64,000 nucleotides of DNA, taken from NCBI RefSeq assembly GCF_949628265.1, contig NC_088787.1, positions 12,390,501 through 12,454,500 of the forward strand. Reading direction: 5' to 3'. Below are positions 1-64,000 of the stretch, piece after piece. The notes below the pieces were generated by a model. It was given only the letters and a program-made list of their open reading frames with translations, was not told where the DNA came from and made no database searches. The position numbers were made by a program, and so were the translations under genes. Source of the DNA: Cloeon dipterum (taxonomy: Eukaryota > Arthropoda > Insecta > Ephemeroptera > Baetidae). The stretch's first letter is position 1. Each line of letters opens with the position of its first letter.

Positions 1-338
1 GATGACTTCCAAAGGGTAAAATTGAACAAATTCTGAAAGCTCTCGACTTGGCTCTTCCAACGGTGTGCAAATCTTGCAGATCGAACCAATACAGAGCGCG
101 TAAAGCGTCGTTTAAGAGTGGCCACAAATTATGAGAATTAAATTATATCGATTGCTCGAGGGCTACCCTGACGCCAGGGTTTAATATTTCATATGTTCGT
201 ACTGTCTTGTCTCACCTGAGGGGTGACCCCAAGCATGTTCCTCTTGTTTTATTTGTTTTAAATTCAACCAATTATCCCTCTCCCTAAATAATCCATTTTT
301 TCTTTAATTTCTTCTAAATTTGTTTGAATAAATTTCAG

Positions 339-830
339 AACATGGAGACAAACTCATGGAGAGAGGTAACACACCTGTGGTACTTCGGCTGGCCGAGCAC
401 GGGGGTGCCGGACGAGGTGAACGCCATCATCGCCTTCATTATCGAGGCCCGTGCCTTCATGAAGGGCAACTCGGGCCCGTCGGTGGTACACTGCAGTCCC
501 GGCACCGGCCGCACGGGCACGGTCATTGCGGCCGACTTGTGCATCAGGGACTTCGAGAAGAGCAGGACGGTGGACGTGCCCAAGGTGGTGCACCGGCTCA
601 GGAGGGACCGCGCTGGCGCTGTGCAGACAAAAGAACAGTACCTCTTAATATATCAGGTGAGCCCAAATTATCATTAAATCTTTACTTAAAATGGCGAAGA
701 AAAATAAATTGCTTTTTAAATAATTTATTTCTTGATTTCGCATCGATAATAATACAAATATTTGGTCTTTTTCCAGATTCTGAATTTGTACGCAGCCAAG
801 TTGACTGGCGGGGCCATGGAATCAATTTAG
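339..830 (+). CDS. Protein tyrosine phosphatase, C-terminal two exons (partial)
   Basis: Two coding exons, 339-656 and 777-830 (stop TAG), are joined in phase 0 across a 120-bp GT-AG intron; the 5' part lies outside the window. The 123 visible residues hold the end of a classical PTP domain: the catalytic P-loop HCSPGTGRTG with Cys and Arg intact, then a Q-loop-like VQTKEQY. The family dephosphorylates phosphotyrosine. The WPD loop, normally WPDxGVP with Asp as general acid, reads WPSTGVP, and the P-loop has Pro where most active PTPs have Ala. This suggests weak or altered catalysis. No transmembrane segment or second domain follows, so this is the only or last PTP domain. I could not assign a subfamily. 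The protein ends in MESI, which would fit a class III PDZ ligand (inference). Confidence 0.85.
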
Positions 831-1600
831 ACCCGATCGACGATCGACAAATACATAATTATGTATTATTATCAGACTGCTCTTGAAATCTGAACTAACT
901 GAAAAGAACTGCACGAGTTTTAACCGTGATAAATGACACATTTCGTGATAAATGAGAAATTGCTTTTATTTAAGAGTAACTAGGACTAAATGTAAGCCGT
1001 TACAGCTGATTATTGAACTGTGGGACCAATGTGTAATGATTATTGCAGCGCTGGAGAGCTTGAGACCTGGTTTCGGCCCGTCAAGCTCTTGCAGTGTCAT
1101 ATCAACATTTAACTATAGAAAGTTAGAGAAGCACAAATTGATTGGACTGCCATATATTACGTTCGAAATTTAATTCATCGAAGTGCGTTGTAATCAATTC
1201 GGTAGCCATGCGTTTCTGTGATCATCCAGATATATATTTTATTTTTTTGAAGCTGTTGTCCTTGAGAGCTCTCTCAACTTGCGTATTTTATCCACTTTGT
1301 TCCTTGTTTGGCGGTTGACTTCAAATTTGGTGTCAATAACTATCTAGTGATTAATGATTTCCATTGTTTGACAGCTAATTTTGCATCATGCACTCCACAA
1401 ATTGTGTGTAAATAGCAGGCGTAGTAGTATGTGTATATCAATATGAGCAACAAGTAAGGGTAGATCTCACCCGATGTGAATAAATGTACGTTATTCAATT
1501 CTGTATGTATGCATGCACCTTGAGATTTCAGCGCGCTATGAGTATATTCTCAGTAGTTATTATAGTGTATAATAAATTATAGATTATTATGTTAAAAGAT
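831..1600 (+). other. 3' UTR and end of the tyrosine phosphatase gene
   Basis: This follows the stop codon, is AT-rich, and has no convincing ORF. Polyadenylation hexamers AATAAA lie at 1479-1484 and 1571-1576. The second is followed by AT/GT-rich sequence and is a plausible transcript end. Transcript length was not tested. Confidence 0.5.
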
Positions 1601-2139
1601 TAAATTGAGGTTGTTTCATTTTTCAAACATTAAAAATTGTGTGCAAGAAAGGCAAAAGAAAATAGCAAGTACCTTCGGAGCAGTATATTATCAAGAAATG
1701 ATCCAGCCAAAGTTGCATTTTTGTGCCCTCGAAAAAGCAAATCTTCGTTAAATATAACGGGAGGTTTGAGGAATGTTGCCTTGATTGATTAAGAATGGAA
1801 ATTAAATACTTATACGGTCGCAGGATATAAAATTACAAAAGCAAGGAGATCAAAAACAGAAAAACGTATCAAAATTTCGCTTCCTTAATATACAATCAAA
1901 TGGAAAATTTCCTCTTTCAAATTAGGAATTTTTTAACATCTTTTTTATATTATCTTCTTATACGCCAGCAACATACGTTATAAACTTCTCAAATTAAGCT
2001 TTTAAGTCAAAACAAAGATGTAAATTCGCAGATTTATTAGCTTTTGATTTATAATAAAAGTTAAAACAAATTAGAATTGGTACGTATATATACTAGTTAA
2101 CTATCGCACCCATTTAATTAAAATTTGTTTTAGTAATTC

Positions 2140-2515
2140 AAAATAAATTTCAGATCAGATTTCATTTTGACCTTATTATTTTGTCTCTATATATGCCTTA
2201 AAGTTTCCGTGAATTCAACTTCGTATGCGGCAATGTCATCACAATATCGTGTGGTGCGTTAGGTAGTAAAATGGTATTTGTCAATTTAAGCGGCACGCGT
2301 TTGACAAATTTACAGCTTTTTAAAGCTCGATTTTCCATCATTTTGAATCCAGATCGTCTCATTAATGGCAGCCAGCCTCATCACATCTTCTTCCATCCTT
2401 TTTAAGCCGTATTCCTCAAATTTCGCTTTAAAAATTATCCTATTAATGCAATTAAATATTAATTCCACAACAATATTCAATAATTACAGATTATGGTTGT
2501 AGAGCCTGCAATTTT
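2140..2515 (-). pseudogene. Relic of a third galactose 3-O-sulfotransferase copy (3' exons)
   Basis: On the minus strand, 2440-2140 matches the last exon of the neighbouring sulfotransferase (2811-3114). The reading starts KAKFEEYGLKRMEEDVMRLA, then loses frame at a one-base insertion just after the AAIN equivalent and soon reaches a stop. Upstream, 2485-2515 matches the end of the penultimate exon, including the RLYN codons and the CT|GTAATT donor. No trace of earlier exons was found. It is therefore a 5'-truncated, frameshifted relic of a tandem duplication lying 3' of the two intact copies. Confidence 0.8.
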
Positions 2516-2540
2516 ACTCTTCCCAAGAGTATTTCTCTTT

Positions 2541-2646
2541 TGTCAAAAACTCATGATATTTGTATGTTTATTTTTTCTATTGTATATTGTGTTCGTAATT
2601 TGCAATTAGATGGAATATATTGTGAGAAGATCATCACCTGAATGTA
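2541..2646. repeat. Dispersed repeat R3, copy 1
   Basis: This shares an uninterrupted 52-bp identity (2595-2646) with 8989-9040, and a looser match reaches back to about 2541. The identical core contains GATGGAATATATTGTGAGAA. No ORF, terminal repeat or family could be recognised. It abuts the sulfotransferase relic. Confidence 0.75.
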
Positions 2647-2810
2647 AGATCAGGTTAATTTTCGTAAAAACCGCGCGCATAGCCTTTATTTCCTAATTCG
2701 ATAAACATTAATTAAAAGCACAATCCTTTTCACACTTTACAAATAAATTTCGAATATAAAGTATGAACGTAATAAATTCAATCAGTAAATTATATAACTT
2801 CGTAAATATT

Positions 2811-4226
2811 TTATTTAAAATTTAAAATATATTTCAGATCAGATTTGATTTTGAATTTCTTTCTTTGCCTCCACCTTAAAATGTCCGTGAATGCCAACTC
2901 CTTTTGAACGAAAGCCTCACAGTATAGTGGCGCTTTAGGAAGCAAAACAATATTTTCAATTTTGTGTAGAGTCGCATCTGACAAATTAACGGTCTTTCGA
3001 GGCTCGATTTTCAGGCATTTTGATTCCAGATCGTCATTAATGGCAGCAAGCCTCATCACATCCTTCTCAATTCTTTCCACGCCGTATTCCTCGATTTTTA
3101 CTTTAAAAATTTTCCTAGTAATGAAATGAAATATTAATTCCTCAAGAATATTTAAAATGATTAAATTACAGAAAATGGTTGTAGAGCCTGCTATCAACAT
3201 TATTCAGCTCGAGAATCTTTTTCCTCTCAAGTTCGGTCAGTTCACTCACTGCACTCGTTTCCCTAGTGTTTAATGAGATGAATGCCATTTGTTCCAACGG
3301 CCAGCATAGCAGATCAGCTAGCAACACCAACGAAATCAGCATAAAATCGGCTACGAGCACCAAATCAAACTCGGCTGTCAACGTGGAGACTAATGTATCA
3401 ATTGCGGTCTCATTTCGAAATTGCTCTTCATCCATTCCCAAATCAAAAGCCATCTGGAAATGAAGTCCAAAATAGACAACGTAAAATATTATGACTGTCC
3501 GAAACCTTGCCTGATTGTGTCCAAAGGCGTAGCCGTAACGAACGCGATTTTCACACATTTTAATTATATCTTCAGTAGCATAGCTCAGAAGCTTTTTCAA
3601 AGTAAGCGATTTGTTTTTCAGCCAGTTGTTTCCCAAACTGAAGTAGTGGTACGATGAATCGAACTGGGCAACTGGGTCTCTCATTACGGTGATCCATTTC
3701 GAATCGTTCGGCATCACTCTTCTCACTGCGTCTGGCGTGAATCGTGAGTGGTGCACAAACATATCATACTCCTCGTTCTCAGCTAGTAACCATTTGCCGA
3801 TGTGCTTCGTTTCGTTCCAAAAATACGGATGCCCGATGTAATTACCTGGAGGATCGGGTATAATATTAATTTTTGATTCATTTGCGAGTCAAACCTTTCT
3901 CAGGCAAGACGAAATTCAACCCTTTCTTGAAGCCGCGGCGCATCAGAATGTTCTGCACGGTGGAACTGGCGCATTTGTGCGTTTTCAAGAAGAAAATGTG
4001 GTCTGAAGGTACGCAATTTGAGCTCCTGTTGAGCTGAAATAAGGGAAGCTTTCTGAGGGTTGACTCGTCATGCAGCAACGTTTCTAACCTTATAAATAAA
4101 AATAAAATAGAAAGCAAAACAAATTTTGTGATTTAAATACCGGTTTTTCGCGTTGAGGTAGACGAGAGAGACGAGCGCAAAGAAGGAAAGAGTGAGCACG
4201 TAGAGTTGCTTCCGCTTGATATGCAT
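2811..4226 (-). CDS. Galactose 3-O-sulfotransferase-like protein, copy 1
   Basis: Five exons on the minus strand (4226-4141, 4088-3895, 3845-3511, 3453-3170, 3114-2811) sum to 1203 nt, or 400 residues. The family transfers sulfate from PAPS to the 3-OH of galactose on glycolipids or glycans in the Golgi lumen. The first exon gives a type II signal anchor (basic MHIKRK, then a hydrophobic stretch of about 18 residues). The 5'-phosphosulfate loop FLKTHKCASSTVQNILMR is clear, the 3'-phosphate region contains MRDPVAQFDSSYHYF, and the family block LLADLLCWPLEQMAF follows. Intron 3 has a GC donor (3510-3509, CAG|GCAAGG). The start is supported by a minus-strand TATATAA at 4271-4277, about 45 bp upstream. 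Exon phases match copy 2 at every intron. The acceptor substrate cannot be predicted. Confidence 0.9.
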
Positions 4227-4270
4227 TGATATGAAACCTGCAGTCAGTTAAAATGAGGAGCCACGCAGCT

Positions 4271-4277
4271 TTATATA
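4271..4277 (-). promoter_or_regulatory. TATA box of sulfotransferase copy 1
   Basis: TATATAA on the minus strand, about 45 bp before the ATG at 4226. This matches the short TATA-to-ATG spacing (41-53 bp) of the SLC12 genes in this window. Confidence 0.6.
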
Positions 4278-4509
4278 GTCTTGTTGTTGGTTTATCTCTT
4301 AAAACTATCTTGTCGTATCAAAGCATGTTCAACGGAAGATATGTCCAATTAAAATTTATTAAAAGCGGTGTGATTGCAAGTCATTCATGATGATTTACTA
4401 CTTTTTTGCTTTGTCACAATCTTATCCAATAATTTGTTGACTAAATATTGCAGGAAATTTTATCAAGACTAATCAAAATCATAGATGTTAAGATAAATTT
4501 TATTCGACG

Positions 4510-5895
4510 TTAAGCGAGAAGTTTTTTCAGCTTGGATCGGGCCGAGAATTTATTCCTCTGCCTTTGCCTCAGCAGTTCTGTGAAACTCAGCTCAGGCATC
4601 AAAATAAATTGGCACTTTTGCGGTGCATTCGTCCTAATCGTTAATTTTTTGATCTTGTCATTCGAAACAGATGTTTTCGTCTCGGCTGAAATCGCAACGC
4701 AATCTGATAGCAGTTTGTTGTTTAAATCCACTAATCTTGAAACTTCTCTTTCCATCCGTTCAAATCCGTATTCTTTCACTTTAAGTCTAAAAACTTCCCT
4801 GTGCAAACTCGCAGATGAAAATTATTATTAAAAAAAATAAAATAAGTCTCTCACTGGAAAAAATCGTAGATGCTGACGTCTTGCTGATTTATTTTCTCGA
4901 TTTTTCTCTTGTGCAGAAGCGAGAGTTGAGGCAAACGGGAGTCAGTGCGCACGTTTAGGGGGATGAAAGCCACCTCATCGAGGGGCCAGCACATCAGATC
5001 GGCCAAAAGCACCATGGACACCTCCAAGAATTCTGTTAGCATCACCAGTTGAAACTCCTCTCCCAGCATATGAACGAATTGCTCGAAAACCGATTGGTTG
5101 TTCATGAAATAAGGATCAAATCCAAAGTCAAACGCCAACTAATAAAATAAAATTAATAACTAATAATTTATCGGCTTGAGAATTATGGACCTGATTTTGG
5201 CCGATTCGGTAGCCCATTCTATCCACGGAGGAAATCAAGTTTTTTATTTCTTCTTCTGTTCTTGATAAAAATTCTGTGAGCGTCAGCGCATTTTGCCTTC
5301 CCCAGTATTTCCCCAGGTCGTAAAAATTGAACAGCGACTCGAACAGAGAGACAGGGTGTCTGACGATGGCCACCTTTACCGTGTCGTTCGGCATCAAGGC
5401 GCGCACATCAGGAGGGCTAAATCGGCAGTGGTGCGCCAAAATGTTGAATTGCTCCGAATCGTCCATCAGACCGTCCCCGACGTATAATTTGTTAAAATAC
5501 TGCGGATAGCCTAAGTAGTTATCTGTATAGAAAAGAGTCCATTTTTACTCCGACCTTTGAGGAAAAAACATGGTGAGAACAACCTTTGTCTGGAAGAACA
5601 AAATTGAGATCCTGGTGTAATCCACGCCTCATCAGTACGTTTTGCACGGTGCTGCTGCCGCACTTGTGCGTTTTCAAAAAGAACAAGTTGGTTCGAGGCG
5701 TGCAGTCTGTCCTTATTTTATGAATTTGAGCAGCGTCCTCATATGGTTGCCTGCGTAACTTCAATACAATAGGTATTTCAGGTGATTTGTATGAGATAAT
5801 TACCTCCTGAAGAGCGGTGCAAGGAGAAGGTAGCCAATTGTGGCAAGTAACAAAGTATTTGCTAAATTTCTTTTTCGTCTTACGAAGGCTCGCAT
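4510..5895 (-). CDS. Galactose 3-O-sulfotransferase-like protein, copy 2
   Basis: Five minus-strand exons: 5895-5804, 5750-5584, 5522-5191, 5138-4855, 4798-4510. From ATG 5895 the product is 387 residues. An in-frame upstream ATG at 5940 would give 402. I prefer 5895 because it gives a basic MRAFVRRKR before the membrane anchor, as in copy 1, and because a TATA-like GATAAAG at about 5954-5960 is too close to 5940. The PAPS loop is FLKTHKCGSSTVQNVLMRRG, the 3'-phosphate region contains VRHPVSLFESLFNFY, and VLLADLMCWPLDEVAF is shared with copy 1. All four introns are GT-AG and share positions and phases with copy 1; exon 4 is 284 nt in both. The start of the next gene downstream (4226) is only 283 bp from this stop codon. 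The pair is a tandem duplicate, probably Golgi-resident. Confidence 0.9.
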
Positions 5896-6085
5896 TATTT
5901 TTAAAAGGAAAATATAAAAAAGGCCAAAAAGGGACAACATGGCGTGATGGCACTTTATCTCACTTCCTGTCCGTCATAAATTGGCCTGCTGTACTCATTA
6001 GTGTTTAGGTGAAAATGCGGGCAGGGGGAGTATCAGTGTTGGGTTGTCTTTTGTCATTTTAAAAAAGGGGTTTGGAAAAGCTTTA

Positions 6086-6112
6086 AATATATATATATAT
6101 ATATATATATAT
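6086..6112. repeat. (AT)n microsatellite
   Basis: A perfect dinucleotide AT run of about 27 bp in the intergenic stretch after the sulfotransferase pair. Confidence 0.95.
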
Positions 6113-8180
6113 CTCACTGAAAAATTTAAATGCTACAATTTTTTTAATTTCTAGGGCTCAAAAGATAATTTTTAATTTGAGTAAAATTGATATATTTTTA
6201 AACTGTGATATATTAATGTCAGGGGAGGTAGTGACGAGTCTATCGGTGCACAGTTTTTTGCAATTTTTACTGTCAGAAACCAAAATTCGGAGTTGCCAAT
6301 ATTTGCAAAACACGAAAAATTCGAAATTCATGTTTTTTTCGAGTTACAGAGCATAATTTCCAAAAAAAAGGAAAACCACTCTGACATATATATTCTCACA
6401 TTTAAACACGTTTTCAAAATTCCAAAATCCTGAGAGCTTCATTTCTAAATTTTAATAAGAAACCAAATTTACCAGCAGAAACCTTTGACCTTGACTTCGG
6501 GCATTAAATTTAAGTCATTCAAATACGCAATAGAAACCCAAAAATGAATTGAATTTTTAAGCTTTAAATTTTTAAAAATCCCATTATAATTTCGGTCATG
6601 TTCAATGTTTAACATTGCAATTGCGAGTGCAAGTCAGTGTACTTGCACGTTCGATTGCGTTGCAATAATTAGCATTACAGCTAAATCAAAAGTAATTTCA
6701 CTTTAGGGAGGTTTGCCATTAAAAGCTGCGTGCCGGGCATGACAATCAGTGGAGTCGTCGCCACGCTGCAAAGTAGAAAGAAAGTGTTGTTGCACGCGGC
6801 GTGCTCTGCCTTTTCAATTAGTGCGCCGGACGGACAAACAATAATAATATGCACAAATAATATGATATTATTGACAAACGCGCCGGCCGCTGACATAATT
6901 GAGCGGCGGCCACGGGGAGTAAGTAGGCCGTTTGTAATCACGTTGCACACCGTGCGGCCCATTGTCGACGGTCGACCAACGACGCACCTCTCCGCATTTT
7001 TGTGCGCTCTTTTTGGTCGAGTTGTTATACTCTTTGTCTTTCCAACGCGCGTGCACTGCTCGACAACTTGAATCAAACAAGACGTGATATTATATTGTTT
7101 CTAATTTTAAATTAAAGCTGGTGAAATAAATTTATCTTAGAAAATATTGTAATTTTTCTCGATAGTCTTTTAGAAAAATGAAAAAAATCGGCTAGAGTAA
7201 AATTGTAGTAAATTCGGAAAGCTAAAAATAACAAAATGCTTCAAAAATTTTCCCCTACCAATATCCCAGAAAATCCGTTTTACAAATAACTGACTTGTAT
7301 TTACCACCGAGTTGTGAAACCTGCAAACAAATTTTGAAATAGCCAAAATAAATAAAACTTTCTTAGAAAAAATTCAAACCACAACAAGCCGGTAAAAATC
7401 GCGGATCTAGCGCAAAATTAAATACAGGCACTGTTCCTAGTTGGCAGATTGTTCTAACGAATGGAAGCGGAAAGAAAACACTATAATATCCCGGTGTAAG
7501 AAACAAGGAGTGTCACAAAAAAGCTGACGAAACTGTGTTTTGAAATTCCTCTTATACAAAATCTGACTGACAGTTCTCAGAAGCTTATCAGTCATTTGTT
7601 GCTTATTTACGCAATTTCGATTATTAGCCGTGTCCAGAAGAGTTGTGTTTTTCATTATCTATAAGAGGTGAGGCACGCGCAGATGCGATTCGCAAATTTG
7701 AGAGCAAGCTGCGCGCGTGCAGCCGTGCTGGCACATCTTGATTAGGTGAGAATCTCGGCAGATGCTCGCTAACGAGACTCTAATCATTCGGCATGTTCTC
7801 AGCATTTGCGTCCGACAGCAATTGCCTAATTCGGAATTGCTCTCTAACCAATTGACAACACACAACGCATAAATTAAATACGAAAATATTTTATCTAGAT
7901 TAATTACACTACTGAAGAGGAAAATAAAACACAATTTTATTGCCTTGGAGTGATATCAGCCAGACGTGCGATAGTTGAAGCACCCGCAATAAACTATGAG
8001 AGCTCTATGGTCAGTTTCCTCTGCAGATGAGCTGATAAAATTCTGTCCTACATTCTGCAGTCAGACTAATAAAAAATCGAGACTCCAGGCACTTCAACGG
8101 AGCGTGTTAATATCAAGCAAGCCATCATTATAGCTGTCAAGTAAAGAGGAATGATATATACTGCAAAATCGTGGAAAATC
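6113..8180. other. Intergenic region without a recognised gene
   Basis: Mostly AT-rich. The part at about 6205-6560 resembles degenerate repeat family R2 (GTGCAG, TTTGCAATTTTTAC and CAAAACACGAAAAA words). A less AT-rich patch at about 6720-7080 has open frames of 113 residues (+) and 131 residues (-) over the same bases. Neither resembles a known family nor shows splice structure, so I treat the patch as non-coding or possibly regulatory. I see no RNA gene here. Confidence 0.5.
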
Positions 8181-8189
8181 ATTGTTGCG

Positions 8190-8425
8190 GATGCATTAAC
8201 TTATCCTTTAGAGTCCAGTAGAAGCCAAAATTGTACATTTTTGGGTGCAAAGTTAGTATACTTTTCAAACATGGTGAAGACAGTCTGATTCTTACTTGAA
8301 ATCCCATTTTTTTCACAACAAATAGTTGTACTAAAAGGTTTCCTCGCGCTGTTGGACAGATCTCGACGAGACGAATCGAAATCTGCCAAGAAAATTTGCT
8401 CAAACGCTGCAAAGTTGAAAATTTG
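8190..8425 (-). repeat. Dispersed repeat R1 (minus orientation)
   Basis: Carries, reverse-complemented, the R1 signature: a CTCGTCGAGATCTGTCCAAC-like segment, then GGAAAC, AAGAATCAGACTGTCTTC and CATGTTTGAAAAG words. The same order recurs at 12225-12440, 43780-44095, 44330-44640, 57545-57765 and 62455-62660. No coding capacity; probably a short non-autonomous element. Confidence 0.6.
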
Positions 8426-8444
8426 AATTTTTTCTATAGCAAGG

Positions 8445-8581
8445 GTGTAGCATGCTGGACACACCGGTTCTCGTTAGATCACCCAAGTTAAGCAATATGC
8501 ATAGTCACGGAAAATGGATGGGTGACCGCCTGGAAAGCCTCCCTGCCGACTGAATAGCTCTAGGCCGACTCGCTACTTGTC
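8445..8581 (+). repeat. 5S rRNA-like unit 1 (5S-headed SINE, 3'-truncated)
   Basis: The segment shows the core of 5S rRNA: CGGTTCTCGTTAGATCACC, then AAGTTAAGCA (box A region) and GGATGGGTGACCGCCTGG (box C region). Both ends differ strongly from mature 5S, so it is not a functional rRNA gene. After the 5S-like part it continues with CTCTAGGCCGACTCGCTACTTG, as in unit 3, and then loses the SINE body. Confidence 0.75.
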
Positions 8582-8934
8582 GGAGCAAACAAAATTGGCA
8601 CTGTGTGTGCTCATGAAAATTTATCTGGGACGTGCGCACAACAAACTTTTTGCAACGAGAGACCCATGCAGACAACAAACTATTTAAATTGGATTTATTG
8701 GAGCTGCGCTAATTGGAAGCTAATTCTCGCTATGTAACCAAAGAAGCAAACAATACGAGGCAACAAAGCTCTATTATTATTTTACTTTTCCATTAAGGTT
8801 ATAAATATCAAGTGTGCAACTAACCAAAATCTCTGTTATTTTGTCTACGGTTTGTTCTCGTAAGATCACCGAAGTAAGGCAACATATATAAGCAATATAT
8901 AAAACCGTAAAACGCACAAACATGATAGACGCAG

Positions 8935-9040
8935 CCAAAAACTTATGATATTGTTGTATGTTTATTTATTATATTGTTTGTTATGTTTGTAATTTGCAAT
9001 TAGATGGAATATATTGTGAGAAGATCATCACCTGAATGTA
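8935..9040. repeat. Dispersed repeat R3, copy 2
   Basis: Identical over 52 bp (8989-9040) to 2595-2646. It lies between 5S-like units, just after a fragment of a 5S-like unit at about 8849-8885. Confidence 0.75.
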
Positions 9041-9197
9041 TTACCATGCTAAAAGACTAATAAATTAATTGAATTGTGTAAATAAACGCGTCGGTCGCGT
9101 GAGTTTTACCGTCTCGTGAAGTAATTTAGGGAACTTGACTGTGCAATATTTGAGGGGTCATTTTAAAATGATATCTCGACCCTCGAAGTTTTGGTAT

Positions 9198-9497
9198 AGG
9201 GTGTAGCATATTGGATACACCGATTCTCGTTAGATCACCCAAGTTAAGCAATATGCGTATAGTCAATAGTAGGGAGGTGGATGGGTGACTGTCTGGAAAG
9301 CCTCCCTGCCGACTATTTTAAGGCAAACCATTTAAATTGGATTGATTGGAGCTGCGCTAATTGGAAGCTTATTCTCGCTATGTAACCAAAGAAGCAAACA
9401 ATACGAGGCAACACCTCTCTATTATTATTTTACTTTTCCATTAAGGCTATAAATATATCAAGTGTGCAACTAACAAATCTCTGTTATTTTGTCTACG
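9198..9497 (+). repeat. 5S rRNA-like unit 2 plus spacer
   Basis: The 5S-like part at 9200-9315 is close to units 1 and 3 (ATTCTCGTTAGATCACCCAA, GGATGGGTGACTGTCTGG). It is followed by a spacer of about 170 bp, 9329-9497, that is nearly identical to 8680-8848. The 5S-plus-spacer period is about 300 bp, as in tandem 5S rDNA, but the units are degenerate. Confidence 0.75.
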
Positions 9498-9887
9498 GTG
9501 TAGTTTGTTGGATACACCTGTTCTCGTAAGATCACCGAAGTTAAGCAATATGCGTATAGTCAACAGTCGGGAGGTGGATGGGTGACCACCTGGAAAGCCT
9601 CCCTGCCGACTATATTATAGCTCTAGGCCGACTCGCTACTTGCTGGTTTGCACCTTTCCAGCATACGTTATTGGCATCACGAGACGAATGTCTAGCGTTT
9701 CAAGCAGCAGTCCTCGGTGCGGAGGCAAGTGGCCCTTGAGTGGGCTGGGTCCCTGTGCGGCCTGGTGCGCCCATGTTATCCGTTCGCGGTGTTATTGGGA
9801 CCCGGGTTTCAGCATTCATAATTTCATATGCTAGCACAGTGCGCGCCCTTCCCACTCATCGGACAGGAATAAAAAGCAAAAAAGGTC
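9498..9887 (+). repeat. 5S-headed SINE, full length (unit 3 plus body)
   Basis: A 5S-like head (9498-9612; box C region GGATGGGTGACCACCTGG) leads through CTCTAGGCCGACTCGCTACT into a GC-richer body at 9631-9870 and an A-rich tail (AATAAAAAGCAAAAAAGG). The body recurs at 11847-12089 behind a different head and, diverged, at 19748-19905. The 64-residue ORF inside it is incidental. Confidence 0.8.
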
Positions 9888-11679
9888 ATTTTTTGAACAA
9901 ATTGTTCATAAATCAACTAGTTATTGCATGCAACAATTTAAATTATTTTCAACCGTCTCCCTGTATCACTCCACTTTAAACAAAAATCTAGCTGATGGTC
10001 TTTTTTTAATTTATCAGCGGGGCAACTTTGCCCATGAAACACCCTTATCCAGAACAAAACAAAATTTAAGAAATAAAAAGCATTCAGTATTTTTAGTAAG
10101 ATAAATTCAAGCACGAGCATGTCACTTTTCCAGGATGGAAGAAATATTAAATTTTTTTCAGGAAAAGACTGACACCTAACAGCACAGTCTGAAAAATGGG
10201 GTGTTTTGGCAGACGAAAATATGAAAGTATTTTGACGAATTAAATAAGTGATTCAAGTTTGGCTTCACAATTCAGCTGCTTTGAGTGCTAGATCAAAAGC
10301 TGGTAAAAATTGAAACTTTTAGCATCATGTTAAAAACAATTTCCTCTGCCCAGCTTCCCGGAAAATACATTTGAAAAGTTGATTCAAACTTAAAAAATTG
10401 AAATGGCCAAACTGAAGCTTGACTGTATGACAACCAACATCGAAAATATTAAATTTCTAGCACAATAAGTCCTTACATTTATTTATTTGTGCACTAAATT
10501 AGATTTTCCCAGAGCACTTTTCTGTCATAAATTTTAGGAAAGTATAAAAATCGTCTCGCAGAGTAGATTCCAAATATGCAAAGTTTTCTTAATCCAACCA
10601 CTTCTCAAGATATCATGGTAATTTGAAATTTGTTTAAATTTCGACTTTCGGTGTGGATTAAGCGAACTTAAAATTGTCATCCTTTATCAAACACTAGCTA
10701 AACGGCATAATTTTAAGTATAAAAGGTGTTCTATCCTTGTCAAGTAAAAATAAACGATAAAAGTATTGCAAAATTGCAATTTCGCCTCGATTTAAATAAA
10801 GGTTGCACATTATGTGCATTTCGTTGGCCGACGCAGCACCCAATTTGGCGCAGGTTGGAGACAATGAAGCGCGAGTTAAATGACAGACCAAGAACGAAGC
10901 GATCGACGGACGGACTTATCCCTGACCCGGCCTCGCTCGCTCGCTCAAAACAAAAGAGGAGTCAATCAATCGGCTCGCGGAGCGCATCCCAATAATTCGA
11001 TTACGCCACTCTTTAATACATATCGCACTCGATCAAAATCTCGCTCTCAATGTTCTGTGTGCAATAGCAATTATTGCCGTCGTCGCGCACCTGCAAAATG
11101 ACTTACGGCAGTTGAAGACCGCCAGCCCGCCCGTCCGCCGGCAGTGCAGTGACGTCACATTTGCGGGACACGGCGAAAACGCACGTTTGCATTTGTAATT
11201 TTTTTCTCTAGATCGTATGCAAGCGCCACTCGACAGCCTATAGTTGGCAATGAACTTTTCGTTTCATTATCTCGATTTTTGTGATGTGGCAACGCTTTAT
11301 AAAAATACTTTGCAGTGACACTGTTATTTAATTAAAGTAATTAAGCTTAACAGAATATTCCCGAAACATCCTTTTTACCTTTAACTGAAATCTAAAATGA
11401 GGAAAAAGCTAAAAGTTTCTCAGGTTGCCGTTTAAATTTTTGAGAGCTCCTTAAAGTAAAACCACGATTTATTTCACCACATAGGGAATTTTTCCTCAAA
11501 ATTTGCACACCATTGGATAGATTGCGACGAGAGAGATCGAAATGAAGCGAAAAAATTATTTAATTGATCGAGCAATTTAGTAGAAAATATGAAATTTTAC
11601 TTTTCCTCGTTCCTGATTCCATTATTGCACATTTTAGGGGCAAAATGTTACTAAATTTCAAACAATTAACTCAATGAAC

Positions 11680-12089
11680 CAGCCCGTTGGCTCGCATTGT
11701 TAAGGCATTCTCAGGAGTGTCAAAGCAATATGGGAGGTATTTGAGCAGTTCGGAGATCTAATACTGGCTACCCAATGTCAGAGATGGCAAAAAGTGGTTA
11801 GTTTAGTGACTCGAAATGCTCAAATTGCTCAACGGGCTGGGAGGCAACTCGCTACTTGCTGGTTTGCACCTTTCCAGCATGCGTGATTTGGCTTCACGGG
11901 ACGAATGTCTAGCGTTTCAATGCAGTCCTCGGTGCGGAGGCAAGTGACCCTTGAGTGGGCTGGGTCCCTGTGCGGCCTGGTGCGCCCATGTTATCCGTTC
12001 GCGGTGTTATTGGGACCCGGGTTTCAGCATTCGTGCTAGTACAGTGCGCGGCCTTCCCGGTCCTCGGACAGGGATAAAAAGAGCAAAAA
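11680..12089 (+). repeat. SINE with tRNA-like head and target-site duplication
   Basis: The head (11681-11765) has a box-A-like TTGGCTCGCATTGTTAAGGC and a box-B-like GCAGTTCGGAGATC. The body from about 11847 on is nearly identical to the 5S-headed element at 9631-9870, and it ends in GATAAAAAGAGCAAAAAA. A 7-bp direct repeat AATGAAC flanks it at 11673-11679 and 12090-12096, as expected for a target-site duplication. The head is therefore part of the inserted unit. Confidence 0.8.
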
Positions 12090-12096
12090 AATGAAC

Positions 12097-15000
12097 TATT
12101 TACTATAGTCAACAATTAAGGAAATTTCGGGGGGAAAACACAGAATTTAACCAACTTGTTTAACAATGCACAATGAGAGGACCTTATTTTGCTTCGGTTA
12201 ACATTCAAATTTTGCCAATTTTCTACACATTTTCTCGGCAGATTTCAATTCTTTCGTCAAGATCTATCTGAACATTTTGGAAACAGTTTTGTAGTGAATA
12301 ATCTAAAATACAAGTAGGGAGACAGTCCTCACCTGTTAAAAAGCATGCTAACTTTGCAGCAATTCAACTAAAAAATGTACGGTCAATTTTGGCTATAACT
12401 GAATCCTTGGGGAATAGCTTAAGCATTCGCAACAAGGATTTTCAGTATGAATTATATTGTATACACTTAGTAATAGAAATTAATTCATTTAGTCGCCATT
12501 TTAAACAAAAATGGCCGCTTATTTTGAAACCAGCTTCATGCAGAAAAACTGTTTTTTGGTTCTTAACTGAAACTGTATTATAGTGTGTGTATCTATTTAA
12601 GAATAAAAAATAAATATCAATATAGCCCAAAAAATTCTCCTTAAATAAGTTAAAATCTTTTCACATATTTCTTTTTAAATAATTGAACGACAGCTGGTTT
12701 AAAAATATTAAAACACATCAGCATCACCCACGTTGAACCAACAAAATTATAATTCACCCTTGAGAAACATTATGCAGAGCGTTAAAACACGTACAAGCGC
12801 CTGGCGGGACGATGGAGCGACCCAGATCAGCTTCCCATTACGCTGGACCACTTTGTTTCTCTCACTCGCAGGGTCGGCTCTTTGCAGTGCCAACGCATCG
12901 TCCGAAGGTCCGCTGCCTCGCCACATAGTCCAGCAGAAAAAGGTAAATTTTAAATAAATTCTTACAAAAAGTCCGAAGACTCAGCAGAACGATTTCTTAT
13001 TATTATAATAAATACAGATTCAATAAAATGTAATGCTTGATTAATTTAAATTCACACTAGGAAGAGTTTGCTGGCAAATTCATTTAGTGTCTCAAAATTA
13101 GCCAGTATTTGGTTTTTTTAAATTTTATTTTATTTTACAGCATTACATTTCGTTCCAGAAATACAGCTAGCCAAAAATTCATTTAATCTTTTAATAGAAG
13201 TGAAAGTTAATGAGACGAAAAAAGTGACAATTGCTGGCTGGCCAACTGACAGTTCAATTACAAAAAGTACCAGAATTCTGATCGAGTCGGAGCACTTGCT
13301 TATCAGCCTGCAAAAATCAATTAATGATCGATTTCAACAGGTTGTCTGTATAGCAGCCCTGAACAAAAACACGTTCAATAATTTTTTGTCTCGCGAATGA
13401 ATGCCAAGCCCACGTTGAATATTTTTACGATTTTTACTTTTATTGTTGGGGCAAGGAGAGAAATTTTACGCTGTGGGCGAGACACGAGATTCTGTTTTTG
13501 CATAATAACGAGAACAATCGGCTGCTTTGTTGCAATTAAAATATGGCTCAGTCGCGGTACATATAGTTGTTCACCCCGAATTATCTGCACGAAATTTTCC
13601 ACAGACGAATAAATTGTTGAAATTGATTTGAGGATTAAGAGCGTCACTAAAGTTTGAATTTATTAATTTCGCGAAAGACGCGTGTCGTGGCTGTGTTTTG
13701 CGATGTCAAAACACTGCCAAGGAAAGAAAGCAGGCGAACAATTGAATATGCGTGATAATGTTTTTATGATACGCTATAAAACGGACTGGAAAGAGAGTCG
13801 CACTGTCGATCACGCTCAATTAGATCAAGGCGCTCGCGATGGCAATAAAATCGTTTCCACCAGCGTTTCTGCCAATGATGTAATGAGAAATTGCACTTAT
13901 CGCATGCAAAAATGCGCGAATAATCAGTTTGCATTCTATACATGAATTTATATATGAATTTACTATGCGATTTAATGTCATACATATAAGTTCTTATAGT
14001 TTAAATGTTGATATATCTTCTATGTTTTTATCGCCACGTAAAATTCAATTCTAGACCAAATTTCATCGTTTATGAATGGTTAACGCCGTCTTAAAAACGG
14101 AGGGTTGTGTTTATCAATATTGTTTCTTCAATTTATTCAAATAAAGACTAGACGGATATGAGCATTATTTTGAGGATGTTAAAAAATGAAGAATAAATCT
14201 CTAGATGAAATGATAGTTTTTTTCCTTTACTATACAGCCAGTAATGAAATAATTAAAACAAAATATTTCACAGACAATAGTCCCAAAATATTATTAACGG
14301 TTGTAAATTATTTATTTGAATCAATTTTCATAAAAAATCTCGTTCCAGCTTTAGAGATTTTGTTCCTATTTGAAACACTCTTAAAAAAATGAATATGCTT
14401 CAATTAATAAACTTCATTTAAATAGCCCCTGAACTTTTACCTGACTGGTAAATTAAATACATCTGTTCAGTAATTATAAAAAGTAAAACCTCTTTCACAG
14501 CATGAATTTGCGCATTTCATCAAAAATCAGTAGGATATTAACTTAAATTTCAACAGAAAGAATTAATTATAAAATTTAGATGATCGACTATTAATTATCT
14601 GAGAATCCAATGGTTGCGGGAGCAGTAAATAAGCACCAACAATGCTATTTTTAAGCCATTTAAACCATACTTAAAACAATTAAACCGTCAAAATCCTTAT
14701 CAGTTCTTAGTCAAAACAAATTTTCACATAAATAACGTTCAATCAAATTTTTTTAGACACGTTGAAAAACAAAAAGAACTGTTCTCGCTTTGGTTTTAAA
14801 TTCTTTGGATAGATTTCAATTCCAGTTTCCAGCTGAGGTTTTTTTATATTTTCAATCCATTCACACATTATTGCAACGTGGAGAAAATTCTCGCCTTGTT
14901 CGTTTTGGTGGCACTGCAAATAGCAATTAAACATTTTGGCATGCTTAAAAAAGGATCAATTCATTTTAAAAAGAGAAAGTATGGATATGTATCTCTTTTC

Positions 15001-15382
15001 TTTAATGTTACTAATTTTCAGTTTGGTTGAAAAGAATTAAAGTAAACTCGTTAATTTTGTTTCAAAGCGTTCCTGAATTTAGTACAGTAGTAATATCTTG
15101 ACATTTGGATTTGTCACTAAAAATCATACATTTTGAAAACCGTCTAAAGCCATCTAAATTGACCCAGAATCCGTCTAAAACCGTTTAGTTTGTACAGAAA
15201 AACAATCTAAAAATAAAAAGGTGAACTATTTCCTTAAAAAACCTCCTCAAATTAACAGCCCTAATTATGAGAGCCAAAAATTTAAAATTAAATTACTCAA
15301 AAAATTGTCTCATCTAAAGAGGGTTCAAAGCATTGAAACATTTATTTTTAAAATTTAAAAAAAAGTGCAAAAAATATATGTT
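12097..15382. other. Intergenic region before the SLC12 cluster
   Basis: AT-rich. An R1 repeat copy lies at about 12225-12440. An open frame at 12733-12957 (TTGGAACC-independent, starting MNQQNY) includes a hydrophobic stretch and stops just past a good donor (AAG|GTAAAT at about 12942). I found no partner exons, so it is not called as a gene. No RNA gene seen. Confidence 0.45.
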
Positions 15383-15424
15383 AGGGTTTTACTTGACGAT
15401 ATTAATTTCGTCAGGTAAAACCCT
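15383..15424. repeat. Near-perfect inverted repeat (hairpin)
   Basis: AGGGTTTTACTTGACGA (15383-15399) pairs with TCGTCAGGTAAAACCCT (15408-15424) at 16 of 17 positions around an 8-nt loop. It lies about 220 bp upstream of the NKCC-A TATA box. Confidence 0.85.
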
Positions 15425-15578
15425 GACAAAACATTCTCGCAGTTAAAAGTAAAAAAACACAAGAAATGTAGCAAATTATTTGCCCTTTCAGATGCGAAAT
15501 TAGGTGTCGACTAGGTGACCACCACCCTGCAGCAGAGCAGAGCTGAGTGTCTTTTGGGAGAGCAGAAGAGGTGAGGGG

Positions 15579-15586
15579 TGACGTCA
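15579..15586 (+). promoter_or_regulatory. CRE (TGACGTCA) upstream of NKCC-A
   Basis: A full palindromic cAMP response element 20 bp before the TATA box, the classic position for CREB/ATF control. The paralog promoters lack an equivalent. Confidence 0.6.
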
Positions 15587-15605
15587 GCGGCCGCATCGGC
15601 TAGCT

Positions 15606-15611
15606 TATAAG
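15606..15611 (+). promoter_or_regulatory. TATA box of NKCC-A
   Basis: TATAAG 47 bp before the ATG at 15653. A leader of about 20 bp is implied. Confidence 0.65.
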
Positions 15612-15652
15612 TAGGGGCCGGGTCAGGGTGGGGGCTCACTTAAGACCGCGGG

Positions 15653-18600
15653 ATGCCTCTGAAGGGACCACGCAAGTTGTCCGGCGTGCCGATCGAGTTG
15701 TCCGAGCAGAGCCGTTTCAGGGTGAACAGGATCGACTCGGTGGCGCTCGGCATGCACCGCGACGACAAGGGTTTGGGCTCGCTGCCCGAGGACGAGGTGC
15801 TCGAAACCACCAACGGACACGCCAACCTGGCCTTCGACTCTGGCGACGAGGACGACGAGTCCAGGGACGCCCTGCCGCCGATGCCCGTGACCAACAGCCG
15901 GCGGCCGTCGCTGCAGTACCAGTACACCCTGGCAGGATCGGGCACCGTTTACGGCGGCAATTTGGTACAGCAGACGCGCGAGGCGCTGCCCAGACTCGAC
16001 AACTACCGCGACCTCGCCTCCATCGCGGCCGGACACAGGCCCACGCTTGATGAGCTCCGCGAAAATGCCAAATTTGAGAAGGTACGATTTTTGTTCAATT
16101 TTTGGCTAAATAAAAAATATAATAATAGCAAAAGACACATTTTAACAGCAAGAAAAATAAAGTTTGATTCGATTGATTTAAATCTATATAACTTTCCTGA
16201 AAACTGCCGAAAGGATGCAGACTGCCAACCCTCAAGTTAATAAGGGAATCCAAAAATTCTGGGGTTTTCTCGATTTTTTTTTTTTTTTAATTGAAGATGA
16301 TGATTTGCTGATTTTTTATTTATTCTAGGGTTTGTTAGATGCACACACATATCTGTATAATTTAAAAGTAAAAAATTTGAAACAGCCATAATTTCCTGAA
16401 AATAGTGATCGCATTCCAATAAACTGTACAGTTTTTTAATCTGCTGAGCGAGACAAATCGAATGATATTTCTAATTTCCATTGGATGGGATCTTGAATTT
16501 TCCAAAATACAGTGGAAAATCGCGTGCAGAAGAATTTTTCTTTTCTTAAGACAGTTTTCGTGTTTTCAAAACTTGCCGGTCAATTTTTAAAACGTATTAA
16601 ACGGAAAATTCGGATTTTTTTTTCGGAGCATTGTATATTTTATCATCTTTCCGAATTTGCAAAGATTTTTTGTTTTCTGATGTATGACCTCACCAAAAGC
16701 CAATAAAGATAATAATAATAATAGCTCTAATATCATATTTTTAACTTTAAATCGTAGCCTTAACAGGCGTAGAAAATCCCCAAAATTTGGGATTCGCACA
16801 TCAATCGAAAAACATCATCTCATTTGAAACTCTGTAGGATAGTTAGAGAAAATTTCCTTGTTAGATGAGTGAAAAATAAACCGAATTTATTTATTATTAA
16901 AAACGAATCACATAAAATTGCAGATGTTTAAGAAATAAAAAACAACGTTCGTTGATGCGTTGTGTAACGAATGCTTGCCTTTTTCGGGAATGAGACGCTG
17001 TTTGCGTAAGGACGAGTGCACTGTGGTCGGAAATGGCAATCAAACGTGAGCGTGATGCAAAGTTATGCGATTCGATTGAAATGTTGCCGTAACCGATGCG
17101 CGGCAAAATATGTGATAAATCAATTTGGACAGTGGGGTCGTTTGCAATGATCTCCAACTACTGAAAATTTAAATTTTCGGAGTACGTCAGGCAAAACTTA
17201 GAAAGAGTCACATTAAAACTGAAATTTTAAGGACCAATCTGGTCTAAAACATTTTTATTATGCACCTTAGAGAAGCCTTGTCAATGAAGGAGAGTTAAAA
17301 AAATTATAAATCGATTACGTTGATTAATTCTTGTCATAAATTCATTCGAAAGAAAAAGGTTTTTTTAATAAGATACGGTGCTCGATCACGCAAATTTCAT
17401 GGCATGGGGACTCTTTGTTTCGTGCCAAAGAATTCTAATACGTATTTGAAATAGCAATTAGCTCACATATTGTTCTATTGTAAAAATACAAATAAAATGT
17501 GTTTTGCTACCATAGTCAAAAGATCAAATATACCTCTCATTAAATTAGCCGCTAAAAAATAAATCACAGTCATTGTTACCCTCATTCGTTTGAAGAAATA
17601 TTTAAATTTGGCCAATTTTCAGGCAGTGGAGCAAGGTGCGGCGCAAGAGGAAGCGCAAAGTGGCGCGATTAAATTCGGATGGATCCAGGGCGTGCTGGTG
17701 CGATGCCTGCTCAACATCTGGGGTGTGATGCTCTTCCTGCGTCTCTCGTGGGTCGTCGCCCAGGCAGGAATCAGTGCGTCATCTTTTCAAATTTAATAAA
17801 CACACTCGCTCAAAGCTGACTTGAAATTTCCCAGTCGAGGCGTGCGCGGTCGTTCTCCTCTCGGCAACCGTGACAACCCTGACCGCACTCTCTATGTCCG
17901 CTATTAGCACCAATGGACTCGTCAAAGGAGGTAAAAATTTGATAAACTATACTACTAGATTCTGAAGCATGCTCTCATGTTCGAACGAGATAAGAAACAA
18001 ATAAATTATCAACGGGGCTAAAACCTTTAAAATGGATTGGAAATGGGCAGTAAAGAGTTAATTTAAAAATCCAACGGATATTATCAATGATTTTTCTTTT
18101 AATTTCGATTCGTCTCGTCACGATCTATCCAATTGTGTGCAAATTATGAGGCAAATTTTCCTTCTGGCGATATAAATCGTGATTTTACAATTATTTATGC
18201 TCGCCGTTTGATCAACATGCCAACTTTGTAGAAGAAATTTAAATGGAAACCTGGCTCTTTCCCAAATTTAAAATGCAGTATGTAGCTCAATAATTTGCAG
18301 TGCTTATAACATGTGAATACAAAAATCATAATTGCAATTGAATCAGCTGATTTATTTAATTTTGAGGAAATTTTTAGGAGGAATTTACTTCATGATATCA
18401 CGATCGTTGGGGCCCGAGTTCGGCGCCGCTGTGGGCCTCGTGTTTTCGATGGCGAACGCGGTTGGCGTGGCCCTCCATACGGTAGGTTTCGCTGAGTCGA
18501 TGAACGACATGTTGAGAAGCATGGATGTTAAAATCATCGACAACAGCACCAACGACATTAGGATCGTCGGCACCATCGCTGTCACCATCCTGCTCGCCAT

Positions 18601-21600
18601 TTGCATCATCGGCATGGAGTGGGAATCGAAGGTTTTAATTTGATTTGTTTGCGAGGAAATTTTCTAATGCTGGAAATCTAGGCTCAAGTCGGTCTTCTCA
18701 TCATTCTCCTATTCGCGATAGCCGACTTCTTGATCGGAGGGTTCCTTGGCCCGCTGGACGACACCGAAATGGCCAAAGGATTTGTTGGGTTAAATGGTGA
18801 GAGATTTAACCAGTAATCCTTTATATTGATAATCTTAATTTTAATTTCCAGCAACGTTATTCGTGAACAATTTAAAACCCGATTTTCGTGTGGTGGACGG
18901 CAAGATGCACAACTTTTTCTCCGTATTCTCCATCTTTTTCCCGTCGGCAACTGGCATTTTGGCAGGCGCCAACATCTCTGGCGATCTGAAGGTCGGTCAC
19001 GTCCCAAATGACGCGCGAAAGTGTTTTATATCGGTTTTCCTTTCTCGATAGGATCCGTCTTCCAATATCCCCAAAGGCACCTTGCTGGCCATCTTGCTGA
19101 CAACCCTGTCGTACTTGGCGTTCGTGGTGATCGCTGGCGCCGCTGTGGTCAGGGACGCGTCCGGCAACGTGATGGAAATCGCCGGGTGGCAGTTCGCCAA
19201 CTGCACGGGCAGACAATGCGATTGGGGTCTGCACAACAGTTTCCAAGTGAGGAAAGAAAACAAAGCTCTTATGACGTACATAAAATTATTCATCGAATTA
19301 ATAGCAAATTCCTTTCTTGAAGGAAAAGGCTTCTTGTGGCAAAGAATACAAAATTCATATAAAACAAGATGAAAATAGAGTTAGCTTTTTACATGGATCC
19401 AAACAATCAATGCATCGCAGTATTCTTTGCAAACAAAGTGATTACGATTTGTAGGTACAAGCTGTTTATAAGTCCGTAATTGCTTAAGAAATTTTACAGC
19501 AGTAAAAACATGTGTTTTTCACGCGATAAAGCTTATCAGTTTCTACTCAACGCATTTGGAAATTGATCTTTACTTTACAATATAACTCATCATATTTTGT
19601 AATAATTCTTTTATTCGTCTTCCGCAAGTTCTTTTGCAATAATTTATTTTTAAAAAAATGGCTTGCAATTTAAAAGCATGCTTTGCGTGCAATTGCAATC
19701 AATGATGATTCAAAATCGGATTTGGGAGGATTGCGAAAGCTATCCGACTCCCTACTTGCTAGTTTGCACCTTTCCAGTGAGTTTCTCTTTAATAAAAGAC
19801 CGCGATCTTTTTCTGGACTGGGCTACCTCCAACGAGGGCCACGTTATTCGTTATTGGGACGCGACTTGTTCGCCCATCTCGAAAGAGATAAACTGATAAA
19901 AACCTAATTTTTCAGGTTATGGAGCTGGTCTCCGTTTTTGGACCTCTGATCTACGCAGGTTGCTTCGCAGCCACTCTTTCTTCGGCTCTGGCTTGCCTCG
20001 TTTCTGCCCCCAAGGTCTTCCAGGCCCTTTGCAAGGACAAACTGTACCCCTACATTGAGTGGTTCGGAAAGGGTTACGGCAAGGGAGGAGAAGCCTACAG
20101 AGCTTACGTCTTGACCTTTGTCATCGGCGTCTGCTTCATTCTCATTGGTAAAAACGGACTCATTTTCTCATTGTCTAAATCAATCCGAACTTCCTTTTGT
20201 CAGGTGATTTGAACGCAATTGCTCCGCTAATCTCCAACTTCTACCTGGCGTCCTACACCCTCGTCAATTTCTGCACATTCCACGCGTCACTGACCAAACC
20301 GATTGGCTGGCGGCCGACCTTCAAATACCACAACACTTGGCTCAGTCTGCTAGCCACGATAATATGCGTCTCCATCATGTTCCTCATCAGTTGGGTCACT
20401 GCACTCATTACGTACATCGCAGTCATATCACTCTACCTGATTGTCATGTACCGGAAACCAGGTACGCAGTTATAAACTGTCTGCGTTTGAAAGAACAAAA
20501 AATATGAAAATGTTTTTCAGACGTGAACTGGGGCTCGACAACCCAGGCGCAGACCTACTCAGCCGCGATGGGCCAGCTGCAGAAACTGGACTCGCAGCAG
20601 GAGCACGTCAAGAACTACAGACCACAGATTCTGGTCTTCTGCGGCCGACCCTCCGCCAGACCCACCCTGGTTGACTATGCAAACCTGATCACGAAGAACC
20701 TGGCACTCCTCATCTGCGGCAACATTGAAAAGGTGAGCAAAATAGTCCGAATTTAATTAAATTATCAAATAATCCAAATTTATCAAACCAGGCCTCTTAC
20801 ACGCACAAAGCAAGAATCGGAGTTGTCGACCGTGGAAATAGGTGGCTGCGTGACCACCAGAAGGTGAAGGCCTTCTACACGGTGGTCGACGGCATGGACT
20901 TTGAAGAGGGAGCCAGAGCTTTGATTCAGGCCTCTGGTGTCGGAAAAATGAAGCCAAATATCTTGCTCATGGGCTACAAGAGCAACTGGAAGAATTGCAA
21001 CGCTGACGACCTGAAGGCCTACTTCACTGTTTTATCGTGAGTTGACCAGACTGATTATTTCAGTTCCACTGCAATTTAATTTATTAATCTTATGTCGGCA
21101 CAATATTCACTCTCTAAATAGAATAGTCAAAATAGCGCGCCCTGATTTTACACGTTTATAAGGTGAAAACGATATTTATTCGCCTACAGGGTTGCCCTGG
21201 ACAACCATATGGGCATCGCCATCCTGCGCACGAGAGACCTGATGGACTACACGGGAGTAATCGCCGGCGAAGAAGAAATGGACGAGTTGATGGCCGCGCC
21301 GAAAATGCAGCCCGGCAACGACCTCTTGAAGGCAGAGTCCGGAATTAACGGTGAGTGCGGCGAGGGGACAATCGCGACACCTGCCTGGAGGCAGGCACTC
21401 CAACTCCAATCGGCTCACGAGCAATAATACGAAATCGTAATAACTTAACACGGCTGTCACACAAGTGTCGGCCTAGATTTCAGCGTGATTGCCTTATCAG
21501 TGCGCGCGAGTTTATGTAATTAGCGAGTGCATGGCTGCAAACCAATTTGCACCTACGCTCGTGCTCGCACACAAGCTGTTGCTTATTGGGTGGGTGCTCG

Positions 21601-22830
21601 AGTACCCTTGCGAAATGCGGAGAAAATTTATTGCTTTGATGCCAATGATGTTGTTTTAATTTGTGAAAGGCGACGGTACAAAATGAGAGATTTTTTTGGT
21701 AAACCAGGTTGTAAACCAATTTGTTCTTCAATATATTATTAAGCGATGATCAAAATAGGAATTAAAATTCAAATTCCACCAATTTCTCCAATATTTAGAG
21801 CGCTTGATTAAATTTTCGTGGCAATTTTCATTCCTCTCGTCGAGATCTATCCAACGTTGCATAACACTTTTTGGGGAAACTTAATGATGTGAAGACTTCT
21901 ATATTATTTCTTTCCAACCATAGGAATGGAAATGACTCCACCTGCTACCCCTGAAAACGCCAGGGTCACCTCTGACATTGTCGTAATGTCCAAGGACGAC
22001 AAGAAAAAGCCCAAAAAGAGGGAAAATGAGCCTGACTACAAGTAACTAAAAAACTTGCCAAAAAATCGGTCAATCAAAAATATATTAAATCAGGGCTATT
22101 GGAGGAGGAGATCTGCCCCAAGAAGTGATTAACAACCTGAACCAGTTCACGACGAAGCAGAAGAACGGATGCATCGACGTCTGGTGGTTGTATGACGACG
22201 GCGGTCTTACCCTCCTGCTCCCCTACATCATCAAATCGAGGAGCAACTGGGAGAACTGTCGCCTGAGGGTGTTCGCCCTGGCCAACTCCAAGGACGACCT
22301 CGAGATGGAACAAATCAGGTGGGATATTCTTGGTTTCGAATTGAGGACTTTTTTTAATTCTTTTTGAAAATCCCCAGCATGGCAAATCTGTTGTCCAAGT
22401 TCAGAATCGACTACTCAGACCTGATCATGATCCGCGAAATCACAAGAAAGCCCCAGGACTCGAGCAAGGCCTTCTTTAAGCACCTGATTCAAGATCTGAG
22501 AGCGCCCAAGGGAATTCCTGCCGATGCGTGCGAAGGAAAGATCGCTGATGCCGAGCTGCAAGCCAACAGAGAGAAAACGGGCAGACATTTAAGACTGCGC
22601 GAACTGCTGCAAGAAAACTCGAAACAATCCAATTTGGTCGTCATGTAAGTTTCACATATTGATTTATCCAATTTCGATTAACATTCTCTCGCAGGACCAT
22701 GCCGCTTCCTCGCAAGGGTGTGGTCTCAGCGCCCCTTTACATGGCCTGGCTGGAGACCCTTACGAGAGACATGCCGCCTTTCATGCTCGTCAGAGGCAAT
22801 CAGTCATCCGTGCTGACGTTCTACTCGTAA
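15653..22830 (+). CDS. SLC12 cation-chloride cotransporter NKCC-A (NCC-like ion site)
   Basis: Sixteen exons: 15653-16081, 17623-17773, 17835-17930, 18378-18631, 18682-18796, 18852-18991, 19052-19246, 19916-20147, 20204-20461, 20521-20732, 20792-21036, 21190-21350, 21924-22041, 22094-22318, 22378-22644, 22695-22830. They total 3234 nt, or 1077 residues, the usual family length. Order: regulatory N-terminus with kinase-docking RFRV (21-24), acidic patch and phosphoacceptor QQTREALPR (Thr108); twelve membrane segments from [14 protein letters not shown]; glycosylated loop with NCT; and a cytosolic tail with [18 protein letters not shown] ending in FYS. TM1, TM6 (FPSATG, Pro379) and the TM8 Na+ serines (Ser482, Ser483) are conserved. 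The K+-site Tyr of NKCC1 is His259 (ALHTVGF), as in mammalian NCC, so K+-independent Na-Cl cotransport is predicted. It lacks two introns found in B, C and D. Confidence 0.95.
18100..18195 (-). repeat. R1-type repeat fragment in NKCC-A intron 3
   Basis: The reverse complement of 11457-11560: shared words ATCACGATTTAT, TTTGCACACAATTGGATAGA and GACGAGACGAATCGAAA. A third copy lies at 43068-43150. Shares the CTCGTC-GATCT core with family R1. Confidence 0.6.
19748..19905 (+). repeat. Diverged SINE body in NKCC-A intron 7
   Basis: Begins CTACTTGCTAGTTTGCACC and contains GACTGGGCT and ATTCGTTATTGGGACG, matching the body of the SINEs at 9631-9870 and 11847-12089 with internal divergence. It ends just upstream of the exon 8 acceptor at 19914-19915. 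Confidence 0.7.
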
Positions 22831-24123
22831 ACAACCACCGCTGTGTGGGAGCCGAAGCCTACTTTCCTCTTTATTCGCATGACTTGTACAAAAAGAGTTA
22901 CTAATTATATTCATCACTACAGATCGAGATGTTTTATCTTCTTGTTACTTAAGTCTTTGAACAAATGCACGCACATGTGCGTATTATTATTGTTAATTAT
23001 GATTATAAGTTGAATAAAATTATCATTCATAGATAGTTACTATTAATTGCGTTGCTAATTTCTCACAATTAACCAAGTGCCAGCAGGAGTCTCCAGTTGA
23101 AAAGATTAACGGCGGCGAGCTTATGGTTTCGACAATTCACAGCACTCGGCGAATTGGCGTGCCGTTCGCGACATGATGCAAATTAAAAGGCTACCAGTCG
23201 TCACGTGCCTCGACAAATATATAAGTGGCAATAAGTGCTGCAAAAATATAAATTTCATAATAATTATCTGTTAACACCGTCTTCCGTTGGTATTACGACA
23301 GAATGGAGGGAGATACGATTAAATCAAGTCCAGAATTGAGTTTCTCGTAGCGACAAAAAACATTAAACGACAACAACCAAACGCTCAGTTCTGACCAAGT
23401 TAATTTAGCTAAAAAATCCCGCTCCCTGGAGGCAGGGGTTGGTATCAGCCCCTGACCATGGCCTTTAAAAATCAAAATTAACAATTTTCCATCGAATTTG
23501 GGTTTAAGCTGATCGATATCTGCACAAAAAATTACCCTGGATAGAAAATCTCGAATTTCAGGCTGCTGAAAACCACGTTTTACAAATTAAACCTTACACT
23601 TCAAGGGTGCGACATGGGGGCAACCTCTACAGCAAATTTCGTCAAAATCTGGTGAAGACAATCTTCATTTCAAACTTAATTAAATTATAAATATTTGCTC
23701 GACCTCAAATAAAATAACGAACAATGAGAAAAATATTTCATATGATAAAAAGTTTAATTCAGCAGTAATATCAAAATTTTGTTGCTTATTTTTCATGCTT
23801 ATTGCTAGATGCATTATTAAGCCTGTGATATTTCGGAAAAAAATGACAAGCAGGAACTGCAAACAAGAGAAAACAAGTGGTTATTAAATTGAAACATCGG
23901 AGCGTACCGCACATTTCAGATAAACAAAAATGAAAATCTACATGACTAACATTAAAACACATCAATAAATATTTTAAATCTATTTCACCCTGACATTTTT
24001 GCAAATTTCCTTCCTTCTCGCACTAATCACTACTTAAAAAAAATTACTCTCGCCTATCAAACATTTCGCCATCACTGAAAGCCTCATTTCCCTCATAACT
24101 GCTTCTCTCTTAGTTCGCGCCAC
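22831..24123. other. NKCC-A 3' UTR and A-B intergenic region
   Basis: An AATAAA lies at 23013-23018, about 185 bp after the stop codon. Beyond it the sequence is AT-rich, with no gene or RNA recognised. Confidence 0.55.
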
Positions 24124-24131
24124 TATAAAAG
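24124..24131 (+). promoter_or_regulatory. TATA box of NKCC-B
   Basis: TATAAAAG, 53 bp before the ATG at 24177. Confidence 0.75.
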
Positions 24132-24176
24132 AAGCCGCGCGACTTTTCTACCGTTCTTATTTGCGAAGGAGCAGGG

Positions 24177-27100
24177 ATGGATGGTGGCACGGGCAGCCGG
24201 TTCAGCGTCCGGCAGGTAATGGAAAGTCGACGAAGGAGTAGCTTCATGGCTGACGTGCCCGAAAACGGGGTCCTCGAGACCAGCATGTCGGCAGACCCGG
24301 AGCAGCCCACGCCGGCCCAGATGGGACCCCGTCGGTCCCTAGTGCACATGACGCGCGAGGCCCTGCCTCGGATGGCCAACTACAGGAACCTGCGCTCGTT
24401 TCGCGCGGCGCAGAGACCAACCCTCGGAGAGCTACACGAGGGTGTCAAGGAGGCAAAGGTGCGTCTGCTTACTTTCCTCAAAGTCGCACATGATTAAGCT
24501 TGTTTAGTAAATTCACTCTAAAAAAACATGATGCACTAGTTTAATAAATATTTTCCGCTTTCTGCGTGAGTTCTTCTTGCATTAAATCGTGTGTCTATTT
24601 TAAAACTATAAATGGCAATCAACAATTATTATTAATTAAACTGAGCCTAAGAATGAAATTTCAACTAACAAATGTATATCACAACATTTTTAAGGCTACT
24701 TTTCACGATGTAACATAGTATTAATAAAATTCGCGAACAAACTACACACCAAGGAAGCTGTAATTAATTTTAACCGGAAAATTATGACATATATATCGCA
24801 TCCATTGGAGATAGCCAACAAGTGAAATTGTATTTAAATCTAAACTCCATAACCTTAATAATAGTTCAAAACCCAAAACAATTTCGTAAACACTTGCTCT
24901 ACTTATCTTAAGCCCAATTGACAGGTCTTTTGAATATGCAAGGATATTCTTCTATCTAAGAAAAGGCTGTCGGTGTTCGTAAACGAGAAGACCAGCTGTC
25001 ATAACTGTTGAAAAGCACGTTTGAGTCCCACAACGCAATTTAAATGTGAACAAGAAAACAAAAAACAAAAACTGTTACTTAAAATGCATTTTGTTCAATG
25101 AAGAAAATTTTTCAGGGAAAAACATAAATTAAATGTTAAACCTCCTCGTTTTTGTCAATTATCATAGCATTTTTTTTAAATTAGGAGGAGGATACTGGAG
25201 TGGTCCAGGGTGGAGGAGGGCATCACTTTAAACTGGGATGGATTCAGGGAGTGCTGATCCCCGTCCTGCTAAACATTTGGGGCGTCATGCTCTTCCTGCG
25301 ACTCTCCTGGGTTGTCGCCCAAGCCGGAATTAGTAAGTGGCAAAATCCTATTTTCAAATATTTAAATCAATTATTCCTTTTCCAGTCATGTCCCTGGTGA
25401 TCATTGGAATCTCAGCTGCAGTGTGTGTGATCACGACGCTCTCCCTCTCCGCTATAAGCACGAACGGAGAAGTGAAAGGAGGTTCGCATTTTGGTAAAAT
25501 ATATTTTTCAAAATTTTAACCCGTGCCAACAACAGGAGGAATTTACTACATGATATCACGCTGTCTCGGCCCCGAATTCGGCGCTTCCGTCGGCATCGTC
25601 TTTGCTTTCGCCAATGCAGTGGCGGCTTCAATGAACACGATCGGATTCTGCGACTCGCTGAACGATTTGCTCAAATCACACGACCTGAAAATCATTGACG
25701 GCGGCATCAACGATGTGCGAATCATCGGTATGGTCGCTCTGGTCATTATGATTATCATCTGCGCCGTTGGCATGGACTGGGAAGTGAAGGTAATATTATT
25801 TTTAATAAAGAAAATAAATAAAATTCTCTCTGCTTTATTTTGAAATAAAATAAAATTTCAAGTAGGAATACTCCCATATCATGCTAACTTAGCAGCCATT
25901 TTTTCTCAATAATTTAGATAAATTTTGGCTTTAACTGCATCCTTAGGGACGAGTTTAAGCATTGGCAACCAGGAGTTTTCAGGGTGTTGAACCAATCCTT
26001 CTTTAATTTTATTATTTGAAATTTGATTTTAGGCTCAAAATGTGCTGGTTGTCATTATATCTGGCGCGATTGTTGACTTCATTGTTGGAACTCTGCGTGG
26101 TCCCGAAAGTGACGAAGAGGTTGCGAAAGGGTTCCCGGGATTAAGCGGTGAGTTTCGGGATTTTTCCAATTTTTGAAACTTAATTGAATTATTTATTTCA
26201 GTGGATCTCTTTACCAAAAATTTAGGCACCGATTATCGCTTCAGCGAGGGCGTCAACCAGGATTTCTTTTCCGTGTTCGCTATTTACTTCCCCTCGGTCA
26301 CCGGTATTCAAGCAGGAGCAAACATCTCTGGCGACCTCAAGGTGAATTTTTAATTTTACTTTAATTTCAGAGTTTAATTCAAGTATTGCTCCAGGACCCA
26401 GCCTCAGCCATTCCGAAAGGAACGCTTCTCGCCGTGGCAATTTCCATGTTTTCCTATGGCCTTTTCGTCCTGCTGGCCGGGGGTGGCGCCATGAGGGATG
26501 CGAGTGGCGTGATTGGCGACATTGCGAATGGCACCGTAGCCGACTGCATGGGGAGGCACTGCAATTACGGTTTACAAAATAGCTATTCGGTAATTTTAGC
26601 ACCCCTCTAAACCCTTCAGCTGGTCTGGGGAGGTCGAGACGAGTCTAATGGTGTGCAGTTATTGCAATTCTGATGGCTAGAACCTGAGATTTGGAGTTGA
26701 AAACAGGTGGAAGTCACGAACATACAAGTCTGAAAAATTGCGTTGTTCGTGTTTTGAAGTGGAATTTCTCGAAAAGCAACTTCAATTTTCACACAACAAA
26801 TTGAATGTTGAAGCACATTTTAAAAAAAATCCTGAATTCTGCATGAACTCATTTCCAAAATTTAAATAAAAAAACAAATATAACAGCCTTTGACCTTGGA
26901 CAAAAAATTCGGTGTTATTTCCATCAGGCTCGGCGAGAGGAATCCAAAGCTCACACCTTTTTTTAAATTGCACCTTGGGGACATGAGATACTGAGGTCTC
27001 ATTAAAGTTTTCCAAAATCGTCCCATAAATCCCGTAAAATCGAAATTTTTGTCGCAAAATCTACTAAGAGAGACTGATTTTTGGGATAAATTTCGCTGAC

Positions 27101-29640
27101 CTCATGTCTCCTCTGTGAAATGTTGTCAATTTCTAACCTTCGAGGAGATCAAATGATTCTTTCCACACAGGTGATGCAACTCATGTCCGTTTGGGGGCCC
27201 TTCATTTACGCCGGCTGCTTTGCCGCGACCTTGTCCACGGCCCTGACCAACCTCCTGTCCGTCCCAAGACTCGTCAGGGCCCTTGGATACGATAAAATTT
27301 ACCCAGGGTTTATATTCTTCTCCAAAGGGTACACCAAAAAAGACGAGCCGTTCAGAGGGTACGTGCTGACCTTTTTCATTTCGGGCGCTTTCTTGCTTAT
27401 TGGTAATTATGAAAGTCTTGATATTTTTTCTTCGATCTCACCACTTCTCTAATTACAGCCGAACTGAACGTCATTGCACCTTTGATTTCGAATTTTTACC
27501 TGGCGTCCTACGCCTTGATCAACTTTTGCACCTTCCACGCCGCGTTTGTCAAACCGATTGGCTGGCGTCCAACTTTCAGGGTAAAACTTTTTAATTTTAC
27601 TTTATCCTTTAACTAAAAGTAATTTTTATTCAGTTCTACAACAAATGGCTGAGTTTACTCGGATTCGTGGCTTGTGTGTCTATCATGTTTCTCATCAGCT
27701 GGGTTACGTCCTTGATAACCTACGTCATTATTCTCGCTCTGTACCTGATTGTGGTCTACCGGAAACCAGGTCAGCTTCGGATTTAACTGAGACTTCAAAA
27801 AAGAATCATTTTTAAAATTCAGACGTGAACTGGGGCTCTTCGACGGAGGCCCAAACTTACAGCACCACTCTCAACTCGGTCTACCTCTTGGACCAGACGA
27901 ATGAACACGTGAAAAATTACAGACCGCAAATCTTGCTGCTCTCTGGTAACCCCACATCCAGGCCCGCCATCATGCAGCTAGCGTCGCAGATCACCAAAAA
28001 TCATTCGCTTCTGGTCTGCGGAAAAATAAGCGAGGTAAAAATTCGGTTTATATGTTTTCTCGGAAGAACTTTTTCATTTAAATTTGTTTCAGCAAGAGTT
28101 GAATTATTCTCAGAGGTCGGGTTGCATCAAAGAGGCGCAGAAATTCCTTCAAGCAAATAAGATTCGAGCCTTTTTCAAACTCGTCGACGGACTGAAATTC
28201 GAGCAAGGAGTCAGAGGATTATTGCAAGCAGCTGGATTCGGGAAATTGAGGCCGAATTTGCTGCTCTTAGGGTTCAAAAACGAGTGGCTACTCGCGCCCA
28301 ATAAGGAACTGCACGAATATTTCACCGTTTTGCAGTAAGGGAGAATAAATTTTAATTTTTTTAAAACAGTTCTAATTAGTGCATTTTAGCGAGGCGTTTG
28401 ATTTTCGCATGGGACTGGCGATTTTGCGTGTTCGCGGAGGCTTAGACTACAGCAAATTCACCGAAAGTGGTGAGGCAGCAAGTAATTCTCATCTCGAAGC
28501 TAAGGTGAAAAGTTTGGCAAGAGTTGCGTCTGACACCTTCATTAATTTATGTAAATGAGAATAAATAAATGAAGAAAATTGTGATTCAAAAATGATTTGC
28601 AGCTGGTGTCGAGCCTGGAGTTCAAGCGCAGCCCAACTATGTGACCGACTCTACTAAAGCAGTTGAGAGGACGCCGCAGGAGATTTTGAGCAAAAAGAAG
28701 AAAAAGGCGAGCACACCAGAAAGGAATTTGTTCAGGTACAGGCTTCGTTGTTATCTGACGTGCTCTTGTAAACAAATGCAACTATTTACATTTTCACACA
28801 GTTCGGCACAAGGCAATCCGCTATCACACGACATAATGCAACGCGTGGCAATTTTCGACTCACCGCCGAGAAATAGAACCATCGACGTGTGGTGGCTGTA
28901 CGATGACGGCGGTTAGTGCACTTATCCAAATACAATATGCAAGTTTACAAAACCTAAATGTGCAGGATTGACGCTGCTTTTGCCATACATCCTCACCACC
29001 AGAGCAAATTGGTCTGGTTGCAGGCTGCGGATTTTCGCTCTCGTCAATAAAAAGGATGAGTTTGAAGTGGAAGAGAGAAAGTGAGATTTCAAACCCTTGT
29101 TTATCAGACTAATGTAATGACAATTTTCAGCATGGCGAGTTTGCTGTCCAAATTTAGAATCGATTACTCCAGCCTGACAATGATCAATAACATTAGCGAT
29201 CGGCCGCATCCGTCCACAGTTATGCAATTTGATGAGATCATCAAGCCTTTCAGAGAGAGACCAGGAGCAGCAGACGGTAAAGTCAAGCTACACACACGAA
29301 TTGAAAAATTAGACTTGTCCCATTTATTTTGTGTGCAGAGGACGTGATCAAAGCGTCGGAGCTGGTTTCCCTCCAGTACAAAACAGAGAGGCAACTCCGC
29401 CTCAGAGAGCTCCTCTTGCAGCATTCGAAAGACGCAAATTTGATCGTTATGTATGATGCGAAATTCCAGTTGACTTTGGGACTTTTAAAGTTTTTATTTT
29501 GCAGGACAATGCCAATGCCGAGGAAAGGAGTAGTGTCGGCGCCGCTCTACATGTCGTGGCTCGAGATTTTGACCAGAGACATGCCGCCCTTCCTGCTGGT
29601 CAGAGGAAATCAAACGTCCGTTTTGAGCTTCTATGCCTAA
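24177..29640 (+). CDS. SLC12 cation-chloride cotransporter NKCC-B
   Basis: Nineteen exons: 24177-24458, 25185-25332, 25386-25481, 25536-25789, 26033-26147, 26202-26341, 26395-26589, 27171-27402, 27459-27580, 27634-27769, 27823-28034, 28093-28334, 28390-28469, 28603-28735, 28802-28911, 28966-29080, 29131-29276, 29339-29450, 29505-29640. Total 3006 nt, 1001 residues. The N-terminus has RFSV at 8-11 (SPAK/OSR1 docking) and phosphoacceptor HMTREALPR (Thr59). TM1 [14 protein letters not shown] and TM6 [15 protein letters not shown] are kept. The K+-site Tyr is Asn209 (SMNTIGF). The TM8 Na+ pair is Ser432-Thr433 (ATLSTALT), not Ser-Ser. The loop before TM8 carries NGT and a Cys pair. The tail ends SVLSFYA. 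It should be a plasma-membrane Na+-dependent chloride carrier; K+ coupling is doubtful. It is most similar to NKCC-C. Confidence 0.95.
25865..26015 (+). repeat. R1 repeat, 3' part, in NKCC-B intron 4
   Basis: Contains CATGCTAACTTAGCAGCCA, TTGGCTTTAACTGCATCCTT and AAGCATTGGCAACCAGGAG, in the same order as the 3' half of the R1 copies at 43780-44095 and 44330-44640. Confidence 0.65.
26620..27130. repeat. R2 (MITE-like) repeat in NKCC-B intron 7
   Basis: Shares GTCGAGACGAGTCTAATGG, CAATTCTGATGG and GAGATTTGGAGTTGAAAAC with the TIR-bearing element at 59227-59984. Ends are diverged. It fills most of the 581-bp intron. Confidence 0.65.
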
Positions 29641-30660
29641 TTCAATATTAACGTACCTCTAGAATATATGTAATGGAGCTTTTGGATTGCAAAATAAAAT
29701 ATTCTTCGTCGAAAAAAAAAGATAAATGAATTTTTTAATGTTGATGTCATGTTAAATTAAAAAAAATAATGCTTCTCTGCATTTATTGAGTGATAATCCT
29801 TTGTATATTTTTTAGATTAAATGTTGTCCAGAATGATAATATTAAATTTAATTTCTCGCTCAGTTTCCCATTCCTAATGATATAATTTAAAAATGAGTTC
29901 CATTATCTTTAATTGAGATAATATTATGCTCATGAAATATTTGTAATAATTAAATTAAAATGAACGAGAGATGTTCTACGTGCAAAATTTTAAATGAGAC
30001 GACCTTTGTCAGGAGGTGAAAATGATAATAAAATTTGGAATGTGCAGTTTAGTGCCAGACAATTTGCATACAAATCAAAACTTTCACAACCTTGCACAAC
30101 AAAATTTTTGTATGTTAAGTAGCCGTGCAGCAAGCAGAGGTCAGCCTGTCAAGGGACACTTTTGCCCTGGCAATCGGCTGCATTGGAACCATTCCAAAAG
30201 ATGTCAGAATATTTGACTGCTTTGGTTATGTTTTGGATTTGACTAACTTGTACAACTTTTCACTCAACTCAAGCAAAATGTTTGCAAAGCGGCTCTAGTT
30301 TTGTAACTACAAAACGACGCAAAAATGCACACGTGTGATGTCACAAAACGCACCTAAACACTTTTACGAGTGTACGCAACCGATATATAACTCCCGAAAT
30401 TTCGTTTTTAAGATTATAAGAGTGGAATTAAAATGAGTGCGTGATAAACTTTCTTCTAATGACTTTTCGATCGATAGAAAGTAAATTAGTTGCATAAAAT
30501 AGTGAAAATTTGTTTACTTCGATAGGCAACTTTAGGAAGGAACAACGCAAAACACCATAAAGCAAAGGCATTATTTGGATTTTCTTCCTTGCTACACAAA
30601 CACAAATATTCAACGAAACACAGCCCAGCGTGTGTCCACTTTTCTAGATAAACCCAAAGG
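29641..30660. other. NKCC-B 3' UTR and B-C intergenic region
   Basis: AATAAA at 29693-29698 is only about 55 bp after the stop codon. The rest, about 1 kb, is AT-rich. No gene recognised. Confidence 0.55.
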
Positions 30661-30668
30661 TATATATG
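30661..30668 (+). promoter_or_regulatory. TATA box of NKCC-C
   Basis: TATATATG, 41 bp before the ATG at 30702. Confidence 0.65.
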
Positions 30669-30701
30669 AGCTTCCGTCGTTGGTGTTCGTCAGTTTGAGA
30701 A

Positions 30702-33700
30702 ATGACAGACAGAATGGAGGTGAGAGGCATCCCTCCGCCACCGCCGCCCCTCGCAATACAGGAGACCAGCTTTGCCAATGCCAACGGCACCACCGTGATG
30801 CCCCGCAAGAGGTCACTGGCTCAGATGACCCGCGAGGCCCTGCCCCGCATGGACCACTATCGTAACCTGATGTCCGTTGCCGCGGTCCAAAGACCCACTT
30901 TTGGAGAACTGTATGAAGGGAATGACGATGATAAGGTTTGACGACGAACATATTTAAAATTTAATAGTGATTAAGTGAAAGGGATCGGAGAATTTGCGTT
31001 TTGGCAAGTAAATTGGCAAAATCTAGACAGAAAAAAAGAAATGATTTTTGTTTCTCATTTAAATTTTAAATGAAAGAGATAAACAGCTATTCAGCGCTGG
31101 TAGTCGTGTACTTCCTGATCCAAATCTCGTCCTTTCAGGAGCCACTTCCGGAACCAGAACACGCAGGTCACGGCCACGTCAAGTTGGGATGGATTCAAGG
31201 CGTGCTTTTGTCTGTGTCTCTCAACATTTGGGGTGTAATGCTTTTCCTCCGCGTCTCTTGGGTCGTCGGGCAAGCCGGGATTGGTAAAATTACCCCGTTG
31301 AATTAAAACTCACCGATATTAATTCGTTTTCAAATAGGTCTTGCTCTAGTTATCATCGCGTTTGCCGCGTTTGTTTGCACGGTCACCACTCTGTCACTGT
31401 CCGCGATCAGCACAAACGGCACAATCAAAGGAGGTGAGCAGTCCCACAGTTCTTATTTCTATGAAAAACGTTTGATTTTTAAAGTATAGACCGTGAGAAA
31501 ATTTTGTGTCTACTCTTACAGTGAATTCCTGTTTGCTTTAACAACAAATTAAAATGTTACTAAAATAATTTGGGACAGTTATCAATCTGTGATCAACGCA
31601 TGAAAAACAATGTGAACAGGTGGAATTTACTACATCATCTCTCGTTCCCTGGGGCCTGAATTCGGCGCGTCCGTCGGCCTGGTTTTCGCGTTCGCCAACA
31701 CGGTGTCGGCCTCGATGAACACGATCGGCTTCTGCGACTCGCTGAACAGTTTGCTCAAATCGCAAGGCTACAAGATCATCGACAACTCTGTCAATGATAG
31801 CAGGATCATCGGCACGGCAACTTTGATCGTTTTGATCGTCATTTGCGCCGTTGGAATGGACTACGAAATTATTGTGAGCACCGCAGAGGAGCTGATCGTG
31901 AGCCGTCTGATTATTTTATTCTCGTCCTTATTTTATAGGCACAAGACGTTTTTGCCGTTGTAATTGTCGGGGCCATTATTGATTACTGCGTCGGAGTCTT
32001 TATGGGACCTCAGAACCAAATACAAATCGCTCAAGGGTTCGTTGGTTTAAATTGTAAGTGTCAGCTTCGGTTAAAAAAAAAATAACCATCACCTTTTCAC
32101 TTTTCTAGCCTCTGTTTACGCGCAAAATATAGGACCCGGTTTTCGATTTAGTGAAGGAATTAACCAAAATTTCTTCACCGTTTTTTCTATTTTCTTCACG
32201 TCGGTAACTGGTGTGCAAGCTGGCGCCAATATTTCAGGCGATCTTAAGGTACGCTAAATCACCGTATCTGATTGACAGGCGAATTGCACATTAGGCCTTT
32301 TTTGACAGGACCCTGAAAGTGCCATCCCCAAAGGCACCCTGCTGGCCATCTTGATAACAATGCTATCGTACGTGCTGTTCGTGCTTCTGGTAGGCGGCGG
32401 ACAGCTGAGGGAAACCAGCGGGATCGTCGCCGAGATTGCCAACGGCACGTTTGCTGATTGCTCAAACAGAACTTGCTCTTACGGCCTTTACAATGACTAC
32501 ACAGTAAGATTAATTAGAAAATCTGTGAAGAATTCATGATTTTTCAACAAAGCCTGCAATATTGCATAATCTGGTTTATTCTAACAATTATTACAGTAAA
32601 AATAATCTTGTTTTTCTTTCTAGTTATTTTTCTCTTTTTAATCTTTCGCGAGAAAGTTTAGTGAAAATTCACATTTCTTGTTTAGGTTATGCAGTTGATG
32701 TCGGCATGGGGACCGTTCATTTACGCCGGTTGTTTCGCAGCAACGTTATCTACCGCCATGACAAATTTGCTGTCAGTTCCGAGGATAATCCAAGCGTTAG
32801 GCAACGACGGAATCTATCCAGGCATTGTTTGGTTCGGGAAGCCCTACGGCGACAAGGGGGAACCCTTCCGAGCCTACGCTCTCACACTGCTCGTTGCAGA
32901 GGCTTTTGTTTTGATCGGTGAGTTCTCTGACAGGCGACAGGCGCGATATGCCTTACTAGTTTTCACCTGATTATGTTTTTTTTGCAGCTGACCTAAACTC
33001 CATCGCGAATTTGGTGTCTAATTTCTACCTGGCGGCATATGCTTTTATCAATTTCTGCACGTTTCATGCTGCTTTTGTGAAACCCTTGGGATGGAGGCCA
33101 ACCTTTACAGTATGTAAATTTAGATTTGCACCTGACTTTGTATTTTGATCACTAAAATTAATAGTTCTACAACAAATGGCTGAGTCTGATTATGACCTTC
33201 ATTTGCATTATTCTCATGTTCATGATCGACTGGATCATGGCCGTGATCACCGTCAGCATCATCGCCGTTCTCTACTTCTTCGTTGTCTACCGAAAACCAG
33301 GTTGATATATTATATATGTTATGCAACGTGCGTAGCACGCTTGTCTTGCCGGTTGCATACTTCATTATAAACATTTTGCAAACTATGTTGCATTTCAGAC
33401 GTGAACTGGGGAGCTTCGACCCAGGCCCAGACGTACAACACAACTTTGAGTGCTGTCCAGTCGCTGAACAACATTGGGGAACACGTCAAAAACTACCGTC
33501 CACAGATTTTGGTTCTCGCGGGACTACCGACCACTCGCCCGGCACTGCTGGATTTCGCAAATTTAATCACCAAGCGTTCGTCGCTTTTGATGTGCGGATG
33601 CGTTTCGCCCGTATGTACATGCTGCCGCATAATTCGACGCAGCTAATTGGAAAAAATTATTTTTTAGCGCCCGCTCTCGAGCAAAGAGCGAAATACGTGC

Positions 33701-35724
33701 ATTAGTACAGCGACCCAGTTTTTCAAGGAGCGCAAAATGCGTGCCTTTTTCTCGCTGGTCGACAACCTGTCCGTCGAGGCCGGCACCAGGGCCCTCCTGC
33801 AAGCGAGTGGCATTGGAAAATTAAAGCCGAACATCCTGCTCATGGGCTACAAGTCTGAATGGCAAGAATGCACGCCGGAAGAGGTGGTCGAATACTTTGA
33901 CATTTTGCAGTAAGGCATTAAAAATGAACTGGAATTTGATTTTTGGCAGTGCCAATCGATTCCTGAGAGTCGAATTTTACTAGGCAGCCATACGATTCGG
34001 TCGAAAGATACACGTGCTGAAAATCAGTGGAAACGTAAAACACCCTTACTGAAGCGGTTTTTTGTCTTGGAGCGATTCTCTGATTTGCTTTGTGGCGTAG
34101 CAACACAGCGACACAGGCATGTCAGCAAGCAGACCTAAACGTAACGTTTGCAACACTTTTTGGCCCATCGTGTCGGATGGTCGACCAAGTGACCCTCAAG
34201 AATCGATTGGCACTGTTAAAAATAAAATTCCAATGTACAAATTTTAATAAAATCAACACAGCGACGCCTTCACAAATCGCGTGGCTATCGCAATAATTCG
34301 CATGCGAGGTGGTTTGGACAGCGGACAGGGTCCGTTGAAAGCTACGAGCACCCAAACCTTGCCCAGGGTCGACTCGGACGGCAGCTTCCTCAATATGGGT
34401 AAAAATCTCAAATCTTTTCTCAACTTGAAACAGCCCTCTTTGTAGGATTCAACGACGCTAGTGAGGTTCCAGATAGTCCAGCACTGAACAGGTATTCAAT
34501 GAACACGCATCTCACCCCGGACATTCCTGCAGGAAAGGGTCACAAGAGTCCGGCCACGAGCTACATCAATATGTACAGGCATTTGGCGAAAAATTATGTT
34601 ATTAATGCAGAGTTAAGAATCCGTGTGTTTGCAGGACTATGGATGAATCGCCAAATGTTGCACCGTCCGTTGTGGCTCTGGAAAATATTTTCCAGAGAAA
34701 ACAAAAGAAGGGCACTATCGACATTTGGTGGCTTTACGACGACGGAGGGTTAACCCTTTTGTTGCCGTACATCATTTCAACTCGAAAGAAGTGGGCCGGC
34801 TCCAAGCTGCGAATTTTCACGCTGATCGACAAGATGGACGAAATGCAAATCGAAGAGAGAAAGTACGAGATTAATTTTTTTTTTTTTGTCATCGCTCTGC
34901 AATTTTTTGTTCAGTATGGCAAGTCTTCTGGCCAAATTCCGCATTGACTACTCCAACCTGACCATGGTGCACGACGTGGGTGAGAAACCGCATCCAAAAA
35001 CAGTGCGGTACTTCCAGGACATCATCAGACCGTTCAAGGAGGAAAATAGCCCCACCAGCTCCAGAGACCAGAGTAGATTATAAATAACTTACTTTGAGGA
35101 ATTTTGGAATCGCCTTCCGAACGCTGGACATATTGTGACGTCATCACTGCTCAGGGTGGCAAAGAATTTTTCAAAGTGATTGTTCGGTTTTCTTTTTTAA
35201 CCAAATAATCGGTAAGAACGTGTCCTGAACATCAGCGGCAATGAGTCCGATGACGTCACAACGTGGACGCTCTCTTTTCCCAGCGATCGACGGCAAATAA
35301 TGCTACGGCAGATTCCAAAAACTCCAACAGAACTCAGATTTACAGCATTTCAAGCTTAAAATAATCAAAAATTTTATCGACGCGTTAATATGTATGTCCT
35401 TTAATGTTCCTTTGCGTTCCAGAATATTTCATTTCCGACTCGGAATTGTCGCTCATGCAAGGCAAAACCGAACGGCAGATGCGTCTGCGGGAGCTACTCC
35501 AGCAGCATTCTCGCGATTCCAACTTGGTCGTGATGTGAGTTGATTTTCCCCATTTGCCGCAGCTATTTAATTAATACTTTTGGCTCAGGACAATGCCCAT
35601 GCCGCGAAAAGGAGTTGTCTCAGCGCCACTCTACATGTCGTGGCTGGAAATTCTCACCAAGGATATGCCACCGTTCCTGCTGGTCAGAGGCAACCAATCC
35701 TCAGTTATTAGCTTCTACGCGTAG
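30702..35724 (+). CDS. SLC12 cation-chloride cotransporter NKCC-C (no RFxV motif)
   Basis: Eighteen exons: 30702-30935, 31139-31283, 31338-31433, 31620-31873, 31939-32053, 32109-32248, 32309-32503, 32686-32917, 32988-33109, 33165-33300, 33399-33610, 33668-33909, 34262-34398, 34446-34491, 34635-34862, 34915-35072, 35423-35534, 35589-35724. Total 2940 nt, 979 residues. A stop two codons upstream fixes the start. The short N-terminus has a proline run and QMTREALPR (Thr43) but no RFxV docking motif. The K+-site Tyr is Asn192; the TM6 proline is Thr312 (FFTSVTG); the TM8 pair is Ser415-Thr416. NGT and NRT precede TM8, and the tail keeps [18 protein letters not shown] and ends SVISFYA. It is the most diverged copy at the ion sites. 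Exon 14 may extend in frame to a GC donor after 34579. Confidence 0.93.
35136..35258. promoter_or_regulatory. Two perfect CREs in NKCC-C intron 16
   Basis: TGACGTCA occurs at 35136-35143 and again at 35251-35258. The 350-bp intron is long for this gene's 3' half. It could be an enhancer or an internal promoter; function is inferred only. Confidence 0.4.
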
Positions 35725-37767
35725 ATCGTGTGAAAATAGAATAAATCGAGTACTGTTCAAAATTTAAGGAGAAATAGTACAAATAAATGTTTAATGTCTT
35801 GTAAGAGCGGCCGTGTGTTTAGACGAATAGCACTCACGGAATGATTGTCACTTATCCAGTCAGAGCCCGTGCAATAAATCTCCATTCACGGAGGTATGCG
35901 TTTCATTATTGAATAATGAGTGTAAATATTGTGCCGCAGCATTCAGTTTCATGCAGCAGCACACACAGACGACTGCCGTGATATCAGCGCGACGAGACAC
36001 ATGGCTTGCATTACATGTCTGTATAACAGCGCGTTTGATTGAGGATAATAGTTGGCATTCAGTTGACGCTCCTAAGTAGGCCTATCCTTGAACGACACAT
36101 TTCAGTCAGTGCGACATGTCGCGTAAAAAGTCGCTGGATTTTTCAAATGGATGGCTACAGTCAATATTCATTCCAGTTCGGAGATTCGAAGGAAATCATA
36201 TACGAAAATGCATGATCCTGCTTACAACTGGATAGTTCCTAGATCAAAGTGCTTTAGCCATTTTCATGCTCACAATTACGCACAGATTTTGCCAAATTTC
36301 TCGGGGAAAAAACGTTTGTCAGTGCTTTATGCTTAGTTTAGATTCCTTTCCTGTCTCAGTGTGGGATTCATTATGCAGCCGATTTTCTCATGGCCTGAAA
36401 GTTAAACGGCGACTTGGGAAAATTGAAGCTTTCCCCAATTTTAATTATATTTCAAAATTTTGCAGAATAAAATGGATATTTTTATCTCACTCTTCAGAAT
36501 ATTGTCAATTTACACATTTTACTTCTCAATACTCCAGGGAGTATTGCGAAATTATTAATTTGCATTACATGTAATACAACGCTGAATTGTTGTAGATTAA
36601 TCAACCTAAAAGGTGCAATTAATTCACAGCGGCACGAGCCAAGTCCTAAGAAGGAAGTGAGTTCAAATGAGACGGTGCTGCTGGAGAGCAATTGCATCCA
36701 TTCTCCTCCCGCGCGCGCCGCCGCCGCCGCTAATTAGGGCCACGTTTAATTTCAATTGGAATGGGCTGCGGCCGACCTAATTTGAATGCTCTCTGCTTGC
36801 CTAACGCACCCAACTATGTGAACAAATAGTGGGTCTTATCATCGCGGCTGCTGAAATATACGGCGCTCGAGGTTTAAGGAGCACCCGTGTTCGGCGCGTG
36901 ACGTACGCCACCTTTCAAACACAATAAATCATTCGCCGAGCTGCGTCTTCGCTTTTTAATTGCTCGCCATGCTAACTAAGTAGCCGCTTATTAGCGGGCC
37001 GACGCAACCTATTTAATTCCTGAACAATTTGGTTTTGATTGCGTCGCCGCGAAAAACAATGTTTGTGCGCGCCTGGTTGTTGTTCGCCAAGGAAAAATAT
37101 TTTTCTCTCCAAGGATTTGGCGAAATACGCGACTTTGAGGAAAATATGATCAGAAATTTCAATATCGAGTTAAAACTTTACTTTTTCATTTAAATCAAAT
37201 TGGATTAATAGGGTAATGTTTGATGAGACTAACATTTTTACCTTCACTGTTTTTTAAGTTATAAATGGTTATAAAACAAAACATATGAAAGCTGATAAGG
37301 GTGATTTAGGGGTTGATTAGGGAGGGTGTGTAAAACCACTCTAAATATGATTTTTTATATTGATTAAAAATGTTCTTGTGAATTTATAACTCCGTAAAAA
37401 TGCTGATAAAATTTCTAGATATAATTTTTCACAAAATACTTGGACTGAAGTCGATTTCACAATGAAAATAATACCTCAAACAACTAATGAGTGATTTGCA
37501 TTATCCTAATCAAAGTACAAATTCAGCGTGAATTTTCAGGAAAAAAAATTGAAACCTCGCTGAGTAGGATCTACGCAGTCATGATTGAACGAAAGCTGGC
37601 TTTAAAATTCGACTATTACATTCCTTATTGCTCGTAAGTTCCGTCAAATCGAAAATTTCCACTCATTGTGGTGATATCGTAAAGGAAATTCATAATAATG
37701 GCATATAAATATTAATTTAATTGTTTATTTGAATTAAAAAAAACTATTTTATAAAACCAACGAAAAT
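35725..37767. other. Intergenic region between NKCC-C and Naxd
   Basis: AATAAA at 35740-35745 ends NKCC-C very soon after its stop codon. A GC-richer stretch at about 36640-37080 includes a CCG run (36710-36730) and several TAATTA/TTAATT words; it has no ORF and could be regulatory. The two genes converge on this region. No RNA gene seen. Confidence 0.5.
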
Positions 37768-39136
37768 TCACTGTCCGAAGAACTCGGAAAAGGCTCCGTG
37801 CACCTCGATGAGCATGTCTGTCGCACACATGCTTCTCCCATTCTTAAGAAACGCTCTGCGGTTCATCTCCCTGACGAGCTTGCAGGCCGCATATGCCGCC
37901 CTGATGCCCGTCTGCGGCCCCTCCAGCTTCTGGTACACCTCCCACGAGAGGAAGGTGCCGATGCTGCCCGAGAGCAGGTCACCCTGGCCGCCGCACCGCC
38001 GCCAGCTGCCCTGAGCCGTGCAATCGACCCTCTCACCTTTGGCACCTTCGATCAGGTCCGAGGGGCCTTTGCGGAGGACAACGGTGTTGGCGCCCAGGGC
38101 GGCGGCAATCGACCCTTCGCCCTTTCCAACGGCATTGGCCAACCGCTCGTACTCGACAACGTTCGGCGTCAGGACTAGAGGACCTGGATAGTCCTGACAA
38201 AGGACAAAATAGAATTTTCGTTGTAAAATGTAATTTTATAAATCATAAAACATTGAAATCATATAAAAAAAGTATCAATTTTGTGCAATTTTAATTAATT
38301 TGGCAAAATTCTCGGGCGTGATCTTTTAATTTTGCAATGAATAAAGGTAAAAATATTGAAAAATGATTTGAATTTTTTCTTTATCTTGAAATTTTAATTT
38401 TATCCCAAATATTTGACATCGAATCTAATGAAATTAATATTTTTCAAAGTTTAACCCAAAATTTTTGAACTACGAACAAAGCACAAAACAACAAGATCTT
38501 CAAAATTGTACCTTTATCAGGTCTGGTCGCAGTGTAGCCAACCAGAGGCCGTCCGCGTCAATTACGAGGGGTTTGGCCGCCTCTCTGCAGAGGCCGATTA
38601 CGTGCGAGACGCCTTCCAAGACGTTGTCGTCACGACCCAGACCAGGCCCAATTATCACCGCATGCAGGCGCGGAAGCCACGGACCAATGCTTTCGGCAAC
38701 CTTTTCCTTTAATTTTAGATTTACTGGGTACGGTTGGAAAATGTTTAGCACGTCTTGATTTTAGATTTCTCGTATGTATAAGATCGATTTTTAAAGTAAA
38801 AAACATCAAATTTTGGCAGTTTAGCTGTCCTACCTTTTCAGGATGTCCGAGTAGAGGGTGGACAATCAGGTCGGGGCTGTAGGCCTTGATGACCGGTGCC
38901 GCCTGCGGGAGGCAGAAGACGTGAGCCAGGTCGCAGCCGGTCCTCAGGGCGCTCATGGCAGCGTAAAAAGGCGCCCCCGTGTACTCCTCCGAGCCTCCGA
39001 CCACGCCCACTCGTCCAGCAAGCCCTTTGTGGCTCTTGACCGAGAAGTCAGGCACGATTTGCACCCTGAGCTGCTCGAAAAGGGTCGATTCATCGAGCAC
39101 CTGGGTGGTCATTTTTCGAATAAGCAGGCGAAACAT
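37768..39136 (-). CDS. Naxd: ATP-dependent (S)-NAD(P)H-hydrate dehydratase
   Basis: Three minus-strand exons, 39136-38834, 38706-38512 and 38193-37768, total 924 nt, 307 residues. The enzyme dehydrates damaged S-NADHX and S-NADPHX using ATP. The ribokinase-like fold motifs are clear: [39 protein letters not shown] and the nucleotide-binding [11 protein letters not shown]. The N-terminus MFRLLIRKM is basic and hydrophobic, like a mitochondrial presequence. A second in-frame ATG at 39112 would give a cytosolic form; dual targeting is known for this family. The exon 2 acceptor (AATTAAAG|GAA) has a poor pyrimidine tract but preserves frame and the family alignment. It is a housekeeping gene caught inside the SLC12 cluster, divergent from NKCC-D. 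Confidence 0.93.
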
Positions 39137-39316
39137 GCACCGATTACGGGCGATTGCAAGGTTGACCTGCGAATTTCACGAGTTCTTTAGATAGATCGGT
39201 GCATGAATTCGTAATGGCTCTTACCAAATCGATGGACAGAAGTTGCCGTTTGATCAAAAAGTCTATTTTTGTTGAGGAGTTGATAGATAATTCACAAAGT
39301 TGAGTGACTGATAGAG

Positions 39317-39535
39317 CCGGTTACAATTTCTAATGTTATGATTCGTGTACAACCGGTTTTTTTAACTCAACTGATATAATTTGTATTCCTAGCAATGAAA
39401 ACCGATGATTCCACTCAATAAAATTAAATTCAATATAATTTAATTGATACAAAAGAATGTGCCATGAATTAAAACCAATTTTAATTCATGTAACTTAAAA
39501 GTAATAAGAACCGGTTGAATTTCCCTCACCGGTTT
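39317..39535. promoter_or_regulatory. Cluster of Grainyhead-like CCGGTT sites upstream of NKCC-D
   Basis: CCGGTT-containing words lie at 39317-39322, 39351-39360 (AACCGGTTTT), 39509-39516 (AACCGGTT) and 39528-39535 (ACCGGTTT). The Grainyhead consensus is close to AACCGGTT, and that factor controls epithelial genes. The last site touches the upstream TATA box. The link to Grainyhead is inferred from the motif only. Confidence 0.45.
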
Positions 39536-39577
39536 TATAAAGTCGTCCGTGCTGCCACCTAGAGAGTCGTATAAAAG
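39536..39577 (+). promoter_or_regulatory. Two tandem TATA boxes of NKCC-D
   Basis: TATAAAG at 39536-39542 lies 53 bp before ATG 39589. TATAAAAG at 39570-39577 lies 49 bp before the in-frame ATG 39619. Both spacings match the other SLC12 genes, so two start sites with two initiator codons are possible. Confidence 0.55.
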
Positions 39578-39588
39578 TGGTTGGCGCG

Positions 39589-42500
39589 ATGGAACAGGTT
39601 CGGTCTTCGGTCTGCAGGATGGAGGAGCAGCAGCAAGAAGAGCAGAGCTCCCGTTTCATCGTCGACAGGGTGGACGCCGACGTCGAGATGGGCGTCGGCA
39701 ATGGCGACGATGGCGGTGCCGACGACGACAGCCCATCCAACTCGATCGGGCAGTACACGTACGTGTACGACACGCGCTATGCCAAGAGTATGGGCCAGCT
39801 CACCAGGGAAGCCCTGCCGAGGGCCGAAAACTACAAGGACATCATGTCCTTCGGCGACTTCCGACCCACCCTCGACGAGCTGCACGAAGGGCAGTTCAGG
39901 GAGAAGGTCAGTGAAGGTTTTCTTTCATGAATTCGTGAGCGGTGCGGAGAGAGGTCGACATTCTACTAGCAAAATATTTGTTTAAGCAAAGTAGTATAGA
40001 AATGGGAAAGAATGAATGAATTCTTTTTCTTTCTACGTTTTAAACGTTCTTTTAAAGAATTTCACAGCCATGCGCTTGAGAAAAGTGACAAAAAGGATGG
40101 GCGGGAATTAATGTCATGTGTGTTTGAAAGCATGCAATAATTACGGTACCGCTTTTGAGAGGATGACAAACAAGCTGTAAAGCCAGATAAGCCGACGAGT
40201 TACTTTTTTAGACATATTTCGCGTGTGTACCAGACGCACAGATAGATAAATTGAGTTTTTACACGTTAATAGGGATGAGAATTCGAGACATAAATATAGA
40301 TTTTTTCTGCTTTGTACTTTTGCATTAATCACCCAGGTTTAAAAAAGATATTTTAATTAAAATTTAATCCGTATATCACTTGTAAACTTGTTAACGAGCT
40401 AAAAACGTTGAAATGTTTCAGCGGAGTTTTTATTTTTCTCCAAAATATCAGGTTTATTAGATTTTTGCACCTCTGATACTGTTGAAAATTAAAAAAAAAA
40501 TCAAATAATTGTTGAGAAATTTTACAATTATTAGTCAGCTGCGGATTTCTGAAGAGTTTGAGAAATGTTTGCGAACAAAGAAGAAATATTTCCAGTGCCA
40601 AAAATCTCACATTTAAAAAAACTGCATGGATTTAACTCAGGATAAATTTTACTAATTTCCATTCCATAAATTTTATTTCGATGAGCTATTTTTTTAAGGT
40701 TTCGAAAGCAAAAAATTTGTTAAATTTGTGGAGATGGCGAGAAACGTGCATTTGTTCAAGCTAGAGTGTCGTCAACACTGCATTTTAAGTGTATGTATTT
40801 GGATTGGGCGAAGCCTAATAATAGAGTTGCACGTGACAGAAATAAACGTCGCGCGTTCCCGTTTTTTTTCTCCCACGTGCATTTAGGGCTTTGTCTATTT
40901 CCTAGGTGGAAAATTATTTTCTTCGTGAATTAATGATGTTTGGCGCCACTAAAAGATAAGCCAGCCGCGACTGCATCATACGAGACAACGCAGCTATGCG
41001 TTGACCTTTGACTCGTTTCTGTTTCTGCGGCTGGAAATAAAAACAAATAACACACAGCTTTCTAACGTGATTAACAATCGATCTCGTCTATTAACTTTGG
41101 ACATAAATTGAGTAGGTTTTAGAATTTTGAGAAACGCCTAACAGAAAGTAAAAGCTTCGCATGTGTCATAATAGAGAATAAATTAATTTCCATTCACGTC
41201 AAAATTTCTTAAAATAGCCGCGGAATGTCCAGTCACTTCGAATGACCGTGAAAATAATTTTGTGTCTGGAGTGACTTTCTAACTCCTGAACACACTTTAC
41301 GTCTCCTCTCTCATTTTGACATCTTGCCGTGCTTTTTTTTATCAGTTCGTTGTTGTCCATGCGGCAAAACATGTGTGAGCGACCTGGACTGGCAAATTTG
41401 TTTTTGTACAACACACGGAAATAGATACGAAGGCAGGCTGGCCGTTTCTTACTTAACTACAACATAATATATATATATTACAATTTCCACTGCTAATCTA
41501 TTTATAAAATAGATTGGAAAAGAAACAAGCGACTATTTCACTTAAAGGCACTTTGCAAATTAAATAAAATTATTAACGCTTATAGCAACCAATCATTCTC
41601 CTTGATTGAGTAATAAGATAAAACAATCAACTATTTTGATCAAATAAAATCGGCTTTTCCACACTTTCCTAAAAACTGAACATTTGAAACGATAAATAAT
41701 CAATTTTTCTCTAACTAAGCCGTTGGAAAAATGACAGATTTTTGAAAATTTTGCAATTATTCAGAGTTAAAAACAAGTTTACTGGATTTGCTGTGGAAAA
41801 CGAATTCTGGAAGAGGGCCTAACTCGTAGGTAGTTCCTCTAAAAATAAAAAAAAACGAAGGCATGGCACGTGTCGCAAAGCTTGGAAAAATCGTACAATT
41901 GTTCTTTTTACTGATAATTTGACCTTTACTGTATAGTGAATGTCAGGTAGGTGGAATCCTGATTAAATTATCCATTAACTATTGATTTTTAAAATGCGTC
42001 ATTTTGCATAAGTTCAATCGGAATGATGTAAAACGAGTGGGTTTTCGCTTGAAAAATAAATATTTTGCAAAAATATAAATAATGAAACGAAAATTACTCT
42101 TATATACTGATCTGGTTTTAAAAAATTGGCTTTCCGGCTCTGATTTCTACCATAAATACTATATTTTTACCAGACCTTTTTAATGTTTTACAAATGAGTC
42201 TCTCTCCGAAATAATTTTATGAAATCAAAACGCGACACCTGCATTAATTTTTTAACTAACCGATAAATTAAAAAAAAATTAATTTTAGAATCTCTGAGGC
42301 TTCCCTAGACCACCGTTCAACCATTGAATCTGTTTAAAGAAAATTCATCCAAGATTTTTATCTAGTTCCTTCGGCGACAGCGTCAATGAGAAACTCGCCA
42401 TAAATCATCAGGAACAACTTCGCGCAGGAAACTATCTAGCAATCTACGACACATTTATTATTATTTCAGGTTTTCTTGGCTGAATGGCGCAGTAAGAAGT

Positions 42501-45500
42501 GTCTGCAGTGTTACATTTCTTACTTACCGCATCACCAAGGTAAACGGAGGGAGAAATTAAAATTGAATAATATGCCTTGCGAAAGGCGAGACAAGAGCAG
42601 CGTGACATCACTCTTCGGAATATTTTGCGCGGCTCCGTCCTCCCCCTCAGCTCTTGCATTTATTTTTTTTTTATTTTTGCTCCTGTTCAAGGTGTTTGTG
42701 CACGTGTGTGACGTCACTTTTTTGACTGGGATATAGGCTAATTGCGACACTAGCGCCTGCTGCATCCTTCGTCGGTCGGTCGTGCGAAAAGTTGATGTAC
42801 GTGCTCTGGCAGTTTGACGCGGGGCGCCTGATTAAAATCACTCCGGTGTCTCGCATTTGACCGTGTCAATCAGCGAGCATACGCGTAAATCAGAAATGCA
42901 ACTTATCTTGCTTCGAATTTAATGGAAATTATTTACTGGAAAATTCTGAATAATAATTTTTACCTTTACTTGGAAAAAAACTCATTAAGAATTGGGGAAG
43001 AGCTAATCTGTCGTTTAAATTTCTGAGTTTGAATGCTAATCAAGCATTGTTTCTTATCTCCCTACCGTAAAATCACGATTTATTTCACAATTTAGTGAAT
43101 TTTTCCTCACAATTGGACAAGTCGCGAAGGAGGGATCGAAATTTAAGCGAAATATGGTAAAATCCGAAATATAACTCTTATATATTTATTCATAATTTGA
43201 TTATTGCACTTTTTAGAGATTATTATTCAACGATCTAAATTAATTTCAAATTGTATATCCTTTTTTTAAATGAAATCATCCCTGAAATGTTAACAAATCA
43301 AAATTAGCACAGAGTAAAATTGTTAAAAGGCCTTGAAGAGCTGAGCAATTCGATACAGCTGTTCAAGGGTGGATTTTCCTGACCGGGATAAATTAATTAG
43401 GCGGCTTGCGTTATCTTTAAGTGAGCAGGATCAATATATTCGAGCACCGGTTCGTAATCAGCAGACGCCGCCGAGGCCGCCTGTTGCGTTTTCCCTGCTG
43501 GCGTGCAGAACGCAACGTAAGCTGCGCGCACTTCTGAGCTGCAATTACAATCGCTATGTTATGCCAATTATTTTAGGTGCAGTTACGTCCAGTGCAACAT
43601 TTCTAAAAGTACTATAGTACATACACGACACAAGTTTATGTAGAGAGCAAGAAGGTTTTAAAGTGGAATGATACTGGGCAACAATTGAAAATTATTTAAA
43701 TTGTTGCATGTCTTAAACAATTGACCGATAAACGATTTGTTCAATAATTTGCAATAATAATGACCTTCCTACAGTAAAAATTAAAATTTTGCCAATTTTC
43801 GCCAAAATTTACAGTGCTCGAACATATTTTCTTGGCATATTCCGATTCCTCTCGTCGAGATCTGTTCAACGGTGTATGCCACTTACTGGGGAAACTCTTG
43901 GTTTTGAAATTAAATCAGATTTCAAGTAAGGAGACAGCCATTACCATTTGAAAAGCACGGTAACCTGCCAGCCAATTTTCTCCAAAAATTACAGCGCTCC
44001 TTAGGTCAATTTAGGCTTTAACTGAATCCTAAGGGATGAGTTTATGCATTGGCAACAAGCATTTTCCAGGCTTTTCCAGTATCATTCCTCTTTAAAGAAA
44101 TCAGCAGCAGACTTAATTTATATCCATTAGCAGGTGCTAGACGAAATTTTGAATTTATATTTTAATGGTAACAATTAATTTTGCAATTATTATAGTTTAC
44201 TCTAATTTCATGTTTGTTAAAGTTGATTGATGCAGGAAAATTATTTTAATTGTTGGATGCAATAAGTAGTTTATCGATAAACAATTTGTTCTACAATTTG
44301 CAATATTCAAAAAAGGAGCTGGCCAGAGTAAAATTTTAAAACTGTATCCAAAATTCACAGCGCTTACCACATTTTCTTCACAGATTTTGATTCCTCGTCT
44401 CGTCGAGATTTGTCCAACAGCGCGATGAAATCTTTTCAGGAAACTCTTTGTTGTAAAATAAAATAGTTATTCAAATAATGAGACAGTCCTCACCATTTGA
44501 AAAGCATGCTAATTTTGCAGCCACCATTCTAAAAAATTTACACTCTGCTACTTAGGTTTGGCTTCAACTGGATCCTAAGGGATGAGTTCATGCATTGGCA
44601 ACAAGCATTTTCCAGGATTTTGCACTGTCAAATCCTCTTTAATTCAATAGTTCCAATGAGCGTAACTCGGAAAATGAAATTCTCATAACATAATTTTACT
44701 CCCAAAAATAGAAAATAGCAATGCTCTATATATGTATACTACTTATTGCGGGGCATCAGCTATGATACAGATATTTATGCTTTTATATAATGACCTAGTT
44801 TTAGTTCTGCGTGATTATCAAATAAAATAATCATCCTAAAATAGAACTGAAAATAAATCCATTACGCTCATTTGAGCACGCACTCGGTGAGAATAAATCA
44901 ATGCCTTGCGTATCTCTGTGAAAAATGTCTTGATCTTCTTGGAAGCTAGCATTTCATTTTGCGTCACAGGGGGAGAAACAATCATTACTAGGTTTGTTAT
45001 CACTGTATAATGTGGGTAGTGACACAATAATTCCATTTGCTGGGCGCATCTCCCTGCCGAGGGGGAGGGGGCCGATATTAGGCAAAGTGCATGACATAAT
45101 GCGTCCGTCCGAACGATCGGGTGCTCGCAGGCCCGACATAAAAGTGCGTTTTGATAACAATTGCTGTGAGCCAACCCCATTCAATATATATTAAGTGCGA
45201 CGAGCGGCTCAATTTGTAGTCCCCCTTGCATTCACCGCGAGCACTCAATTAGAAAATGGGTCAATTTTTTGTTTGCATTCGCGCAAAATCGAGTGTTCGG
45301 CCGGTGACAAGTCGTTGCTGCGCTCACTTATTTGAACGTTCAACGCGGTCAATTTGCATATTCGGTATAGTGTATGTTAAATCGATTTTCCGCAGGCGGT
45401 CAGTTAGATAATCGTCGATTGCCGTTATTGGTGCTAGATAAACTGGATTTTCACCAAGCCTGTTGACTTAATTAAATAAACCGGTGGCCACCGAGTAAAA

Positions 45501-48500
45501 CAACACAGGAAATTTACTAAGCGATTTCAGATTTAGAACCAATCCATCTAATTTTATAGGTTATACAGTAGACCGTTTATTTATTTGATGTGATAAAATT
45601 ATTATTTCATGAAATACTTTGATCACTTCGGTGCATCCGCATCCATCCTCTCTTGACTTTTTGCTTTTTTTCTTTAGAAAAAAGCCCAAAATACTGCTGT
45701 GATTTTCACCGGTGGCCGCAAAAAAGCGGTGCTGGAATTTACAGACTCCCACCTCAATTATTTAGTATAGTTTGGCGACCAGCTGGACCTTTTTTCAATG
45801 CTCTCGTATGAATCGGCGTGCGGAGAGAAATCCCGGCGAGGGGGCCGACGGACGAAATTAATGGAATAATGATATCTGAATATCAGCAACAATGACGACA
45901 GCGGCAGATGCGGCATTAAACGATGATGTCTCTCTGCACCCTAATTTTCTTTCCTCTATGCGAATTAGATTGAGATTTGTGGGCGGGTCGGCCGAAATTG
46001 CACACAAACATTGCGCTTTAGCTCCCACCGATTGCACAATCCGACCGTGAATTTCTGCAGCTCACGTTTCGGTCACGTGAAGAATCTGTGCGTATATGCG
46101 TATGGCTCTTTCGAATAATGGGCGTTTAACTTTTTGATTACGTGCACGCACAAAGAAAGGCCCTACGCGCGTCCGTCCGGCATCTCATATGCAAAGGACG
46201 TCGTTGCATCAAAATAAATTGGTTCTTGTCCAGGTTGGCGGTTGGCGAACGATGCGTGCGGTCAAGGCGGCTGGCTTGCATCTAAATTTTGCAATCGCTC
46301 TCGCGGGAGATGAATATTCTAGAGAGGCAATCGTCAGCAGATTCAAAGAATTATTTCGTTAGTTTGGGAAATTAAAATCCTAATTCGTTAGATTTCTACG
46401 ATGTGAGAAATTCAAATCAAGCCAAAATTGACAATACCGCTTGATTAATTTGAATTTAACATTTAAATTTGATTAGACTTAAAATTTGCTAATGCATCAT
46501 TCAATTTAATTTCAATTTTTGCCCTGCATGTCAATCCACTTCAAAAAATCTTCTCTACGGGTGGATTGTGGAAGTTTCTTTTTAGCGAAATAAATCCCAC
46601 TTGACAGGCGCTCAAGCCAGTGAGCCGATTGCGCAGATATTTATGCTACACCTGACTTCACCTAAATGTCAAATGGTAGAAACTGAAAATTTGATGAACT
46701 GCTAATTTTAGTCAAAATATTGAATCTGATTTTGGCATTTGCGCTGAATCTTTACCTTTTTAAAGGTTTGTTGTTGTTTGGTTTTCGTTGGATTTGTGAT
46801 GTGATCCAAAGTTTAGTGGTCGTAATTTTCTATTCAACAATTTTAGCAATTTACGGAGCGTGGAACAATTCCAAATATATATCGAAATCCATTTATAAAT
46901 TTAATTAAAATTTAATTTAATTTCTAGATAATATGATTTGCAAGAAAACAGTATATTTTGAGACGAATCGATCCATTACTTATTTTTGACATTATGTGAC
47001 TTTTTATTGCTTTGTTTAGCAAAATAACCGACCATTTTTAGTGCAAAATACACGATTTATAAGCCGATTTGGACATTTTTTTTACTCATCATTTTAGCCA
47101 AATTTACACGTTTTTCAATTAAAATAGCACTTTTCCGAAAAAAATCTATCGTTTTCTGTTAACAAAAAACGAAAATGATAATTCCAATTTGTTATTTAGA
47201 GCATTATAGAAAAATCAGAGCTGAAACTTTTAAGGAAGTATATGGGCCAGAATATTTACGGTCAAAATATACCGCCAAAAATTAAATTGCATGAAGAATT
47301 TCCTGGCTCGAAATTAAAGGTATGCATTTTTCTCGGTGATTTGGATGGTTTTTAGAGGGGTCCATGACGATTGGAAACTCATAAAAAATTCACAGAAGAA
47401 GAATAAGGTGTAGCTCTTAGCAGAATGTTCGCCACAAAGGTTTTACAGGCCAATTTGCGTTTGTTGTTGACCCGATGCCGGCGTCGCGTTGTCCAAACAC
47501 TCTCGAGCCTATTAAATAATAATAATCGGGTGCACGGAGGCGCGAGAGAAGCGTTTTTTAATTTACAACTCGTCGTAAAAGCAGCGCGGCCGACGTCATG
47601 CTCGTGCAATTAACCAATTCTTATGTTTGCCCAAAGTGAGCAAACTGAATCTCGGCGCGGAGTTGTGAATGGGAGCTGCTGCTGCTGCTGCTGTCGGCGC
47701 GCGGGCCGCATCGACAGCAGTGTAGCAGCAGCAGCACATCCTGCTGCCCCAATTGCAATTATGTACGTTCGCGCTGACTGAGGATGTCGCCAATCAAAGA
47801 CACATATCGCACAAAACGCGCGACGCGGCCAGTTGCGGATTAATTTAATAAATAACTCGATCACTTGTCGCCGCTCCCTGATAATATTTCACGATGGCAA
47901 TATTGATATGCCCACGCTGGAGCGTTTTTTTACACAAATTGAGCTTGAATGAAGATCGTTGGTTTATTTCTAGAGGTCTCAGCCGCGAGATTTAAGGCGG
48001 CGGCTGGCCATTTCCACCGGCGGCTGGCGCGGCTGACAATAATTTAAACGTGAAGTTTGCTAGTTCTTAACGGCCCGAAATGTTTTTCTCCTCTGCACTT
48101 TTTAATTATCGACCCTTTTTCACCGGCGGCTGGCGGCTGCCCTCGTGACCCAAAATTTGTCGGCTGGTACGGCACAGACCTCTATTAATGTCCGCTTCTA
48201 TGGGACGTTTGGAAGCGAATGTTTCTGACTGGGATAACTAAAGATTTTTTTAAAAAATATAACATCGTATTTTATGCATTTAGAGCGCATAAAGGGGGGT
48301 TGAAAGGGTGGCACCCTTAAAGTGCTTCGGCTATCTAGGGGAGATTGATACGATTCTAGCGGTGTGTTGTTCTTGAAATTCCGTCAATTATAAGCCGAGA
48401 TTTGTGCGTTACAACATTTTTTGATATATGAATTTTAAAGCAGTAAAATGTGTTTCAGAAAGCCGAAAAAGAGGAGGTTGTGGTTCAAAAGAAAGGCAAA

Positions 48501-51500
48501 GTGATCAAGTTCGGATGGCTGGAAGGCGTGTTTGTAAGTACCGTCGAGTTATCTGACAAATGAACTGGCGTCAACAGACAAAACTGTCCAAACCAGATGC
48601 GGTGTCTGCTCAATATCTGGGGTGTGATGCTCTTCCTGCGGCTCTCGTGGGTCATCGGCCAGGCCGGAATTTGTGAGTGGTTCGTCTCGCCAATCATTCA
48701 TCTTTATTTAATTTTAATTCCAGTCGAGGGCCTGCTGATCATCACCCTGGCCAACGTGGTGACCCTCGTGACGGCCATCTCCATGTCGGCGGTGAGCACC
48801 AACGGCCAGATCAGCGCCGGCGGCATCTACTACATGATTTCCCGCGCGCTCGGCCCCGGCTTCGGCGGCGCAATCGGCCTCATGTTCACGCTGGCAAACT
48901 CGATCGCCGTCTCCATGTACATCGTCGGCTTCTGCGAGTCGTTGCAGGACCTGCTCGCCTCCTACGGCACCGTCCTCATCGACGGCGCCACCAACGACAT
49001 CCGCGTCGTCGGCATCATCACGCTCATTGGCATCCTCGTGCTCGCTATTGTCGGCATGGACTGGGTCACCAGAGTAAGAACATTCATATTTTATTTCCAT
49101 GGTTTTCAAGGCAAATTATTTAGGAGGCTGACCTTTTCTAAAATGCGTAAAAAATCTAGGTCATAAAATTGGCAATTTGTTTTATTCGTTAACAAAATTA
49201 GAGCTCCGTGAATTTGGAGGGGTTTTATTGGCATTGAAATTTTTAGTTGGAAATTCCAGGTTTGAAGCTCGGGAATGGGGGCGTTTCCAAAAATCGAATT
49301 CTGTGTATTATGGAAGGTGAACTTTAACTCTTGACTGCGTTGAGATATCACCTTGATATTTTCACTACCGAACTCAGTTTTCGATCCTGAACAACTTTTA
49401 AATTTACAAAAAATTCGCAGGTCAAAGGTCAAAGTCACCTTGTGTGCAATTTTTTGTCGTAAATTCAAAATAAAGAGCTGTAATGCAGCCCGCGAAATTC
49501 TGCACAAGCACACCAAGTTTCATAGGTGCAATTGCTATAGTTTTGCTGTAATTCGAAACTGAAGTTTAAAAACCGGCTCTAGGCCGCTCGACCGCGCATG
49601 GCGCATGGCCTTTGAGCAGCGAGTTCTTCAAGTGTATTCTTTTCGCATTTCATTTGCTTAGAAACAAAAAGAGAGTCTAGGATGGACCGAGGAAGGTTGC
49701 AATCGACTTTCAGGGTCTGTACTTGACTTGACCCTGAGATAAAATAGTTCGTAAATTTATAATTTCACCTGAATTGGTTCGCGGAGAACTATGCTCATTA
49801 ATTACTGTCATATGCGAGCTCGTTGGCTTACAGCCCACGGGAAGAGCTGAGCAGAGGTTCTTGAAAAAACATCATTTTTTTATTTAATGTATAATTAATT
49901 TTTTCTTAACTGAAAAGGAAAAATAAACCAAGTGACGTCCTAATTCACAATTTGGCTGCTCTAAGTTTAATTTGTGCTTATAGAAATAATAATTTTAAAA
50001 AATGGATAGAAAGCCGACGTATTTTTCATTTACCGCTGAAAATATAAAATACAATAAATTTCTAATTTTTGTGATTATTCCAGTTCCAAATGGCATTGCT
50101 CTTTGTGCTGATCTTCTCTCAAATCGACTTCATCATCGGCACATTCTGGGGGCCTTTGGATGTTGAAGAGCAGGCGAAGGGCTTCGTTGGATACAGCTGT
50201 AGGTTTTTTCTTTAATTTAAATCAACAATTGCAGTACTATAACACCCAATTTCAGCGGAGGTGTTAAAACAAAACTGGGGACCAGACTACCGCGAGTTCG
50301 AAGGCGTTCAGCACGACTTCTTCTCGGTGTTTGCCGTCTTCTTCCCCGCCGTGACTGGAATCGTGGCCGGAGCTAACCTTTCTGGAGATCTTAAGGTAAG
50401 CGCTCTCTTAGTTAATTACTGGCCGCTCGTAAAAAATGTTTTTAATTAGGACCCTGGTAGTGCGATCCCGCTCGGAACTCTGTTGGCTATTGCCGTCACT
50501 TTCGTCTCCTATTTCGGCTACGCCATCATGATCGGCAGCTGCGTCTTGCGTGACGCTTCAGGCAATGTCACCGAGTATTTCATGGGCCTCAACGAAAGCG
50601 CCGCTGATGCTATGAAATACGTCATCAACTGTACTGACCGAGAATGCAATTACGGCATTGAAGTCGACAGCCAGGTGACTATAATTTTCATTTTTAGGGA
50701 GAAAACAATTTTTTAAAAACCGCAATTTGAAAAGAGAAAAAAATTATGTTTCTCCTTATTCTCAATTGAGAGAAAAATCAGAATTTTACCCGTTCGCGCG
50801 GGAGGTTATTAAATTTTTGCCTTGATTGATTAAAAAAGTTGAAAAGTTTTTAAATTGGAAAATTTAAAGTTTTCCTTTAGCTTGTACGGACAGGTAGAGA
50901 AGTCTATAAATTTATCTCCTTTGCACAATTTTAAAATATCTCTACCGGGCTATGTACATACAAGTTCCAATGTGTTTCCAATTTTAAATTATTTTCTTTA
51001 TTAAATATGATTTAAATCATTTATTTTATTTTATCAAAATTAACAAAAATTGATTTTGTCTCACAGGCCATGGAGTTGGTGTCCGTTTGGGGACCTCTTA
51101 TTTACGGTGGTTGCTTCGCCGCCACCCTTTCATCCGCCATCGCCAGTTTGGTCGGCGCTCCTCGCGTCCTACAGGCCCTGGCCAAGGACAAACTTTACCC
51201 CATGATCGGCTACTTCGCCGAAGGCTACGGCGCCAACAACGATCCCGTTCGTGGATACGTCCTCGTCTTCATCATCTCATTCGCCTGCATTTTGATCGGT
51301 AAAATCCACGACTCTGCCAATTTTTTTCATTTAATTTATGAATGTAATTCAGCTCAACTGAACGCAATTGCTCCGTTGCTGTCTAACTTTTTCCTTGCGG
51401 CGTACGCTCTCATCAACTTCTCAGTGTTCCACGCAACTATTTCTAAAACACCGGGTTGGAGACCTTCATTTAAGGTAGATTTCGGGGATAAAAAAAGAAA

Positions 51501-54500
51501 TTTTTATTTATTGAAATTGTTTTCAGTATTATAACGAGTGGGTAAGCTTAGTCGGCACGATTTTGTGCATCATCGTGATGTTCCTGATGTCCTGGGGAAC
51601 CGCCCTCATCACCTTTGCCACCGTCGTTTTCCTGTACCTTTACGTCTCCTACCGAAAACCAGGCAAGTATAAAAATGAATTGTGTTTTTCACTGACACAA
51701 ATTTCTCTGGAAGTAAAAAAAATGCAATAAATTTTTTGCCATCGTGTGAAAGATAGGAAATATTTCAATATTTTTTTGGCATGCTCACAAAATATTTACT
51801 GTATATTTTATTTCTTGTGACAAAATTTCTATTGTTGTAAAATATTGTATTCATTTTTAACTTCATGAAAATGGTGGACTGGATTCGGCGGAACTGGTCA
51901 AGTGATATTAATTATATAGCTGATCATTTTCCTCTGTGATTGATTAATAGAAAAATGAATTTGAAATTAACAGACGCAAACTGGGGCTCGTCTGCTCAAG
52001 CGCAGTCATACAACTCTGCTCTGAAGGGCATGCAGGAGTTGAACAGCGTGGAGGAGCACGTCAAAAACTACCGTCCACAACTCTTGGTGCTCACTGGCAT
52101 GCCGGGCGCGCGACCTCCGCTCGTGGACTTCGCCAACCTGATCACCAAGAATGTGTCCCTCCTCATCTGCGGCCACGTGCTCCTGGTACAGATCAATTTT
52201 CGCTATGGAAACTTTCTGCATAAACTGTGTTTTTACTCTGAAGGGTAACCATAACCAGCGTATCCACGAGCATTTGAGGGCCAAAGCCTTGTCCTGGCTG
52301 CAAAGGCACAAAACCAAAGGGTTCTTCGCCATGGTTGAAGATCCATCCTTCGAAGGGGCCTCCCAGTCCCTGATGCAGCTGGCCGGGCTGGGAAAACTGA
52401 AGCCTAATCTCATGCTCATGGGTTATAAGGGAGACTGGAATTCCTGTCACAGAGAGGAACTCAGGGCGTACTTCAACGTCATTCAGTACGTGTTACAATT
52501 TTTATTATTACAGCGATACCCCCCCCCCCCATCCTCTGTAAAACGTAAAAACTTTTACAAAGCTGGAATATTTTATTCATTTACATTTCAGTTTTAAAAT
52601 CGGGGGTAATTTTGGATAATAAAAAATACTTTTAACATTTTTTTGCTATTAAATTGTAGCAGGGGATTGAAAGGGGTGGAGGGTGAGCACCCTTTTACCC
52701 ATTAGCTGGTTAGGGTGGATGAGATGAGTCTAATGGTGGGTAGTTTTTGCATTTCTGAAGGTTAGAATCCGAGATTTGGAGTTGCAAATAAATGCAAAAC
52801 AAAAGAATAAGTCGAAAAATTCTAGCTTTGAATTTCTCAATAAATAAGAACTTTGAATGCAGCAATGCTTTCGATCGTCACTTGGCTGTCGGAATTCTGC
52901 GGCTACGAGAGGGCTTGGACTACTCGAACGTCGTCGTGGAGGAAGAACAGAGGGAGACGAAGAAGTTGCAATCAGGTATTGCTCATTTTCACGCAAATTC
53001 CTTTTCACCCACAGAGTGGATGACGAACCAAGGATTGTTCATGCCAACACATTGAAGTACACACGTTTTTATCTTTTCGGGTTGGATGTTGAATATTTCC
53101 AGGGTCTCCAGGGCTCGTGTGGATCAAAGAAAGGGTTAATCAGTGCCGTTATTTTGACTGCGGTGAGTCGCCTTCGGGAGCCCCCTTTTTCAGACACTAA
53201 ACCATTTTATTATTTTACGCTCTTTAATGTTGTTGGGTTTCATCCGGGTTTTTTATTATTTTTGCTGGCGGCGTGGATTTCTCTTCACTAACTTATGTCG
53301 TTCGTTTTTGTCACATAATGCATGCTGTTGCGGTAATCTCGGAAACCTGCGGCACCGTAAGTCGTACACTCGCTAATTTTTCTGCCACACTCTTTATCGT
53401 TCCGTCTTGCATGCCTTTTGCAGCGTCACTACATTTATTGGTGTTCTTTTCATTTCAGCTAATTTTTATTATTAATTTTGACCACTTTGCACGTTTCATT
53501 GCAGTTGGCTACTGTCCTTATACTTAATTGTTGCATGCGGGTGTCAAAAAGGGTTAAAATTTATCCGAAATTGAGCGTTGATTTCGATTCTGCAGACGGC
53601 TCCAGCAGCGACAGCAGCCACGACCCGGCCAAGGAGCCGCTGAAGAAGAAGGACAAGAAGAGAAACTCTTCCAGCTTTGCCTACACTGGCCCAGGCGGCC
53701 AGCCGCTGTCCAAGGAGGTCATCAACAGTCTCACCCAGTTCTCACGCAAGCAGCGAAAGGGAACCATTGACGTTTGGTGGCTTTACGATGATGGAGGTGA
53801 GTTTGAATAATTAAACTAAAAAAATCAAGGTCTAGTTGTAACAAACAGACACAACAATATTTCAAAGCAATGCATTTTTTTAAATTCAAATGGAATATTT
53901 TAAGCAAGTCCTAGACTGTAACTTATTTTTAATGCATTCAAATGAAGCTCAATTAAATGACACAAAAACGGTTTAATTATGCAGTAAATAATAAATATTT
54001 TTATTACATAAAAAAGAAACCAAAATCGAGTTAAGAGTTTTTTTTAATTAATTAATCCATTTAAGGTCTTACACTTCTCATTCCGTACATTCTGAGCCAA
54101 AGGAAAATATTCGCCGGCTGCAAGCTCCGCATTTTCGCCCTTGCTAACAAGAAGAATGAGTTTGAACAGGACCAAAGAAAGTAAGAGAATTAAAAATAAT
54201 GCAAGTAATTTTATTTTTCCTTCTCTAATGACCTACCTAGGATGGCGGCTCTCCTCTCCAAATTCCGTATCGAGTACTGCGACGTGATCGTGATCCCTGA
54301 TATCGCGAAGAAGGCGCTTGAGTCGACGAAAAGGGATTTTGAATCCCTGATCAAGCCTTTCAGGGTTACTGACGGTGACACGAATGCTCCCGATGGTATA
54401 TTATTTCTTGCCGATTTGTAAAGTTAATCATTATTTGCAACAGATGAAATTTGCATCCGCGACTCGGAGCTCAAAGCTCACATGGAGAAGACGAACCGGC

Positions 54501-55447
54501 ACCTGCGACTCAGGGAGCTGCTCCAGAAACACTCCCGCGAGGCCACTTTTGTTGTCATGTGAGTCCAGTTTGCTCAAACTCAACCAACACACTTATTTTC
54601 AGGGTTGGACAAAAGGTTGGACACTTTAAACTCTAGGAACACTACCTCTTACTTCCAATTTAATTTTAGCATTTTGTGTTGTACTTTGTAGTCCAAATAC
54701 ACTTAATAATTACGGTAATATTAAAAAAACTCGAATGTCGCGAGGGTATTTTTTTATCCAAACGCTAATAATGTAATTAATTCATATTTGCATATCGCGA
54801 ATTTGCATCCAATGACTTTTCACCATCATAATTTTTCAGTAAGCCAAAATGAATTTGACTTGTAGACACAGGATTTAATTTAATTCATCAAAATTAAATA
54901 TTTAAAATTAAAACAATCACAAATAATTATGTCCTGAAAACATAAATATATTTTCCAACTCAAAACAAGTTATTTGAAAATGTTTACTATACACAGTAGT
55001 GTCGAATATAAATTCTGACATCAAATAAGAGTTTCTTAGGGCCATAAACCTATAAAACGACACCTACACATCGCAGATTTTTAATATATCGCAATTTTAC
55101 CTTCAGGGTCACGTCTAGGTCGGGCCCTGAGGACTAAACCTGGCTTTTTATTGACAATCTAGGTTTCTTTAGTGCGCCACAGTATTTTAAACATGTGGAA
55201 TTGCTATTTTTTTAACACAAATTAAAATTACTGGAAAACCCGGTCATTTCTTGCTTATTAAAAAAGCACACGGACCAGTCCTGCTTATTCTTCTTCTTCT
55301 TTTAAAATTAGGACTCTGCCGATGCCGAGAAAGGGAACCGTTTCGGCGCCGCTGTACATGTCGTGGCTGGAGATGATGACCAAGGACATGCCTCCATTCC
55401 TCATCGTGCGCGGCAACCAGACGTCTGTGCTCACGTACTACTCTTAA
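39589..55447 (+). CDS. NKCC: SLC12 Na-K-2Cl cotransporter NKCC-D (conventional ion site)
   Basis: Eighteen exons: 39589-39906, 48459-48533, 48597-48672, 48724-49073, 50084-50198, 50256-50395, 50450-50674, 51067-51298, 51353-51474, 51527-51662, 51974-52185, 52244-52485, 52863-52975, 53596-53796, 54066-54180, 54241-54395, 54444-54558, 55312-55447. Total 3078 nt, 1025 residues (1015 from ATG 39619). RFIV at 22-25 is the SPAK/OSR1 docking site and QLTREALPR holds Thr72. The NKCC1-type ion residues are all present: LNIW in TM1, Tyr222 (SMYIVGF), Pro342 in TM6 and Ser455-Ser456 in TM8. The loop before TM8 has NVT, NES and NCT. An electroneutral, bumetanide-type Na-K-2Cl carrier is predicted. It differs from A-C by an extra intron in TM1, a missing intron before TM3, an 8.5-kb first intron, and a GC donor at 51663. 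Confidence 0.95.
43680..44640 (+). repeat. Tandem duplication of repeat R1
   Basis: Two R1 copies in the same orientation, about 43680-44095 and 44230-44640, with a period near 550 bp. Each runs GAAAATTATTT-AATTGTTG, then the CTCGTCGAGAT core, GGAAACTCTT, GAGACAG, CATTTGAAAAGCA, and CCTAAGGGATGAGTT with GCATTGGCAACAAGCATTTT. Confidence 0.75.
47675..47737. repeat. CTG/CAG inverted repeat
   Basis: A CTG run ending CTGCTGTCG (47675-47695) faces CGACAGCAG and a CAG run (47712-47737) across a GC-rich loop of about 16 nt. A long imperfect hairpin can form. Lies in NKCC-D intron 1. Confidence 0.8.
49190..49560. repeat. R2-like repeat in NKCC-D intron 4
   Basis: Weak similarity to R2: AGGTCAAAGGTCAAAGTCA and CTTGACTGCGTTGAGATAT-like words, with orientation uncertain. 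No ORF. The intron (49074-50083) otherwise holds nothing recognised. Confidence 0.35.
52640..52810 (+). repeat. R2 repeat fragment in NKCC-D intron 12
   Basis: Contains GAGATGAGTCTAATGGTGG, TTGCATTTCTGAAGGTTAGA and CCGAGATTTGGAGTTGCAAA, shared with 26620-27130 and 59227-59984. A run of ten C lies just upstream at about 52519-52528. Confidence 0.65.
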
Positions 55448-56747
55448 AAAGGTCGACCATTCCACGCGAATCAAGAGAAGTTTTGAGGCTAATAGCCACT
55501 GTAGCTTGGATGATGAAAAATCGTGCTCAAAAGTGTCAAAATTAGTATTTTTGAAAACAATAATTCACATTCCTATCGAGAGAATAAAAAATAACACAAG
55601 AGCGTACATGTCGTAACGCGCGATTTGTTTGTGTAAATGATATTCTAGCCTAAAAACGTCAATGCGAGAGTTGTTACTGTGTTTTTAGAGATTTATAAGA
55701 CGAGGTGCTGCTAAAATGTAGATCTGAAGACCCGGTGCTTTTGTCTGTTGTACAATCAAACTAAAGATTAACAAAATATACAACCTTCACAATATTACCA
55801 TATTGTTCCCAAAAGAATAAAAGTGTTTTTTGAACCTAGTCCTCTCTTTAGTTTTTTTTCCACCCAACATAAAATGCTTCTATAATTGATTGGAAAATTT
55901 ACAGGACGTCATTAGAGAAAAAATGAAGTCAGGCAACCTGCGCAACGCTCTTGTTCGGCAGGATGCATAACTTTTGTTTGCCAGGATGAAACGTCACGGG
56001 TCAAAGGACAAAACTGGCATGAGGTTAAGCAAAATCGACGAAATTTACGTCAGAAATCAGTCTTTACTAGAAGATTGCGTCATTAAAATTTATGGACAAA
56101 ATATATGAAATTTTATGGGTTTTTATTGGTAAACTTAATAATTATACTTCAATATCTCATCTCCCCGAGGAGCAATTTTAAATATGAAGTGTGCTTTGGA
56201 TTCCTTTTGCCCAGTCTAATCGGAATGACGCCAAATTTAATGTCCTAATTCAAGGTCAAAGGTCAACAAGTTGACACTGCTAATTTTGGTTTAGAATTAA
56301 AATTTTGGAAATGAGCTCAGGGTTTTAGAATTCTAAAAATGTGCTCAAAAGTTGTCCATTATCTATAGGGCATGTGTAAACTTGAGTGACAATATCGGAT
56401 CGGTGTTTTTTTTATATGCCAATAATTCCACCTCAAAACTCGTAAACACATGAAATTTTCGACTTTTTTGTGTTCTGCAAATTTTGTCCAAATCGCGGGT
56501 TCTAGAACTCAGAAATGCAAAAACTAAACAATGTTAGACTTTCATCAACCTCCCCTAACTAGTTGAGGGGTTTAGGGGTAGCTTACCCCTCCCTTTTCAA
56601 CACTTCTAAAAATTTAAATAGAAAAGTATAATACTGCTTTTGCTCTAAGAAATAATGTTCTCCTTCACTTTTAATTATTAATTACATATATATGTTCACC
56701 GAAGAAAATTAATTCTGGTTAATCTGATTCATTATTTTTGTATTTAT
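55448..56747. other. NKCC-D 3' UTR and intergenic region with an R2 copy
   Basis: AATAAA hexamers lie at 55583-55588 and 55816-55821, the latter followed by a GT-rich tract. From about 55985 to 56600 there is an R2-type repeat, starting ATGAAACGTCACGGGTC and carrying CAAGGTCAAAGGTCAAC. NKCC-D and the mannosidase gene converge here. Confidence 0.55.
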
Positions 56748-59700
56748 TTAGAATTCAACAACAAATGTGCGTATTTGCATCGGGTACAAGATCACCTTGA
56801 AATTATCAGCACTTTGAACAATATTCCTCTCTGGGGCCGTCCTATCTTGATCATTGTTAGTTCCAGACGTGATTTTGTCTTCGTTCCATTTGAACCTTCG
56901 GCTTGATGACAGTATCTGATTGGCCCCCAGAGTCATTTCTGTCACTTTTTGTACTTTTGCCTCGAACAAATCCTACAAGTACAAGTAAAGGTCTTTCACA
57001 AATATCTCGGTATTTCTGTACACAAAAATATTACCTGCATCGAGAATTCAGATGCTCTTGAGAGTCTTAAATCATCACTTTTCTCCATTATATGCTCAAA
57101 TCGGAGCAAAATCTTCCCATCCTTCCACGGCTCCAAAGTGAGGAGATGGACGTTCTCAGGCAACTCCATTTTCACACCAGAAAACTAAATAAATTTTAAA
57201 TTAAAAATCAGGACATCATTGACTGCAATTTCCAAACCTCAGTGCGATATTTTCCCTTCCACTCTTCAGCAGAAAGTGATGTGGGTGAAAAATATAGGAC
57301 TGGCGGCAACACCATCTCCTGCTGCACCAACGTCCTTTCTTGAGCAGTCGCATTCGACTTTGGCGAACCGACAAGAACGAGGTGGCGTCCTCGAGCGAAC
57401 ATTCCAACGCCCATCTGACGCTCGTTCAGCACCTCGCTCACACCGTAGTCATCATCGTTGACAAGTCGTCTGTGCACCTGTCAAAAATTTAATTTATGAC
57501 TGTCTAATTTCCAAACGAGATGTTAAAATGAAGCTAAAATTAAAAAATATACAGCCCTTGCTGGCGGATTTCGATTCCTTTCGTCAAGATGTATCCAACA
57601 CGGTTCACGATACTTTTTGGGGAAACTCTTTGATGAGATACGCATAAATTCAGATATCAAGAGTATATATAGGGAAACAGTCTTCACTATTTGAAATCCT
57701 AATAGGAATTAGTTTCTGCATCGGCAAAAAGGATTTTCCGGGATTTCGCAGTATCCATCCTGTTTAATTACCATCAGCTCAAGGGTGCCGTCTACAATGC
57801 TGCCGCCTCCCTGCGCCCTGTCGGTCAAGACGGCCAGCTTTGTCTCTTCGTCCTCGATGGAAATGGCACTGGTGATTGGATAGTAATTCGCAGCAACCTG
57901 CTCCAGAATGTCCGCCTTCCACGTTTCCCTGAAGTTCCTAGTGCGGTTCAGGTACTCGCGGCTGTTGGAGTCGGTCACGAAATTCCTCTTGGAATCTATC
58001 TTCGTCGAGAACCGCGAAATCACCTCTTTGCCAACGTAATCACTACACGATTTGAATTAAAGTAAACGCATTTTCTGATGCTAATAATTATAATACTCTG
58101 TAGGAATGGGTCCGACGAGCCATTCGATTTCAACATGCGAAGCTCCTTTATAAAGTCGCACAATCTGACTCGCCCAGTCGGAAAACACTTGGTGCACCTC
58201 TTCAACGTGAGGTCCTTAAATTTAGGAAACGATTAAAATGTAAAAAGGAATTTCCGATATTGACGTACCTTTGTATGAATTGATTTTGACTTTGTCTGTG
58301 GCTATTGGGAATGGAGTGTTGGGGTCAGGCCTGAAAATGTACGCTCCAGACGCTCTGCGACCCACAGATCTCTTTCCTGACTTGTAAAACATGAGCTCCT
58401 GAGTAAGCTTGGTCTTTTTTCCATTCACGCTGACTGATTCTATTAAGTGGCTTTCGTCGTCAAACGAAATGGTCAAAATCTGAAAAATGAGAACGATTCC
58501 AAATTTTTCATGAACCTCTGCTCAGCACTTCCCATAGGCTATATGAGCGGATAACATGGGCCCGAGTATCTGCAGGCCCAATGTGGCCATGTAGTTATAG
58601 ATCCTATAGAAACACTCAAATATCTCCCATTGCCTAGACACTTTTAAAAAATGCCTAGACAATTCCAGCCATTGGGCTTGGTCAGACAGAAATTTTCTTG
58701 ATTTTTTGTTCAGTCATAGCTCCTTACTTCGTTGGAAATATCCGTTTCCTGTTTTTTCGTGTCCCTCAAAACGCGACGCCTGCTTCGTCCCTGATAACTG
58801 ACGTGGAAACTTTTGAAGCCAAGAGGGGGCAGGTCGACGGCCTCAAAAATAAGTTCGTGCTTTGCCTTGCCGAGCCTCACCGGAATCGCTTCCACTGAAC
58901 GAGGAATTGGCACGAACTGCACTTCCAGTGTTTTGCCTGACAAAAAACACAATAGAAATAAATAGAAAAGCGTTTTCAACTTAATCCGAACCTGCCGACA
59001 GGTCCGTAACAGTGAAACCATTTTCTTTAGAAACAGGCAAGCGGACGAATTTGTTTACTTTCTTCGCTAACGGATTGTAAATTGTAACCACGAAAGTGTT
59101 GGATTCTTCACTAACTGAGCATTCGCTTTGATTTAACGATGGGCACCTCGAGAAAATAAGGTTATCCTGCGAGTCTACCTTTGTCGTGAGCAACCTAAAA
59201 AGAATTATTACTGAAAATTTGAAGCAGACGAAATGTCACGGGTCGGAGGACGAAATTGGCGTGAGGTCAAGCAAACTCGACGATATTTACACAATCATTA
59301 CTATAAGAGGCTGAAAGGGGTGATGCGTAAACCCTTTATCTGGTCGGGGGTGGTCGAGACGAGTCTAATTGTGTGCAGTTTTTGCAATTCTGATGGTTAG
59401 GACCCGTGATTTAGAGTTGAAAACATTTGCAAAAACCCGAAAAAATCGAAAAAACTACCCAGCTTTAGACTCATCTTGACCTCCCCTGAACAGCTCAATG
59501 ACTTAGGGGTTCCTAACCCCACCCCTTGAAACCCTTTAAAACCATTTTGTTTAGATACAAAATTCCTGACCTATATAATAAGGGTTTTCACTTTTTTAAG
59601 GGGGTTGAAATACAGCGATTTGGGCTGGTGGTAAGCGATACATCATTCTGCTTGTCAGGGGAAGTCAAGACGAGTCTATTGGTGGTAGTTTTTGAAATTC

Positions 59701-62125
59701 TGATTGTTAGAACCCGAGATTTGGGGTTTAAATTATTTGCAAAACGTGAAAAAGTAATTTTTTTCAAGTTTTTTAGTGGCAAGTTACCCCATCAAGGACA
59801 TCAAATATGGTGTTTGTTCGATTGGGATCGGCGAGAGGAATCCAAAGCACATCTTAATTTTAAAATTTCTCCACGGGGAGATGAGATACTTACCAAAATT
59901 GTCCCGTAAATCCCGTGTAAAAATGAGACTATATTTAAAAAAAACTGACTCATGGTGTAAATCTCTGACCCGTGACATTTCGTCAGCATTTAAATGAATA
60001 CTTTAAAAGCTGAGACGTGGATGTGTCGCAGGCACCAATCGCCCTGCTCAAAATGCGAGCGTAATCGTCGGCGACGCGCTGCTTTTCCGTGCCTGTGATC
60101 GCGTCGTGGTGCTGCAAAACACCCATTGCCTCGCGCAGGGAGTTCAAATTATCGCTTTCACCACTGCTCGCGATAACGTGCATTTGCTTGCAAACCTGAA
60201 TTTTTGTTATAAATTAAAAAATTATAAGTGAATTTCCCTTCACCTGCAAAAGATTGTTGCCGTCTCGCTCGAACTTCTTTAGATTGGGTCTGGACGTGAA
60301 GTATCCCGTCCAGTACGTGTGCTTTTCGCTGGCGTAAGGGAAGAAGTCGTCCTCCTTTACGGGCCAAGTGCGGTTTTCAGCGTGCAACGCTTGCAGGTAG
60401 CACGACGGGGTCGAGTACGCGACAGCCACTCCCGTCTCGTGGGATATTTCGTTTACATGTCTACGTTTACCATTTGAAATTACTCGAGGAAAGGATGAAG
60501 ACTTTACAATTTTACCGGATTAAAACGTCCAAATTTGAGTACCACCTTTTCGCGACAGTGTAAGCGAAATCGGCGCCCATGGTCCAAATGACATTGTTCG
60601 ATCTGTAGGTGTCCGCTTGTCTTTTGGCGATTTGAACGAACTGGACCACCTAGTTGGAGAAACGCGGTCAGATTTTAATCGCATTTAAAATTAAAAATTT
60701 GCCTTTTCTTTATAGTTTTCTTCGGTTACATGATCGGGACAATAAATGTCGAAGCAGAAACCTCGAGGAGCAGTGTAGCCTTCAGACAAGACGCCGGTGA
60801 ACAGATCAGATTCCTCACCTAATAAGTAAAGTAATTTTTTTAGACTAACGAATTTTAGTTCGTAAGATGATACGGGAGTAATTTTTTATTCGTGATCAAT
60901 TAAATTGCTGGACAAGCTGGAATAAGAATTTGGGAAAACTCAATTCTTTTAATAACTAATTTAGCAATTTAGAGTTTTTGGAATCATCTCGTGAAGTAAA
61001 AGGAGGATTAAGATTTTCAAAAATTACGTTTTGAATTTTATTCTTAGTTGACAGTTTGGCTTTCAATCGGGATTTCGGTCCAAAAGGATCGGTTAAACGG
61101 ACGAAATTCAAAATTAATTGTAAATTACACCAATTTTTGTCAGCAAAAGTTAAGAAAAATTTCTTAATGAATTAAATTCCCTAAAATGAAGAAAATTTCT
61201 GTACCAAGGTTTTTGCTGCCGCGCCAAATCATTTCCATGGTCTTGGTCTCTATTCTGTGCGCCTTGTCGTCTGTGTCAAGACGTGCAAAAAAGAGTGCGT
61301 CAAATCCCAGTTGGGCCATCAGAGAAGCCGTTTCGCGAGAGTGGCCAAAGGGGTCGATTTGCCAGCCGACGTGCGGACGACCGCAATCACCAAAAACGTC
61401 CGAGAGGCGCCTGAAAAATTAATTCTTACAATCTGCCGAATTTCACAATAGTTTATCTTTCTTTTCAATTTAATTCCTTTGTCTTTTTGTAGCACTCGGT
61501 AAAAAATAGGCAAACCTGAAGCCCCAGGTGAATTGGTCGATGGTGCTCTGGTAGTGATTTACTGCCTCGTCATTCATGCTCCACGCGCCGCCAGTCAGCT
61601 CCAACTGTCCGTTGGCAACCAATTTCTTCACGTTCTCCTTCAAATCGTCTTTGTTCGTTTCGGACCACCACTTCCAAAAGTACGCCGTCTCCACCCAAAT
61701 GAACCTAATAAAACGGGTTTCCAACAGTGAATTTTAGAATAAAATAATAAAAACAATTACTTTCTAGTCTCATTGATCATTAATTCATTTACAACTCCCT
61801 CGAAAATGCCTCTAACTCCGTTTCCTGTAATTTAAATCATGTATAATTGCGGTTTTCCCTTTTCAATTTTTATTGCCTCCGTAATAATATTCATCGACAG
61901 TTCTGACCCATCCCACGTCATCGTGTGTGTGAGGCACCAAGTGGACAGTGAACAATTTCGGATCAATTTTCGGGCAAGCCTGTACGTGTGTGGGAATGTT
62001 CACTGTTCTATTAATATTATTGAAATAATAAAGCGAATTCTCACCTCGTATCCACAATGTGGATCACAATTGCCGAGCACAATTAAGGCAGAGAGAAAAA
62101 TTATAAAGGTGTGCTTCATTCTCAT
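56748..62125 (-). CDS. Lysosomal alpha-mannosidase, copy 1
   Basis: Seventeen minus-strand exons: 62125-62045, 61979-61877, 61824-61761, 61704-61516, 61410-61205, 60818-60703, 60649-60516, 60460-60244, 60195-60002, 59194-58992, 58936-58728, 58479-58269, 58214-58097, 58042-57772, 57477-57238, 57184-57035, 56972-56748. Total 2931 nt, 976 residues (human MAN2B1 has about 1011). It is a glycoside hydrolase family 38 exo-mannosidase for lysosomal N-glycan breakdown. It has a signal peptide ([18 protein letters not shown]), the zinc-site motif HTHDDVGW, the nucleophile Asp in [17 protein letters not shown], and family blocks such as DRAQGGGS and [10 protein letters not shown]. Introns 2 and 6 use GC donors (61876-61875 and 60702-60701). 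Intron 9 is almost entirely a MITE. A TATAAAAG on the minus strand at 62234-62241 is a likely promoter. Confidence 0.95.
57545..57765 (+). repeat. R1 repeat in mannosidase intron 14
   Basis: Carries TTTCGTCAAGATGTATCCAA, TTTTTGGGGAAACTCTTTG, GGGAAACAGTCTTC and GCATCGGCAAAAAGGATTTT in R1 order. It makes up most of the 294-bp intron between 57478 and 57771. Confidence 0.7.
59227..59984. mobile_element. R2 MITE with terminal inverted repeats
   Basis: GACGAAATGTCACGGGTC at 59227 is repeated as its exact reverse complement at 59967-59984, and a 4-bp AGCA lies directly outside both ends (59223-59226 and 59985-59988), consistent with a target-site duplication. The 758-bp element has no coding capacity. 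Internal words (GTCGAGACGAGTCTAAT, GAGATTTGGGGTTTAAAT) are shared with the R2 copies elsewhere. It lies in mannosidase intron 9 (59195-60001), leaving about 45 bp of original intron. The transposase superfamily is not clear. Confidence 0.85.
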
Positions 62126-63524
62126 TCGCTGTGTTGATGTGCCACCGTGGACGACGAACGAAGACAAAATTTCAAAATTTGTAGAGGTGCGTGTTCAGAC
62201 GGTTGTGTGGGAGGCCGTGTTGATAGCAAGCGCCTTTTATACCAGTTTTAATTGCGCACTATCAGAGTGCATTTGGTTTTCTCACTGCAAAAATTTAGGT
62301 CGAGGTTTTCTTGAGGGAGTAAATTAAAGCGACACAAATTTTCGTGGCAAGAAATACATAGCGAAAAGGTAAAAGACTTGTAGATCAAAGAGGATTTTGT
62401 GACTGTAAAACTTTGGAAAATCTTTGCTTGAACTTTGTAAAATTGACCTCAGAGTAAATTTTGGAGAAAAGTGGCTGCAAAGTTAGCATGTTTTTCTAAT
62501 TGTGAAGACAGACTGTCTCCCTTCTTGTAATCTGATTTTATTTCGAACTAAAGAGTTTCCCCAAAAAATGTCATAAAACGAGCTAGAGGAACCAAAAAAT
62601 GCCAATTAGAAACGCTGTAAATATTGAAGGAAATTGGTAAAATTGGCATTTTAATTGTAGAAAAGTCCTCTTTTCATTATTTCACATTATAAAACAAATT
62701 GACTAACAACTAGTTCAACTGCTTATTTCAACCACCAATCCACTTAAAAGCAATTCAACTAACTGAATCTGACCTCTGAAAGTTTGGATATATTTTTTTA
62801 TAATCAAATAAGGATTTTGAGAAGGTGTGTAATGTGTGTATATTTAGAAGAATTATTAGCTATTTTGAGTTTATAAATGTTTAAATAAAATTAAGGCTTA
62901 AAATATTTATATCTTTTCATGGCTTGAGACAAACATTGATTTATCGCAGGTGAGAAAATGCGATTTGTCTTAGTTCAAAATTTGCATTATTAAGATTAAA
63001 ATATATCGCGGTCTTTGAAAATGGAGATTGCCACTGGTCAGTGCTTGCTAATTTTTTGAATATGAATGATTTTTTATTAAATAATTAATTCATCCATTTT
63101 ACCCTCTCAACAACCTGTGGTGGCTCTGACTCTCTCTGACTCTCTCCCCCACTTTGTGCTAGTGCGCCCTGTGCTCTTGTGACTTCTCACCCCCACTTAA
63201 GATGGTGCTGAAAACCTCCAGAAGTTTCTCCCATATCTCCTATCTCAAAATGTACTTAAATTAACAACATTAATTAGCTGACTAATTGTTTCCTCAATTC
63301 ATCGATATTACAATTTACAATAAACTCTGACAATAAAGGCAAACCCAATTTCACCCTTAAACCATTTCAGCTTTTATAAAGTAAAGAAATTTCGTTTATA
63401 AAATTAAGTTATTACATAATGTTATTAATTGTTTATTCTCTCATCTAAGTCATAATACAAATACGGTGCAAATATAGCACTAGTCAAAGGTTAATTTAAA
63501 ATCACATTTTAGTTAAATTCACCA
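62126..63524. other. Intergenic region between the two mannosidase genes
   Basis: It holds the TATAAAAG of copy 1 (62234-62241, minus), an R1 repeat in minus orientation at about 62455-62660, and a pyrimidine-rich stretch near 63120-63165. No other gene recognised. Confidence 0.55.
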
Positions 63525-63943
63525 TCAAACAGATGTAGTTTTCAAACTGACTACAAAAGTTCGAATCTGCATCGGATACAAAATAACCTCAAAATTATTC
63601 GACGGTCCAACTGTTTTTCTTGCGGGCCCTTCACGGTCTCCAATTCCTTCAAATTGTGCCTGCCACTTGAACCTCTTGCTGTCGCCCACCTTCTGGTTTG
63701 CTCCGAGCATCATCTCTTCAACGCTCACAACCTCCGCTTCAAATAAATCCTGGAAGATGAGATGCACTAATTAAATATCGCAAAAGAAAATGCTCTACTT
63801 GCCGTCAGTGAAACTTTGACAGGAAATTGGTCTTCTTTTTTCTCAAAGGCGTTCTCGAGTCTCAACAAAACTGAGTTGCCCCTCCACGGCTCCATGGTGA
63901 GCAGATTTACGTTTTCAGGCAAAGCCGTTTTGATCCCTGAAAA
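63525..63943 (-). CDS. Lysosomal alpha-mannosidase, copy 2 (partial, C-terminal exons)
   Basis: Two minus-strand exons, 63943-63803 (141 nt) and 63749-63525 (225 nt with stop), joined in phase 0. The gene continues upstream past the window end. It encodes LPENVNLLTMEPWRGNSVLL and then LGANQK, RFKWQ and [13 protein letters not shown], the C-terminal GH38 block. The last exon has exactly the length of the last exon of copy 1, so the two are tandem duplicates. The intron between the exons starts with GC (63802-63801, ACG|GCAAGT). Whether the catalytic part is intact cannot be seen. Confidence 0.9.
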
Positions 63944-64000
63944 CTGAAAACAAAATTAAAACCTAAGCCAAACATATGAACGCAACAAATTAAAAAAACC

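Follow-up and report, generated by a model that had tools for sequence, protein, structure and literature searches.

A tandem row of SLC12 genes in Cloeon dipterum varies at the column of the K-coordinating Tyr383 of human NKCC1, with Tyr in gene D, His in gene A, and Asn in genes B and C, and the His of A appears to have arisen independently of that in the vertebrate Na-Cl cotransporter (NCC). On balance, we favor a reading of these sequences in which the array grew in tandem, genes D and E (a fifth member) would code for Na-K-2Cl carriers, A for a K-independent Na-Cl cotransporter convergent on NCC, and B and C for proteins moving Na without K. A stronger version is advanced tentatively, in which A would be a second, independent NCC-type Na-Cl cotransporter derived from NKCC through repeatable changes, the residues it has in common with NCC would be those that act with NCC His234 to set K independence, and B and C would have an Asn-based uncoupling from K. 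A K-uncoupled insect clade (CCC2/CCC3) is already published, and the new part would be the NCC-convergent invertebrate paralogue, of which no mention was met in the open-licence literature covered, together with the Asn state, of which no description at this column was met in the available portions of that literature.

The window is the whole stretch analyzed, 64,000 nt of C. dipterum NC_088787.1 (12,390,501 to 12,454,500), and its genes were modeled exon by exon and then translated. Genes A to D are arranged one after another on the + strand with open ATG-to-stop frames and zero internal stops, and all four match the Pfam AA_permease and SLC12 C-terminal domains above curated cutoffs (Table 1). 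The splice pairs of the 67 modeled introns are GT-AG in 66 cases and GC-AG in one, D intron 10, at which A, B, and C are GT-AG; the first intron of D spans 8.55 kb. Eleven intron positions coincide, with phase, in all four genes and three more in three of them, which argues that A to D are duplicates of one another, and their pairwise protein identities are 49 to 61%, the B-C pair being the highest. A, B, and C are followed by a NAXD-like gene and then by D, after which come an alpha-mannosidase gene and, on the reverse strand past the window end, E. Part of a protein-tyrosine phosphatase gene and two stretches of galactose-3-O-sulfotransferase type, probably neighboring genes, are also present in the window.

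Table 1. Features of the SLC12 array and its surroundings (window positions, unless a contig is named)
Feature	Position	Strand	Details
Gene A, SLC12 N(K)CC-type, His259	15653-22830	+	16 exons, 1077 aa; exon model, Pfam, trees
Gene B, SLC12 N(K)CC-type, Asn209	24177-29640	+	19 exons, 1028 aa; exon model, Pfam
Gene C, SLC12 N(K)CC-type, Asn192	30702-35724	+	18 exons, 979 aa; exon model, Pfam
Gene D, SLC12 N(K)CC-type, Tyr222	39589-55447	+	18 exons, 1025 aa; exon model, Pfam
Gene E, SLC12, Tyr at K site	C2:12460526-12467929	reverse	stop ~6 kb past window end
His259 codon CAT, gene A	18476-18478	+	column of NKCC1 Tyr383 / NCC His234; next codon ACG = Thr260
Asn209 codon AAC, gene B	25634-25636	+	K-site column
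Asn192 codon AAC, gene C	31718-31720	+	K-site column
Tyr222 codon TAC, gene D	48918-48920	+	K-site column
TM2 exon of A, 96 bp	17835-17930	+	exon model
TM2 exon of B, 96 bp	25386-25481	+	
TM2 exon of C, 96 bp	31338-31433	+	
D intron 10	51663-51973	+	GC-AG
NAD(P)H-hydrate dehydratase (NAXD-like) exon	38630-39175	reverse	between C and D
Alpha-mannosidase (glycoside hydrolase 38) exons	59983-61733	reverse	downstream of D
Galactose-3-O-sulfotransferase-type stretches (two)	3166-3888, 5128-5544	reverse	probably neighboring genes
Protein-tyrosine phosphatase gene, part	318-677	forward	

The motifs at the column of interest are ALHTVGF in A, SMNTIGF in both B and C, and SMYIVGF in D, and the residue numbers given in an earlier, sequence-only reading of this locus are exact in the exon models. 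That reading placed the four residues at the K site, and the alignment of A to D with human NKCC1 and NCC over NKCC1 residues 370 to 400 is gap-free; by alignment, H259, N209, N192, and Y222 thus occupy the K site. In the available passages on the published structures, Tyr383 belongs to the K site of NKCC1, and the matching place in NCC is taken by His234 (PMC7035313, PMC9645730, PMC7889885). The codons TAC, CAC/CAT, and AAC are a single coding step apart. The same reading also let this one residue set stoichiometry, a claim we do not retain: as described in the accessible parts of the sources, the H234Y change in NCC disturbs the protein and confers no K transport (PMC9645730, PMC11381001), so the K-site residue is no simple switch of stoichiometry. 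Changes of Tyr383 are reported to impair NKCC1.

The other ion and gate sites, which were taken from published passages and are given in human NKCC1 numbering, separate the genes further. The K-site set (N298, I299, Y383, P496, and T499) is complete in D and E, lacks only the Tyr in A and B, and lacks both the Tyr and the Pro in C, which has Thr312 at the Pro496 column (P496T). The Na-site set (L297, W300, A610, S613, and S614) is likewise complete in A, D, and E, and four of the five are present in B and C, both with S614T, Thr being a similar residue, and both still fall in the trees inside the N(K)CC branch beside A; B and C also have L502Q at the second Cl site and E389D at the outer gate. 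Gene D has Val at the Leu502 column. In E every residue checked is retained, five at the K site, five at the Na site, and seven at the Cl sites. Over 631 shared columns, A to D are 48 to 55% identical to human NKCC1, and E is closer at 60.5% versus 54.0% for D. The plainest NKCC of the locus, judged from these residues and identities, is E and not D; the earlier prediction that D is a Na-K-2Cl carrier agrees with its Tyr and K site, but E is the more similar to NKCC1. All four of A to D retain the N-terminal Thr at the human T217 column, which we take to be a phospho-Thr site, and the N termini of A, B, and D have an RFxV motif, presumably the docking motif for SPAK/OSR1 kinases, which is absent from the modeled N terminus of C (window 30702-30935).

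Gene E also carries a tandem pair of homologous 96-bp TM2 exons, both flanked by splice sites of their own and perhaps mutually exclusive. TM2 exons of the same length are present in A, B, and C, and no second TM2 exon was found in A to D, where a tblastn search with six TM2 peptides returns only the four known exons at an E value of <1e-5. A motif search over 14 kb upstream gave no N-terminal exon of E, and the model (974 residues) begins just before TM1.

Trees of the transmembrane part were built with columns 383, 384, and 497 omitted and with human NKCC1, human NCC, and KCC4 as the only rows from outside Cloeon. A, B, C, and a related copy from contig C5 (see below) form a clade with support of 98/95, as do A, B, and C alone (96/95) in the tree without KCC4 and C5, and human NKCC1 pairs with NCC at 98/100 and 100/100; D and E take no settled position. 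AU tests reject three groupings, namely, A with NCC (p 0.0004 and 0.0002), A+B+C+C5 with NCC (p 0.0001), and A+B+C with NCC (p 0.00001). Within the rows sampled, the His of A therefore arose independently of that in NCC, as the sequence-only reading had thought possible, and gene A is not an orthologue of vertebrate NCC by this test on a small row set. Descent of A and vertebrate NCC from one ancient NCC-type ancestor that was lost in other invertebrates would account for the His-Thr pair and Ser497 in both proteins and for the locally NCC-like TM3 of A, but it conflicts with the AU results and with the strongly supported pairing of the two human proteins, and we consider it highly improbable. 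With so few outside rows, hidden shared ancestry or retained states may still contribute.

Tyr is present at the K-site column in KCC4 and in all three bacterial homologues examined (of six plasmid records matched), and it thus looks ancestral. A search for insect relatives, with one scan each of viral contigs and of prokaryote genomes, gave no relative. On the seven-row tree, this residue requires at least three changes, one in NCC and two in A+B+C. The tree is fitted most simply by a single loss of Tyr in the common stem of A, B, and C with a later split into His and Asn, rather than by a separate loss in each gene.

The number of derived residues that gene A has in common with NCC exceeds expectation. 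Of the 527 ungapped columns, 264 have one and the same residue in D, E, and human NKCC1 and form the test set for A; A and NCC both differ at 16 of these and have the same residue at 10 of the 16, and the matching count for D is 4 of 17 (279 columns in which A, E, and NKCC1 agree). In simulations under LG+C20+F+G4, with 400 alignments on each of two topologies, the 10 residues compare with 2.7 ± 1.6 and 2.9 ± 1.7 expected, and 0 of 400 alignments on each topology reach 10; the same simulations give P values of 0.035 and 0.043 for the 8 residues shared by B and NCC and of 0.49 and 0.56 for the 4 shared by D and NCC. When columns 383, 384, and 497 are left out, A and NCC share 8 residues versus 2.6 and 2.7 expected, a count reached in 13 and 14 of 2000 simulations. 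The corresponding numbers are 7 for B (reached in 140 and 165 of 2000), 5 for C (674 and 722), 4 for D (1000 and 1006), and 1 for E (1725 and 1726), and 0 for an A-NKCC1 control, with C, D, E, and the control as simulated; these six comparisons are uncorrected for their number. The borderline sharing of B is partly through descent common with A.

The changes by which A would have come to resemble NCC under the stronger version are, in human NKCC1 numbering, G313A, Y354F, A379G, Y383H, V384T, A497S, G535A, S618C, A642G, L722I, and V726I. KCC4 carries the A/NCC residue at 497 and 642 and the cyanobacterial homologue does so at 354, 384, and 535, and some of the shared states could therefore be old. 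The likeness is also local, with an 80-residue TM3-TM4 stretch of A scoring 95 to 97 bits to NCC chains versus 86 to 88 bits to NKCC1 chains (HMMER), whereas A as a whole is closer to NKCC1 (964 versus 864 bits, and 54.8 versus 52.8% identity, against NCC).

This pattern bears on a second explanation, namely, that A, B, and C are the C. dipterum members of the insect CCC2/CCC3 group, that the likeness of A to NCC is nothing special, and that the proteins may raise Na or Li conductance without performing NaCl cotransport. We give it a little short of an even chance. A single loss of Tyr on the A+B+C stem is consistent with such a clade, as are the altered Cl-site and gate residues of B and C, but the excess of NCC sharing, which is distinct in A, marginal in B, and not seen in C, D, or E, counts against it. 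The mosquito proteins aeCCC2 and aeCCC3 are reportedly (Piermarini, 2017) tandem duplicates differing in TM3 residues. Drosophila CG31547 and aeCCC2, from a clade with diverged TM3, show no Rb uptake in the available passages of the source, and aeCCC2 has a Cl-independent Li/Na conductance there, which is not the behavior of a Na-Cl cotransporter (PMC6468792). No residue is named there for that clade at the column of Tyr383. These flux results favor the CCC2/CCC3 explanation as much as they do convergence on NCC. Membership of A to C in CCC2/CCC3 and convergence of A on NCC are compatible, and both can hold.

B also has relatives elsewhere in the genome. In the assembly from which the window comes (190 Mb, 10 contigs), the B TM3-TM4 exon has 13 matches, of which five are the genes on contig C2, seven lie on C5, and the last, a weaker match, is on C3. 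The seven C5 matches are B-like SLC12 TM3 exons at C5:24602703-24685343, and all seven code for Asn at the K-site column, so that the Asn which the sequence-only reading described as a third state is common to B, C, and these copies. The C5 copies are scrambled and decayed: five of seven TM1 matches (in the stretches examined, which are part of the cluster) are interrupted at one shared position by an in-frame stop, and there is one C-terminal exon against the seven TM3 exons when the C-terminal part of B is compared with C5. Long direct repeats within the cluster reach 97% identity, which suggests late amplification.

That decay raises the prospect that B and C, and perhaps A, also lack coupled transport and have a drifting ion pocket, serving as regulators or being on the way to the same end. 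The stops and missing exons of the C5 copies point in that direction, as do the changes of B and C at the Na, Cl, and gate sites and, in C, the Thr at the Pro496 column and the absence of RFxV from the model. However, the frames of A, B, and C stay open across 16 to 19 exons, the splice sites are standard, and both Pfam domains are present; the three proteins retain R307, an acid at 389, at least four of the five Na-site residues, and the Thr of TREALPR, and we regard loss of coupled transport as rather unlikely.

The history that we favor would begin with old tandem duplications that built up the SLC12 N(K)CC gene array, in which D and E retained the K site in its ancestral form and are most likely Na-K-2Cl carriers. 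The K-coordinating Tyr would have been lost on the A+B+C stem together with the V384T and A497S changes, in an order that we infer. Gene A would have fixed His and accrued more NCC residues, most likely becoming a K-independent Na-Cl cotransporter independently of NCC, and the branch of B and C, with their decayed C5 relatives, would have taken Asn, with B and C altering the Na site, the second Cl site, and the outer gate. B and C would then most likely move Na without K, with Cl coupling altered or lost. B and C depart from NKCC at other sites too, so coupling that has changed or disappeared is just as probable for them as a new stoichiometry. If the convergence of A on NCC is correct, an independent lineage with the same pocket residues would provide a short candidate list for K independence, with the neighboring Tyr genes D and E as a natural control, and A would be a candidate molecule for NaCl uptake without K in an invertebrate.

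Among characterized systems, vertebrate NCC (SLC12A3) is matched by A at His, Thr, and Ser (383, 384, and 497) and at eight further residues absent from NKCC1, D, and E, but A is not orthologous to it by the tree test and is nearer to NKCC1 as a whole. The insect proteins aeCCC2, aeCCC3, and CG31547 resemble A to C as insect Na-coupled cation-chloride cotransporters with diverged TM3, a likeness drawn by description from the available parts of the literature. D and especially E resemble NKCC1 and the insect NKCCs (Ncc69 and aeNKCC1) in retaining the Tyr and other K-site residues, the comparison having been made with human NKCC1, but differ in the homologous TM2 exon pair of E and the Val at the Leu502 column of D. 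That pair recalls the exon 4 A/B/F variants of NKCC2 as described in the accessible part of the source (PMC7818487), since TM2 and the loop after it are likewise encoded in E by alternative homologous exons, presumably with one chosen, although E has two exons rather than three, is another gene, and its choice of exon is predicted.
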